Shown: positions 1-64,000 of the stretch, in pieces
How the letters are laid out: each line of letters opens with the position of its first letter
How positions within the stretch are numbered: position 1 is the first letter of the stretch
Origin: Cliona cf. orientalis
Lineage: Eukaryota > Porifera > Demospongiae > Clionaida > Clionaidae
Length of the DNA: 64,000 bases
Direction of reading: 5' to 3'
Assembly (NCBI GenBank): GCA_963930775.1
Contig: OZ005696.1
Coordinates: 7,812,001-7,876,000 of the forward strand
Program-made: the position numbers and the translations under genes
The notes under the pieces: generated by a model
The model's input: the letters and a program-made list of their open reading frames with translations, nothing else
The model's database searches: none
What the model was told of the DNA's origin: nothing

Positions 1-103
1 ACCCCTCAGGGAGGGAAAATATCCTAGTTATACCCCGGCTGATATAATACTTAGGAATACTTAGGTGGGATACTTATTGCACTTACATCCCTCTTAAATT
101 ACC

Positions 104-590
104 ATGTACAATAGCAAGAATACAGAAATTATTGCAAGATTCACTCTATTGTACGTACATGCAATTAACTTTCAACTCGGATACAAGCCGGAAATTTTTT
201 ACATTGTAATCATTATTCGTAATAGCAGGACCAACTCCCAAGGTTTGTATGCAGTATAGAGGCACAAATCCCGAGGGCAAAGCCCGAGGGATGAGTGCTT
301 CTATACTGCATACAAAGCAAGGGATTGGTCAATAACTACTTTCTAGTCCATTGTTTCCATGGATACAATAAACATGTTTTTAGCCCTCAAGAACTGTATG
401 AATGTTTGCCCTGGCCCTCAGGAATTGTATGATAGTAAACATATGGACATGAGCCCTACAAGGAGGGACTGTATCACATATACAGTACCTTGTATACCTT
501 AGTAACCACATAGCAACAGGCTAGAATGTAATATACAACTGCTACAAGTTATGTACGATTAAACAGTGCAATACGCAAAAACCACTTATC
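104..590 (+). promoter_or_regulatory. Relic class A IL-17 promoter without a gene
   Basis: This stretch matches, in order, the 5' flank of the class A IL-17-like genes. It has the CATGTACAATAGCAAGAATACAG block, the CTATTGTACGTACAT block, the AACTTTCAACTCGGATACAAG block and the ATATACAACTGCTACAAG block, all present at 29400-29540 and 32810-32940. The match stops before any TATA box or coding sequence. It is interrupted at about 243-316 by a hairpin element. It is probably the remnant of another array unit whose gene was lost. Confidence 0.55.
243..316. repeat. Short inverted repeat (hairpin element)
   Basis: TTTGTATGCAGTATAGAGGCAC is followed after about 30 bases by its near-perfect inverse, GTGCTTCTATACTGCATACAAA, with a second inner stem (CCCGAGGG, twice). 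It lies inside the relic IL-17 promoter, so it probably inserted there as a small fold-back element. Confidence 0.6.
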
Positions 591-780
591 AGAAATAGAA
601 TAGTTTCCGTATCCTTCAATTATTATTCTGTTCTATTTTATTGCCCTCTGGGGCAATTCATGTCTTTCAATACTACCTACCTGGCATGGTTGCCCGTTCA
701 ATGCTGGACTTTATCGTCAATAGGTAAAATTAGCTACGTCTGTGTTTTCATTCACTACCTTATAGTTATCTTTCTGAAAA

Positions 781-944
781 CAGGGTTGCATACAGAGGGA
801 GGGGGGGGGCACTGGGATTTCCTCCCCCCTCCTACTAGTATACACATGGCAGCAGCACATATACACACCTAAAAAGTCAGTCATCCATGAGATTCCCCCC
901 CCCCCCCCCCCTGCTCAGAAAAAAAAATCCTGTATGCAACCCTG
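781..944. mobile_element. Small TIR element, hAT-like ends
   Basis: A perfect 15-bp terminal inverted repeat, CAGGGTTGCATACAG, bounds 164 bp that contain poly-G and poly-C tracts. CAGGG...CCCTG ends are typical of nonautonomous hAT elements. I see no convincing 8-bp target duplication. Relatives with the same TACAGGATTTTT plus poly-G core appear at 5700-5730 and 62720-62760. Confidence 0.6.
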
Positions 945-1800
945 GTAAATGTGTATCTAGCAGTGTGTTCAAAAGAACTTCCTAAGATTTTCACTCTTGC
1001 ATAATAATTATAAATATTATACTCCCATCAGCATCAGTGCGGGCATGCATCGTCTCCTGAAACATTGGATCAGTGGCTATCTATAGAGCTCAATACACAC
1101 CCTGCAAAGCCTGGTAGCTACCCCAAATACCATACTCAAGAGCTTCATCCCATGGCATTGCTGTACCACTGGGAAGATGAGAATGTAGCCACGCCCCTCA
1201 TCAACTAGCGCTAGCGCTATGCTCTATGCGCCGGCGAGCGCCACTAGTTCTGATATCATCTGTCACATGACTTCACCATGGCAACACTATACGAGCATGC
1301 ACATCATGACAAAATGGTGTATTGGAGATGACCAATTGTGTGAAAATGCGCTGCATAAACCCACGATTTATCAACTGACATGATAACACAAAACTAGCGT
1401 ATCATGGAGATACGTATGCTTAGCAAAATGGAGTGGATTTATACTTGAACTAAGGTGAGAGATGAGTTAGCCCTGGAAGAGATGAAAGAAAGATTGACAA
1501 TTAAAATTTTGGACTTTTTTTCCAAAAAAAAAACAAAAAGAGCTAGTTCAGGCGTACCTAATTGTTTCCATGGATGTTTTGGGGCTTGATAGGTAATCTG
1601 GTGTAGATTATGAATATGAAAGTTAAAAATCTTGGAAATTTATTTGCTTTGAGATATTCGATGTTTTGTAATGTATTACATATATGGCATATCCGGGTCG
1701 ACTCTATGATATGTAACTTCAACTCAGATACAAGCCGGAATTTCTTTCTTACAATATGATCATTATTCTGTAATATACAACCACTACAAGTCATATACAA
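945..1800. other. Intergenic, no gene seen
   Basis: No coding region or RNA gene is supported. Positions 1710-1800 begin the class A IL-17 promoter of the next gene. A GC-rich palindromic patch (AGCGCTAGCGCT) lies near 1206. Confidence 0.5.
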
Positions 1801-1803
1801 TTA

Positions 1804-1850
1804 ATTGCACAATGCAATACTCAAGAGCCACTTGTCAAACACTATATAAA
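1804..1850 (+). promoter_or_regulatory. Class A promoter of IL-17-like gene 1
   Basis: The palindrome ATTGCACAAT (1804-1813) fits the C/EBP-type consensus and is followed by a TATATAAA box at 1843-1850. The same pair recurs at the class A genes at 29709, 33109 and 36238, spaced 47-48 bp there. The TATA box lies about 67 bp before the ATG at 1917, so an in-frame ATG at 1812 is upstream of the likely transcription start. Confidence 0.6.
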
Positions 1851-1916
1851 CATGAAGTTGATCACAGTCAAAGCAAGAAAACTTTTCTTTCAAGCAATCA
1901 TCAAACTGAGAAAGTA

Positions 1917-2438
1917 ATGATCTACCAATCGATTCATATGACCACTGTGCTGCTGGGCACAGTGCTATGTGCCCTGATGATCACAGCCAAGGCCTGTCCA
2001 CTAGCCCCTAACTGCACACGAGATGAAGAATGCGAGGCCTACAATGACGCTAAAGCTGCAACCAGACCAGTGTACCTCAACGTCAATGGTACACTAAGCG
2101 ACTTCACCAACACACCGGACGAATTCAATCAAAAACTTGGTACAGACTATGAACTCGACGGCATGCCAAATATAACAGGGCAAGCTTGCTACAAAGAATC
2201 CAACCAAGAAGTAGGCTGTAAAGAGCTTATGGAAGTTGAAGGAGCAGCTTGCTCCTGGACATACCAGTGCAACTACGATCAGAACAGGCTCCCCCTATAC
2301 ATGTGGAGAGCATCTTGCAGCAATGAATCACAGACCATCTACTACCCTGTCCCAGTGCTGAAGCACAGAGATGCCTGCAACCCACAGCAAACATGGCAGC
2401 TAGTCATGGAGAAGGTTCCTGTGGGATGCAAATGCTAG
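1917..2438 (+). CDS. IL-17-like secreted cytokine, gene 1 (class A)
   Basis: Predicted 173-aa secreted protein. I chose the ATG at 1917 because it follows the TATA box and starts a normal signal peptide (MIYQSIHMTTVLLGTVLCAL, then MITAKA), with cleavage probably before CPLAPNC. The mature part has the family N-terminal module (NCTRDEECEAYNDAKAA, then VYLNVNGTLSDFTNTPDEF) and the IL-17-type C-terminal module: CSWTYQCNYDQNRLP, RASC, YYPVPVLKHRDAC and VPVGCKC. Established knowledge: IL-17 cytokines are secreted cystine-knot dimers that act on IL-17 receptors. That this protein is such a ligand is inferred from the motif order. N-glycosylation sequons are visible (NCT, NGT, NIT, NES). It is single-exon. 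It differs from its neighbours in the ELMEVEGAACSWTY stretch, which gene 4 (7252) partly shares. Confidence 0.8.
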   Translation: MIYQSIHMTTVLLGTVLCALMITAKACPLAPNCTRDEECEAYNDAKAATRPVYLNVNGTLSDFTNTPDEFNQKLGTDYELDGMPNITGQACYKESNQEVGCKELMEVEGAACSWTYQCNYDQNRLPLYMWRASCSNESQTIYYPVPVLKHRDACNPQQTWQLVMEKVPVGCKC

Positions 2439-3384
2439 GAATAAACTTACACTTCTGGCACATAAGCTTCCATCCCATTCTGAGAAACATTGTGTTAAAT
2501 ATATTATTTTTATATTAGTGCTTGCAATTAATACAGCTACAAAATTTCACAGACAAGCAACACTTACAGTGTATGTGTATATGCATACATCACTCTGAAA
2601 AAGCAGCAGCATAAACTCCAAAAATTATTATAGCTGAAAAAAAATTGGCAGGGAATTAAAATTTGTCAGTTTGGCCGTCTTAACTCTGACAACGCCCGGG
2701 AAGCCATACGCTTGCAGTGTTTTATGCGCATGCACTACGTGATAAACGTGGAATACCTGACATGCACGCACACATATTACACTGATGACCTTAACCCGAT
2801 TTGATCAAAATTGGAGTACGTATATACAGGCTATGGCTCTACTATCCATCCAGCTCAACTATGTGGAGGTTTCTGGAATTTTTTCTTTTTTCTGCTTCCT
2901 TGAAAAGAAAAAAAAAGCAAAAGTGGGAATTCTGTATCCCAGTATACCTAAACAATGGATACAGGAGAAATACTAAAAATCCCTGGGGATCCAGCCCTGA
3001 GAGCATTGGTTGAAAACATGCCAGGTCTGCAAATGAGGTGGAAGAGAGTTCTGAGAAACAGGTGGAGTAGGGAACTGAAAGTGGTTACTACCAGTTACTA
3101 GCTCAGCTATTTATTCCTGGAACAGGGATGATAATGTAATTAATTATATATAATATAGCAGAAGGGGGGGGGGGGATACCCTGTCCATTTCAGTTGCTCA
3201 GTAGATGGAGGCCACAGATTACTACAAAAAGATCTGCTTGAACAACCTGCATGCATTCCATTCCATTGACCACACCAAAGGAAATGAACAGGAGTAGAGT
3301 GGTGCAGCTGCTGTAAACCCCTACATGCATCAGTCAGTGATCTTTGAGAAGACCTCCAGGGAGATCCACCATGCACCCACGCGG
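2439..3384. other. IL-17 gene 3' flank and start of class B repeat unit
   Basis: Positions 2465-2570 match the 3' flanks of the class A genes at 30430-30550 and 33820-33930, and a relic at 63190-63290. From about 3075 a class B unit starts (AAGTGGTTACTACCAGTTACTAGC, then a poly-G tract at 3166-3176). The same start occurs at about 4431 and 60763. No other gene is seen. Confidence 0.55.
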
Positions 3385-3519
3385 CCACAAGAGTGGAAGA
3401 GGATATAAAAGCAGAGTTGAAGGCTGTAACTGAGTACATCAAAACAACTCGAGAGGACAAGGAAGTACATAATACCATCACTATTCAAAATCTTCGAAGT
3501 AAAAACACGGCTACAAAAA
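3385..3519 (+). promoter_or_regulatory. Class B promoter of IL-17-like gene 2
   Basis: TATAAAA at 3404-3410 sits in a conserved block (GAGTGGAAGAGGATATAAAA, then GCAGAGTTGAAGGCTGTAAC) about 110 bp before the ATG. The block recurs at 4745, 61806 and, with a damaged TATA, at 7136. It is unrelated to the class A promoter upstream of the TATA box. Confidence 0.6.
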
Positions 3520-4110
3520 ATGATGGCTACACGAATCATCACCACTCTAGCTCTGCTGCTGGTCACAACTAAACTTGCGGCCAATGCTGCGTGCATTCCA
3601 TTTTCAAGTAACTGCATACGAAATCAAGAATGCCAAGCCTACAATGACGCTAAAGCTGCAACCAGCCCAGTATACCTCAACGTCAATGCAATACTGAGCG
3701 ACTTCACAAACACTCCTGATGAATTGAACCAAAAACTTGGTACAGATTATGAAACTGACGGCATTCCAGATGAAGAAGGATTTATAGGAAGACAAGCTTG
3801 CTACAAAATCTTCAACCAAGAAGAAGTAGGCTGCAGAGAGAAAATTGAAGTTGACAGAGCTTGCTCCTGGGACTACCAGTGCGACTACGATCAGAACAGG
3901 CTCCCCCTATACATATGGAGAGCATCTTGCAGCAGTGAATCACAGACCATCTACTACCCTGTCCCAGTGCTGAAGCGCAGAGATGCCTGCAACCCACAAC
4001 CAACATGGCAGCTAGTCATGGAGAAGATACCCGTGGGGTGCAAATGCCAAGGAGAAACTTCCACTTCTATCCAAAAGATAAGAAAAAAAAATTTGGCTCT
4101 TGAGGCATAA
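3520..4110 (+). CDS. IL-17-like secreted cytokine, gene 2 (class B)
   Basis: 196-aa intronless protein of the same family. The class B signal peptide (MMATRIITTLALLLVTTKLA, then ANA) is cleaved probably before ACIPFSSNC. The mature part contains QECQAYNDAKAATSPVYLNV, a variable loop (DGIPDEEGFIGRQACYK), then CSWDYQCDYDQNRLP, RASC, VLKRRDAC and IPVGCKC. At the usual stop position the codon reads GGAGAA rather than GGATAA, so the frame runs on for about 20 more residues, ending KIRKKNLALEA. This tail is basic and absent from the paralogues. It may be a harmless read-through extension or a sign of relaxed constraint. The gene sits in a 1.35-kb unit repeated directly at gene 3. Confidence 0.8.
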   Translation: MMATRIITTLALLLVTTKLAANAACIPFSSNCIRNQECQAYNDAKAATSPVYLNVNAILSDFTNTPDELNQKLGTDYETDGIPDEEGFIGRQACYKIFNQEEVGCREKIEVDRACSWDYQCDYDQNRLPLYIWRASCSSESQTIYYPVPVLKRRDACNPQPTWQLVMEKIPVGCKCQGETSTSIQKIRKKNLALEA

Positions 4111-4754
4111 CTAACATTAGACCTATAGCAAAAAACATGAGAGTGTTCTACGTAACAGCTGCAAAATTTACCATTGATACTTCCACTGTTGTGAATATCA
4201 TGCTGTTATAATTTGCATATTATTATACCAAAATTTGATCTACAATAATTACCGTACTAAATCTAATACTACGCATGGAAAAAAATAATTTCAATTTTGA
4301 AAAACGCACGTTTTTCTGGTAAAGGTCGTCAATCGCTCCAGTTATGAGAACTCATAAAATCCTAATTTCTTACGTTAAATTGGATCATGCGTTGTATTCG
4401 ATTAACTATGGCAATCACTTCCCACTGGCTGAAAGTGGTTACTACCAGTTTCTAGCTCAGCTATTTATTCCTGGAACAGGGATGATAAGGTAATTAATTG
4501 CAATATAGCAGAAGGGGGGGGGGGGGGACAAATACCCTGTCCATTTCAGTTGCTCAGAAGATGGAGGCCACAGATTACTACAAAAAGATCTGCTTGAACA
4601 ACCTGCATGCATTCCATTGACCACACCAAAGGAAATGCACAGGAGTAGAGTGGTGCAGCTGCTGTAAACTCCTGCATGCATCAGTCAGTAATCTTTGAGA
4701 AGACCTCCAGGGAGATCCATCATGCACCCACGCAGCCACAAGAGTGGAAGAGGA

Positions 4755-4879
4755 TATAAAAGCAGAGTTGAAGGCTGTAACTGAGTACATTAAAACAACT
4801 TGAGAGGACAAGGAAGGACATAATACCATCACTATTTGGATCAAGTTGAAATCTTTGAAGTAAAAACACGGCTACAAAA
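4755..4879 (+). promoter_or_regulatory. Class B promoter of IL-17-like gene 3
   Basis: TATAAAA at 4755-4761 lies inside the same GAGTGGAAGAGGATATAAAA block as at gene 2, and the leader (TTTGAAGTAAAAACACGGCT, then ACAAAA) is also nearly identical. This marks gene 3 as a recent tandem copy. Confidence 0.6.
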
Positions 4880-5404
4880 ATGATGGCTACACAAATCATC
4901 ACCACTCTAGCTCTGCTGCTGGTCACAATTAAACTTGCGGCCAATGCTGCGTGCATTCCATTTTCAAGTAACTGCATACGAAATCAAGAATGCCAAGCCT
5001 ACAATAATGCCAAAGCTGCCACCAGCCCAGTGTACCTCAACGTCAATGCAATACTGAGCGACTTCACAAACACTCCTGATGAATTTAACCAAAAACTTGG
5101 TACAGATTATGAAACTGACGGCACTCCAGATAAAGTAGGAAGACAAGCTTGCTACAAAAACTTCAACCAAGAAGTAGGCTGCAGAGAGAAAATTGAAGTT
5201 GACAGAGCTTGCTCCTGGGACTACCAGTGCGACTACGATCAGAATAGGCTCCCACTATACATATGGAGAGCATCTTGCAGCAGTGAATCACAGACCATGT
5301 ACTACCCTGTCCCAGTGCTGAAGCGCAGAGATGCCTGCAACCCACAACCAACATGGCAGCTAGTCATGGAGAAGGTCCCTGTGGGATGTAAATGCAAGGA
5401 GTAA
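4880..5404 (+). CDS. IL-17-like secreted cytokine, gene 3 (class B)
   Basis: 174-aa intronless protein, the close tandem duplicate of the gene at 3520. It has the same signal peptide except IKLA for TKLA. The variable loop is shorter (DGTPDKVGRQACYK, lacking the EEGFI insert). The C-terminal knot segment is intact (CSWDYQCDYDQNRLP, RASCSSESQTMYYPVPVLKR, RDAC, VPVGCKCKE) and ends at the normal family position. Role inferred as a secreted IL-17-type ligand. Its 3' flank to about 6080 is repeated after gene 10. Confidence 0.8.
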   Translation: MMATQIITTLALLLVTIKLAANAACIPFSSNCIRNQECQAYNNAKAATSPVYLNVNAILSDFTNTPDEFNQKLGTDYETDGTPDKVGRQACYKNFNQEVGCREKIEVDRACSWDYQCDYDQNRLPLYIWRASCSSESQTMYYPVPVLKRRDACNPQPTWQLVMEKVPVGCKCKE

Positions 5405-5743
5405 ACTTACATTTCTAACCAGAAGATTGAAACATTTTGGCTCTTGAGGCGTAACTAACATTAGAACCAGAGTAAGAACATTAAGTCCACGTAATAGCTG
5501 CATAATTTACCATTGATACTTCCACTGTTGTGAATATCATGCTGTTTTAATTTGCATATTATATGGGGCGAGCCTGAGCGAGCCCCGAATACACGAGAGA
5601 CAGGAAGCGGTTTTCTATGTATATATATATTCTTGTATGTTTGTGGGGTGATCATTTCAGTGAGGAAAGAGTTAAATTTTGAACGCGTTAGGTTATCTAC
5701 AGGATTTTTTGTTAGGGGGGGGGGGAAACTATGTGTCGGTACC

Positions 5744-5778
<35 letters not shown>

Positions 5779-5970
5779 AAAGTAAGTTTTTGAATTGCAT
5801 CTTAGGCCTATTTTGATCAAAAATTAGTGCTGACAGATTGTGGTTGACAAAATTACATATCAACTAAGTAAGTGTGAAATTAGTACATAATTATAGATTA
5901 ACTTTCCCAAATAGTGCACAGACTCAATATTAGACATTTTCAAACAGTCAAACCGACGAATCACTCTTTA
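5405..5970. repeat. 3' flank duplicated at 62432-63000, with 31-nt poly-C tract
   Basis: The sequence from the gene 3 stop to about 6060 is repeated after gene 10. Shared landmarks are GAATACACGAGAGACAGGAA, TATATATATTCTTGTATG and GAGTTAAATTTTGAACGCG. Here it carries an uninterrupted run of 31 C at 5745-5775, against only short C runs in the other copy. No gene is seen. Confidence 0.65.
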
Positions 5971-5973
5971 TTG

Positions 5974-6400
5974 GCTTTTAGCATAATAGTACTATAATAA
6001 TAGCACCTTGCTATTATCATATGTTTCTATAGTAATTCTATGCTATTAGCACAGCTGTGCTATTTATGCTAATACACACCACCTTTTGCTATTTTTGCTA
6101 CTAATTTTGTAGTTAGTCTAAGGAGGCGAGCTATTTGCTATTTTGTAGTTATGGACTTAGAAGTCATTCGATTTTGCTATTAATGCTATTTTGCTATTTT
6201 GTAGTTAGTGTTAGGTGGTGTGCTAGTTTGCTATTAATGCTATTTTGCTACCTTTAAGTTAGTTAATCTAAGGAGGCGAGCTATTTTGCTATTTATGCTA
6301 TTATGCTATTTTAGTTAGTCTTAGAAGCCGTGCTATTTTGTTATTTATACATTTTGCTACTTTCAATAGCAAAATAGCAATAATAGCAAAATAGCACCAA
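5974..6400. repeat. GCTATTTTGCTATT-rich dispersed repeat
   Basis: A degenerate repeat of TGCTATTTTGCTATT words, with a turnover to the inverse AATAGCAAAATAGCA at its right end (6364-6397). It starts with TTGGCTTTTAGCATAATAGT. Related copies are at 23379-24382 and, truncated, at 63001-63085. It behaves like a nonautonomous inverted-repeat element family rather than a plain microsatellite. Confidence 0.6.
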
Positions 6401-7135
6401 AACCAAGGAAGCCAGTGATGCTAGCGTTACCGTATACTGCACGTAAGTGCAAGCACTACCAGCTGGGCGTGCGCGCAATCTCCCATAGCAAGCATACGAA
6501 ATTAAAGAAATATGAATATTTATTCTAAGGGTGTTTTGGTCAATCATCCAAAAATTAGCACCAATGACTAGATTTGAGGCCACAGACTCCCATAATAATA
6601 TGTGACCTGCTATAAGAAAAGGTACCATTCATGGTAGTATGAAACGCGACCAATTTTTATCACGACAGTCGCCGACTTGCTTTCTACAGAAGTAGTAGTG
6701 AGTATACTTGTACGTGGAGCGGATACACCTGCAGTACATTACTACAATGTCATGTATTGTATACTCACTATCATAATAAGCTACACAAACACAGAGAGTC
6801 CTTTTTCTCACAGCTGGTCATACATGCACCCACCAGCAGTGATTTATTTAGAGGAGGGGGAACCAGGGGATATCCCCCCCCCTGACTGGCATTTCCCCCC
6901 CCCCCCCCTGAAATTTGCGAACTATCATAATAATACTTGTAACTTTTGTCCAATAATCAATCTTTTTGCTTGTGAAAGTAGTCTCAGAAGCCACCAGAAG
7001 CAGTCTCAGAGGTCATAAATTTCAAAATCTTCCTGGGGGAGCATGCCCCCAGACCCCCCTAGTTTGAGTATATTGCCGCATGCTATGATTTCCCCCCTCT
7101 GATGAAAAATCTTGTATAAAACCTTGCACCAGAGT
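6401..7135. other. Intergenic, no gene seen
   Basis: It contains poly-C tracts near 6880 and 6895-6908. Positions 7030-7127 resemble a decayed end of the poly-C/TACAGGATTTTT element family. I find no supported coding sequence. Confidence 0.45.
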
Positions 7136-7251
7136 GAAAGAGGATGTAAAAGCAGAGTAGAAGGCTGTAACTACTAAATAACTCAAAGAGGACAGACGTG
7201 ATACCATCTCTATTTGGATCAAGTCGAAATCTTTCAAGTAAACACACGACT
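7136..7251 (+). promoter_or_regulatory. Degenerate class B promoter of IL-17-like gene 4
   Basis: The class B block is recognisable (GAGTGAAAGAGGATGTAAAA, then GCAGAGTAGAAGGCTGTAAC), but the TATA box reads TGTAAAA (7145-7151). The leader is also altered just before the start codon. Expression may be reduced. Confidence 0.5.
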
Positions 7252-7728
7252 ATGGCTACACAAATCATCACCACTCTGGCTCTGCTGCTTCCACTTCCAA
7301 ACTGCACACGAGATGAAGTGTGCCAAGCCTACAATGACGCTAAAGCTGCACCCAGCCCAGTGTACCTCACAGTCAATGCAACACTGAGCGACTTCACAAA
7401 CACACCTGACGAATTCAACCAAAAACTTGGTACAGACTATGAACTCGATGGCCTACCAAATATACATGGAGGGCAAGCTTGCTACAAATTGAGCAACCAC
7501 GAAGTAGGCTGTACAGAGCTTATGGAAGTCGACAGAGCTTGCTCCTGGGACTACCAGTGCGACTACGATCAGAACAGGCTCCCCCTATACATATGGAGAG
7601 CATCTTGCAGCAGTGAATCACAGACCATCTACTACCCTGTCCCAGTGCTGAAGCGCAGAGATGCCTGCAACCTACAACCAACATGGCAGCTAATAATGGA
7701 GAAGGTTCCCGTGGGATGCAAATGCTAA
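7252..7728 (+). CDS. IL-17-like gene 4, signal peptide shortened
   Basis: 158-aa family member starting at MATQIITTLALLL. The ATG at 7252 aligns with the second Met of genes 2 and 3. An in-frame ATG at 7198 lies in what is leader sequence elsewhere. About 18 residues that end the signal peptide and start the mature chain are missing, so TLALLL runs straight into PLPNCTRDEVC. The usual hydrophobic core and cleavage site are therefore cut short. The rest is intact: VYLTVNATLSDFTNTPDEF, the loop GLPNIHGGQACYK, CTELMEVDRACSWDYQC, RASC, VLKRRDAC and VPVGCKC. With its damaged TATA box it may be a decaying copy. It lies 211 bp from the vigilin KH5 exon, tail to tail with it. Confidence 0.65.
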   Translation: MATQIITTLALLLPLPNCTRDEVCQAYNDAKAAPSPVYLTVNATLSDFTNTPDEFNQKLGTDYELDGLPNIHGGQACYKLSNHEVGCTELMEVDRACSWDYQCDYDQNRLPLYIWRASCSSESQTIYYPVPVLKRRDACNLQPTWQLIMEKVPVGCKC

Positions 7729-7939
7729 GCAGAAACTTACACTTTTATCCAGAAGATAAAAAAAAAACAACTTTGGCTCAAGGTACAACTAACTAATATT
7801 AGACTCATAGCAAAAAACATGAGAGCGTTCTACGTAACAGCTGCATAATTAACCATTGATACTTCCACTGTTGTGAATATCATGCTATTATAATTTGCAT
7901 ATTATACCAAAATTTGATCTACAATCATTAACAATTTAC

Positions 7940-8018
7940 CACTGGCTCCTCCTTTCCCGATGATGTGGCGATGGTACTTCTGGTCCACTCGAATCTCAGC
8001 ATAATCCATGGTGGCCAT
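7940..8018 (-). CDS. HDLBP-like: Vigilin copy 1, exon 7 (first part of KH5)
   Basis: This 79-nt exon encodes MATMDYAEIRVDQKYHRHII, then GKGGAS, and ends in phase 1. It matches the start of vigilin KH5 (human MDYVEINIDHKFHRHLIGKSGAN). The acceptor is TGTAG at 8019-8023 and the donor GTAAAT follows at 7939. The rest of KH5 is not found to the left as far as position 1. That space holds IL-17-like genes. Either the intron is over 7.9 kb with those genes nested in it, or the vigilin gene is truncated here. Confidence 0.8.
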
Positions 8019-8094
8019 CTACACAGATGAAAACACAGAAAAATGTATAGCATGATGAAATAACTATTTGCATACATGCACATAATAAATATAT

Positions 8095-8775
8095 ATGTGA
8101 CCCTCCACGAGGAAACCAAGCATAATGCGCTGGATATCAATCTGAGATACAGGCCAAAACAGTTGCCCAAGGTGATAATTATCGTTTTTCACTTTTTGGT
8201 ATAGATCGATAGAGGAATCATTCCTCTACACAAAAATCTGCTTCGTAGCTTCTAGAACGCTATACTTACCGAGTTATAGCTCAAAGAGGTCGGCCGTGTA
8301 GCTAACATTGATCGTCCATGATACGGAGCCGTTGCCATAGTTGCAGCTAGGCAAGCACGGCAGCTGCACAGAAAAAACTCTCCATTCACTTCTTTTGTCG
8401 ATTTTGTATACTAACGATCTATAGACACGCTTATCTTTTCGTTCTTTTCCTTCGAAACACCGGCTGCTGCTCTCTTTCCAACGTTTTGGCAGCCATCTAG
8501 CTCATTGACTTAGTGGGCGGGGCCACGTATTTACCATAAACGGCGAATATACGGACTTCCGCGTGCAACGTACGTAGCAATGTTCATTGCAATTTTTTGC
8601 AATACTTTAGTACGGGCGATCCGGGTATATTTTTGCTCATATCTCCATGACTACACGGGCTAGAGACTTCAAATTTGCTGGAGCAATAGTTCAAAGGTTG
8701 TAGTTGGTAATGGTGGCCTTAACTCAAAAATTTTTTTCCGCGCATTATGCTTGGTTTCCTCGTGGAGGGTCACAT
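8095..8775. mobile_element. Nonautonomous element with perfect 36-bp TIRs
   Basis: ATGTGACCCTCCACGAGGAA, then ACCAAGCATAATGCGC (8095-8130), is repeated exactly in inverse at 8740-8775. The 681-bp element has no ORF. Vigilin copy 2 (near 44710) has the flanking intron sequence without the element, so it inserted after the vigilin duplication. The flanks suggest a short ATA duplication, but the AT-rich context is ambiguous. Confidence 0.8.
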
Positions 8776-9033
8776 AATATAATAATATAGCAGTTACAGA
8801 ATTGGGCAGCACAAGATGCAAAGCCAAGTGCACCTGAAAATTACCGAATACGTAGAAATTTTATCCAGCAAAAAAATTAAATTGTCACGGATGCAGTAAC
8901 AATTTCTATGTACAAATCTCATCAGGCTACCCAACGATCATCTTCACTCATCCCCAATCCAACAAATTTACCCATAAAATATAAACAAGCAAACATAAAT
9001 ACACACACATGCACACTAGATGTATATACGCAC

Positions 9034-9258
9034 CAGGTCATCAGTGAAGGTCTCGAAAGCCTCCTTCGCCTGTTGGACTTGGTCTGGCGGTCCTTCCAGA
9101 ATGATCTTGTCGAGGTCAGAGTTGAACTCTACGTGCACCTTGGGGAGGTCCTGGGTGATCTTTTGAACGTTCTGTCCCTTTCGTCCGATGATGAATCGAT
9201 GGAGCCAGCGGGGGGCATTCACCCTCTCCGTCTGGACACTGTTGGCCTTGCCATAAAC
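9034..9258 (-). CDS. HDLBP-like: Vigilin copy 1, exon 6 (KH4)
   Basis: 75 codons, phase 0 at both ends, acceptor CTAG and donor GTGCGT. It encodes VYGKANSVQTERVNAPRWLH, then RFIIGRKGQNVQKITQDLPK and onward to FETFTDDL. This is a whole KH module with an intact GRKG (GxxG) loop. It aligns with human vigilin APSWLHRFIIGKKGQN. KH domains bind single-stranded RNA. Vigilin is a cytoplasmic and ER-associated RNA-binding protein linked to translation and mRNA handling. Confidence 0.9.
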
Positions 9259-9298
9259 CTAGGAGAAGGATTTCGTGGAAGTTTCAGGATTAAGGATA

Positions 9299-9508
9299 TA
9301 CCGTATAGCGGGAAACTTTCGAGGGAGAAAATCTTCATGAATTTCGCGATTTTATAGCAACCCGCGAAAATTTTCTCCACGAAATTTTAGGCATACCACA
9401 CCCATTATGCAATCAGTTTAACATTCGGTGAAAGTTTTCTCCATGAAATGCTCCCTTCCTACCAATCTGCGAAAGTTTTCTCCCTCGAAAGTTTCCTGCT
9501 ATACAGTA
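9299..9508. mobile_element. MITE with TACCGTATAGCGGGAAA ends, TA target
   Basis: Imperfect TIRs of about 35 bp run TACCGTATAGCGGGAAACTT and TACTGTATAGCAGGAAACTT inward, with TA at both borders. The internal GAAAGTTTTCTCC words repeat. The corresponding intron of vigilin copy 2 (about 45190) lacks the element, so this is an independent insertion after duplication. The ends and TA target fit a Tc1/mariner-like origin. Confidence 0.75.
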
Positions 9509-9799
9509 TCACTTATCAAACAATTATCGCTACTAAGCAAGCCTTACTTTTATATAAGGCATATTAATTTTACACTACAAGTAACAACTAGCGTTACCTC
9601 TGGTGGTAAAGCTAAACAAGAACAATTAAACAATTAAAGGAGTGAGGAAAAGAGGAAGTTTATCTTTAATGATACTCTACATTGAACGAGCGGTGGGGGG
9701 GGGGGGGGATGCACGTTTGCAGGGGAGGAAGGAAGCACGAAAGGGGGGGGGGGGGGTTGTAACAAGGGAGAAAGAGGGGAGGGAGAAGGAGAGACTTAC

Positions 9800-9994
9800 C
9801 ACAGTGAGTGCCTGCCCGAGCTTCTCCTGGGGCCCCCTGAGAGTGATGGTGTTGACGTCCGAGTCGGAGGGCGGTACCTCGACCCACACCCCAGTGGTCT
9901 GGAGCACCTCCTGGAGACCTTGGCCACGTGGACCCACAATGTACTTATGCTGGGTCTTCTTCACCTCAACAGACACAGTTCCATACGTACGACA
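9800..9994 (-). CDS. HDLBP-like: Vigilin copy 1, exon 5 (KH3)
   Basis: 65 codons, phase 0, acceptor CTGCAG and donor GTAAGT. It encodes CRTYGTVSVEVKKTQHKYIV, then GPRGQGLQEVLQTTGVWVEV, PPSDSDVNTITLRGPQEKLG and QALTV. The GPRG loop is intact. It aligns closely with human vigilin VEVKKSQHKYVIGPKGNSLQ. Poly-G tracts in the downstream intron (9694-9757) are assembly hazards. Confidence 0.92.
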
Positions 9995-10237
9995 CTGCAG
10001 GTACATAACAATACATGCGAGATGGGAAGGAGATGTCATAATAGTTATAACTCATGTAAATTTAGGCAGTGTCTATCTACTTGCAAAAGTATACTCCTCA
10101 AATCTTGGGTGGAGAATCTAAGTTAGCACTCTGGGGTGCTAGTAATTTGTATCTTTAAAAGCTTTCGTAGATAATTCTATTTGCAGAAACTGAGGCAATG
10201 CAGTGGGAAAGCTCTAGATCTTGCAGGAAATTCTCAC

Positions 10238-10453
10238 CATCTCCTTGTAGAGTTGCATGATCTGAGCAGTTGCCTTGGCAACGGCATCCTTGTCACCAGC
10301 AACAGTGATCTCATTCTTATGGAGGGAGGGAGGTGGCATGTTTACTCGAGCTCCGGTGGAATCAGTGATTGATTTGATCACAGAGTTGTTGGGACCAGAG
10401 ATGAAGGGATGGTACTCCTTATCAACCTCAAGACGCTCAAAAGCAAGCTTTGC
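10238..10453 (-). CDS. HDLBP-like: Vigilin copy 1, exon 4 (KH2)
   Basis: 72 codons, phase 0, donor GTGAGA. It starts AKLAFERLEVDKEYHPFISG, then PNNSVIKSITDSTGARVNMP, and ends IMQLYKEM. The GxxG position reads GPNN, a degenerate loop as in human KH2 (GPYN), so weak RNA contact by this module is a family trait rather than damage. Confidence 0.9.
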
Positions 10454-10541
10454 CTGAGAGGTACATAAGAGAGGGAGAGAGGGAGAGGGAGAGAGAGAGG
10501 GGAAAGGGAGGAGGGAGACAGAGAGTGGAGAGGGAGAAGGG

Positions 10542-10693
<152 letters not shown>

Positions 10694-10965
10694 GGGAGGA
10701 GGGAGAGAGAGAAATATGCTTTTTACAGTTTATCAACAAAAGGTGCTAATTTAAAAGTTGAAGCCTTCACCTAAGTGTTAAACAATTAGTCAATCAAAAT
10801 CAAATTATCAACATTTGACAGTCTAATGCCAATTATCACCAGGCAATTCACCACAGGCGAAAATTTAATAAAAGCCAAGTTGGTCAAATCACCACAGGTA
10901 GCAGGGTGTGGTACACACATGCAAAACACACACACACTCACTCTCTCTCTCTCACACATACATAC

Positions 10966-11172
10966 CTGTTCATCGGATATCATCTGTATCTGGTGCTGAG
11001 CCTTGTCAATTCCCTCTTTGGTGCCGACTATCTTGATGATGTCTGAGGGATCGTCGTGACGAGGAATGGAGATCTTGGTAGCCGTGGACAGCTCGATGTT
11101 CTTGAGCTTTTGTCCTTCTTTGCCAATCACAAACCTGTGGTGCTCCTTGGGAATCTTCAAGTCAACATGGGC
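10966..11172 (-). CDS. HDLBP-like: Vigilin copy 1, exon 3 (KH1)
   Basis: 69 codons, phase 0, acceptor AATAG and donor GTATGT. It encodes AHVDLKIPKEHHRFVIGKEG, then QKLKNIELSTATKISIPRHD and onward to QIQMISDEQ. The GKEG loop is intact. It aligns with human vigilin AIPKEHHRFVIGKNGEKLQD. The equivalent exon in copy 2 has GKES, a broken loop. Confidence 0.92.
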
Positions 11173-11580
11173 CTATTGGTGAAGAGAGAGAGAGAGAGGG
11201 GGGGGGGGGGAGGGAGGGAGAGACACAAAGGAAGCAATAAATGAGCCAAGCCAGCCAGCACAGCAGTGAGCCCATATGAACCACTGGGTGGTCCAGCCCA
11301 CAAACCTCTGTTCCAATTAGTGGTCACTAACTGGAGGATGACCTTCCCACAGAATTACACAAGGTACAACAAAAATACACAACCTTAGAGCAAACTATGT
11401 GTCTGGGCCAATCTGGGCACTATGTATACATAGAAATAATGCCCAGATTGGTGTAACAAGTAAATTTGAACTATCCTAGGTCCATGTATGCCATACACAA
11501 GTACTCAAAGTAAGCTTCTCACACTCGTACTATCCCACAAAGTGAAAGAAATACATTGGAATCTTCATTTCCTTCCTCAC

Positions 11581-11805
11581 CTGGGTCTGGAGTTTCTGCA
11601 GTAAGTCCTTGCGAGCCTTGAGCACGCTGGGTGGCTTGCCGGTGACCATGATCGTGAGGGCGCGGTCTTTCATCTGACTCATCTCGATGTCACACCCGGT
11701 CCTCTCCATGATCTCACGGACAATGTCCAGCTGTCGACTCTCACCGCCACCAAAGGAGGGCTCGTCAAAGTTGTAGCGACGCTCCTCCACGGGGACGTGA
11801 AACAC
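11581..11805 (-). CDS. HDLBP-like: Vigilin copy 1, exon 2 (N-terminal KH-like module)
   Basis: 75 codons, phase 0, acceptor CCTAG and donor GTGAGG. It starts VFHVPVEERRYNFDEPSFGG and ends LLQKLQTQ. It aligns with human vigilin VFHVPLEERKYKDMNQFGEG through MKARKDIVARLQTQ, the divergent first KH-like unit without a clear GxxG loop. It splices directly from exon 1, which ends SSSITQ as in human ASVITQ. Copy 2 has no such exon. Confidence 0.92.
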
Positions 11806-12431
11806 CTAGGAGGGTATAAATATAAAGCTATTAATCAAGTATGCAAAGACATGAGAGAGAGGGAGAAAGAGAGAGAGAGAGAGGGGGAGAGATTACAGTT
11901 CGTGTGGGTGCATAGGTATGGGGATAAATGTAGTATAAATTATACATTTTCACATATGCTAGCATAAACACATCAACCAAAAGACAGCATCAATATAGCA
12001 TCAGTGGGTTGGATGACTAATGAAGCTGGTTGAAAACTGCGAGCTGTAAACACTGATAATGAAGAGAGAGGAAGAAATCAACAGGGCTTTAAACAAACCT
12101 TTCACTATGCAGATCAAAACTAACACACAATAATTAATACTTACAGTCACTAGTAGTATCTTCTAAACAGTTTCGTTGACAGCAAGCCAAGTAGCCAAGG
12201 AGGAAAAGTGCTGCTAGCTCCACTTTAAAACCATAAACTACTAATATGCTCCTCTGAGTCACTAGCTAAGTACTATGATGATGAAATTTCATAGGCAAGT
12301 TGCAAGACAGACAGATAGCACAGAGCAAATTATTCTTTGTTTCATCTCTGAAAGGTTCAAAGTATGGTGAAACATATCGTTTTGCAATAAAAACATAGCT
12401 GAACTTTCAAATGTTTTATCCATAAATAATA

Positions 12432-12567
12432 GTTAGACACTGTTTAGGAGGTTTCTATGTGATTTAGAAGACCGAAGGGCTCTGTGTAGAATCTCGAGCG
12501 AAGCGAGGGTTCTACTGAGCCCTGAGGTCTTCTAAATCACGTAGAAACCAACTAAACAGTGTCTAAC
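12432..12567. mobile_element. Palindromic fold-back element
   Basis: GTTAGACACTGTTTAGGAGG, then TTTCTATGTGATTTAGAAGACC, is mirrored at the right end (CTAAACAGTGTCTAAC) with only a few mismatches, leaving a loop of about 50 bp. It lies in vigilin intron 1 and has no ORF. Confidence 0.75.
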
Positions 12568-13300
12568 CTGTTTAGATCCTAGCAACAATGCCCAAAAGCT
12601 TGATACATAAACTGCTGCCTAGCAACAACCCTAACCATAGGCAAGAAAATTTACATGATTTTCTACAGAGCTTTATATGATTTTCTACAGAGCTTACATG
12701 ATTTTCTATGAAGGATAGATACTTCAGTTTAACCAATCAGATTACAGTATTTGTTACAAGTAGGATCTAATACCTTGAATAATACTCAGGTTATGATAAA
12801 CCTAAGCATCCTAGTATGAGCATCAGCAAATGAGATAATATCCATGTGCTGATCTTTACACATGCACAGAGGTATATTACTAGTACTGTCTAATTTGGGC
12901 CAGGAAGGATGAAGGATGGAGTGAGTGAGGGCAGCAATGATGATGATGTTGGCTAAACACCACCAGCCAGCCACCAGTCCCCACTTAATCAAATAAGGCC
13001 ACTAAGGTTGATAATGTATGCCAACATTCTCTGCCTGCCTTCCACCCACACACCATTGTACCAGCTGAAGTGCACACATGGGGCTGGGAGTCATTGTTCT
13101 TGAAGTAGAAAGATTTCAGACACAACACCCCCAGCCAGCTCCCCACTATTCATTTTTGTTCAAAGTACAACAATAAAAGGCCTAATGCTGAAAATCTACA
13201 AAGATCTTAATGTCTCTTTCCCTCCCCCACTCCCCCACTCCACCCCCACCCCTTCCTTCTCCCTCTCTTTCTCTGTCTCATCAGTTAAGGGTTATGGACC
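12568..13300. other. Vigilin intron 1, no gene seen
   Basis: It holds a C-rich pyrimidine stretch at 13205-13280 and no exon I can support. Confidence 0.5.
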
Positions 13301-13502
13301 TTATGCACCTATCAAAGGAAGTCCCGACTACCCCCCTCACGGGGAGTGGTGGGGATTAGGAAGGGATTAGCAATTCATCCTAGCTAATTGCCCCTATGGT
13401 TCTACACTCTTAATCGGCTAATTATTACCTAATCCCCACTCCTAACATATCAGCAAATTATTGCCATTATAAATAATAATAATAATTATTATAAACATTG
13501 AA

Positions 13503-16436
13503 TCAATTTTGACACTTTGTACAAACAAATTCTTCCGGAGCTACACTGCCAAAAATGTTCTGACACTGCCAATGATACCATTTTTCACATATCTCACACT
13601 GAATCCAATCCTCTACTTCTTCTGTTTCCTCCTGCCAATCTTTACTACACACTCCACATTTAATAGAGTTCTCACAGTCACCTTGGCTTTTCTGCTGCTT
13701 CTTTCTTGCTCTGGTTTCAGCAGCCTTTCTTGCTCCTTTCTTTCTGTTCTCCTGAACAGTCTCAAGATGCTCGATGTACCAGCGCACCTCCTCTGTAGGT
13801 AATAAGACCTTTCTTGCCAATTCTTTCATCTGATCATCTGGCATGGTACCTCTGCAGCTTTTGAGTGTAGCAGCAATGACTGTGGAGGGGGTTGACGAGA
13901 CTGCACAGCTCACTGATGATTGCAAGTTGACCAAGTTACTCTCAGGTTTCAGATAGTGACCGCTGCAGGTGCCCTTACACGTACTGCAGTTGTCGTCACC
14001 CCAGGGACGTGCAGGATCAGATACTGGCAAAGGGAGAAATGACAGCAATGGCCCTCCTGAATACCAGTGAATAACATTGTGGGAACCCCTCTTGCATATA
14101 GGGTGAATACAGTCTTCTCTAAAACAACATTTGAGAAAGAAAATATACTGCTGGGGTAGATTTGGTACCATATGTAAAGTTTTCACGGTCCAGACATCGT
14201 TGAAGTGAGAAAACAATTGGGGATCTTCTTTCTGGAGCCTTTCTCTCTCTTTTTTTGGCCCTTTCAGAAAAATTCTTAACTTCTCCCTCTCCTGCTGATC
14301 AGAGGAGGTACCCTTAAACAAGTGAATTTGAGTTCTACCACACGAACATCCATCACAACGGTCTATGTATATATCAATAGCTGTGTCCAAGTTTCTGCGA
14401 AGAATTTCCTCATCAACTTTGCCTGACTCAGCGATACAAGATCCATGAATGGTGGAGGGAATGAAGAGGGAACTATGAGCTCTAGTTAAACACCCATTCT
14501 GCAACTCTACACGATTCATGTAGGAGGAGCCACTGCTTCTTGTGGTCACGAGTGTGACCAACTTCTCCTGTTCCAAATGCCAGCGAGTCCAGTAATACTG
14601 GACTTCTTCGTGACCAGGACCTTCGTCCCCAGCACCGTCAACACGGATACAGTCTATCAACTTTGGCTTGCCTGTCTCAGTGTTGTAGAATGCATTTCTA
14701 AGTACCTCCTGTTTTGATAGCATGTTGATGTCACTAAAGTGTTGAGCAGCATTTTTAGAATGCATTGGCTGGGCTTTGGTTACTCCAGCACAGAGTTCAG
14801 TTGTTGTGGAACTTCCAGTAAAATTGTAGCTAGTTGTTTGTAAAACAGAAGGGTATCGATTCACGTAGTCGGTGTGAGTAGATAAGATATCCTTGCCACG
14901 GACTGTTGGAGTGCTATATTGATGATGGGTGCTTAGCGTATCCAATCGGAAGCCAGCTTGGTCATCTCTGTTCATGGTAAGGATATCTGTAGCATCTGTG
15001 TACTGCAGTACATTAAGATTGCGGTAAAGGGCAGCACTCCAATGAGTGTCAGGATTAAGTTTTAGTTGAAACCCTTTCCTGGCTCTTCTACTTGTGACTT
15101 GAGCTAGACCCTTGTAGCGTTTAGCCGACAACCGACGCCTATTTCTGGCGACACATAATTGTACAACAGTACCATATGAGAAGTGGTGATTGTACACCTC
15201 TTCCAAGTGTTGCTGGATTCTCTTGTACGTACATTTCTTCCCTACTTTCTTGTTTCCGTCAAACGTTCTCACTCCCGTGCGTCTCCAGGCATCGGCCCCA
15301 ACGCAGCAGCTTTCTACATATCGCTCAATTTCTTGCCCAATGTTGGGAAACTTGGAAGCAATGGTGTTTAAATGTTCAGATTTTTTCCTTCTCAGAAAAT
15401 GTTGTTCAGAAATGTATTTGGCTCGCTTTCGACGAACTTGTCTTTTGATAGCAGCAACCTTCTTAGCTATTAGTTTCTCATCATGTACCGACTTCAAGTA
15501 TGCACTTGCATCATCTGATTCAGAATCTGTTACTATTTCACCACTCATCTCTAGGGCAGCCCTCTCACGTGCATCACCATTCAAGTGGTCATCAGCCAAA
15601 TGTGCTTCATAAGATGACTTTATCTGCTTCAATTCCTCTTCTGAGAAGCCTCCTAGGTGATGGGTATAGAACTGTTCTGCCGCCTGTTGGTTATCATCAT
15701 CAATCTGTTCCATAAATTCAAACCAATTAAAATCACACCGTCTCATAATATTACCGAGGTTTGTAATTTCATTTTCAGTAAGGGAGTCGGCACCCTCAGA
15801 TGAAGTATGTGTGTCCATATCCGAATCTAGTTCTCCTCCTGAACAGGAATCGCTATCATACATGTTCTTAGTCAACTTGATTCTGGTGGAAATAATCTGG
15901 TCAAATTCTTCATGGATCCTCATACACTGTTCAATACATTCTTCGATTTTCTCCTTTTTTGAATTCATATTCTCAGGTAGGCCTAGCTCTCTACGAGCAG
16001 CAGTTGGAGTAAGGCCACTTGCCTTATACAAAGCATATCGAATGGTATCTCGCTCTCTATCACTCTGAGCAAATTTCAGTAATTGTGCAACTTCTGGTTT
16101 GCTAATTGCAATATTCTGTCTAGAATTTGTTAGCCAAGCTTCCTCGAGTATTCCCTGTAGACTTTGGTAGTTAACTTGACCAAATTTTTCCATCACAACT
16201 GTTTTTGAATTTCCTGTAGATGGTTGACCCAGTCTCAGTGTAACTAATGGCATCTGTAAAAGTTTGCGCTTTGCATGTTCGGCTGTGTAAGTAACTCCCG
16301 GAAAAGAAGATTTGAAAAGGTCAGAAAGACTACAGATGTGGTCTTGTAGTATCAGTCTAGCAGCATACAGTAAAGGTGGGCAATCAGGGCAAGGTTGAGA
16401 ATGTTCTTGTTCACATATATACATTTTGATATCCAC
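13503..16436 (-). CDS. Transposase-like protein with C-terminal PHD finger
   Basis: 977-aa single-exon protein inside the transposon. The N-terminus has paired cysteines (CEQEHSQPCPDC). Residues around 130-150 (SDRERDTIRYALYKASGLTP, then TAARRELG) look like a helix-turn-helix DNA-binding segment. The middle contains acidic motifs suited to an RNase-H-like DDE core (VLQYTDATDILTMNRDDQAG and IRVDGAGDEGPGHEEVQYYW, then TRWHLE), followed by SGSSYMNRVELQNGCLTRAH. A Cys-rich patch (CDGCSCGRTQ) follows. The last 60 residues form a C4HC3 PHD finger (CGVCSKDW, WIQCEICEKWYHWQC, CTKCQN). PHD fingers read histone tails, so this one may guide target choice. The transposase role is inferred from the TIRs and acidic motifs. 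I cannot fix the catalytic triad by eye. Confidence 0.75.
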   Translation of the reverse strand: MDIKMYICEQEHSQPCPDCPPLLYAARLILQDHICSLSDLFKSSFPGVTYTAEHAKRKLLQMPLVTLRLGQPSTGNSKTVVMEKFGQVNYQSLQGILEEAWLTNSRQNIAISKPEVAQLLKFAQSDRERDTIRYALYKASGLTPTAARRELGLPENMNSKKEKIEECIEQCMRIHEEFDQIISTRIKLTKNMYDSDSCSGGELDSDMDTHTSSEGADSLTENEITNLGNIMRRCDFNWFEFMEQIDDDNQQAAEQFYTHHLGGFSEEELKQIKSSYEAHLADDHLNGDARERAALEMSGEIVTDSESDDASAYLKSVHDEKLIAKKVAAIKRQVRRKRAKYISEQHFLRRKKSEHLNTIASKFPNIGQEIERYVESCCVGADAWRRTGVRTFDGNKKVGKKCTYKRIQQHLEEVYNHHFSYGTVVQLCVARNRRRLSAKRYKGLAQVTSRRARKGFQLKLNPDTHWSAALYRNLNVLQYTDATDILTMNRDDQAGFRLDTLSTHHQYSTPTVRGKDILSTHTDYVNRYPSVLQTTSYNFTGSSTTTELCAGVTKAQPMHSKNAAQHFSDINMLSKQEVLRNAFYNTETGKPKLIDCIRVDGAGDEGPGHEEVQYYWTRWHLEQEKLVTLVTTRSSGSSYMNRVELQNGCLTRAHSSLFIPSTIHGSCIAESGKVDEEILRRNLDTAIDIYIDRCDGCSCGRTQIHLFKGTSSDQQEREKLRIFLKGPKKERERLQKEDPQLFSHFNDVWTVKTLHMVPNLPQQYIFFLKCCFREDCIHPICKRGSHNVIHWYSGGPLLSFLPLPVSDPARPWGDDNCSTCKGTCSGHYLKPESNLVNLQSSVSCAVSSTPSTVIAATLKSCRGTMPDDQMKELARKVLLPTEEVRWYIEHLETVQENRKKGARKAAETRARKKQQKSQGDCENSIKCGVCSKDWQEETEEVEDWIQCEICEKWYHWQCQNIFGSVAPEEFVCTKCQN

Positions 16437-16576
16437 AAATTCCTTTAACGATATGTCACATACTTTGCTGATACAGATATTTTCATCAATTACGGCATAA
16501 TTACTTAATGATTGTTTAGAATATGATAAGTATGTAGATAATAATTTTTGTGGTTGCCTCCCTGTACAGGGAGGCT

Positions 16577-18467
16577 TTACGCAAAAGATTGGTCCGGTGA
16601 CAGACTCTGAGGTGGGGAGAGGGGAGAACCTGGAAAAGTTGGAGACGGCAGAGAAGCTGGAGAGCTTGGGGGAGACTCGTGGTAATCAGAGTCTATTGTT
16701 ATGGTCTCCTCACTTCCACGTTGAATATTACTTATATTTTGAGATGCATACGGTTGAGATGATGCAATTTCGGACAGAGATGATCGACGAGATGATGTAG
16801 GTTCAGGATGGGAATCAGAGTCTATTGTTATGGTGTCCTCACTTTCAAGTTGAACGTTTACTTGAGAATGAGACACATATGGCTGAGAGGATTCAATTTC
16901 GGACAGAGATGATCGACGAGATGATGTAGGTTCAGGATTGGAATCACTTGAACTTCGAGTACAAAAGCTCCGCAGAGAGGTTTGCTCAGAACCACGCCTA
17001 CTAGCCTCTGACTCAGACGAGAGTGGTGAAGGTGACTTCTGCATCAAGGATTTACGGCGGTGATATCCCTTTGATTTTTTCTCCTTAGCTTCATATGACT
17101 TTAGTTCTGCTTCCAGCTCTCTGATTTTACGCTGATGTTCCCTAATTTCAACTGTCAAATCCTCACAAACCTTGTACTCTCTTGAAGATTCAGCTTGTAG
17201 TCGTCGCCGCTCTTTGAACTTAATTGAGTCCTTGAATGATTTAATGTCGTCATGAATTTCAGTCATTCTTAGTGTGCGGATTTGACCATCAATCTTAGGA
17301 CGCTTACTGCTTGGCTGGGGGTTGCTAAATTTCTTTGATCTAGAGAGATGATATATACATGATAAATACCAAGGTCTATATACATGCATAATGTGCAGTA
17401 GCTACATTCATGCATGAACTGGCTTCCCTACATACACACAGTATGCACACAATGTCACTACACATAATGTCAATAGTATGTTAATTGCACTAAGGTCAGA
17501 CTTGACTGTACTATAATATAACCACAACAGACGAGTTCTAATGTAAACATTGTTGACACACATGCAACACATACAGACACTGAGGGGGGAAGTGGGGAGA
17601 TCAATATTAGCTTTTCACTACTGGAATATGACCATACCACACAAACACACCTGATAACTGTGCAGTACATGTACACACACCTGCTTTTTCCTTTCTTGTA
17701 TGCAAATCCTTCTTTGTGAACTCGCTCCTGGGCCTGCTCATATAAATTCTTTCGCTGAACAAGCATGGTTGGATTCTCCAAACATATTGCACCTGCTGCA
17801 TCATTAACAGCCTTTTGATGATCACTTAATGGCCGTAGGTCTTGCTTGCGATAAATTTTTGCTTGTTCCATGATTTCTTCATCAGTTGTATGAGATGATG
17901 GATCAGTATCACCTTCCTATTTGGTGATATCATAATAATTAAAACACATTTAACATGCATACTGTCAAGAAATAGTACCTTTGGCATTGACAAATTCATT
18001 GCTCCACTGGTCAAGCCAAAATGCATCTGTCGCAGGTGTGCACTAGGTCCCGACAGAATGGGTGGTGATTGAGTGGAAGTATTAGCTGCAGATTGTGTTT
18101 GTAGTACCCCTGCAATGCTCTCTGATGTACTGCACTGCTGTGTGAGCGAGTGAATGAGTGAATGAAAAAAACAAACAAACTAAAGATAGAGGCTGCTTAC
18201 CACACTTCTCTTATGTTGCCTCAACTTTCCTCTGATCACAGCTTGGTCAGGGACATCCTGATCTCGTAAATCGACAAACTTCCCCCCAAATTTATCATCA
18301 GTAGACTGTACCTGAAGGATAATATCGCTGAATTCGAACCCTTCTTGCTTGAAGTCTTCCTCGAGGTCTCGCTTAATAGCCTCTTTCAGGCTTTGGTTGT
18401 CACGAAATGAAACAATTCTATTGTAGTCAAGGACCTCGATATAGGCTGATTTCTCTTCCTTTTCCAT
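16577..18467 (-). CDS. Transposon accessory protein, 4 exons, 474 aa
   Basis: Exons, reading leftward: 18201-18467 (89 codons), 17979-18137 (53 codons), 17681-17916 and 16577-17339. All have GT-AG borders, and the summed length (1425 nt) is in frame. The N-terminal part (YIEVLDYNRIVSFRDNQSLK ... GGKFVDLRDQDVPDQAVIRG) looks like a ubiquitin/PB1-like fold. Exon 4 has a basic coiled coil (KERRRLQAESSREYKVCEDL, then TVEIREHQRKIRELEAELKS) and a Ser-rich tail with a tandem duplication of about 38 residues, PEPTSSRRSSLSEI...TITIDSD twice. Each copy ends in a likely SUMO-interacting motif (TITIDSD). It ends 140 bp before the transposase start. Function unknown. A nuclear partner of the transposase is a reasonable guess. 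Confidence 0.65.
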
Positions 18468-18677
18468 TTTTGAGAGGATTTACTCAGGTCTTCGATCTTG
18501 TCTTGTAAGCGTGCACGAGGCCAGGGTATTTAAAGCTTCTAGAAGACGTCGTATACGCATGCGCTAATGCCCCACCCCCAGGGCGGAAATTTAGTGCTAA
18601 TGAGCGGAAAATTCCCACCACGCCCCGTACCCTCCCCGTGAGGGGGGTAGTCGGGGATATCATTGATAGCTGCATTA

Positions 18678-19265
18678 AACAGAAGCAGCAGATATGGAAC
18701 ACAATAGAGGCACCATCACCTGAGGAAAATTTTCTAGTAGTAAACATTGTGGTCTATGCTACAGTGGAATTCACAGTGAGAATAACAGGGCCCTATAATA
18801 ATATCGAATTTTCGTCACACAAAGTGACTAAACACCTCCTGCCTACATACAACGAATCTCTCTATTACTGACGCTGCATGAAGTGTCCTAATTACAAGGG
18901 GTATCCTCATTTCAGGGATAGTTTAGTACATCCAAGGAAAAACAAGCAAGCTAGCTAGTATCACTTCCTAAAAGGCTTGGATTCCACAGGTTAATTATCA
19001 GAGGGACTCCCCTTGACCCATTACATCACCAGACAAAACAGCACACACCTAAAATCCTTCAACACACACAACGCCTTGACATTACCAATAGCTATCTCTA
19101 TGGTACTTCATATATAAAGAAAGTTTGACAGCAAAAGTTGTCGATAGTTATGCACCTATGTGCACAGAAACTACCTACGTACATACAGATACATGAATCT
19201 AGGCTACGTAGTTACCAGTATTCTTAAAAACCACAAGAATTTCATATGAACACTGTCAATCTGAA

Positions 19266-19306
<41 letters not shown>

Positions 19307-20779
19307 AGAAAGAGAGGGCATTAGTATGGCTACTTCAGAGTGACCTTGAAGTCACTGTACTAACATGAATCTGGCCAGGCAACAGCTGTTTCTTGAAAGC
19401 TTCACATGTCAGTGGTCCAATACATACATGTACACTAAGCAGGCAGGTAGTAAGCACACTAGACTGTCATAATTAAGAGCACTATGTAACTGTATGGTAC
19501 AGGAGGGAAATAAACTTCGCAGCAAAGTCGGCACAGCCAGGCACCTGGCACAGCTAGCTGTCTGCGTTGCTATACACCTGGGGAGCGAAGGGGTACTCGC
19601 ATCGTATGAGGATTTTCAGAAATCACCTGTCTACATTGAAATTGACATTAGTATTTAATCTTCTTGAAAGCTCAACATAAATGTATTACCAAATGGCAGC
19701 ATACAGCAGCATACAATACAACCCTACACATGTCAAAGGCTAGTAAACATTGAAAATTTCACTTTTGGAGGAACAGTTTTCTTTCATAAAGCAGAGCCTA
19801 TTGCAAAAGTAGTAGCTACAACTACATTCATAATAATATTGTACCTACATAAAGAGGGTACTCTTTCTCATATGCATGTATGTATGTACGTATGTATGAT
19901 ACTGGTGGTTTGTGTTTACACCATGTACCACAGCAGAGATTCACAAAATTGGAGCACACTCAAGGCTAAAAAAGCTTCTGGGGGTCCTAATTAGTACTTT
20001 TTCTGATGTCCCAATTATAACATCAACCTTATGATTACTGTATACGTGGAAATTTTCAATGCACAAAATGTTTGCCAAGCCCAGCTACCTTTGTATTGCA
20101 GAAGCTTTCAGGCAAATACTGGCATGATAGGATACATGTCAAACCACTACTTCTTTTAGTATCCATCTATCACGATCACAGATAATGAGAGAACTACTGC
20201 TACTGTAACATGTAGGGAGGTAGCTAGCACTCAAATTAATGGGGTGTGACTGTCATGGGTAAAAAAGCTGAACCTAGGGATTATGGGTGGCTAGGACTGA
20301 ACTTGTGAAGTATGTACTGTAACATAATATGGGTGGTGGTTGCCACAGTGACAGAGGAGCCAGATGGGCCAGGAAAACATTATTACTTATAATAATTATA
20401 AGTCAGACTCCAGACACATCTTTAGCATCATTAGGAGGACCAATGGCTTACAGACCCCAAAGGAGAAGAGGGCACATACATACATGTACTATCCATATCA
20501 GGGTGATATGGATAGGATCCAGCATCATTCACTACTTCTTGGGAAACATGTCAAACAAATCTTTTGCAGTTTTTTATAATCAAAGCAAGTATGTTCCTTC
20601 TTGTATAAACCAACTCTGGCAGAATAAGAGTCATACATTCTTGCCTTCACTCCTATAGTATTCTGCCAGAGTTGATGCATACTAGAATAAACGTACAGAC
20701 TTTCTAAGACCGTTTATTACCCAACCAAGAACCCTATTAAACACACACTTTGATAAACTCTAGTATCTGTCATGGTTAC
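18678..20779. other. Vigilin intron 1, 5' part
   Basis: No exon seen. A (GA)n run lies at 19269-19302. Positions 19967-20255 (GGCTAAAAAAGCTTCTGGGGG onward) recur at 30714-30985, 34074-34345 and 36379-36610 inside the IL-17 array, which ties the array's origin to the vigilin locus. Stable copies of AACTCTGGCAGAATA / TATTCTGCCAGAGTT (20610-20670) form a hairpin. Confidence 0.6.
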
Positions 20780-20938
20780 CTGGGTGATGGATGAGCTAGG
20801 TATGGACCTGACCGGCCAGGCCGACTGGTTTCCTCCGCCCTGGAACAGGGCGCTGGCCGAGGATGGGGCACTGATGGCCGTGGGAGAGGCGAGCGGAGGG
20901 AACGCCTCCTCGTACGTGGGTACTGTACCGTTCTCCAT
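20780..20938 (-). CDS. HDLBP-like: Vigilin copy 1, exon 1 (start of protein)
   Basis: 53 codons: MENGTVPTYEEAFPPLASPT, then a Ser/Ala-rich linker, ending RSIPSSSITQ, followed by donor GTAACC. PTYEEAFPPLAS matches human PTYKDAFPPLPE, and SSSITQ matches ASVITQ just before the first KH-like unit. The protein starts nearer this motif than human vigilin does. The exon is about 9 kb from exon 2 because the DNA transposon and a fold-back element occupy intron 1. A damaged duplicate lies at 37257-37429. Confidence 0.88.
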
Positions 20939-22586
20939 GACAGCGACTAGGATTTGTCTTTATCAAAAAACGTAATGCAGGGTCGGTGCAGTGTCACTGT
21001 GTTGAGTGGTGTGCATATGTGAGTGTATGTGTGTGCGTGCAAGAGAGGGAGAAAGGAAATACATATGAAATCTGAGGTGGTGTTATGCAAGTACAAAGAC
21101 ATCTTCCACACTCAAAATAAGATTCATATCTGGTGGTTTGATAACCACTTTTTTTCATCCACACTCTAGGGCTATTTGATACACAATTTCACATCTACAC
21201 CACCCCTCTCTACTGGCAAGCCAGCCTCCCACCAACTTTTCAACTACCGATATCTACGTAGGTTTGATACAATACAAATTTACACCACAGTTTGAAAAGA
21301 TCGAGCAGTTCATTGTCTCGGAGTGACAACACGTATTGTGTGCCCTTACGCACCTTGAGTATCTGACACCGCTTCCAAAAGGCAGTCCGGTAGCAAGTAC
21401 TATAAGTCCGGGAGAGCCACGGTGATAAAATTTAGTCCTGTACGAGAGTATAGATCTGTCCGTTAGCCTTAGCAAGTCCAGTAGCCGGATGTGGCCGATT
21501 CACACCGTTTCTTTGTCCAGTACACACCGATCGTTGTTCTCAGCTAGCTCGCAGTGCAGCAGTGAGGAACATCCGTTCGTTAATTTAGAAGGTAAATTTA
21601 GAGGTGACGTAAGGTAGAGTGGGCGTTAACGAACGTTTGAGGGGAACCCCCAGATGCCAGAGTCCGTCATGGCCACATTGTATAAACCTTGTTTAGCAAT
21701 AATGCAGGGATACATACAAGCACTAAAATGGCTTAAATTAAATGCATCCATGGAATTATAGTAACTCTATATTAGTTAGGTAGTAATAGAGACCACCGTG
21801 GCAAACTCGGAATCACATTCCAATGTCTCCTTTGGTAGCTTGTTCCAATTACAGATTGTAGATGGAAAAAAAAGAGCTTTGGTATGCAGACGTCTTGAAG
21901 GGAAGTAGACTGAGAGATTGTGCATTTACATATCGGTTACGGCATGGAATTACTCTGTTGCTTACTGGAGCCTCTGGAAAGTCAGTAAGATTGTGGCCCG
22001 ATATAAATCTTATACAGCCTGATGCATCGGACAGAGGGATGCTTGGACACGTTGTGTCTGAAGGGATGGAAGTGATTTCCTACTGAGAAGATTATTATAG
22101 TCTGAGTCCCAGGACTTGGTACACACTCTCAGGGCAAATTTCTACACTTTCTCGAGTGCTTCAATTTCACCCTTTCAATGTCCTATTCTGTTACTGCAAC
22201 ATTGATCCAACCAACTTCAGTTATTATATTACACACAGTAATCACCCAGTATATGCAAACCACAGCGCATTAGCCAATAATAATATTATTATTCCCAATT
22301 TGAGCTTTGATGAACTTTAAAAAATTTCCAAGTACCTTCTTTTTGATCTCCTACCCAACAAAGGAGCTATCAAAGAGGAAGGACAGAGTGACAGGGGATT
22401 TTTTCCCACTTAGGTCGACCAGACCGATCGCCAGTAGAGCTAAGTGCCCATACAGAACTGTACAAAAATTAACGATGAAATTTGCAATTGAGCACCCATG
22501 AGCGATTGCTTGGGAGACTAAGGTAATATGACATTGTAGCTACATGAATTCGAAGCAGAGAGCTATATACAAAAATATATAGTCTC
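20939..22586. other. Upstream of vigilin; no gene supported
   Basis: Probable vigilin promoter and 5' leader region. Positions 20939-21290 are repeated at 37430-37800. The element GGACATCCGTTTGTTAATTT of the IL-17 units (31009, 34369) has a relative at 21570 (GAACATCCGTTCGTTAATTT). Short ORFs at 21254-21475 and 21862-22086 have no recognisable features. Confidence 0.45.
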
Positions 22587-22628
22587 ACCATAGATCATAT
22601 AGGTTACGTAGTCTATATGATCTATGGT
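22587..22628. repeat. 42-bp near-perfect palindrome
   Basis: ACCATAGATCATATAG and CTATATGATCTATGGT flank a GTTACGTAGT centre. It lies downstream of the MGCCCCC gene. Confidence 0.7.
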
Positions 22629-22770
22629 TTAATATTATAAACCATAATAATTTATTTAATTTTGAAAGTAAGAACATCCTGGTTTAATATACTGGCAATG
22701 CATGACTCTATATATACGTACGTAGCTGGCTAACAGATATCCACTATGTACTATAGCTAACGTATCAAAA

Positions 22771-23214
22771 CTAGTACTCATTCTCAGTTTCATTCCAGGT
22801 TGTAGTTCCAGTTAGCTGTTTAAGTTGTGATGCAAACTGTTCGGCATTCTCAGGTATGTCAACGATAATCGTTTTGATAGAGGCTGATGGCTTGAAGGTG
22901 ATCTTGAGTCCTGGTTCAAGTACAATAAAATCACCTCCAGGAAACCTCACCATTTCATTCTGAATCATTCCAACGCCCGTAATGTCACTCACTTTGTATC
23001 TCCTCGTATTACACGTACGGCAGCATAGTTGGCGACCAGGCCACACAAATTCATAACAGAGCATGTCATCTTTGACATACATGTGACCACGGATAGCGCT
23101 CATGACCTGACCGTATTGACTAATGAATGCTATATCTCCCACCGTGGTTCGTACCGTGATAGAGGGATCATTGAGAATATCAGCTTCTGGCTGGCAGCAA
23201 CAACAACAGCCCAT
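22771..23214 (-). CDS. Small lipid-anchored protein of unknown function
   Basis: 147 aa beginning MGCCCCCQPEADILNDPSIT. Gly2 followed by five cysteines is a strong context for N-myristoylation plus palmitoylation, so the protein probably sits on the cytoplasmic face of a membrane. The body (VGDIAFISQYGQVMSAIRGH, KVSDITGVGMIQNEMVRFPG, LEPGLKITFKPSASIKTIIV, then ENAEQFASQLKQLTG) has alternating strands and a final helix, the outline of a PH/GRAM-like fold. That fold is a guess. An acceptor-like ATGCAG lies 17 bp upstream of the ATG, and a possible noncoding first exon ends at 24652 (donor GTATGG). If so, its 5' end would be within about 500 bp of the divergent Fic gene. Confidence 0.65.
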   Translation of the reverse strand: MGCCCCCQPEADILNDPSITVRTTVGDIAFISQYGQVMSAIRGHMYVKDDMLCYEFVWPGRQLCCRTCNTRRYKVSDITGVGMIQNEMVRFPGGDFIVLEPGLKITFKPSASIKTIIVDIPENAEQFASQLKQLTGTTTWNETENEY

Positions 23215-23378
23215 CTCTACTTTGTATAACCCTGCATGAATTAAATTAGTTGTAGGGATGTATTATCATAATCATATTGCCGTAGTATCATATCCTAATA
23301 TAAGCAAGAGCTCATTATTTCAATGTAATGGACTTGATCCAGTACCTATCCATTAATATAAGGTGCAGTCACGGTATT

Positions 23379-24382
23379 GGCTTTTAGCAATATACTATTG
23401 ACTGTCACAGTGCTATTAAATTTTGTGCTATTTCGATTCAAAACCATAGCTATTGCATGCTAGCTATTCTATAGCATATTATATAAATGGTTTACTGATG
23501 CTATTTTATGCTAACGTAACGTTAATGGTTAAGGTCAAAGGTTACCGGTTACAGGTTGAGGGTTAAGTTTTGGTGCTATTATGCTTTTATTGCTATTTAA
23601 GTTTGCAATTGACACCATTATTTTCGCCAATCTAGTGTGCTATTTTGCTATAATATTGTTGCTATTTTGCTATTAGGTATTATATGATTTTGGTGCTATT
23701 TTTGCTATCATTACAGGAAAAAATCTCCATAACACAACCGTTGCATTACTCAATTTTGGGAACGTTGTAAACTCTTCACAACGGTTGTAATTCCAAAATG
23801 CGACAAAATACAACAAAAGCACAACATTAGGGTAGTTAATGAATCATTATTAGTGGTTAGTAGTAGTTAATACCTAATTACACAACCATTGCACAACAGG
23901 TTCACAACCGTTGTGTTTAATAACACAATGCTTTTGCAATGACCCAACATTTAGGCCAAAATACAACCGTTGCAAGTGGTACAATCTTTGTCGTACCATG
24001 ATGTTGTGAAAGTATTATGATTAGACCTAATTCACAACAAATTACAAATCTGCAACAGCTATGTTGTGGAGGATTTTTCCTGTGAATTTACTATTGAAAG
24101 TAGCAAAATAGCATAAACAGCAAAATAGCACAGCTTCTAAGACTAAGTAAAATAGCAAATATGATAGCATAAATAGCAAACTAGCACACCTCCTAATGCT
24201 AACTACAAATTTAAATAGCAAAATAGCGCGCCTCCTTTGACTAACAAAATTTGAGTAGCAAAATAGCAAAAGGTGGTGCGTATTAGCAAAAATAGCGCTG
24301 TGCTAGCTAATAGCATAAAATTACTATAGATATTATGGTAATAGCAAGGTGCTATTTATTATAGTACTATTATGCTAAAACC
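23379..24382. repeat. GCTATT-repeat element, about 1 kb, with nested MITE
   Basis: The left arm (GGCTTTTAGCA..., GCTATTTTGCTA words) and the right arm (AATAGCAAAATAGC words ending TATTATGCTAAAACC) are inverse in composition and share ends, like the copy at 5974-6400. The middle is split by the MITE at 23713-24083. No gene. Confidence 0.6.
23713..24083. mobile_element. MITE nested in the GCTATT element
   Basis: The ends ACAGGAAAAAATCTCCATAA and ACAGGAAAAATCCTCCACAA are inverted and continue to about 32 bp. The interior is a series of ACAACCGTTGT-like words (ACAACCGTTGC, ACAACGGTTGT). 371 bp, no ORF. Confidence 0.75.
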
Positions 24383-24651
24383 TAACTCGACCTATCCAAT
24401 TTCACTGATCAAATTCAACCCTTTTTTCGAGCATTATATTATCTATGGCCAGATCGATGTATCCGAGGGTCAGGCTATGTGCATGCATGCGAGACTCGCT
24501 TTTAAATTAATTATAAGGTAGGAATTGATCATGAGTTTCTGGATGATCAGTACGATCAATACCAGATCTAGAGGTATATCCCAGCATCCCCTCCCCCCGG
24601 TTCTTACGCCAGTGCAATCGCACTGTACCTACCTACATGTACTCACCATAC

Positions 24652-25117
24652 CTGTTTGAGAAAGCGTTTGCTTGGATCCGGATCCCTCTCAGCTAAATAG
24701 AAGTCAACCGCTCCAGAGATGAGATGAGATTCTCCCCTAGACGTCGACACTGAAGTGCTTGTAGAGGTATATATAATTAATAGTAAACGACAAAATTAAT
24801 ATAAACCGCACATAGTGGGTGTGGCTCAAAACACTAGGTGTGCATTATTTAGGAAAACCCAATGAATAATTTGCGCGCGCAGATTGAGCGGTAGCATAAT
24901 ATTGCATGCATGAGATGAGCTTGAGTTAGTCCTCCCTCCCCAGCTCTGGATGTATTGCATCACCAGCGCGGGGACGAGATCGAGACTAGAGCTTGAGCGC
25001 TCACTTCGGCCCGGATCACTAAGTAGCTACGTCACCAACCCACGGACCAATGAGAGTGCCGCTTTAGTCCGCGGACCTGATCGGAAGGCTGCGCTCGCGC
25101 TGGCCACTAGCACTGCG
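24652..25117. promoter_or_regulatory. Likely divergent promoter region
   Basis: This interval separates the possible 5' end of the - strand MGCCCCC gene from the + strand Fic gene. It is more GC-rich than its surroundings (24950-25100, with several CpGs). Two divergent units sharing it is an inference from spacing only. Confidence 0.35.
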
Positions 25118-25125
25118 TATATATA
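25118..25125 (+). promoter_or_regulatory. TATA box of the Fic gene
   Basis: TATATATA lies 46 bp before the ATG at 25171. The start codon context is GCTACCATGTC, with a purine at -3. Confidence 0.45.
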
Positions 25126-25170
25126 CGTACTTCGTATAATCCAGAATACCACTGCTATACCGCTGCTACC

Positions 25171-26328
25171 ATGTCATCGGATAAACTTTCATATTCATTT
25201 GACGAAAATCCAGCGTGGAGAGATGAGGAACTTTCTCTGTCTACGTCCGAAATGATTCAAGATATAACAGAGCGTCGACTGAAATACGAAGAGTTGTCGG
25301 ACGAAGCGAAACGGTTCTGTGCTGAAGACTTCGCCCGCACCATGGCTGTTCACTACGTTCACTTCTCAAACGTTGGAGAAATGGTGGGAACACAAAACAA
25401 AGAAGACACAGAACGAGTGTTGAATAGATTTATGAATGATGAAACAGTCACAGCAGGCTCTACACAGACCGAAAAAGAGACCATGAACACATATGAAGCT
25501 TTGAAGCATTTCCACCGTAAGCACGAAACAATGCAAGATACTGGCTACCTGACAGTACAAGAGATTTGCGATATTCATAAAATCTTGCTTAAGGGTGTGC
25601 ATCCTGACTGTGGACAAATTCGCACTTGTGAAGCGTACACTCATTGGCATGGAGGTATTAGGTTTACTTATCCATCCCCTAGTGAGGCAAAGCATCGATT
25701 TTATGCTCTAGTAGATCACCACAATGGCTACATGGAAGCAGCCCCTTCCGACAAAGCATCCGTGGAGTATACCGACTACATTTTCAAATGTGCTGCACGT
25801 CTCCTGTTCGAGTTCGTAGATGCTCATCCTTTTGCTGATGGAAATGGACGAATGTGCCGCCTGTTAGCCAATTATGTCATCAGTCTCATCACTCCTTTTC
25901 CTGTGTTTCTCTATGATACTTCCAACTCCTCCAGAAATGGACGTGAGGACTATATCAATGCGATCGTACGCTGCAGAGAGCATCCCGTCGAGGGTCCTGG
26001 TGGATTAGCAGCGATGCTAGTCGAAGGAGCGTGGAGGGGATGGGAAAAATTGTTCCAAAATTTGCAATGGCAACGGCAACTCCAGCACGGAGTTACCATT
26101 GGTCCTATCGTTGTCAAGAAAAGTGCCTGTGATGCAGAACATGTCTCAGATCGTATCGGCCGCAGTATTAAGACACGAGGTTTGAATGTTGAGAAAGATC
26201 CCATTGTCGAATTGATTCTTGGTGCAATCCAAGCGACTGATGTTAGCTCTATAAGTCGTAGTCAATATCTAGAAAAGACTGTAGCTGTGGATGATGAACT
26301 CAATGTTGAGCTACATATTTTCAATTAA
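25171..26328 (+). CDS. Fic-domain protein (putative AMPylase family)
   Basis: 385-aa intronless protein. The Fic active-site motif HPFADGNGRMCR (HxFx(D/E)GNxR) is complete. Its His is the catalytic base and its GNGR loop binds the nucleotide phosphates. Fic enzymes usually transfer AMP to a hydroxyl of a target protein. The earlier stretch HFSNVGEMVGTQNKEDTERV lies where many Fic proteins carry the inhibitory (S/T)xxxE(G/N) helix. Here it reads SNVGEM, keeping the Ser and Glu but with Met after Glu. No signal peptide or membrane segment is visible, so it is probably cytosolic, unlike ER-resident FICD. The substrate is unknown. The lack of introns beside intron-rich vigilin could mean retroposition or old bacterial transfer. 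The 3' part (KSACDAEHVSDRIGRSIKTR) is unrecognised. Confidence 0.85.
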   Translation: MSSDKLSYSFDENPAWRDEELSLSTSEMIQDITERRLKYEELSDEAKRFCAEDFARTMAVHYVHFSNVGEMVGTQNKEDTERVLNRFMNDETVTAGSTQTEKETMNTYEALKHFHRKHETMQDTGYLTVQEICDIHKILLKGVHPDCGQIRTCEAYTHWHGGIRFTYPSPSEAKHRFYALVDHHNGYMEAAPSDKASVEYTDYIFKCAARLLFEFVDAHPFADGNGRMCRLLANYVISLITPFPVFLYDTSNSSRNGREDYINAIVRCREHPVEGPGGLAAMLVEGAWRGWEKLFQNLQWQRQLQHGVTIGPIVVKKSACDAEHVSDRIGRSIKTRGLNVEKDPIVELILGAIQATDVSSISRSQYLEKTVAVDDELNVELHIFN

Positions 26329-27235
26329 TTATTGTGAATTTCATTCTCCTATCTTGTCTAGTCAGCATTCTATCATTTTTTCTTTCATTCTCAGATTAAT
26401 GTACTTTTATTATTTATTATACATGATAGAAAAGTTGTAAGTGTGAACATAGATATATTATAATAGAGACAATGTCATGTAACCGTTACGAGTCTCTGTT
26501 ATATGTTATCCTCTGTCTATTATCTATATCGTGCTGGGTGTGTTTCCCAAACTCCAATGGATCATCCCAAGGGCCATGTTTTTCAACGTTGCACGCGAAA
26601 AGCATGGGATGGCCTGGGTATGAGACTACTACTGAGTCCATACTGAACTCTTTTGTCCATAATTTCCAAGTGACATACTGGAAAGACTGAAGAGATGAAC
26701 CAGACATGTATATACAGTTGTCTGGGGTGTCATATGCATGGCCTGATTAGTACTGAACATGTTATGGGACGCCTATCCCCATTATGACTACATTTTTAAG
26801 CATAAACCCATAGATAGCAACTTCAACTTCAATCAAGGCCAAGCGTGTTGTTCAGTTCACGATGTTGCAGCGTTCGAAGATTATTATAATAATTATTATT
26901 GATAGAGTGGTGGATACTTACAGTCAGCAATATACTCAGTTCTGAATTCAATAAACACACAAATTTAATTTTTAACACATACATGGACTCATCATGCAAC
27001 GATTTATGGTACAGATTAGGTGCATATCTACAGTTAGGTACAGATGACTAACACGTTAACAAAATTAAGGCACAGATGACTAACATGTTAACAACAGACA
27101 CACAAGAAATTAATGCATGTTGCACGACCAATACACAAAGCGGTGACATACCAACAAATTACTGTAACTACTGCACAAAATTTAATACCGGTAATCAACA
27201 CACTCTAGCTACTAATAATATGGGTTAACTTCCTT
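26329..27235. other. Intergenic, no gene seen
   Basis: Fic 3' flank, then AT-rich sequence. At 26565-26630 there is a decayed relative (GGGCCATGTTTTTCAACGTT, CATGGGATGGCCTGGGTAT) of the fold-back element at 55227-55303. Nothing else is supported. Confidence 0.5.
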
Positions 27236-27236
27236 A

Positions 27237-27353
27237 TGGGTCTATTGGATCACTTTCACATCCAGCTCCACTCTTGAGCCCTGCCTGCTCTACTTGTCCA
27301 CCGTTGAATAGGATCTCCCTGCTTGGGCACACCTGGAAACTGCGCGCAGTGCA
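27237..27353 (-). other. Possible terminal coding exon, gene unknown
   Basis: On the - strand, after an acceptor-like TGCGCGCAG, an open frame reads FQVCPSREILFNGGQVEQAG, then LKSGAGCESDPIDP and a stop. The composition looks coding and ends cleanly, but I recognise no family. Its first third is repeated at 31105-31145 and 34467-34505 in the IL-17 units without the rest. It could be a stray exon carried in the duplications. Confidence 0.3.
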
Positions 27354-28103
27354 TACACCACTATAATTATTCAAGAAAACTATTATGAATCAAATAGTGT
27401 ACATGCATGTATGTCTTGTCGCTAAAATCCACCTAAAGTTGTATCCAAGATAAAAAATAACCTGCAAACATTAGAATATTTATGCGGTGCAGTGCTGCCA
27501 TATCCTGTCAAAATTCGCCCCATAACCAGCGTCTAAAGACATAATCGTTCTTATTTGAGATAGATATAAAATACTAAAAGGCAGCATGTTTATCTCAGTG
27601 ACACAAGTCCCTTGTACTGGGCTGCTCCAGAAAAAAACGGGGTGGTATGTACAGGTATTGATTTGTTGTAATGGGTGGGGGGGAGGGGGTACAATAGCAG
27701 TTTTGATTTTGTACATGCTGGGGAACATCAGCACACATTAGTTAACACATCGGGGAAGTAAGAGTGATCTTGTAATTGTATATATTGAGGGGTGAATGGT
27801 CATGGTATGTTGTGCTCCTAATAATTATGTATTGAGGGAGGGGGCTCCTGCACAGGTTAATTACCATTCCTCAACAGAAGCCTTATCAGAAATAGACCAA
27901 TCAGCAAAAAAAAAAAAAAAATACTCATCCCACGAGTTATAAAATTAATGCAATGTTCAAAATTCGAAATTTTTCTGGGGAAGAAAATTATATTATGCTA
28001 ATATTTTAATCCCCCCCTTCTCCTCTAAAAAATAATCCTGTATTAATCACTGTGGAATGCTACACATGATCCCCCCCCCTCACTTGCATGTACTCTACCA
28101 TAC

Positions 28104-28224
28104 CTGGACTCCAATAAATCGATCCCTGATCTCTCTTATCTTCTCTCCCTTGGTACCAATGATCCGCTTGCATGTAAAATCAGTAGTCGATAATCACATC
28201 AGATTCTTTGCTTTGCTCGTTCTC
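28104..28224 (-). pseudogene. Vigilin KH6 exon fragment, unit 1
   Basis: The reverse strand contains an acceptor (GCGCAG), ENEQSK, a run of damaged codons, then RIIGTKGEKIREIRDRFIGV and donor GTATGG. Human KH6 reads ENERTKDLIIEQRFHRTIIG then QKGERIREIRDKF. It is 10 nt longer than the 111-nt copy at 41533 and has lost the reading frame in its first half. Confidence 0.7.
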
Positions 28225-28897
28225 CTGCGCGCAGCAGTGGGAGGGAGGGACAAAGGAAATGTACTTGAATTTCCCACAACACAATTCATTGTTACGATAC
28301 AAGCTACGTACAGGTACCTGAGAGTAAACTGATTACGTAGAGTCAATTCAATGTATATTATACTCATGCAAGTGTAGCTAATTGAGAAAATGGAAATCAA
28401 ATATTTGATTATTACCAACTCCCTGTCTATTATTAGGCAATCCTTTTTGTTTGATTTTGATTTCTGTGGACGAATAAGTAATACCGGTAGCTACACATAA
28501 TTCAGTCTCCTTAAAGCAATAGCTTGCAATCTTGGGCTTGTTTAAATTCCTTTTTAGAATGTAAATATTACACTTCATACAATCACTTGATAGAGTAGGC
28601 CAGGTGCACACCTGCACTCTGCTAGACACGCGTTCTATTGCCTTCCTTGGAGGGGGGGAAATACTTTTAAAGATTAGGGTAAAGACTACACGCTGTATAT
28701 CTTGCTCATAATAATATTAATAAAAGACATTGCAATTAATTGGATAAACAGTAATGACTCATATAGAAGTATGACTTTGTAATATTATGTGTATGCATTT
28801 TTCCACACTTTCCAACAACAAAATAGCTATAGCTACACACTGTAACGAAAGGGAGTAGAAAGAACAAAAAGGCTGTTTTGATCAAGTACAGCTCTAA

Positions 28898-29150
28898 AGC
28901 CCCGTTTACACGTACCAAACCAGTTTAAACTGAACCGGATTAAATCGCGTTTATATGCACGCGCTTGACCCGAGTTAAGATATTCATAGCCCACTACTAT
29001 GCACGTAACCCACTTCTAACCCACATCAGGATGTGGGTTACAACCCGGGTCAACTAATTCGGTTTACAAGTGGATTAGCGCGTTTACACATAAGCGAGTT
29101 AGTTTAACGCGGATCCTGACCCGAGTTAAGCCCTACGTGTAAATGGGGCT
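28898..29150. mobile_element. Harbinger-like MITE with TAA target duplication
   Basis: The TIRs AGCCCCGTTTACACGTA and TACGTGTAAATGGGGCT bound 253 bp. TAA flanks both sides (28895-28897 and 29151-29153). The paralogous units at about 32572 and 35694 read CAGCTCTAAGAGGACG with a single TAA: exact empty sites. The 3-bp TAA duplication fits PIF/Harbinger. The interior has many AACCCG/CGGGTTA words. Confidence 0.9.
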
Positions 29151-29547
29151 TAAGAGGACGAAAGTTTAGAAATTAATAGTACGCATACCTTACATACGTG
29201 CATAGATGCAATACCAGGAAAGTCACTAAAAACAGTTGAATAATTAAATTGAAGGATGAAGTAGGGATCGATGGCAGGGCCAAAACCTCGGTACACAAAC
29301 AAGATTTGTAGGGATAATCACATCCACTATACATCCCTATGCTTGCTTTTCTCAAAATAGTATGCATATACCTTATACATAGTCACTGCACTTACATCTT
29401 TCCATATCATGTACAATAGTAAGAATACAGAAAATATCGCAAGATTCAATTCTATTGTACATACGTAACTTCAACTTGGAGGAAATTTTTTTACATTATA
29501 AACATTATTCCGTAATTATAATATACAACCGCTACAAGTCATGTATG

Positions 29548-29612
29548 ATTGCACAATGCAGCATACGAGAGATGCTTACCAAATACATAACTAGCACTGA
29601 AGGCTATAAAAA
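29548..29612 (+). promoter_or_regulatory. Class A promoter of IL-17-like gene 5
   Basis: ATTGCACAAT (29548-29557) lies 47 bp before TATAAAAA (29605-29612), which is 97 bp before the ATG. The whole 300 bp upstream is nearly identical at gene 6. Confidence 0.65.
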
Positions 29613-29708
29613 GCAGAGTAAATAAGTTAAGCAGCTCATAAACTGTCAGGTGAAAACTCCAGTCAAAGAAATAAAATCTTTTTCAAGCAACTCTAAAATT
29701 GCGAAAAA

Positions 29709-30239
29709 ATGTCGATCTGTACCATTACTGTGCTGCTGGCAACAGTGCTGTGCACTGTGCTAACAACAGCCAAGGCCTGTCCACTACCCTCTAACTGCAC
29801 ACGAGATCAAGAATGTCAAGCCTACAATGACGCTAAAGCTGCCACCAGCCCAGTCTACCTCAACGTCAATGCAACACTGAGCGACTTCACAAACACTCCT
29901 GACCAATTCAACCAAAAACTTGGTACACGTTATGATGCTGACAGCATTCCAGATGAAGAAGGATTTATAGGAAGACAAGCTTGCTACAAATTGAGCAACC
30001 AAGAAGTAGGCTGCAGAGAGAAAATTGAAGTTGACAGAGCTTGCTCCTGGGACTACCAGTGCGACTACGATCAGAATAGGCTCCCCCTATACATGTGGAG
30101 AGCATCTTGCAGCCGCAATGAATCACAGACCATCTACTACCCTGTCCCAGTGCTGAAGCGCAGAGATGCCTGCAACCCACAACCAACATGGCAGCTAGTC
30201 ATGGAGAAGGTTCCTGTGGGATGCAAATGCCAAGGATAA
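29709..30239 (+). CDS. IL-17-like secreted cytokine, gene 5 (class A)
   Basis: 176-aa intronless protein, a good reference for the family. Signal peptide residues 1-23 (MSICTITVLLATVLCTVLTT, then AKA). The mature chain has 11 cysteines, at 24, 30, 36, 92, 102, 112, 118, 134, 155, 172 and 174. Residues 112-125 (CSWDYQCDYDQNRL) correspond to the W..Y..D.NR.P segment of IL-17s. RASC (Cys134), VLKRRDAC (Cys155) and VGCKC (Cys172 and 174) supply knot positions. The second Cys that follows AKC within 5 residues in vertebrate IL-17 is absent. N-glycosylation sequons: Asn29, Asn54, Asn137. The loop at 76-92 (DADSIPDEEGFIGRQAC) varies among paralogues. It acts presumably outside the cell as a dimeric ligand; no receptor gene is in the window. 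Confidence 0.82.
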   Translation: MSICTITVLLATVLCTVLTTAKACPLPSNCTRDQECQAYNDAKAATSPVYLNVNATLSDFTNTPDQFNQKLGTRYDADSIPDEEGFIGRQACYKLSNQEVGCREKIEVDRACSWDYQCDYDQNRLPLYMWRASCSRNESQTIYYPVPVLKRRDACNPQPTWQLVMEKVPVGCKCQG

Positions 30240-32947
30240 ACTTAGACTCCAAACCCAAACCCAACCTAACATTAGACCCATAGCAAAAACAGAGCATTCT
30301 ATGTAATAGCTGCATACTATTGAACAATCACTCAGAAAAAATTAATATTATAGTTTCTGTATTAATTCTTGTAGTTTTGTATACAAATGCCATGCAGACT
30401 ACCCAGTACTTGTATTTCTAAACTATAACTTAAAGCTGCCATCCCATTCTAGAAAGATTGTGTTAGATATTATAATTAATTTTTATATTTATAACATATT
30501 GGTGATTGCAATTAGTATAGCTACAATTGCAAGTTTTCACAGACAAGCAGCATCTACGAAGTGTACGTATGTACATGTATGTACATTTCTCTACAAAGCA
30601 GCACAAGATACTGTGTAGTTTGGCGGGGAATAAAACTTGGCAGTTTTACTAATAGCCATCTTTAACTCTGATGATGCCCAGTGGTATCTATAATAATTAT
30701 GCACAGTGCTGTCAAGTAGCGGCTAAAAAAAGTTTCTGGGGGTCTTAATTAGTACTTTTTTCTGATCAACCTACTATATGATTTTCAATGCAAAAATTTT
30801 GCCAAACCCAGCTACCTTTGTATTGCAGAAACTTTCAGGTAAATAATAGCATGTAATGGTCAAACCATTAGCTACTTCCTTTAGTATCCGTCTATCACGA
30901 TCAGCAATAATGAGGGAACCTCGGAGAGAACTATACATGTAGGGAGGTAGCTAGTGACTCAAATTAATGGGGTGTGACTCGACTGTGACTGACTGTCCGA
31001 ATTTAGGACATCCGTTTGTTAATTTAGAACAGAATTTTCGTGTTAAAGGTACCCAGGCCGTGATCGTGATCAGATAATAATCAATCAACAAGGTTAATTG
31101 ATGTATATAGGATCTCCCTGCTTGGGCACACCTGGAAACTGCGCGCAGTGCACACACCCATATTTAGTCTATAGTCAAGAATACTATTATGGATCAAATA
31201 GTGCATAATTATGTATATCTTATCGCTAAAATTCACCTAAAGTTATATCCAAGATACACAAATCCCTTGTACTGGGCTGCTCCAGAAAAAAAAACAATGA
31301 GGGGTGGTATAATTTAAATACGTACTGGGGATACAGGTATATATTGATTTGTTATAATGGGGGGGGGGGGGGGGAGGGGGTACAATAACAGTTTTGATTT
31401 TGTACATACTGGGGAACACCAGCACGCATTAATTAACACATCGGGGAAGTAGCTAAGAGTGATCTTGTAATTGTATTGACGGGTGAATGGCCATGGATTT
31501 TGAGGGGTATGTTGTGCTCCTAATTATGTATTGGGGGAGGGGGCTCCTGCACAGGTTAATTATCATTCCTCAACAGAAGCCTTATCAGAAATAGCCCAAT
31601 CAGCAAAAAAAAAACACTCATCCCACGAGATAATATTATATGTAATAAATTAATGCGATGCTCAAAACTTGAAACTTTCCTGGGAAGAAAATATATTACC
31701 AGTATGCTAATATTGCAATTCCCCCCCCCCCCCCCCCTCAGAGTCTCCTCTAAAAAATTAATCACTGTGGAATACTGCCCCCTCTCACTTGTAGCTACTC
31801 TACCATACCTGGACTCCAATAAATCAATCCCTGATCTCTCTTATCTTCTCTCCTTTTGGTGCCAATGATCTGCTTGTGAAATCGGTGGTCGATAATCACA
31901 TCTTTGCTTCGCTCGTTCTCCTGCAGCAGTGGGAGGGAGGGACAAAGGAAATGTACTTGACTTTCCCACAACATGACTCATTGTTACGATACAAGCTATG
32001 TACAGGTACCGGGGAGTAAACTGATTACGTAGAGTCAATTCAATGTATATTATACTCGTGCAAGTGTAGCTAATTGAAAATGGAAATCAAATATTTGATT
32101 ATTACCAACTCCCTGTCTATTATTAGGCAATCCTTTTGTTTGATCTTGATTTCTGTGGACGCATAAGTAATACCGGTACACATACTGATTCAGTCTCCTT
32201 AAAGCAATAGCTTGCAATCTTGGGCTTGTTTAAATTCCTTTTTAGAATGTAAATATTACACTTCGTACAAACACTTGATAGAGAAGGCCAGGTGCACACC
32301 TGCACTCTGCTAGACACGCATTCTATTGTCTTCCTTGAAGGGGGGAAATACTTTCAAAGATTAGGGTAAAGACTACACGCTGCATATCTTGCCCATAATA
32401 AAAGACATTGCAATTAATTGGATAAACAGTAATAATTACTCATATCGATGTATGACTTTGTAATATTATGTGTATGCATTTTTCCACACTTTCCAACAAC
32501 AAAATAGCTATACACACTGTAACGAAAGGGAGTAGAAAGAACAAAAAGGCTATTTTGATCAAGTACAGCTCTAAGAGGACGAAAGTTTAGAAATAGTATG
32601 CATACCTTACATACGTGCATAGATGCAATACCAGGAAAGTCACTAAAAACAAATTGAAGGATGAAGTAGGGATGGCAGGGCCAAAAACTCGGTACACAAA
32701 CAAGATTTGTATACAGGGATAATCACATCCACTATACATCGCTATGCTTGCTTTTCTCAAAATAGTATGCATATACCTTATACATAGTCACTGCACTTAC
32801 ATCTTTCCATGTACAATAGTAAGAATACAGAAAATATTGCAAGATTCAATTCTATTGTACATACGTAACTTCAACTTGGAGGAAATTTTTTTACATTATA
32901 AACATTATTCCATAATTATAATATACAACCGCTACAAGTCATGTATG
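30240..32947. other. Gap between IL-17 genes 5 and 6
   Basis: Apart from the KH6 fragment at 31809-31920 it has no gene. It contains the gene 5 3' flank, a vigilin intron 1 homologue (30714-30985), the repeated GATCTCCCTGCTTGGGCACA block (31109), poly-G (31361-31374) and poly-C (31721-31737) tracts, and the class A promoter of gene 6. Confidence 0.6.
31809..31920 (-). pseudogene. Vigilin KH6 exon fragment, unit 2
   Basis: Encodes ENERSKDVIIDHRFHKQIIG, then TK, a 1-nt insertion (112 nt against 111), GEKIREIRD, a stop, FIGVQ and donor GTATGG. The clean acceptor CTGCAG is kept. It shows the ancestral sequence of the first KH6 half better than unit 1. It does not encode a usable exon. Confidence 0.75.
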
Positions 32948-33012
32948 ATTGCACAATGCAGCATACGAGAGATGCTTACCAAATACATAACTAGCACTGA
33001 AGGCTATAAAAA
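32948..33012 (+). promoter_or_regulatory. Class A promoter of IL-17-like gene 6
   Basis: ATTGCACAAT at 32948-32957 and TATAAAAA at 33005-33012, spaced as at gene 5. The leader to the ATG is also almost unchanged. Confidence 0.65.
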
Positions 33013-33108
33013 GCAGAGTAAATAAGTTAAGCAGATCATAAACTGTCCGGTGAAAACTCCAGTCAAAGAAATAAAATCTTTTTCAAGCAACTCTAAAATT
33101 GCGAAAAT

Positions 33109-33633
33109 ATGTCGATCTGTACCATTACTGTGCTGCTGGCAACAGTGCTGTGCACTGTGCTAACAACAGCCAAGGCCTGTCCACTAGCCCCTAACTGCAC
33201 ACGAGATCAAGAATGCCAAGCCTACAATGACGCTAAAGCTGCCACCAGCCCAGTATACCTCAACGTCAATGCAACACTGAGCGACTTCACAAACACTCCT
33301 GACCAATTCAACCAAAAACTTGGTACAGATTATGAAACTGACGGCACTCCAGATGAAGGATTCATAGGAAGACAAGCTTGCTACAAAAACTCCAACCAAA
33401 AAGTAGGCTGCAGAGAGAAAATTGAAGTTGAAGGAGCTTGCTCCTGGGACTACCAGTGCGACTACGATCAGAACAGGCTCCCCCTATACATGTGGAAAGC
33501 ATCTTGCAGCAATGAATCACAGACGTCGACCATCTACTACCCTGTCCCAGTGCTGAAGCGCAGAGATGCCTGCAACCCACAACCAACATGGCAGCTAGTC
33601 ATGGAGAAGGTTCCTGTGGGATGCAAATGCTAA
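33109..33633 (+). CDS. IL-17-like secreted cytokine, gene 6 (class A)
   Basis: 174-aa intronless protein with a signal peptide identical to gene 5. Differences cluster in the middle: TDYETDGTPDEGFIGRQACY, KNSNQKVGC and EVEGACSWDYQC. An extra ST before IYYPVPVLKRRDAC (ESQTSTIYY) comes from a 6-nt insertion in the loop after RASC. The knot residues are intact and the protein ends VPVGCKC. The flanks are near-identical to gene 5, so the duplication is recent and the mid-protein changes stand out. Confidence 0.82.
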   Translation: MSICTITVLLATVLCTVLTTAKACPLAPNCTRDQECQAYNDAKAATSPVYLNVNATLSDFTNTPDQFNQKLGTDYETDGTPDEGFIGRQACYKNSNQKVGCREKIEVEGACSWDYQCDYDQNRLPLYMWKASCSNESQTSTIYYPVPVLKRRDACNPQPTWQLVMEKVPVGCKC

Positions 33634-36075
33634 GGATGAACTTACACCCCAAACCCAAACCCAAACCTAACATTAGACCCATATATAGCAAAAACAGAGC
33701 ATTCTATGTAATAGTTGCATACTATTGAACAATCACTAGTTTCTGTATTAATTCTTGTAGACTAAGTTTTGTATACAAATGCCATGCAGACTACCCAGTA
33801 CTTGTATTCTAAACCATAAGCTGCCATCCCATTCTAGAAACATTATGTTAGATATAATTAACTTTTTTATATTTATATTGGTGATTGCAATTAGTATAGC
33901 TACAATAATTATTGCAAGTTTTTACAGACAAGCAGAATCTACGTATGTACGTACATTTCTCTACAAGTAGCACAAGATACTCAGTGTGGTTTGGCGGGGA
34001 ATAAAACTTGGCAGTTTTACTAATAGACATCTGATGATGCCCAGTGATATCTATCTATATGCACAGTGCTATCAAGTAGCGGCTAAAAAAAGTTTCTGGG
34101 GGTCTTAATTAGTACTTTTTTCTGATCAACCTACTATATGATTTTCAATGCAAAAATTTTGCCAAACCCAGCTACCTTTGTATTGCAGAAACGTTCAGGT
34201 AAATAATAGCATGTAATGATCAAACCATTAGCTACTTCCTTTAGTATCCGTCTATCACAATCACCAATAATGAGGGAACCTCGGAGAGAACTATACATGT
34301 AGGGAGGTAGCTAGTGACTCAAATTAATGGGGTATGACTCGACTGTGACTGACTGTCCGAATTTAGGACATCCGTTTGTTAATTTAGAACAGAATTTACG
34401 TGTTAAAGGTACCCAGGCCGTGATCGTGATCAGATAATAATCAATCAACAAGGTTAATTGATGTAGGATCTCCCTGCTTGGGCACACCTGGAAACTGTGC
34501 GCAGTGTACACACCCATACTATAGTCAAGAATACTATTATGGATCAAATAGTGTACATGTATATCTTGTCACTAAAATTCACCTAAAGTTGTATCCAAGA
34601 TACACAAATCCCTTGTACTGGGCTGCTCCAGAAAAAAAATAAAAACAATGAGGGGTGGTATAATTTAAATACATACTGGGGATACAGGTATTGTTGTAAT
34701 GCATGGGGGGGGGGGGGGGGGAGGGAGGGGGTACAATAGCAGTTTTGATTTTGTACATACTGGGGAACACCAGCACGCATTAATTAACACATTGGGGAAG
34801 TAAGAGTGATCTTGTAACTGTATTGATGGGTGAATGGCCATGGATTTTGAGGGGTATGTTGTGCTCCTAATTATGTATTGGGGGAGGGGGCTCCTGCACA
34901 GGTTAATTACCATTCCTCAACAGAAGCCTTATCAGAAATAGCCCAATCAGCAAAAAAAAAAACACTCGTCCCACGAGATATTATATGTAATAAAATTAAT
35001 GCAATGTTCAAAACTTGAAACTTTCCTGGGGAAGAAAATATATTATGCTAATAATGTAATCCCCCCCCCCCCCTCCTCTAAAAAATAATCCTGTATTCCA
35101 CAAGCTACGTACACGTACCGGGGAGTAAACTGATTACGTAGAGTCAATTCAATGTATATTATACTCGTGCAAGTGTAGCTAATTGAAAATGGAAATCAAA
35201 TATTTGATTATTACCAACTCCCTGTCTATTATTAGGCAATCCTTTTGTTTGATTTTGATTTCTGTGGACGCATAAGTAATACCGGTACACATAATTCAGT
35301 CTCCTTAAAGCAATAGCTTGCAATCTTGGGCTTGTTTAAATTCCTTTTTAGAATGTAAATATTACACTTCGTACAATCACTTGATAGATCTAGAGTAGGC
35401 CAGGTACACACCTGCACTCTGCTAGACACGCATTCTATTGCCTTCCTTGGAGGGGGGGAAATACTTTCAAAGATTAGGGTAAAAACTACACGCTGCATAT
35501 CTTGCTCATAGTAATAATATAAATAAAAGATATTGCAAATAATTGGATAAACAGTAATAATTACTCATATCGATGTATGACTTTGTAATATTATGTATAT
35601 GCATTTTTCCACACTTTACAACAACAAAATAGCTATACACACTGTAACGAAAGGGAGTAGAAAGAACAAAAAGGTTATTTTGATCAAGTACAGCTCTAAG
35701 AGGACGAAAGTTTAGAAATAGTATGCATACCTTACATACGTGCATAGATGCAATACCAGGAAAGTCACTAAAAACAGTTGAATAAAATTGAAGGATGAAG
35801 TAGGGATGGCAGGGCCAAAAACTCGGTACACAAACAAGATTTGTAGGGATAATCACATCCACTATACATCCCTATGCTTGCTTTTCTCAAAATAGTATGC
35901 ATATACCTTACATAGTCACTGCACTTACATCTTTCCATGTACAGTAGCAAGAATACAGAACATATTGCAAGATTCAATTCTACTGTACATACGTAACTTC
36001 AACTCGGAGGAAATTTTTTTACATTATAAACATTAGTCCGTAATTATAATATACAACCGCTACAAGTCATGTATG
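33634..36075. other. Gap between IL-17 genes 6 and 7
   Basis: Third pass through the same unit (vigilin-intron homologue 34074-34345, poly-G 34705-34721, poly-C about 35060). The KH6 fragment present in units 1 and 2 is deleted here (junction near 35098). No other gene. Confidence 0.6.
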
Positions 36076-36378
36076 ATTGCACAATGCAGCTTACGAGATC
36101 TACTTACCAAATACACAACTAGCGCTGAAGGCTATAAAAAGCAGAGTAAATAAGTTAAGCAGATCATAAACTGTCCGGTGAAAACTCCAGTCAAAGAAAT
36201 AAAATCTTTCTTCAAGTAACTCTAAAATTGAGAAAAAATGTCGATCTGTACCATTACTGTGCTGCTGGCAACAGTGCTGTGCGCCGTGCTAACGATAGCC
36301 AAAGCCTGTCCTCTAGCCCCTAACTGCACACGAGATCAAGAATGCACAGCCTACAATGACGCTAAAGCTGCAACTTTT
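34067..36378. repeat. IL-17 array unit 3, truncated
   Basis: It repeats unit 2 from the vigilin-intron homologue to the class A promoter, then breaks off inside the IL-17 coding sequence at 36375-36378, where vigilin intron 1-like sequence begins. Confidence 0.75.
36076..36140 (+). promoter_or_regulatory. Class A promoter of truncated IL-17-like gene 7
   Basis: ATTGCACAAT at 36076-36085 and TATAAAAA at 36133-36140. The promoter is intact although the gene is broken. Confidence 0.6.
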
Positions 36379-36483
36379 TTTGATGTCCCAATTATAAACC
36401 TTACGATTACTGTATACGTGGAAATTTTTGATGCACAAAAATTTTGCCAAGCCCAACTACCTTTGTATTGCAGAAATGTTTAG
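36238..36483 (+). pseudogene. IL-17-like gene 7, truncated and chimeric
   Basis: It begins as a normal class A gene: MSICTITVLLATVLCAVLTI, then AKACPLAPNCTRDQECTAYN and DAKAAT. At about 36375 the sequence switches to a copy of vigilin intron 1 (TTTTTTTGATGTCCCAATTA), matching 20006 onward. The frame stays open for 36 more residues to 36483 by chance. The whole IL-17 knot region is missing. The intact promoter and signal peptide could still make an 81-aa secreted product, but I regard it as a breakpoint relic. Confidence 0.8.
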
Positions 36484-37830
36484 GCAATGTTATGTCAAAC
36501 CATTATTTTCTTCAGAATCCGTCTATCATGATCACCGACAATATGAGAGAACTACATGTAGGGAGGTAGCTAGCACTCAAATTAATAGAGTGTGACTATC
36601 ATGGGTAAAAAAAAATTGAACCAAGGGTTTAGGGGTGCCTGGACACACCCTTGACCGAACTCATAAGTATGTACTGTAATACAATATGGGTGGTGGTTAC
36701 CATAGTGACAGACGAGCCTGGATTGAAAACATTACTCACTACTTTTTAGAATATAAGTCAGACTCCAGACACATCTTTGGCGTCCATTAGGAGGACCAAA
36801 GGCTTATAGACCCCAAAGGGGAAGAGGGCATGGGTGATATGGATAGGATCCAGTATCATTCACTACTTCTTGGGAAATATGTCAGACAAATCTTTTGCAG
36901 TTTTTATAATCAAAGCAAGTATGTTCCTTCCAGAGGTGATGCATACTGGAACAAATGTACAGGCTTGCTAAGACTATTCTGTTCATTACCCATGCAACCA
37001 AGAACACACTTTTGATAAACTCTAGCATCTATCATGGCATACCTGCCAACCTGCGGACAGTCTAATTAATGTGCTTGATTTGGGGCATTTTTGCTTGAAA
37101 ATGCTACTAGCTTCTCCAAAATGTATTAGCATACTATATGGGCCAGGTTCTCACAAAAAATGAGGGATTTAGTGATTCAAGTTTGTGAGGGATGGGTACC
37201 ATTTTTGCTTGAAATCAAGCAGAAAGCTGGATGGTTGGTTGGTATGTCATGGTCACCTGGGTGACGGATGAGCTAGGTATGTATGGACCTTACCGGCCAG
37301 GCTGACTGGTTCGAGTCCTTCGCCCTGGAACATGGCGCTGGCCGAGGATGGGGGCACTGATGGCCGTGGGAGAGGCGAGCAGAGGGAACCCCTCCTCGTA
37401 CGTGGGTACTGTATAGTACCATTCTCCATGATAGTGACTAGGATTTATCTTTATTAAAAAACGAAATGCAGGGTCGACGTCGGTGCAGTATCACTGTGTT
37501 GAGTGGTGTGTATAATAATATTATGTGAGTGTATGTGTATGTGTGCAAGAGAGAGAAGTACATATGAAATTTGCAATTGAGGTGGTATTATGCAAGCACA
37601 CTAAAAACATCTCTAATGCCACACTCAAAATTCATATCTGGTGGTTTGATAACCACTAGCACTTTCTTCATCCACACCCTAGGGCTACCTGAAACATAAT
37701 TTCACCGTGCATCTACACCACCCCTCTCTACTGGCCATGGTAAGCCAGCCTCCCACCAACTTTTCAACTAACAATATCTACGTAGGTTTGATACAATACA
37801 AATTTATGAATTTACACGACTCTCTGTAGA
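36379..37830. repeat. Duplicate of the vigilin 5' block
   Basis: Co-linear with 20006-21290 and carrying the intron 1 segment, the region around exon 1 and part of the upstream region (ACCACCCCTCTCTACTGGC at both). The left border cuts IL-17 gene 7. Confidence 0.8.
37257..37429 (-). pseudogene. Vigilin exon 1 duplicate, damaged
   Basis: MENGT and the donor (CAG then GTGACC) are preserved, but an insertion after the fifth codon shifts the frame, and a second insertion lies near 37310. Compared with exon 1 at 20780-20938 it cannot encode the PTYEEAFPPLA motif in frame. Confidence 0.75.
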
Positions 37831-38526
37831 GTACTTACAATGTGCGCTATGTAGTTTACAATACCCTGCGGCATAGCCGTTTTATGACTTGACGACCCTT
37901 TCCAACACTGAGCTTGAGTCTCATCACACACCCATACTATACCACTATAACTATACACAACCAGCAGGTAGATAATACCATCTGCAAATGCAGAACGAAG
38001 TTAATATTCAAAATTAATGTGTATCTTTCACAACATAATAATAACAGAATATCATCAACAGTTTGTAGTGTTTCTATCAAAATCCATAATCACAAACAAG
38101 TAAGGCCATACCAATTTGATGTTTTGTTTCTCGGACAAACAGGAGCTGGAAACAGACCCGGGTGGTCGGCATGAAAATAAAAAAAATTAATTAACAGGAG
38201 GTGTGGCCTAGCAAATCATGAGCATCACCAGTCCACAGACAGCTAGCTATCATTTTAGTAGTGAATTCTCGAGCAGTTTTGATGATCGTTTAGCTTATAG
38301 CACTGTCAGTAGTAGACCACGAGTGCTCTTTCTAAAGAGTACTCCTGGCCCAATGTGAGGAATGTTAATTAAAAATTTATTATTATTTTTTTTAAATCAG
38401 CCAAAAACAGACCCGCCGAATCCGAGAAACAAAAAATTAACTTGGTATGGCCTAAGCTACTGTATAAAGCACATCAATACCTACCTATTATACTCTATCT
38501 ACTATAATTTATACTTAAACTTTAGA
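37831..38526. other. Intergenic, no gene seen
   Basis: Positions 37860-37910 (GTCAAGTCATAAAACGG in inverse and TGTTGGAAAGGGTCGTC in inverse) match the Helitron-like sequence near 61210-61250. No gene is supported. Confidence 0.4.
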
Positions 38527-38709
38527 ATGCCCAAAACTTCCAGAAAAGACCAGCTTCACCAAGGACGGAAACATGGTCCATGTTCTTTATGTAAACAGGA
38601 AAAATTCTCGTACACTCACATCAGGGACCTAGGGAGAGAGCACAAGGACAGGTTATTACAATTTTGTACAGAATCTGATATAGCATGTATATTATATTAT
38701 ATTATGTAA
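38527..38709 (+). pseudogene. Zinc-finger-like fragment, probably from a mobile element
   Basis: MPKTSRKDQLHQGRKHGPCS, then LCKQEKFSYTHIRDLGREHK and DRLLQFCTESDIACILYYIM. After a stop and frame change the reading HCVDDIKRNLESAITRW continues at 38710-38760, so this looks like the N-terminal part of a longer, broken protein with CxxC and CxxxC pairs. I do not recognise the family. Confidence 0.4.
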
Positions 38710-38880
38710 ACACTGTGTGGACGACATTAAGAGAAACTTGGAAAGTGCAATTACAAGATGGGTAAAGATCACTTCCACAAATATGCCAGAATAAAAGGAT
38801 TGGGCAGTGTTCATAACTATGGCAATCCAAACGTGACAAAATTATCAAATTCAAACTCACTCAAATGTGGATATACAAAT

Positions 38881-39290
38881 CAAGGGTGCAAAAGTACAAA
38901 TCTTGCATATGGAAGGGTGCAAAAGGTCAAAACTGCAAATTCAAGCGTGCAAATGTACAGAGATCATGAACTCCACTGAATGTTGTGTTCCACCGGTTCA
39001 TTCCAGAATTAAGATCTCAGAGACACCCTATCCAGGAATGTGAATTCACTGGAGTGACATGGAACAGTGGAAAGGACTGCTGGAGTGAATGCACTGGACT
39101 GGAATTCCATTCCAACTAGTGTATTAGTGCTAATCGTCCTTTCTCTTCTCGGTGACTCAGGCCACTGAGGTCTTGAATTCTGGAATGGACTGGTGGAACA
39201 CAGTTGATGTTTTTGGAGTTTGCAGGATCCATGACCTCTATACTTTTGCACCCTTGAGTTTGCAGCTTTGACCTTTTGCACCCTCCGTTG
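38881..39290. mobile_element. Fold-back element
   Basis: The left arm (AAGGGTGCAAAAGTACAAAT ... TTGTGTTCCACCGGTTCATT) is mirrored by the right arm (ACTGGTGGAACACAG ... TACTTTTGCACCCTTGAGTT ... CCTTTTGCACCCTCCG). Arms of about 150 bp flank a spacer rich in CACTGGA-like words. No ORF of note. Confidence 0.65.
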
Positions 39291-39632
39291 ACAAGTGGGT
39301 GGAGCTAATAGACAAGGACATTATGAAGATGCTAGCTGTATTAACTAAGCCAAAAAGAGAAAAAATCCACTGTCACAATATCTATAAAGAAATGCTTTAG
39401 TCACATACAAAAAAGCTGAGATGCTTCAATCTTGCTTGTATCATTATGTTTTGTGCTAATAGTGAGTGTAACTTTCCCCTGCACATGCATTCTACTTGCC
39501 AATGCAATTTAATGCTTCGGAGGATCTACTAAATTGATCCGAATATTTAATCGCTTAGGTGTAGTTTCATCTAAGGACACGCATGCATGGTATGTGGAAC
39601 ATGTAGTAACTCAGTATAAGGAGAGGAATCAC

Positions 39633-39715
39633 CTAAATGATCTGATCACGTTGGCATGGAACTTCTTAAACACGTGGACCTCTTCACGATAGTTGGCCGC
39701 AGTTTGAAAGTCACG
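39633..39715 (-). pseudogene. Vigilin KH7 fragment
   Basis: RDFQTAANYREEVHVFKKFH, then ANVI, resembles the start of human KH7 (VENSYSISVPIFKQFHKNII). The GxxG loop that should follow is lost (RSFR then GTGATT). It lies in the expected order after the KH6 fragments of copy 2. Confidence 0.5.
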
Positions 39716-40145
39716 ATTAAGATGGTTAGTCATATCAAATGCACCACAACATGCAGGTATCAAGAATGGTCACTACAAATCAAATATGCAGTCTGGGAAC
39801 AAGAATTCAATGGGTAACGGGTCGTCTACAATTTTACAAATGGGAGCGACGACCATTACAACCATAAGGAAATGGGAAGGGGTCATCAACCGCCTATACT
39901 GTAGGACAGGTTTTAATTGTGTAGTTTAATAATTGCGTTGTAGTCAAGTCAGGCCAAATTGTGAATCCAATAATTGTGATAGACGACCCCGTACCGTACT
40001 GTAGTATACGTGTACGTTTACGTTTGCGAATCTATTAATTGCGAAATGTACAAAAACTCACAATTCACAATTAATAGATACTTGCAATTAAAACCCGACC
40101 TATGGTAATCAACAGTTTCCAACTTGTTACATGTTCGATCCTTAC

Positions 40146-40237
40146 CAGTTCACATCCAAGGTAGCTGGGCAAATGTCCTCCTTAGGCCCCCTCAGGGAGA
40201 TAATGTCCTCACTTTCATCGGGCTCAGGGAAGGCAAC
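40146..40237 (-). pseudogene. Vigilin KH6 second-half exon (copy 2)
   Basis: Acceptor GCGCAG, then VAFPEPDESEDIISLRGPKE, then DICPATLDVN and donor GTAAGG. It continues the KH6 first-half exon in phase 0 (human: INFPDPAQKSDIVQLRGPKN). The final KH helix is degenerate. Probably part of the decayed copy. Confidence 0.7.
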
Positions 40238-40245
40238 CTGCGCAT

Positions 40246-40435
40246 AATAATTAATCACACACTTCCAAGTGCAATTAGGGCAGTAATCAGTACTCTTACT
40301 TGTACGAGTGCAGTCAGTAATTGCACGATCGAAAGCAAGTAGCGAGTGTTATTTGATCGTATGAGTGCACGTAAAAGTACTGTTGCTGCCCTAATTGTAC
40401 AAGGATTCAAGTGTGTAATTATTTGATAATAGTAT
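40246..40435. mobile_element. MITE next to the KH6b exon
   Basis: AATTAATCACACACTTCCAA, then GTGCAATTAGGGCAG, on the left is mirrored by CTGCCCTAATTGTACAAGGA, then TTCAAGTGTGTAATTATT, on the right. About 190 bp, inner palindromes, no ORF. Its left end abuts the splice acceptor of the exon. Confidence 0.7.
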
Positions 40436-40829
40436 ACAATTTGCCCTAGGCTATAGCAGGAGTACCGATTACAGAGTGAGAGAACTCAGAATGGTATTTC
40501 AAACTCAGGTGCCTATTGCTGTAATCCGTACTATTGGGAGTAGTGTATTGTGACTGTAATTACTATACTACTAAAACAGAAATTAATATCTAATGACAAG
40601 TATAGTGAGGACAAGTAAAGGTCCATTTTGGAGGTCCCAACTGTTGCTATAGAGCTTATTGTGCACACCGCTCTGTCGTACTTTGTTGTCCAATCAGATG
40701 TTATGTATCGGGTAATTATAGTACAATAGCAAATGCCCAGATGTCAGGGATTTTTAACAATTGCTATTACCTAAATCTGATGAATACTAGTCTTGTAAAC
40801 AGCAACATTATTATGCAATTTGAGAAGTC
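40436..40829. other. Intergenic, no gene seen
   Basis: AT-rich sequence without supported features. Confidence 0.4.
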
Positions 40830-41775
40830 AAGAAACTATTATGGATCAAATAGTGTACATGTATATCTTGTCGCTAAAATTCACCTCAAGTTGTATCCAA
40901 GATAAAAAAATCTTTAAATATTAAAATATTTATACAGTGCAGTGTTGTCATATCCTGTCAAAATTCGCCCCATAACCAGTGTCTAAAGACATAACATTTT
41001 TTTTAGTTCTTATATCCTATTTGAGACAGATATAAAATAAAAGGCAGCATGTTTATCTACACAAATCCCTTGTACTGGGCTGCTCCAGAAAAAAAAAAAC
41101 AAGGGGTGGTATGATTTAATTATGTACTGGGGATATAGGTAGTGAGGCAGTTTTGATTTTGGGGAACATCAGCACGCATTAATTAACACATCGGGGAAGT
41201 ACGTAAGAGAGGGGTGAATGGATTTTGAGGGGTACATTGTGCTCCTAATTATGTATTGGGGGAGGGGGCTCCTGCACAGATACATTCCTCAACAGAGGCC
41301 TTATCAGAAATAGCCCAATCAGCAAAAAAAATCCACTTATCCCCCGAGATATTATATGTAATAAAACTAATGCAATATTCAAACTTTAAACTTTCCTGAA
41401 GAAGAAAAATATTATGCTAACAATTTAATTCCCCTCCTCTCTAAAAAAAAAACAATCCTGTATTAATCACTGTGGAATACTGTACATGCCCCCCCCCCCC
41501 CCCCCCCCACTCTCACTTGCACTCCACCATACCTGGACTCCATTAAATCGATCCCTGATCTCTCTTATCTTCTCTCCTTTGGTGCCAATGATTTGCTTGT
41601 GAAATCGATGGTCGATAATCACATCTTTGCTTCACATGTTCTCCTGCAGCAGTGGGAGGGAGGGACAAAGGAAATGTACTTGAATTTCCCACAACACAAT
41701 TCATTATTACAATACAAGCTATGTACAGGTACCGGAGAGTAAACTGATTACGTAGAGTCAATTCAATGTATATAC
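40830..41775. repeat. IL-17 array unit 4, without a gene
   Basis: Co-linear with 27380-28350: the ATGGATCAAATAGTGTACAT block, the AATTCGCCCCATAACCAG block (also in unit 1), GTGCTCCTAATTATGTATTG, a poly-C tract (41490-41508) and the KH6 exon. Confidence 0.7.
41533..41643 (-). pseudogene. Vigilin KH6 first-half exon, best-preserved copy
   Basis: Full 111-nt exon with acceptor CTGCAG and donor GTATGG. It reads ENM, a stop, SKDVIIDHRFHKQIIGTKGE, then KIREIRDRFNGVQ. Only one premature stop (TGA for CGA). The GTKG loop is intact. It sits upstream, in gene order, of the KH6b exon at 40146-40237. Confidence 0.8.
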
Positions 41776-42125
41776 TTGAATTGAAAAATGGAAATCAAAT
41801 TTTCGATGAACTTATTGAAAAAGTTATTAACAACTCTCTGTCTGTTACTTGGCAATCGTTTGTTCGACTTTGATTTCTGTAGATGCATAAATAATACCAT
41901 AGAATCCTGCAATTATGCCCCCGCTTTGTGCATGCTAGCATTGGACAAAAGTGGGGAGGGGGCTTATTCGCGGGATCGTTATATTTCCATTTCACGGCCA
42001 TTACCGACCATCGAATGCCATGTGGGCGTGCAATCTCTGTACTTTTCTGGCTGTTTGATGGGCAAACTCGAGAAAAACGACAAATAAGGCATAATTATTA
42101 TAATATTACGACACAAATAGCTAGT

Positions 42126-42625
42126 TTGAGGGGTATGTTGTGCTCTTAATTGTGTATTGGGGGCTCCTGCACAGATTAATTATTGAAAACCCATTCCTCA
42201 ACAGAAGCCTTATCAAGAGTAGCCCAATCAGCAAAAAAAAACCCCACTCATCCCACGAGTTAATAAAATTAATGCGATGTTCAAAATTTTAAACTTTCCT
42301 GGGGAAGAAAAATATTTCACATTCCCCTCCTCTCCTCTAAACAAATAATCCGTATTAATCACTGTGGAATATTGCCCCCTCTTACTTGTACTTCACCAAA
42401 CCTGGACTCCATTAAATCAAGAGTACTTATCTTCTCTCCTTTGGTACCAATGTTTGTGAAATCAATGGTCGATAATCACATCTTTGCTTTGCTTGTTCTC
42501 CTGCAGCAGTGGGAGGGAGGGACAAAGGTGAATTTCCCACAACATGATTTATTGTTACGATGCAAGCTACGTACAGATAACAAAGAGCAAACTGATTATC
42601 AATTCAATGTATAATAATTTGCAGA
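42126..42625. repeat. Second partial copy of unit 4
   Basis: It repeats the GAGGGGTATGTTGTGCTC block through the KH6 fragment to TCAATTCAATGTATA, 840 bp after the previous copy. Confidence 0.7.
42402..42500 (-). pseudogene. Vigilin KH6 first-half exon, deleted copy
   Basis: Acceptor CTGCAG, then ENKQSKDVIIDH. Internal deletions remove KQI and the REIRDR region, and the donor reads GTTTGG. It is the most damaged of four KH6a copies. Confidence 0.65.
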
Positions 42626-42693
42626 TTCTAAGCTTCTTGAAATAAACGAAGATTCTTTGCAGACAACTTAAACTGTTCGGTAAAATTTGCCGA

Positions 42694-42724
42694 CATTTCG
42701 ATTAGATGCTCTAGTCATCCTCAG
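42694..42724 (-). other. Hammerhead-core-like / Penelope-tail-like motif
   Basis: On the - strand CTGAGGA is followed by a 7-bp stem with one mismatch (GACTAGA / TCTAATC, loop GCA) and then GAAA. CTGANGA, stem, GAAA is the hammerhead ribozyme core arrangement, which Penelope-like retroelements carry at their ends. One extra base precedes the stem, and I cannot fit stems I and III, so this may be a decayed tail. Confidence 0.3.
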
Positions 42725-42725
42725 G

Positions 42726-43400
42726 ACAAAAGTGAAGCGAGGTGCGAAAATGCTGGTGTTCTTATAGGCTTGGCTCCTGCACTCGCATACCCATGCAGCT
42801 CGATGTAGTGCTAGCGCGTTTGCCCCCACCCCCTAGCTTCTTCATAGTCGCGATCCAGCAGCCCGGCAACTCGTAGCCCCCGTCTCAATTGAGCCTGTTG
42901 TTTGCAGGGGTCCTCCCGATGTGCAAGGCTTCCTTACAGAAGAGCGAGCATAGCTATCTATTGATAGTCTCAATCTCGTCCCCAGACCCGCCCTTGTAAC
43001 CCTCGCGCATGCATATAATTATTAGGCCTATGCTGTATATAGCGTGAGACACACAATATTCTATTTATACATAAAGTTAGCTGGCCGGGATAGGAGAAAT
43101 CAAGAAGCTTAGAGGACACTATGACCGACCAAGAAGTAGCTTGAGCAGCCATCTGGTTAAAATGCATGGAAAATGGCCAATGGCCGGCTGTTATTTTGCA
43201 CTCTGAAGTTGTAGTATAGGAACTCATCCAGTAACTGACTTATAGTATGTTAGTGTACTACATCCTGTGTAATGAACGATATTATAAAAATTTAATCGTT
43301 TAACAATATATGATTGTAATGGATTATGGCTGTGGGGGACTGAACTTTTTTGTGTTTTTGTTCAAAATGAGGCTCCATGATGAAGCGCAATATGAGGAAA
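42726..43400. other. Intergenic, no gene seen
   Basis: No exon recognised. The missing second half of vigilin KH5 was looked for here, since gene order predicts it, and was not found. Confidence 0.4.
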
Positions 43401-43610
43401 TTAAGACCCAGTATAGTGTGCACGTTAGCGCCATGCATGGCTTCCCACAGGCATGAATATGAATATAATTTTGATTGTAATTCTCCTTTCAGTGATCACT
43501 CGGAGTCTGTCAACTTTACTTTGTACAGTGAGCACTCTGACGTCACTACTCGCAAGGCATGTACATTCTATGTTGTCAGCTTTGCCACACATGTAAATAG
43601 CACTGAAGGC

Positions 43611-43618
43611 TATAAAAG
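43611..43618 (+). promoter_or_regulatory. TATA box of IL-17-like gene 8
   Basis: TATAAAAG within CACTGAAGGCTATAAAAG, the class A TATA context, 93 bp before the ATG. The sequence further upstream differs from the other class A promoters, and no ATTGCACAAT palindrome is seen. Confidence 0.55.
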
Positions 43619-43710
43619 TTGAGCAAAAAACCACCAGTAAAGCAGATCACAATTGTCCGGTAAACAAAAGGAACAAAACTTCTTCAAGCAACCATTGAAT
43701 TGAAAAAGAA

Positions 43711-44276
43711 ATGATCAATCAATCGACTCATATCACCACTGTACTGCTGGCCATAGCGCTGTGTGCTATGCTAATGACAGCCAAGGCCTGTCCACTAGCA
43801 TTAAACTGCACACGAGATCAAGAATGCCAAGCCTATAATGACGCTAAAGCTGCAACCAACCCAGTGTACCTCAATGTCAATGCAACACTGAGCAATTTCA
43901 TCAACACACCTGACGAATTCAACCAAAAACTTGTACAGATTATGACTCTGACAGCATTCCAGATGAAGAAAAAAGACAAGCTTGCTACAAAAACACTGAC
44001 CAAGAAATAGGCTGCAGAGAGAAACTTGAAGTTGTAACAGGAAATTGCTCCTGGATATACCAGTGCGACTACGATCAGAATAGGCTCCCCCTATACATAT
44101 GGAGAGCATCTTGCAGCAGTGAATCACAGACCATCTACTACCCTGTCCCAGTGCTGAAGCGCAGAGATGCCTGCAACCCACAACCAACATGGCAGCTAGT
44201 CATGGAGAAGGTCCCTGTGGGATGCAAATGTAACTTGCACTTCTATCCAGAAGATAAAAAAAATTTTGGCTCTTGA
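43711..44276 (+). pseudogene. IL-17-like gene 8, one frameshift
   Basis: It starts MINQSTHITTVLLAIALCAM, then LMTAKACPLALNCTRDQECQ, and is normal to DEFNQKL. There CTTGGTACAG has become CTTGTACAG (near 43934), a 1-nt deletion that derails the frame. The remaining sequence in the next frame is intact: DYDSDSIPDEEKRQACYKNT, CSWIYQCDYDQNRLP, RASC, VLKRRDAC, VPVGCKC, then NLHFYPEDKKNFGS and a stop. The single defect suggests a very recent loss, an allele, or a sequencing error. It lies 162 bp from the KH5 exon of vigilin copy 2, tail to tail, just as gene 4 does in copy 1. Confidence 0.8.
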
Positions 44277-44437
44277 GGCGTAACTAATATTAGAGCCAGA
44301 GCAAGAACATTAAGTACTCTAAGTACGTAGCAGCTGCATAATTAATTTTACCATTGATACTTCCATTGTTGTGAATATCATGCTGTTGTAATTTGCATAT
44401 TACACCAAAACTCAATCTACAATCATTAACCACTTAC

Positions 44438-44516
44438 CACTGGCCCCTCCTTTCCCGATGATGTGACGATGGTACTTCTAGTCAACTCGAATCTAAACAT
44501 AGTCCATGGTGGCCAT
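44438..44516 (-). pseudogene. Vigilin copy 2, KH5 first-part exon
   Basis: Same 79-nt exon as 7940-8018, with splice sites kept (TGTAG, GTAAGT). Two in-frame TAG codons replace the codons after MATMDYV and IRVD. The GKGG loop follows. Confidence 0.85.
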
Positions 44517-44929
44517 CTACACAGAGAGCATAATTATTATGAAGACACAGAGAAATGTACGCAAGCAGAGAATACAATAATTTTCAAACTTTCGTCACAG
44601 TGCAGTGTTTTTCCACTGCATTTTGAGGGATATTGGCTGTTTTTCTTAAAAAACACAGAAAAGTGTACAGCATGATAAAATACCTTAACTATTTGCATAC
44701 ATGCACATAATAATAATGTTATAGCAAATTGGACAGCACAAGATGCATAGCCAAGTGCACCTGAAAATTACCCCATATGTAGAAATTGTATCTTAAATTG
44801 TCATGGATACAGTAATAATTCATATCTCATCAGGCTACCCAACAATCATCTTTAGTCATTCCATAGCCGACAATTTATACATAAAAATACAAATAAGCAC
44901 ACACATGCACACTAGATGTATATACACAC

Positions 44930-45154
44930 CAGGTCATCAGTGAAGGTCTCGAAAGCCTCCTTCGCCTGTTGGACTTGGTCTGGCAGTCCTTCCAGAATGA
45001 TCTTATCGAGGTCAGAGTTGAACTCTACGTGCACCTTGGGGAGGTCCTGGGTGATCTTTTGAACGTTCTGTCCCTTTCGTCCGATGATGAATCGATGGAG
45101 CCAGCGGGGGGCATTCACCCTCTCCGTCTGGACACTGTTGGCCTTCCCATAAAC
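44930..45154 (-). pseudogene. Vigilin copy 2, KH4 exon (intact frame)
   Basis: 75 codons, splice sites present, and only a PP to LP change relative to copy 1 among the residues compared (LEGLPDQ). The exon is open but belongs to a gene broken on both sides. Confidence 0.8.
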
Positions 45155-45375
45155 CTAGAAGGAGGAGTTTGTGGAAGTTTCAGGATTGAGGATACCACTG
45201 ATGATATAACTTACCAAATAATTGCTACTAAGACGGTAATATAATTTTGCACTACTTAACTCTGGGGGCAAAGCTAAAAGTTAAACAATTGAAGGAGTGA
45301 GGAAAAGAGGAAGTTTGCATCGTACCATTCATGATAATACTCTACATCGAAACGGGGAGGGGGGAGGGAACTTAC

Positions 45376-45570
45376 CACAGTGAGCGCCTGCCCGAGCTTC
45401 TCCTTGGGTCCCCTGAGAGTGATGGTGTTGACGTCCGAGTCGGAGGGCGGTACCTCCACCCACACCCCAGTGGTCTGGAGCACCTCCTGGAGACCTTGGC
45501 CACGTGGACCTACAATGTACTTGTGCTGGGTCTTCTTCACCTCAACAGACATAGTTCCATATGTACGACA
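45376..45570 (-). pseudogene. Vigilin copy 2, KH3 exon (intact frame)
   Basis: 65 codons, with V to M (GTMSVEVKK) and Q to K (RGPKEKL) changes from copy 1, and acceptor CTGCAG and donor GTAAGT kept. The GPRG loop is intact. Confidence 0.8.
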
Positions 45571-45808
45571 CTGCAGGTACATAACAATACATGCGAGAAG
45601 GTGCACGTGAGAGGATGCCATAATAATTATTTAGGCAGTGTCTGTGGCTGGTTATCCACGTGCAAAAGTATACTCCTCAAATTTTGGGTAAGTTAGCACT
45701 CTACGGTGCTAGTAACTTATATCTTCGTAAGCTTTCCTAGATATTTCTATTTGCAGAAACTGAGGCAATGTAGCTCTATATCTTGTGGAAAATTTATGAA
45801 AAACTCAC

Positions 45809-46023
45809 CATCTCCTTGTAGAGTTGCATGATCTGAGCAGTTGCCTTGGCAACGGCATCCTTGTCACCAGCAACAGTGATCTCATTCTTGTGGAGGGAGG
45901 GAGGAGGCATGTTCACTCAAGCTCCGGTGGAATCAGTGATTGACTTGATCACAGAATTGTTGGGACCAGAGATGAAGGGATGGTACTCCTTATCAACCTC
46001 AAGATGCTCAAAAGCAAGCTTTG
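45809..46023 (-). pseudogene. Vigilin copy 2, KH2 exon, stop and splice damage
   Basis: The acceptor side has lost one G, so splicing at CCAG would shift the frame by one. Within the exon CGA of TGARVNM has become TGA, a premature stop. Otherwise close to copy 1. Confidence 0.8.
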
Positions 46024-46240
46024 CTGGAGGGAGGGTGAGAGAGAGAGAGAAACATGCTATTTACAGTTTATCAACACAAGGTGCTAATTTAAAAGTTGAA
46101 GCCTTCACCTAAGTGTTAAACAATTAGCCAATCAAAATCAAATTATCAACATTTGAACAGTCTAATGCTAATTATCAAAAATTGGCTAAGTTGGTCAAAC
46201 CACCACAGGTACACACACACACTCACACATACACACATAC

Positions 46241-46447
46241 CTGTTCATCGGATATCATTTGTATCTGGTGCTGAGCCTTGTCAATTCCCTCTTTGGTGCC
46301 AACTATCTTGATGATGTCCGAGGAATTGTCATGGCGAGGAATGGAGATCTTGGTAGCCGTGGACAGCTCAATGTTCTTGAGCTTCTGACTTTCTTTGCCA
46401 ATCACAAACCTGTGGTGCTCCTTGGGAATCTTCAAGTCAACATGGGC
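46241..46447 (-). pseudogene. Vigilin copy 2, KH1 exon, GxxG lost
   Basis: 69 open codons with splice sites, but the loop reads GKES instead of GKEG, and DDPSD is DNSSD. It is the first exon of copy 2 present. The N-terminal exons 1 and 2 are absent upstream to 59 kb. Confidence 0.8.
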
Positions 46448-46469
46448 CTATGGGTGAAGAGAGGGAGGG

Positions 46470-46514
<45 letters not shown>
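46470..46514. repeat. (GA)n microsatellite
   Basis: GA run in the intron upstream of the copy 2 KH1 exon. The copy 1 intron has a shorter, G-interrupted version at 11185-11225. Confidence 0.9.
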
Positions 46515-46516
<2 letters not shown>

Positions 46517-46569
46517 AGCACAGCAGAGCCCATATAAACAGCAGGGTGGTCCAGCCCATAAACCATTGT

Positions 46570-47220
46570 TAACCCTCGGCGCATGCGCGAGGGTTACTGT
46601 AGTTGGTTTGTGTGTCTGTCTGTTACCACGCTAGCTGCTACATACCTCGTTTGCAAGTCCAATTTGCGGTGTTGTAAGGTTCCTTATGGCGTTCCAAACC
46701 CATGATTTGTGTGGATTTCTCCGAAAACGCTTTGTTCGCCATTTTTGGCGTCATTTGCCGATTCTAAGCTTCTTGACTTTGCCAGCATGACTTACAACGT
46801 ATAAATAGGTTGCGCACTATATACGGTATGTACGTCTATTAACCGTCAGCGCATGCGCGGTTGTATCAATCCCGCCACTGGCTATAGTAGTATAGTACAG
46901 TCTGTCAAGCTAGACCCCTTTTTCTCCCAACGACCTTTACCTACTCCCTAAGCCACAGTTAGCTAGTCTCGCAAGCCACACCCTTCAATCTCCGCTCGTG
47001 ACTACACCACAGTGTGGAGTTCGATACAATACACTATGGTTGTTGCTGCTATGAGCCGTTGCATCTTGAATAACACTGCTGTGCAAGTATAATATTAGCC
47101 TCATCCCTGTCTCGCCCCGGCCCCAGCCCTTTAGCTACCTCCTTTCTGCATGCAACTGCTGAAGCATTTAGCTAATGCCATACAGTGCGCCGAGGGTTTT
47201 GTGCTCGAGAGAGCTCTAGT
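46570..47220. mobile_element. Helitron-like nonautonomous element, T|T insertion
   Basis: The copy 1 intron reads CTCTGTTCCAATTAG (11306-11320). In copy 2 about 651 bp are inserted between the two Ts. The insert begins TAACCCTCGGCGCATGCGCG and ends GCGCCGAGGG, then TTTTGTGCTCGAGAGAGCTC and TAGT. The ending CTCTAGT after a GAGCTC hairpin recurs at 58629 and 61329. Insertion between T and T and a terminal hairpin before CTAG fit Helentron-type rolling-circle elements. CCCTCGGCGCA / TGCGCCGAGGG forms a subterminal inverted repeat. No ORF. Confidence 0.55.
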
Positions 47221-47435
47221 TCCATTAGTGGTCACTAACTGGAGGATGACCTTCCCACAGAATTACACAAGGTACAACAGAATTCTTTCAGCAAACCATG
47301 TCAGCAAACTGTGTCAGCCATTATTGGCCATCACCTAGCAACCAAAGTTTTTATAGGCAAATTGCCAGTCACCACAGGGGTGTAGGTGATCATAGGGTAG
47401 GCCAGTGATGAGAGGGGGTCATGGGCCAATAAGAC
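47221..47435. other. End of vigilin copy 2 homology
   Basis: Homology to vigilin copy 1 intron 2 (11313-11370) ends near 47280. Positions 47320-47435 are repeated at 51548-51661. No gene. Confidence 0.5.
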
Positions 47436-47509
47436 AGTTACAAGACCTTAATTGGGGTGCATTCCGCCATACATCTCATGCACCCTAATTAAGGTCTTGT
47501 AACTATAAC
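47436..47509. repeat. Palindromic element, copy a
   Basis: AGTTACAAGACCTTAATTGG, then GGTGCAT, and its mirror (ATGCACCCTAATTAAGGTCT, then TGTAACT). A second copy with the same flanks lies at 51662-51735. Confidence 0.7.
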
Positions 47510-48335
47510 TTGTGTTTGGGCCAACCTGAGCACTATATGTTATAGTTACAAGATGGGTTCCTATAATGAGCCTAATTAAATTCATATTTGACTATTTTTA
47601 AAAAAATTTCCAGTCCCTGCACAGTAGACAGCTAAAATAACTATCCATATTCTAGTGCATCATGTTCCTCACTGTAGCTACTCCCCAGGTCCTCTTTCCC
47701 AAGCTGTTTAATATTATACACAAATACTGGGTGGTATGCAACATTAAAAAGCTGGTAATTGACTTTAAAATCCTCTAAGGAACTGCTAGCTACATTGTAA
47801 CCTGGCACTGGTGTCCTTAGCTTGTCACTACACTAGGCACTGCTCCTACTACGATATTCTGCACCACGTAAGGTACACTGCTTCCTCCAGGTTTATAAAT
47901 GCATAAGCATTTTCACTGGACCAGATAGTCACTGGCAGCAATGCAAAATGCTGAATTCAAACAGCTAGGCTAGTATACTGATATTTTTAGCTTAAAGCCA
48001 TCCGTAGAAATTTACTGGCGGCATGCAAAATGTTAACTAGGCTAGTACTCAGGTAATTTTCCCACCTTTTGCCATAAAAAAGGGTAGCTCAAAGCCAACC
48101 TAACCTTCTAGCTTGTTGCCTGCTGCTTTTCTGAATTCAAAATGAACCATTCCAGTGAAAGCATACCCAATTAACATTTTGTGGTCGTGTATAGTATAGC
48201 TTGCTCTGTGTCAACAGTACACAGCTCTACTATACAAGGGAGTATAGGTATACCTATCTCCTAGGTAACATACTACAATGTAGATTACAAATAGAGTACA
48301 TATAATTAAAAATCGTACTGTCTGCAACTATGTAA
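47510..48335. other. Intergenic, no gene seen
   Basis: Positions 47540-47800 (CTATAATGAGCCTAATTAAA, AATATTATACACAAATACTGG) have diverged relatives at 57545-57730 and 61330-61440. No coding sequence. Confidence 0.45.
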
Positions 48336-48407
48336 TACCTTAGATGATTTCCAACAAGCTTTAATTGCGCCCAAGGCACAGTTAGAGGGTGAAAATCATC
48401 TAAGGTA
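48336..48407. repeat. Inverted repeat
   Basis: TACCTTAGATGATTTTC-like arms face each other around a 38-bp loop (AACAAGCTTTAATTGCGCCC onward). Confidence 0.65.
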
Positions 48408-48571
48408 ACTTGGTATTGTTACTATGGTATACCAGTGCTCCACCATACATACAGGCACTGTACACTGATTAAATTATGTGGGCTAAGGTAGCTCTGTTCT
48501 ATCTTTTTTGAACATGACTTGCCCTGGTCTTAGTGACATTAGATGTTGTTACCACCACAAGCAGCTAAGTG

Positions 48572-49599
48572 TGTGGTACCCCCTATGGGGCTATATTAGT
48601 GTCATAATTATGGAGGGTGTAGTCATTTTGTGAGAGGGGTATCCATCTTATTTGGGGGTGGTCATTTAGAGGTAGAAATTTCTTCTTGCTGTGGTGTATA
48701 TTTCCTTGGTGGGTATACGGTATTCTATATGGGTGGTAGTACACTGTAAATTTTGGTGGGGTAGCTATCTTCAGTAGGGGCATGGCTACTTTTCATATTG
48801 GGATCGTATATTTATTAGTGAAAGATGTATAATAATAATAGCTAGTACTATTGTTTTGGGAGGGGTGTTCATTTCATTTTGGGGGGGGGGGGGGGGGTGT
48901 CTTTTATTGCTGGAGGGGTGGGCCATTTCTTGGGGTACCGGGTGTAAGTACCAGCCACGCCCCTACATGCACAGAGCTAGCTAGATAGCAAAGGTCATGT
49001 GATCAGTTACTGTCCTGTAACAAGGTCAAAGGTCAACGATACTATACTTTAAATGGATCGAAACCTTTCTTTCTTTGGTGATGCTATTAAATCACTTCTA
49101 TAGAATTTTAATGATCTCACGGACCATCAGATGGCTCTTAAATCTTCAATGATCAATAATGAGAATATTTACCAATTATCCCGCCGAAGTTCATAGACCT
49201 TCACAACTGTCGATATTGGATGGATAGCCTTAAAAAAGATTTAAAGCACTGTATCATTGACCTTTGACCCTGTATACGGTGGCAACTGATCACGTGACCT
49301 TCGTTTTCTGTGTGGGCATACCCCATGCCAATAAAAAAACTACCCCCAAGAAATGGCCCACCCCTCGAATAAAAAGACTACCCCCATATGAAATGGACAC
49401 CCCTCCCAAAAGCATAGTACCCCGCAAATGAAATGAACACTAACGAAAGATCCCGTCTCCCCCCTCCTCCCCCCCCCCCCAAAAGAAAATGGATACCCCC
49501 AGAAGAAAAGACTACCCCCAAATAGAATGGATACCCCTCCCAAAACAATACTGTACACTATTCATAATTATGACACTAATATACTGCCATAGTGGTACA
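48572..49599. mobile_element. 1-kb fold-back element with repetitive arms
   Basis: The outer ends TATATTAGTGTCATAATTATG and CATAATTATGACACTAATATA are inverse. The arms (about 48600-48955 and 49325-49575) are made of about 20-nt words such as GGGGTGTTCATTT, GGGGGTAGTC and GGGTGGGCCATTTCTTGGGG, mirrored on the right. The core (48985-49300) is itself an inverted repeat: GGTCATGTGATCAGTTAC with GTAACTGATCACGTGACC-like, and AAGGTCAAAGGTCAACGATA with its inverse. No ORF. Confidence 0.7.
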
Positions 49600-49839
49600 T
49601 GATTTACACAAGCCCACTACTAGTGGTTTAAAGCCCACTACTAGTGGTTTAAAACAGTCACGTAGTCTGTGGTTGTGTACATACTTGTAAGGCTTGTATG
49701 CTGAGATCATAAATGAGAGGGCCAACCCCTTTTCGCGTTTTGCTTATAGCACTGGAGCGCTCAACCACGCTTTTAATACTGATATGGTATAATTTTGGTT
49801 TTGGGACTCCATGGGATTAAGAGACATACAAAGTAGAGT

Positions 49840-50460
49840 AGCAGCTGGTAATTTGTACCACTGAAATGAGCTACTTCATGTCACACTCCAGACAATTAAC
49901 AGAAAAGGTCATGCAAACTAGCTCTTGCTTGCTTATTTAACCCTACAAAAACTCAGCATGTGATGCCAGTGCTTAGTAGTTGTGCCTAGTAGCTGTGTTC
50001 AGTTCTACCAGTCTCAGTGTATATTGGAAGATGAAGCTATTTCTCTAGCTTATTCTGTGGTGACATGGAACCAGCCAACTGTGCAGAAAGTTATACTTTC
50101 ACTGGTACTATGGGCTCTTGATCTGTAGCTATGGCCTGGATCGCTAGTTGGCTCATCTACTAGGATCCTCTACAGATGGTCACACTAGTCTTGAGGCCAA
50201 CATGCAGGTTTGCAGACTAGCCTGGGTCCCTAGCTACCATGCACACAGTGCCTATGCTAACAGTCTGGTATATTAAAAACTGTCATATTCTGCTTATTCT
50301 ATGGATAGGTGACTGTTTTGGAGCCTTCTCTGATCTTTCGACAACCCAAGATACTAAAAAAAATCAGGTCTATACTTTCTACTCTGTGGTTGTAATCATT
50401 ACTACTTCAATATAGCTATAATATTATACTGCTTAAAGTTCAATTTTGTGGAACTAATTA
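49840..50460. repeat. Segmental duplicate of 58848-59460
   Basis: Shared blocks in the same order include TTCAGTTCTACCAGTCT, GATCCTCTACAGATGGTCAC, ACTAGTCTTGAGGCCAACAT and CACAGTGCCTATGCTAACAG. The 59188-59457 copy is open for 89 aa, but this copy is not, so I do not call a gene. Confidence 0.7.
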
Positions 50461-50505
50461 GCAAACTAGCTGCAGCTAGAACATAACCACCAAGAATGCA
50501 CAGTA

Positions 50506-51290
50506 CAGTGCATGTAGTCCACTTAATTCAAATCCCTTCAAGACGAATTTTCCGTCTAATTCAAATTCTTTCAGATTCCCTACATAGAGCTAATACATGA
50601 ATTTGAACTGGTATTTTCGCTTAATTAGAAAAATACAGCCAACAAAAGTACACAATTATTTATATAAAATTAATAGAGCGTAGATCACATATAGATCACT
50701 ACTATCCTGCTTGAGATATGAAACTAGAATTATCTGTTACCTAAATCACTCTCAGAACAATTCTAAAGCTTCATATATGGCTGAATGCTCCACAAATAAG
50801 TATTGCAGGGTCTCAATACAGTGGTTATATGGATTTCTGTAATTCAAATTTTCATTTACCTTAGTGTTATAAAAGTTAATGGCACTTAAATTTAGAGCGA
50901 TTTTGAAAAGAGAGTATTTAGCTACAACTTAATTTAGTGATTTTGGTTTCAAGTTATAATTTATACACAACAAACTTTTGATGTCTCAGAGTAGATCATT
51001 CCAGATGCTCAGTGAGGTACATGTAACTACTTAACAGATATCAGAGCCTAGTAGAGGCCATGAAGTTGCCATCTGATGAAGAGCTGGAGTACAGCTCGAA
51101 TCTTATTTGCATTTTTCAATTTTTAATTAAGCAAATTGTCTTTGCGAAGAAATTTTAGCCTCGTGTTAATTTAGCGAATTTGGTTCCAGTCACTAAATTG
51201 GCTAAATTAAGCTGCAGTTAACTTTAGGGACACTAAGGTAATTCAAATATTTCTCATGGATTTCGAGATTGATTTATGTGGACTACACTG
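50506..51290. mobile_element. Tc1/mariner-like nonautonomous element
   Basis: TIRs CAGTG(CATG)TAGTCCACTTAA and CAGTGTAGTCCACATAAATC, each flanked outside by TA (50504-50505 and 51291-51292). 785 bp of AATTCAAAT-rich sequence without an ORF. CAGTG ends with a TA target fit the pogo/Tigger branch. Confidence 0.7.
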
Positions 51291-51661
51291 TATAAGTTAT
51301 AGTTGCTGAGAAACACCACAAAGCATGCACTGTATAAGTAGAGGTTAATTACTTATTCTCACCTGCAACCACTACCAGCACTATTAATGATTTACTGCAC
51401 TGGCTTGCCTTTGATCTCTATGGCTTCAGGGCACAATTATACAAATTACTGTATACTATATACAATATTATACAATATGTATACTAGTGTGGTTTGTGAT
51501 GAGACTGACAGTAACATTGATGTTTGAGGGGCTTCATAAAATAGGCATTATTGGCCATCACCTAGCAACCAAAGTTTTTACAGGCAAATTGCTGGCCACC
51601 ACAGGGGTGTAGGTGATCATAGGGTAGGCCAACCAATGAGAGGGGTCATGGGCCAATAAGA

Positions 51662-51735
51662 CAGTTACAAGACCTTAATTGGGGTGCATTCCACCATGCA
51701 TCTCATGCACCCCAATTAAGGTCATGTAACTATAA
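51662..51735. repeat. Palindromic element, copy b
   Basis: AGTTACAAGACCTTAATTGG and ATGCACCCCAATTAAGGTCA, as at 47436-47509. The 110 bp before it (GGCCATCACCTAGCAACCAA onward) are shared too, so a larger block was copied. Confidence 0.7.
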
Positions 51736-52440
51736 CATATAAGGCTGTGCCTGCCATATAACAGATGTTGACATAGGAATTTAATTAATACCTATTCTTC
51801 ATGTTACCCACAGTGTGGCTGTGTACACTAACATGATTGATTGATGTTACTTTGTATGTTATAGTTAAAGTAAGAATCTTAGTATACCCCCTCACTTCTC
51901 TATAAAAAGTTCTGGATAAAACACTGCCATATCAATAGGATGAACTAAGGAAAAAAAATCAAAAAAATCAAAGAACCATTGGTCAAACATAGGCGATGAT
52001 CTTTGACCCAAACATAAATTAAATTTTCACATTTAGCAGATCATTTGAAAGAGCATCTAATAAGGTGCTAGTGGTATAAATTATACATTGTAATTATGAT
52101 CAAGACAACACTTACTATCAATGATGTAGTGATCAGTACACTAAAACTTGACAAAAAAGTTTTTATAAGCAAAAGCCATACAGTGTAAGACACTGAAATT
52201 CACAACAGGTTAGTAACTTTGTTAGGTTTCCTGGAAGCAGGTACTTCTACAAATTTGTCATTTTAACCTGACTGGAGCTCACAGCACTATTTGCTATCTC
52301 TTGATAGTATCTACTAGCTATCAGCTTTAAACTTATTACAAGACCAAATAATATATCAAGAGAGTCTCTACCACTAGTGATTTCTTGTTAGCAAGCTCAA
52401 CCATGGCTCTTGGTCAGATAATATTTGCCAGCTCAGGTAA
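51736..52440. other. Intergenic, no gene seen
   Basis: AT-rich sequence, no supported feature. Confidence 0.4.
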
Positions 52441-52459
52441 GTTACAAAGAAGATATATG

Positions 52460-53410
52460 AGCAATAAATAATGCCAGTGGATAAGATCTGTGATGACTGC
52501 AGTAATAAAGGTAGCCAAATATTCACCTCTACAACCATCACCAGATGGTAGTTCAGAATCTGACAAAACTGCATCACCTCCTAGAAGACAACATAATTGA
52601 CAATGTCACTTACAGGCAGTGGAAAGCTGTTAATAGATCCTCACTCGAGATAGTAACCAAGACATCTGATAAACTTGTTGAAGCATTTTGTGAGAAGTTG
52701 AGAGGACCGATTCCTCACTCTTTCATTGCAACACAATTCTTCAATGAACAAAAATCCCAGGAGAGCTGTTGGTTGTTAGAGAATTATTCATTTATTCTCC
52801 AGGATGCAGCTCAGGGATTTCACTGGAATAATGCTCAAGCATCCATTTGTCATCTATTACCGGCACTCTGGAGAAAAACACCATCTCAGCTATATTGTCA
52901 TATCTGACTGTTTAGTAAACACCATGATACTGTTGCTGTTTACCTTTCCAGAATAGCTTGATCACCTTTTTAAAAAGAGTGCTGAACAGCAAATCATGAC
53001 TCCTCTTTAGCTATTATGAATGGGCTTCTGGAAGCATACCAGGTATTATATTCCGGTATTGCAGCACAGAAGAGTAGAGAAGTTAAACATCACTTAGAGA
53101 AATGATTCTAGAACTCTTGCACAATCGCAGGAACATGTAAATTACATTCATTTGTTCCCTTCTCCAGAGATGCTCTGAAAGCTATGAGAAAAGGGACCAC
53201 TTGGGATATTTCATAAAAATTGAGTTTTTGGCATGGATTGATAGCTCTATGTGTACTGAATCCAATGGTGCAAGTTTCATGAAAAAATATTGATCATAAA
53301 TCAAGTTATGACCATTTTTATGCAGTCAGGTAGGTACATTCCAGATTAGTGGTTTTGAATGTGTAGTTCAAGGGATTGCCAAAGGTACTATACAAACCAG
53401 ATTGGGATTC
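52460..53410 (+). pseudogene. Decayed DNA-transposon gene
   Basis: The best part is the 120-codon frame at 52545-52907: LTKLHHLLEDNIIDNVTYRQ, FCEKLRGPIPHSFIATQFFN, LLENYSFILQDAAQGFHWNN, then AQASIC. In the next frame it continues HPFVIYYRHSGEKHHLSYIV, then ISDCL, and further on LEAYQVLYSGIAAQKSREVK and LHSFVPFSRDALKAMRKGTT. The ENYSFxxQDxxQxFHWNNxQA and VISDCL motifs are ones I associate with uncharacterised transposon proteins of invertebrate genomes. A CxxC pair (KICDDCSN) lies at 52485. Several frameshifts and stops separate the parts. No terminal repeats were found. Confidence 0.55.
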
Positions 53411-53698
53411 TAATGATTGCAAATTGCCAAAATGAGAAAGCCACACTCTCAATCTTAACTATAGAGGTATGGCTTGTGAGGCCACATGTGGGGTGGGCAA
53501 ACAATGGTAATCAACAGTGAATGATGATGGCACTGAAAAGTACTGTGTATCTATGTGCTAAGAAAATTAATGTTTGCACTATTGGTTTAAGTAGGATGAT
53601 AGAAGCATGGAACAATCACAACATTCCACAAAAGGAGTACCCAACACACTACAAGCCAATAATGATGGCACAAATAAGATTAACCTGGCTATAATAAG

Positions 53699-53971
53699 TC
53701 AATTATTCCTCTCTGTATCCACTGGTCTTGATTCACTCTTTTTTTTTTCTTTTTCTTGAATGGCCCTGAATTTTGGTAGCTTCCCAGTGGGCTGAGATCT
53801 ACCACTATTTTCCCCAGAATCATAGAGCCTAAACCACAGGTATATAGCAGCTGTAGAGGCCCAGGTAGCAGCTGAAGCAATCCCAACTACCAGGTGGTGT
53901 GTATAACTTACATGTTGTGTAAACCAAGAAGTTATCCCCACACCTGACCACAATGCTCCTGGATTGGTCAA
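53699..53971 (-). other. Possible small membrane protein, 90 aa
   Basis: Open frame MTNPGALWSGVGITSWFTQH, then VSYTHHLVVGIASAATWAST, AAIYLWFRLYDSGENSGRSQ and a Lys-rich tail. Residues 26-48 could span a membrane. A Kozak-poor start, isolation among repeats and no recognised family make it doubtful. It may be an exon of a larger gene. Confidence 0.2.
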
Positions 53972-54099
53972 CCAAGGAAGAGATAGCTATTTATCACCCC
54001 TAGCCCCCAAGCCTTGTATGGTCTATGATCTATGCTCTACACCAGGCCTTCATTTAGAAAGTTGGGACATGGCAAGCTAGTAGAAGATCCAGGGGGGAG

Positions 54100-55050
54100 G
54101 GGGCAAAAACTATTTTCAGTGTACTCTGCATAGCACTAGAGCTCTATACTTTACTTATGATCTTTTTCACTAACAAAAGATGCTGTAACTACCCTAGCAG
54201 GCATGATCATGTAAAATTTCATAGCCTCAGAGGGAGGTGTCTAAATATTTAGACACCTACAAGTATTATTTGTACTACAGTGCATGGGTGCATCAAAGGC
54301 ACTGCCTAGAGTTTATCTAGCTATGCTTAGTCAGTAAACTACAGCTGCAAGAAAGACAAACTACACACTACTGAGGTTATCACACATACACCTGGTGGTT
54401 ATGTATAGGTTACATCATGAGGTGGAGGTTTCTACGGGATTTACACACCAAGGCCTGAGGCTGTGTAAAGGCCGAGGCTGTGTAAAGGCCCGAGGCTGTG
54501 TAAATCGCCAACCGAGTGATGTAACTGACTTGTACCTGACTTGTACCGTGGGCTACGTAGTCTTGACAACGTATCTACGGCATAGCAACTACAGCGCCGG
54601 CCATAAAAGGCTCGAGCGCGTACCTAGCAACAGTTCAAACCATCGTCGTCGATCGAGTTGATGCTGGACATCGACACATAGTGAGCCGACGCCGTTTTCT
54701 GTCCAACTCGAGCTTCTTCCTTGACATTCAGAACCATAATACCGTTATCGTCGCTGCGTACAAAAGGCTGGCCATGTCATCGCTGTCTTGATTTCAACTC
54801 GAGATAGTCAGAGTGCAGCTCAGTTTTTACTACTGCTGACTTGGCAATCATTCGCTCCACCCATTCAATTAACGCAGTAAGACCTGCCCACTAATCATCT
54901 GCATAGAGTACTCTGCATAGCACTAGAGCTCTGTACTTGATCTCTTTCACTAACAAAAGATGCTGTAACTACCCAGCAGGCATGATCATGTAAAATTTCA
55001 TAGCCTCAGAGGTAGGTGTCTATTTTATTTAGACACCTCCTATAAATCAA
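54100..55050. repeat. Direct repeat pair, 795 bp apart
   Basis: The segment at 54115-54260 (GTACTCTGCATAGCACTAGA, AGATGCTGTAACTACC, AGGCATGATCATGTAAAATT, TTTAGACACCT) recurs at 54906-55040. Between them is a small tandem repeat, GGCCGAGGCTGTGTAAA (54467-54503), in a region resembling a short fold-back (GGTTACATCATGAGG / GAGTGATGTAAC). Confidence 0.6.
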
Positions 55051-55226
55051 TCTGATTGGTCAGAATGTTACAACCATGGTACAAGCAAATGGAGACCTGG
55101 CTGCCTTGGTGTCTATTTGCACAACCACCTAGTGTATGTGTGATAACCTCAGTTGTGTGTAGTTTATCTATAACTTGGACACCTACAAGAGGTATACACC
55201 TTATTTAGACACCTCCTATAAATCAA

Positions 55227-55303
55227 TAGCCTGGTATCCAGGCCATCCCATGTTTTTCAGCTTGCAACCTTGAAAAACATGGGATGGCCTGGATACCAGG
55301 CTA
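55227..55303. mobile_element. 77-bp fold-back with 9-bp target duplication
   Basis: TAGCCTGGTATCCAGGCCAT, then CCCATGTTTTTCA, is mirrored almost perfectly. The flanks are ATAAATCAA on both sides. The nearby paralogous sequence at 55031-55045 (CCTATAAATCAATCTGATTGG) shows the uninterrupted site. A 9-bp duplication suggests Mutator-like mobilisation. Confidence 0.8.
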
Positions 55304-55874
55304 ATAAATCAATCTGATTGGTCAGAATGTTACAACCACCTTACAAACTGGTTTACACACTGGCTTCCATAGTACCATGATAATAATATTATTATACCAA
55401 CAATGCATGGTTAGCTAATTGCAGTATTAGCCACCCACAACAAACCTCCAACCATAACTACAACCCACTTTGGGTGTTGCCCAACCCAGTAAATAGGATG
55501 TCAGACCAACAGAGGGGATTTATTTCAGGATGAAGGCTTGCAGCTGTGCAAACTTGCAAAGATGACTTGTACCATGGAAGCCATACAGATCAAAGGCACC
55601 CTTGTAGTTTATCTAATGCAGACCACAGGTAGTAGTAGTTGGAGCAGGATTGGCAGTTAGAACATGATACAAGCCACATAAAGCATAGGTAGCAGTGGCT
55701 TACCACTGAAATACACTGGACAGTTACTATGCTAATAGTATACTTGTACATTGATGTATACAAATCTTGTATACCAATTACAAGTATTACAAGTGAAATA
55801 GGCACCTGAGTTTGAAATACCATTCTGAGTTGAAATACCTATCTGACTTTGTGTATGTATACTATTAGCCTGTG
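55304..55874. other. Intergenic, no gene seen
   Basis: Repeat-derived AT-rich sequence. An ORF at 55590-55823 (-) has no domain and is not supported. Confidence 0.4.
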
Positions 55875-56025
55875 ATAGTGAGGTTGTATGTTGAATTTGG
55901 GTAAATAGCACTCTGAAATAGGCATTTGGTTCATCAAATTGTACTGCTATCGCTCGTACAATTTTTGAACCAAATACCTATTTCAGAGTGCTATTTTACC
56001 CAAATTCAACATACAACCTCACTAT
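55875..56025. mobile_element. 151-bp palindromic element
   Basis: TAGTGAGGTTGTATGTTGAA, then TTTGGGTAAATAGCACTCTG, is mirrored at the right end (CCCAAATTCAACATACAACC, then TCACTA). It includes AAATAGGCATTTGGTTCA / TGAACCAAATACCTATTT. No ORF. Confidence 0.8.
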
Positions 56026-56182
56026 TACCTATACAAACCACTCTGGCTTTGCCCTGTGGTTTACTGTAGTAACTGTCTGTGTATTTCAGGTAAACCACTA
56101 CTACCTATGCTTTATGTAGAACCAGGAGCAGTGCTCATAAGCTCCTGGTATAACATATTTCATAACTGCTTAGTGGCTGTTT

Positions 56183-56342
56183 ATTAAAGGCATTGTGCCA
56201 CAATATAAGGGCTATTTTTAGTAAATTAGTGTCACACTGATGTAACCCCATTACCAGATTTCAATCTAATGGGCGTGGTTATATCACTGTGACACTAATT
56301 TACTAAAAATAGCCCTTATATTGTGGCACAATGCCTTTAATG
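56183..56342. mobile_element. 160-bp palindromic element
   Basis: ATTAAAGGCATTGTGCCACA, then ATATAAGGGCTATTTTTAGT and AAATTAGTGTCACA, is mirrored near-perfectly. A decayed half lies at 57500-57540 (GACACAATGCCTTTAAT). Confidence 0.85.
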
Positions 56343-58027
56343 AGCCACGCCCACTTTTAATCACCTATGCCTGCTCAATCTCGCCCCAAGGAGTGACTGT
56401 GACCCACTAGCACAGAGTTACTACAATAATTATTGTAGGTATAGAGCTTTACCACACACCACAGCTGACTCTTGTAGTTTACAGTAGATTATTCATAGCT
56501 GAAGCCATGTTCAGGATGTACCATGAACCACCTGTTGGTATTATCAGTAGCATAGGAAGATGATTTGATTAAAGGGTGCTCTGGTGTCTAATTTATAATT
56601 AGCCTATTAAGTAACACACTACTTTGAGATGTGTAAAGTATACAGAGATTTACAGGTAGGTTGAGGGACTGAAGCAGAGTTGAAAGTTACTCATGTATAC
56701 ATTATTGACCACAAACACCATACAGCACTGTAGTCTAGAAATTCAATTACGTCCAGCTCAGAAATTTCATGGGTGCACCCGCACCTGGTGCACCCATGCT
56801 TCCTATACCACTGATTATGTACTACACAGCTTGTCTGCTGCTAACCATACAGTGGCAGCTACTATGCCAAGCTATAGTAGGCCTTGTATACAAGTGGGAG
56901 GGGCTGCTCAAAATCGTTTGGGGGGGGGGGTTGCAACCCCCTGAACCCCCCCCCCCCCCAGATCCGCCCCTGCAACGCCATGAGTAGTTATAAGTCCTTG
57001 CCTTGTCGTTCGATGGCGTTCTGGCGCCCACGAGGAGCATGCGACAATATGACATTGTGCGCAATTTTTTGACAACGCGAGTCTGTATACTCTATGGTTC
57101 CCCAGACGGTCGCCAAAATCGCCATTTGCGATTGTCTAGTGGCTTCTGGCGATTGTCTAGTCGCGCTGATCGCCAAATTGGCGAAAGTGGGAGGAGTGTA
57201 GCTAGTAGGTAATGGTCGCTTGGTGAAAGGAATGCTGTTGGTTAAACTGTACTATACAGGCACTAGACCAACCCACAACGTTTACTTAACACCCACTACA
57301 GTAGTGCTGCAAACATAACCACTTGTCTGTACAGCTGCCTGCACTCCTAGTGTGTCTCTCCCATTCAACTTTGTGCAACATATACATACAGTGGCTATTG
57401 AATATGAAATTTGGCTATAAAAGAAATGATGTAGTAGCCAATTTGGCTACGATATTTTCATAGCTTCGGGAACCCCTGATACTAGATCTAAATTTAGTAA
57501 CAATCATCGCTTATATCGTGACACAATGCCTTTAATGTGATATGGACTATAGGAACCCATCCTTTAACTATAACTTATCTTCCCTGGTAACTATTTATAG
57601 TGCATCGTGTAACTCTCCCAGCTGTTTAATACTGTACACAAAAAGTAGCTAGGTGGTATGCAATATTAAAAAGCTGGCAATTGGCTTTAAGATCCTGCTA
57701 GCCAACCCTAGTAGTGGTGTCCTTAGCTTGTCATCCTTCTACTTCACAGATCCAATGTTAGGAGCTACAGCAAGCCTCCTGTCCCGAGCAGTGAGCCACC
57801 AAAGTGAGGCATAAAACGGTGATTTTCAAATGTGATTGCTCGCCCCGCCCACACCGGATGTGGGCGGGGCTAGCAACTCGTAGCGAGTGTAGTAGGATGA
57901 TGGAAGAATATTCATGCCAAGTTTGAAGTACATAGCTGCTGGTCCCTTTTCTCATATCCTGTCACATGTGCTTATATGTGTGTGTATACAGGGATAAGCA
58001 ACTTTGGAAAGCAATTTTTAATCCTTA
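56343..58027. other. Repeat-rich, no gene seen
   Basis: Positions 56918-56975 carry poly-G then poly-C tracts ending CCAGATCCGCCCCTG, the end type of hAT-like MITEs (CAGGGGCGGATCTGG on the other strand). A small inverted repeat, CATGGGTGCACC / GGTGCACCCATG, lies at 56768-56800. ORFs here are tract-driven and not supported. Confidence 0.5.
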
Positions 58028-58629
58028 ATTGTTATCCTGCGCGCATGCACAAGGGGTAATCGGTCGTGTCGTCGTTAGCACAAAAATCGCCATATCTCGA
58101 GATATAGGCGTCTAAGCGACTTGTAAACACAACGAATCTATCGAATTCGGCGAAAAACTGGCTTCAGTGTGCGTCAAATCGAGGGATACGGTCCACAAGC
58201 GTCACAAATAGTGCCTTTTTGTTGGCCACCGTAGCCACGCCTATCGGCAGTGCCCATCAATGCATGATGCATGCCCATTGTGCTTTCTGCTCATGTGCAC
58301 AACTAACAAGCGTATGACTGGTAAAGATCGTCGATGTTCTAAATAATGCTCATGACGTCTACAGTGACTGAAATCTGAAGCCTCATGGAACCAATCACTA
58401 TGTAAGATAGCTATACTATTATCACAACAAAATTTAGGTACAAGTTCATGTCTTCCTAGTCTGGGGTAGGTCTGGGTGCAGAGAGCGCTGTTTCAAGTGT
58501 CACTGGGACAACTAAGCAGCATAATTTTCCATTATTTTCTCAAGTTCACAACAGTATAGCCATGCACCGAAAGTAAATCTATAGATTGCGCAATGTGCGC
58601 TCGGGGTATGTGCTCTACAGAGCTCTAGT
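58028..58629. mobile_element. Helitron-like element, second copy
   Basis: It starts TTATCCTGCGCGCATGCACA after AATTG and ends GGGGTATGTGCTCTACAGAG, then CTCTAGT, the same end as at 47220. The interior shares TCTAAGCGACTTGTAAACAC-like blocks with 61010-61100. No ORF. Confidence 0.5.
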
Positions 58630-58847
58630 TTTATGCATGTTACATGCATATCATGTAACATGCATGGAAACTGTCACGCACGTTACATGAAACATACGTG
58701 CTACATGCATGTAGATACAAATGGAACCTGCATATGACATGCTTGTACATGCACAAGAGACTCCTCATAAGTAGCCAGCAGATGCAATTAATTTTGTTTT
58801 GTGTATTTTTACTAACACAGGAAAGCCCCAAATAGGTGCAATGCTTA

Positions 58848-59460
58848 TCCCACTTGTACCACTTTCATGTCACACTGTAAACTTCAGATAATTAAGAGAA
58901 GAGGTCATAGGGGCTAGCTCATGCTTGCATATTTAACCCTACAAAAACTCAGCAAGGGTTCAGTGTGCTTAGTAATTGTGCATAGTAGCTGTGTCCAGTT
59001 CTACCAGTCTTAGTGCAGATGAAGATGAAGCTATTTACTTCTCTAGCTTATTCTGTGGTGACATGGAGCCGGCTGGTTTAAAAATGACGATGGCTGGTCA
59101 TTAAAAAAATTAGAACCGAGTGTGCAGAGAAATTGCTTTCACTGATGCTATGGGCTCTTGATCTGCAGCTATGATCCGGATTGCTAGTTGGCTCATCTAC
59201 TAGGATCCTCTACAGATGGTCACACTAGTCTTGAGGCCAACATGCAGGTTTGCAGACTAGCCTGGGTCCCTACCATGCACACAGTGCCTATGCTAACAGT
59301 CTGGTATACTAAAAATTGTCATAGTAACTATTTTGCTTATTCTGTAGCCTTCTCTGACCTCTCTACAACCATGATACTAAAACATAAAACCTGGCCTATG
59401 CTTTCTATTCTAGTCTGTGGCTGTAATCATTACTACTTCAATGTAAAAACTCAGTAACTA
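58848..59460. repeat. Segmental duplicate of 49840-50460
   Basis: See the partner copy. This copy also has TCAAGTGTCACTGGGACAAC (59461), which occurs again at 58493, so the region has been copied more than once. Confidence 0.7.
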
Positions 59461-59765
59461 TCAAGTGTCACTGGGACAACTAAGCAGCATAATTTATTAC
59501 ACTGGTAGTGCCTTTGATATCTAAGGCTTCCTAACACACTCTTGGTAGTATATATATATATACATACATATCCAAATTCAATAATTTTGTACCTGCCAGT
59601 AATCAAAATTCCATGTACAATAGACAAATTCACTCCAATACAAAGATTATGTAGTAAATTCAACTCGGATATGAGCTGGTAATTTTTTTACATTTTAATC
59701 ATTATTCTGTAACATACAATTGCATGCGAGAGCCACTTACCAAATACACAGCTAGTGCTGAAGCC

Positions 59766-59773
59766 TATAAAAG
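59766..59773 (+). promoter_or_regulatory. TATA box of IL-17-like gene 9
   Basis: TATAAAAG in the class A context (GTGCTGAAGCCTATAAAAGC), 91 bp before the ATG. The upstream class A blocks at 59610-59720 are recognisable, but the ATTGCACAAT site has decayed to AATTGCATGC. Confidence 0.55.
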
Positions 59774-59856
59774 CAGCAAATCAGTCTAGATCACAAATTA
59801 TCCGGTGAAAATTACAGTCAAAAGGAAGAAAATTTTCTTCAAGCAACTATCGAGAA

Positions 59857-60378
59857 ATGGTCAATCGATCGACCTGTACCATTACTGTGCTGCTGGCAAC
59901 AGTGCTGTGTGCACTGCTGATCACAGCCAAGGCCTGTCCACTAGCCTCAAACTGCACACAGGAATGTCATGCCTATATTGACGCTAAAGCTGCCACCAGC
60001 CCAGTGTACCTCAACGTCAATGCAACACTGAGCGACTTCACAAACACTCCTGACCAATTCAACCAAAAACTTGGTACAGATTATGGCTCAGACAGCATAC
60101 CAGATGAAGAAAAAAGACAAGCTTGCTACAAAAACTCCGACCAAGAAATAGGCTGCAGAGAGATTATTGAAGTTGAAGGAGCTTGCTCCTGGACATACCA
60201 GTGCAACTACGATCAGAACAGGCTCCCCCTATACATATGGAGAGCATCTTGCAGCAGTGAATCACAGACCATCTACTACCCTGTCCCAGTGCTGAAGCGC
60301 AGAGATGCCTGCAGCCTGCAACCAACATGGCAGCTAGTCATGGAGAAGGTACCCGTGGGGTGCAAATGCCAAGGATAA
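59857..60378 (+). CDS. IL-17-like secreted cytokine, gene 9 (class A)
   Basis: 173-aa intronless protein. Signal peptide MVNRSTCTITVLLATVLCAL, then LITAKA. The N-terminal module lacks two residues (NCTQECHAYIDAKAA, without RD). The loop is the short EEKRQACYKNSDQEIGC type, also in gene 8. The knot segment starts EVEGACSWTYQCNYDQNRLP as in gene 1, followed by RASC, VLKRRDACSLQPTW and VPVGCKCQG. Its 5' half is class A, but its 3' flank (60380-60780) matches the class B unit after gene 2 (4040-4440). So it looks like a recombinant between the two classes. Confidence 0.82.
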   Translation: MVNRSTCTITVLLATVLCALLITAKACPLASNCTQECHAYIDAKAATSPVYLNVNATLSDFTNTPDQFNQKLGTDYGSDSIPDEEKRQACYKNSDQEIGCREIIEVEGACSWTYQCNYDQNRLPLYIWRASCSSESQTIYYPVPVLKRRDACSLQPTWQLVMEKVPVGCKCQG

Positions 60379-60950
60379 ACTTCCACTTCTATCCAGAAGA
60401 TAAGAAAAAAAAATTTGGCTCTTGAGGCATAACTAACATTAGACCTATAGCAAAAAACATGAGAGTGTTCTACGTAACAGCTGCAAAATTTACCATTGAT
60501 ACTTCCACTGTTGTGAATATCATGCTGTTATAATTTGCATATTATTATACCAAAATTTGATCTACAATAATTACCGTACTAAATCTAATACTGCGCATGG
60601 AAAAACATAATTTTAATTTTGAAAAACGCGCGTTTTTCTGGTAAAGGTCGTCAATCGCTCCATATATAAATGTTGCGAGAACTCAAAAAATCCTAATTTC
60701 TTACGTTAAATTGGATCATGCATTGTATTCGATTAACTACGGTAATCACTTACCACTGGCTGAAAGTGGTTACTACCTGTTACTAGCTCAGCTATTTATT
60801 CCTGGAACGGGGATGATAATGTAATTAATTATATATAATATAGCTGAAGGGGGGGGGGGAATACCCTGTCCATTCAGTTGCTCAGTAGATGGAGGCCACA
60901 GATTACTACAAAAAGATCTGCTTGAACAACCTGCATGCAATCTTGTTTGT
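60379..60950. repeat. Class B 3' flank and unit start
   Basis: Co-linear with 4050-4600: TTGGCTCTTGAGGCATAACT, AAAACGCGCGTTTTTCTGGT, GGTCGTCAATCGCTCCA, then GCTGAAAGTGGTTACTACC and the poly-G tract. It breaks at about 60935 into Helitron-like sequence. Confidence 0.7.
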
Positions 60951-61329
60951 GTACTTTTTAGCACTGTCATCCCTACTTCACCCTTCGATTTTAATTGTTT
61001 TTTATACAAGTTCTAGGCGTCTGTGCGTGCTATAAGCACAACCAATCGGTAGATATCGGTGAAAAAATGGTTTGTACGCACTTCGAATTTCTCAAAAAGG
61101 CTTACTAGTGCTACAAATCGTGCATTTTCTGTTCAGCATGCCTGTGGTTTATCGACCACACCCACTCTTTTAGCATAATAGTATGCGGATGCGACTGCGC
61201 ATGCTCAAGCACGGTGTTGGAAAGGGTCGTCACGTCATGAAACCGCTACATGTGTGCCTCATAGTGTTGCAATACTACGCTATAGTGGCTACAGGGCACG
61301 CGGGGTATGTGCTCTACAGAGCTCTAGTT
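60936..61329. mobile_element. Helitron-like element, 5'-truncated
   Basis: It ends GCGGGGTATGTGCTCTACAG, then AGCTCTAGT, like 58629, and shares interior blocks with it. The 5' end is not defined. It interrupts a class B IL-17 unit between CCTGCATGCA and the promoter. Confidence 0.45.
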
Positions 61330-61805
61330 TAATATTGCATACCACCCAGTTTCTGTGCGCAATATTAAACAGCCGAGAAAGAGGAGCAGCTGGGGAGTAG
61401 CTCAGTGAGTTACATAGAATAGTTACCAGGGAAGATAAGCTAGGTAGCATACATAGCAATATTGTCGACTGTATATTATAACGTTATACTCCTGCTATTC
61501 ATTTCCTTTGGTGTGGTCAATGGAATAAAGATATACGAGTGGAAGAACCTTCCAGTAGAATGACATCACAGACCCATAGAATAGTTTACACAAGTGACCA
61601 CTTTATCATGCCTAAATCATTAGTGAGGCCAATTAAGGGCTTATAGACCCCAAAGCCCTACAAGTCCTTGGTAGGTGGTGAGACTCGGTCATTGCGTGTG
61701 TAGACACTTCTATAGTAGTTCAATACCCTTATCCTGTATGCAGGAATGTTCAAGCATCTATGATCTTTGACCTGAAAACAACCTCCAGCACCATGCATCC
61801 ACAAG
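61330..61805. other. Intergenic, no gene seen
   Basis: Contains TAATATTGCATACCACCCAG (related, in inverse, to 47720-47750) and a resumed class B upstream region (CATTTCCTTTGGTGTGGTCA, 61500). No other gene. Confidence 0.45.
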
Positions 61806-61927
61806 AGTGGAAGAGGATATAAAAAGCCGAGTAGAAGGCCGTAACTAAACAACTCAAGAGGACAGACGTAATACTATCACTATTTGGATCAAGTCGAAAC
61901 CTTTAAAGTTAAAACACGGCTACAAAA
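61806..61927 (+). promoter_or_regulatory. Class B promoter of IL-17-like gene 10
   Basis: TATAAAAA at 61818-61825 in GAGTGGAAGAGGATATAAAA, with the class B leader (TTAAAACACGGCTACAAAA) up to the ATG. Confidence 0.6.
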
Positions 61928-62431
61928 ATGATGGCTACACGAATCATCATCACTCTGGCTCTGCTGCTGGTCACAACTAAACTTGCTGCGTGCATTCCAT
62001 TTCCAAGTAACCGCACACAAGAATGCCAAGCCTACAATGATGCCAAAGCTGCAACCAGCCCAGTCTACCTCAACGTCAATGCAACACTGAGCGACTTCAC
62101 AAACACTCCTGATGAATTCAACCAAAAACTTGGTACAGATTATGAACTCGAAGGCATTCCAGATAAACAAAAAAGACAAGCTTGCTACAAAACCTCCAAC
62201 CAGAAAGTAGGCTGCAGAGACAAAATTAAAGTTGAAGGAGCTTGCTCCTGGGACTACCAGTGCGACTACGATCAGAACAGGCTCCCCCTATACATGTGGA
62301 GAGCATCTTGCAGCAGTGAATCACAGACCATCTACTACCCTGTCCCAGTGCTGAAGCGCAGAGATGCCTGCAGCCTGCAACCAATATGGCAGCTAGTCAT
62401 GGAGAAGGTCCCTGTGGGATGCAAATGCTAG
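61928..62431 (+). CDS. IL-17-like secreted cytokine, gene 10 (class B)
   Basis: 167-aa intronless protein. The class B signal peptide is shortened by a few residues (MMATRIIITLALLLVTTKLA, then ACIPFPSNRTQEC), and the first NC Cys is replaced by Arg (SNRTQEC against SNCIRNQEC), so this chain lacks one N-terminal cysteine. The loop is DKQKRQACYKTSNQKVGC. The knot region is intact: VEGACSWDYQCDYDQNRLP, RASC, VLKRRDACSLQPIW, VPVGCKC. Its 3' flank to about 63080 duplicates the flank of gene 3. Confidence 0.8.
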   Translation: MMATRIIITLALLLVTTKLAACIPFPSNRTQECQAYNDAKAATSPVYLNVNATLSDFTNTPDEFNQKLGTDYELEGIPDKQKRQACYKTSNQKVGCRDKIKVEGACSWDYQCDYDQNRLPLYMWRASCSSESQTIYYPVPVLKRRDACSLQPIWQLVMEKVPVGCKC

Positions 62432-63090
62432 GAATAAACTTACATTTCTAACCAGAAGATTGAAATATTTTGGCTCTTGAGGTGTAACTAACATTAGAAC
62501 CAGAGTAAGAACATTAAGTCTACGTAACAGCTGCATAATTTACCATTGATACTTCCACTGTTGTGAATATCATGCTGTTTTAATTTGCATATTATATTGG
62601 GCAAGCCCCGAATACACGAGAGACAGGAAGCGGTTTTATATGTATATATATATTCTTGTATGTTTGTGGGGTGATCATTTCAGTGAGGAAAGAGTTAAAT
62701 TTTGAACGCGTTAGGTTATCAGGGTTTCATACAGGATTTTTTGTTAGGGGGGGGGGGAACTATGTGTCGGCACCCCCCTCCCCCAAGAATAAAGTAAGTT
62801 TTGAAATTGCATCTTAGGCCTATTTTGATAAAAATTAGTGCTGATAGATTGTGGTTGACAAATACATACCCACTAAGTAAGTGTGAAATTAGTACACATA
62901 GATTAACTTTTCCAAATCGAGCACAGGCTCGATATTAGACATTTTCAAATAGTCAACCCGACGAATCACTCTTTAACCTTAATTTGAGTTAGATGCAGTA
63001 TTGGCTTTTAGCATAATAGTACTATAATAATAGCACCCTTGCTATTACCATATATTTCTATAGTAATAGTAATAGTAATATAGCATAGGT
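62432..63090. repeat. Duplicate of 5405-6060
   Basis: Same block order as after gene 3, with the poly-G (62748-62758) and a short C tract, then the first 85 bp of the GCTATT element (63001-63085), which is cut off at TATAGCATAGG. Confidence 0.7.
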
Positions 63091-64000
63091 TCAAAGTTCG
63101 GTGCTACGCGTTCATCTGCACATGCGCACTGTATATTAGCTACATTATCCCATGATGATTATGACATCAAACATACTTGTTTTACCCTTGTAAGATATAT
63201 TATTTTTGTAATCATTTATACTGATTATAATTAGTATAGCTACCAGTTATCACAGACAAGCAGCACCTATGCATGTACATACATTACTCTGAAAAGGCAG
63301 CATAAACTACCATACTAGTCATACTAGTGGTGGTGAAAATCACCTGTGCAGGCGAGCCTTCACGAAAGTCAAGATATCTTTGAAGGCACACCGGCATGGC
63401 CAAACTACAACAGTATGTCAGTCAATTGCACGAGTAATAGCAAAGCTAGGCCTGAGAAGCTACTGCAAGAGTGAAAGTAACATAGACTGCTAGTAGTCCA
63501 ATGATGTACAAATAGTATAGTCTACATGCTAGCTATGACCATCATGAGTCCAAGTACCTGTATCTGAGTCCGGGAACACATGGGGGACAAGCTTCCATGC
63601 AGAGTGAGTCACCTTGAAGGTTTCATGCTAAGTTTTAGTAAAGTACATGTATATCTACCAGTGATTTTAATTGTGGACCTGAGCCTTGCCCAGGGGGGTG
63701 CTCAGGGTGCTGGAACACCCCCATCAGCTCTGGCACAACAGCCAGTTCAGTAGCTCAGTAAAAAATATTGTTACAGATAATCGATGACTGGAAGCTACCA
63801 CCAACAATAAACTTACTGGCCTCTAAATTTGCTCATCGCCATTTGGCCTAAAATAGCCTTCTTTGTCAGCCAGCTCCCTTCAAGAACGCATTTAATTAGG
63901 GGTGTGGTCAACATTTGGGGGCATGGCTAAAAGTTTTGTGCGTGCACTTTGCACGCGAATGTCTTAGCACCCCCTCCTACAAATCCTGGGAAGACCACTA
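63091..64000. other. Right edge, no gene seen
   Basis: Positions 63190-63310 are a relic of the class A IL-17 3' flank (CACAGACAAGCAGCACCTAT). The rest shows no supported gene. Confidence 0.45.

What the first reader, a model, noticed from the sequence alone, without database searches (positions are those of the whole stretch)
1917..62431. Array of ten IL-17-like cytokine genes in an early-branching-looking animal
Seen: ten co-oriented intronless genes or remnants encode signal peptides plus a Cys-rich domain with CSWxYQCxYDQNRLP, RASC, VLKRRDAC and VGCKC in IL-17 order and spacing. Known: IL-17 is a cystine-knot cytokine family, expanded in some bivalves and sea urchins. Inferred: this is a lineage-specific IL-17 expansion. 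If the host is a sponge it would bear on how old IL-17 signalling is. I do not know whether this cluster has been described.
Basis: partly seen in the sequence, partly recalled or inferred. Interest (0 to 1): 0.92.

Follow-up and report, generated by a model that had tools for sequence, protein, structure and literature searches.

The report
IL-17 cytokine gene array in sponge
A reef sponge carries a row of about fifty gene copies for IL-17, an inflammation-signalling protein of animals, although a recent review says that sponges lack it.

Summary
Observation confirmed; interpretation supported. The window holds ten co-oriented IL-17-type copies, eight with open frames and two remnants. They are part of a 227-kb array of 50 copies (36 open) on one chromosome; six more array-type copies and two diverged IL-17 genes lie elsewhere. 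Pfam IL17 is the only family matched (E 0.001) by 43 of 43 intact proteins; profile and fold searches return IL-17A, IL-17F and IL-25. The genome has SEFIR genes, including membrane-spanning and SEFIR+Death forms. Papers whose passages I read place the origin of IL-17 in nematodes or cnidarians, and a 2026 review says Porifera lack it. Expression, dimerisation and receptor binding are untested.

The parts
1917..2438 (+). IL-17-type gene, class A, open frame
   Evidence: Pfam IL17 7.7e-11
3520..4110 (+). IL-17-type gene, class B, open frame with a 20-residue C-terminal extension
   Evidence: Pfam IL17 3.7e-12
4880..5404 (+). IL-17-type gene, class B, open frame
   Evidence: Pfam IL17 2.4e-11
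7252..7728 (+). IL-17-type gene, class C (shortened signal sequence), open frame
   Evidence: Pfam IL17 3.8e-10
29709..30239 (+). IL-17-type gene, class A, open frame; reference copy for residue numbers
   Evidence: Pfam IL17 4.5e-11; fold models; TATA-like box 104 bases before the ATG
33109..33633 (+). IL-17-type gene, class A, open frame
   Evidence: Pfam IL17 1.8e-10
36238..36374 (+). IL-17-type remnant: 5' piece only
   Evidence: blastn 91% over 137 bases
43738..44231 (+). IL-17-type remnant with a shifted frame and a stop
   Evidence: blastn 87.5%, two tblastn pieces in different frames
59857..60378 (+). IL-17-type gene, class A, open frame
   Evidence: Pfam IL17 6.7e-11
61928..62431 (+). 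IL-17-type gene, class B, open frame
   Evidence: Pfam IL17 8.1e-10

Best explanation
This is part of a large sponge expansion of secreted IL-17-family cytokines. Shown by sequence: each intact copy is one open frame with an N-terminal hydrophobic stretch, a conserved N-terminal region, a variable linker and a conserved IL-17 core, and most copies examined have a TATA-like box at a similar distance upstream. Inferred from distances and trees: the array grew by tandem and block duplication, and gene conversion keeps the core alike across copies while the linker diverges. Inferred only: the proteins are secreted, dimerise, bind membrane receptors with a cytoplasmic SEFIR domain (a cluster lies on chromosome 18) and signal through SEFIR+Death adaptors, as IL-17 does elsewhere; the use is an epithelial response to microbes or symbionts. 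My odds: identity and expansion 0.95; cytokine action through SEFIR receptors 0.7; immune or symbiont use 0.5.
For: 43 of 43 intact proteins match only Pfam IL17 at E 0.001; 49 genome matches to PF06083, all over its cut-off. Alignment profile against PDB: 25 sequences at E 10 or better, all IL-17F, IL-17A or IL-25, best 1.6e-6. Fold search rows listed are IL-17 entries. SEFIR: 8 matches over cut-off; membrane helix with SEFIR on chromosome 18; SEFIR next to Death on C17 and C15. Selection: dN/dS 0.25 in residues 24-72 and 0.27 in the core. TATA-like box in 32 of 34 genes, shuffled mean 14.4. Dispersed copies on five other chromosomes or places argue for a host gene.
Against: One canonical knot cysteine is missing. 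No single Foldseek match at E 0.001 and a single copy alone is weak against PDB (E 0.46). No Pfam match to the IL-17 receptor ectodomain, though without a positive control. No kB, AP-1 or GAS enrichment upstream. 14 of 50 array places are broken. No expression data seen.
Confidence: 0.8

Rival explanations
1. IL-17 fold with another use: the array makes an abundant secreted effector (antimicrobial, adhesive or structural) descended from an IL-17 cytokine, and the true signalling ligands are the two diverged C16 genes.
For: Many near-identical copies, altered cysteine set, single-copy IL-17 genes also present on C16, no inducible kB or AP-1 sites.
Against: The core, which holds the IL-17 fold, is the best conserved part (dN/dS 0.27); SEFIR receptors and adaptors exist. 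The C16 gene 5589-6188 of L044 has the same linker and core cysteine pattern as the array.
Confidence: 0.15
2. Contamination or assembly artefact: the genes come from another animal living in the sponge, or the copy number comes from unmerged haplotypes.
For: The specimen is very heterozygous (k-mer completeness of the primary assembly 60.5%), and some copies are up to 99% identical.
Against: The array lies inside a Hi-C chromosome without N in the window; dispersed copies lie on C5, C8, C13, C14 and C18; mean pairwise identity of intact array copies is 86% and 36 of 36 proteins are distinct.
Confidence: 0.03
3. A different cystine-knot family that only resembles IL-17.
For: Knot folds are alike; a fowlpox NGF-like protein appears at rank 15 of the viral fold search, E 3.1.
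Against: No other cystine-knot family in Pfam nor in the 50 PDB rows shown.
Confidence: 0.02

Closest known systems
IL-17 genes of the sea urchin Strongylocentrotus purpuratus (PMC5457136; 12 of 16 passages)
   Same: 35 genes, all but five in tandem arrays, one to three exons, some pseudogenes, eight conserved cysteines, TM-SEFIR receptors (2); expressed in gut epithelium after bacterial challenge.
   Different: Ten subfamilies averaging 33% identity, nine scaffolds; here 50 copies of one kind in one array, 77-99% alike in nucleotides, with one knot cysteine missing; expression unknown.
IL-17 expansions of bivalves, e.g. Mytilus (33) and Crassostrea (24) (PMC8353272; passages)
   Same: Lineage-specific enlargement of IL-17 in a filter-feeding marine animal.
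   Different: Many divergent isoforms; here a recent, homogenised array in another phylum that the same paper reports as lacking IL-17.
Amphimedon queenslandica Pfam IL17 entry A0A1X7VXB1 (named in PMC8353272; sequence not seen)
   Same: A sponge protein with a Pfam IL17 domain.
   Different: One entry that the cited authors could not find in that genome; no array reported.
Human IL-17F / IL-17A / IL-25 structures
   Same: Core strands, the W-x-Y and D-x-N-R-x-P motifs and the C-terminal C-x-C align.
   Different: The sponge lacks a 14-residue loop with the second knot cysteine and has a cysteine where IL-17F has the serine of S-P-W.

Membership tests
IL-17 cytokine family (Pfam PF06083) | Curated profile score | tested here: met
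   8 of 8 window proteins 39.4-46.9 bits against cut-off 24; 43 of 43 intact proteins match at E 0.001.
IL-17 cytokine family (Pfam PF06083) | IL-17 cystine-knot fold | tested here: met
   Predicted core (pLDDT 74) lists only IL-17 entries in 50 rows shown, best E 1.8e-3, TM about 0.55-0.65 by query length. Predicted, not solved.
IL-17 cytokine family (Pfam PF06083) | Four knot cysteines | tested here: not met
   Three of four align; the second lies in a loop absent from the sponge proteins. Not every accepted member keeps all: sea urchin subfamilies 3 and 9 lack the two C-terminal ones. So membership is claimed as a variant.
IL-17 cytokine family (Pfam PF06083) | Secreted, with signal peptide | tested here: inconclusive
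   N-terminal hydrophobic stretches seen in the translations; no signal-peptide predictor was run; class C (7 of 41) is shortened.
IL-17 cytokine family (Pfam PF06083) | Dimer | not tested
   No complex prediction was available.
IL-17 receptor system | Membrane-spanning protein with cytoplasmic SEFIR | tested here: met
   C18:1133292-1134263 has stalk, helix and SEFIR in one frame (25.3 bits, cut-off 23); C18:1139357-1140271 is similar but scores 20.9, below the cut-off. Two more C18 loci have a helix in a preceding frame; splicing is not shown.
IL-17 receptor system | IL-17R FnIII ectodomain (PF16556) | tested here: inconclusive
   No match at E 1 in the genome and none in the 14 controls, so the search had no positive control.
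IL-17 receptor system | Binds these ligands | not testable with these tools
   Needs protein experiments.

The most novel reading that the evidence does not exclude
The array is a recombining ligand-diversification locus: gene conversion places class-specific 5' modules and fast-changing linkers on a constant IL-17 core, so that each sponge carries its own set of IL-17 ligands for a clustered set of TM-SEFIR receptors, used to manage symbionts or recognise other individuals. IL-17 signalling would then be older than the split of sponges from other animals.
Probability: 0.15. Interest if true: 0.92.

Novelty: new variant of a known kind. Interest (0 to 1): 0.78.

Why it matters
Papers whose passages I read place the origin of IL-17 in nematodes (PMC4517768) or name cnidarians as the most ancient phylum with it (PMC8353272), and a June 2026 review states that the family is not present in Porifera (PMC13337447). 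Here a sponge chromosome carries about 50 copies, with SEFIR membrane proteins and adaptors in the same genome. Unless transferred, the family then goes back at least to the common ancestor of sponges and other animals, and IL-17 signalling can be tested in an animal without gut or lymphoid tissue. The host houses dinoflagellate algae (Symbiodiniaceae), and the KEGG 'IL-17 signaling' pathway was enriched in a freshwater sponge after algal infection (PMC7882143, one passage), so a role in symbiosis can be tested.

Tried and rejected
Other cystine-knot families: no Pfam signal and none in the 50 PDB rows shown. Bacterial, archaeal or viral relatives: 1 pattern match in GTDB contigs and 25 in IMG/VR, none confirmed by tblastn; those collections hold no animals on purpose, so this says little about other animals. 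Viral fold library: best E 1.4. Upstream motifs: strict kB 1 of 34, loose kB 4 of 34, AP-1 0, GAS 0, C/EBP 19 of 34, none above the largest shuffle. The C9 protein C9:4844666-4846717 (684 aa, membrane helix, tail 29% identical to a C18 SEFIR frame, E 3.6e-10) has no Pfam match at E 10, its tail alone has no SEFIR match at E 1 (5 of 6 tails match, this one not), and five relatives of its ectodomain show no SEFIR in the stretch read; I do not count it as a receptor. The full-length model was poor outside the core (mean pLDDT 54.9).

Counts and rows dropped: one search gave 69 rows; I used 56 places. The 13 left out are nine second pieces of split copies, two C16 rows treated apart, and two short fragments (C8:7908583, and C8:7877814 on the - strand). 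'Intact' is my rule: recognised start, GCKC or GYKC end, over 97% of the match; one copy counted as intact has GYKC. One search used 34 of 41 genes, those with 400 bases upstream held; its shuffles are Markov resamples and related copies are not independent. Names of mitochondrial protein genes other than cox1 are my own reading of the translations.
Full report
Host. The window is G000:C8:7812001-7876000 of a 216.8-Mb assembly in 149 contigs. Contigs C5, C8, C10, C13, C14, C15, C16, C17 and C18 measure 11.46, 9.97, 9.79, 8.93, 8.40, 8.35, 7.98, 7.82 and 7.76 Mb, and C149, the mitochondrial contig, 19,633 bases. These equal the published chromosomes of the same numbers and the 19.63-kb mitochondrion of Cliona cf. 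orientalis odCliOrie1.1 (PMC12639293, 12 passages with Table 3), a demosponge. The published total is 217.17 Mb in 307 scaffolds, so the held copy is slightly smaller. The mitochondrial contig reads with code 4, contains what I read as atp9, and its rRNAs, tRNAs and recognised protein genes lie on one strand. That atp9 is typical of sponge mitochondria is recalled.

The genes. Ten copies lie in the window on the + strand, eight open and two broken. In the genome, one search gave 69 rows, reduced by me to 56 array-type places: 50 in C8:7,789,007-8,016,332, all on the + strand, of which 36 are intact and 14 broken; and six dispersed (C8 two, C5, C13, C14, C18), of which five are intact. Two diverged IL-17 genes lie together on C16 (36% and 26% identical to the reference copy; Pfam 8.3e-12 and 6.4e-10). 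An independent search with PF06083 gave 49 matches, all over the cut-off. Counts are lower bounds. Flanking DNA repeats with the genes at spacings of about 1.3 to 3.7 kb in the window, while the nearest relative of many copies is 57-175 kb away, so tandem and block duplication both took part.

Identity. Pfam IL17 is the only family at E 0.001 in 43 of 43 intact proteins. The 43-member alignment as a profile finds 25 PDB sequences at E 10 or better: three IL-17F, 21 IL-17A and one IL-25, best 1.6e-6. One copy alone finds only IL-17F at E 0.46. The core model (residues 85-176, pLDDT 74.3) gives 255 Foldseek matches at E 10 or better; the 50 shown are all entries of IL-17A, IL-17F or IL-25, best 1.8e-3, none at 0.001. 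The full-length model (pLDDT 54.9) gave the same kind of list; one row, 5n7w, is titled as an antibody, and names a chain of that entry IL-17A.

Cysteines. Positions 92, 102, 112, 118, 134, 155, 172 and 174 of the reference copy are cysteine in 35 or 36 of 36 intact array copies. Against IL-17F the second knot cysteine falls in a 14-residue loop that the sponge lacks, and Cys112 stands at the serine of S-P-W. Invertebrate IL-17s are reported to have cysteines at two positions where chordates have serines (PMC4517768, abstract and passages). The pairing in the sponge is therefore probably altered; Cys118 as the new partner is a guess.

Evolution of the array. By 5' end the 41 intact array-type genes form classes A (21), B (13) and C (7), interleaved along the chromosome. 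On a tree of residues 24-72 the class changes 3 times, on the linker 9 and on the core 12, against a shuffled mean of 17.1 and minima of 12, 13 and 12. Synonymous distance between class A and B/C is 0.41, 0.25 and 0.14 for residues 24-72, 73-111 and 112-174; within classes it is 0.24, 0.21 and 0.13. A small class signal remains in the core (ratio 1.11; 2 of 300 shuffles reach it), so homogenisation is not complete. Gene conversion of the 3' half across classes is the simplest reading; I ran no formal conversion test. Pooled Nei-Gojobori dN/dS is 0.25 for 24-72, 0.81 for the linker 73-111, 0.27 for the core and 0.85 for the signal region. A value of 0.81 does not show positive selection.

Promoters. 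TATAWAW occurs within 400 bases upstream of 32 of 34 genes examined (shuffled mean 14.4, maximum 21); the nearest on the same strand starts 67 to 139 bases before the ATG. This suits single-exon genes with their own promoters. Copies share it by descent, so the count is not independent evidence. No enrichment of kB, AP-1, GAS or C/EBP motifs.

Receptors and adaptors. SEFIR (PF08357) has 8 matches over its cut-off: four on C18, two on C15, one each on C17 and C10. C18:1133292-1134263 holds a Ser/Thr-rich stalk, a membrane helix and SEFIR; C18:1139357-1140271 is alike but scores 20.9 bits, under the cut-off of 23. Two further C18 loci (L032, L033) have a strong helix in a preceding open frame; for the fourth (L035) I saw none in the stretch held. 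On C17 a Death domain (1.8e-12) follows SEFIR in the next open frame, and on C15 (L037) both lie in one frame (1e-5 and 3e-7), like the SEFIR+Death protein of a placozoan compared with CIKS adaptors (PMC6321704, passages). A profile of six C18 and C9 tails has two SEFIR structures as best PDB hits, 5.6e-4 and 7.1e-4, then ribosomal S17 at 0.3 and above. The PF16556 search was negative with no positive control. These are unspliced open frames, not gene models.

Literature. Sponge or Porifera with IL-17 or SEFIR was searched (open-access PMC only, no preprints); no listed title or abstract start describes an IL-17 array in a sponge. I opened 13 papers, as passages only. Saco 2021 found none in Amphimedon, named Cnidaria as the most ancient phylum and noted one Amphimedon Pfam entry. 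Huang 2015 proposed nematodes. A 2026 review states absence from Porifera, citing Saco. Three sponge papers mention IL-17 as a KEGG pathway. A Dysidea genome paper gives one or two SEFIR genes. The Ensembl annotation of this genome may already list the genes; I could not look.

Noticed in passing
window 25171-26328 (+): 385-aa open frame with a Fic/DOC domain (Pfam 1.8e-17), inside the IL-17 array.
   Followed up: partly
window 13503-16436 (-): 977-aa open frame ending in a PHD finger (3e-5), without another Pfam match; possibly a mobile-element gene.
   Followed up: partly
window 10786-11160 (-), 9677-10039 (-), 45274-45621 (-): KH-domain open frame at 10786 (5e-16); the frames at 9677 and 45274 are almost identical to each other in part and look like repeated pieces of a vigilin-like gene (my reading).
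   Followed up: partly
G000:C9:4844666-4846717 (-) (L070, L075): 684-aa single-frame membrane protein with a SEFIR-like tail but no Pfam match; its ectodomain recurs at C1:9493514, 9511258, 9529607 (83-86%) and at C9:3105272, 3114554 (55-59%), the latter two with a sushi-like tail by eye.
   Followed up: partly
window 7252-7728 and six other class C copies: Seven genes share a deletion that shortens the signal sequence; they may be secreted poorly or act inside the cell.
   Followed up: partly
G000:C111:18100-19440 (-): A second cox1 match with the same score as that of the mitochondrial contig, on a 44-kb contig: a longer mitochondrial assembly or another copy.
   Followed up: no
G000:C10:6804520-6804927 (L036): SEFIR frame preceded by what looks like a caspase-like frame and followed by a Death-like frame (my reading; only SEFIR was scanned).
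   Followed up: no
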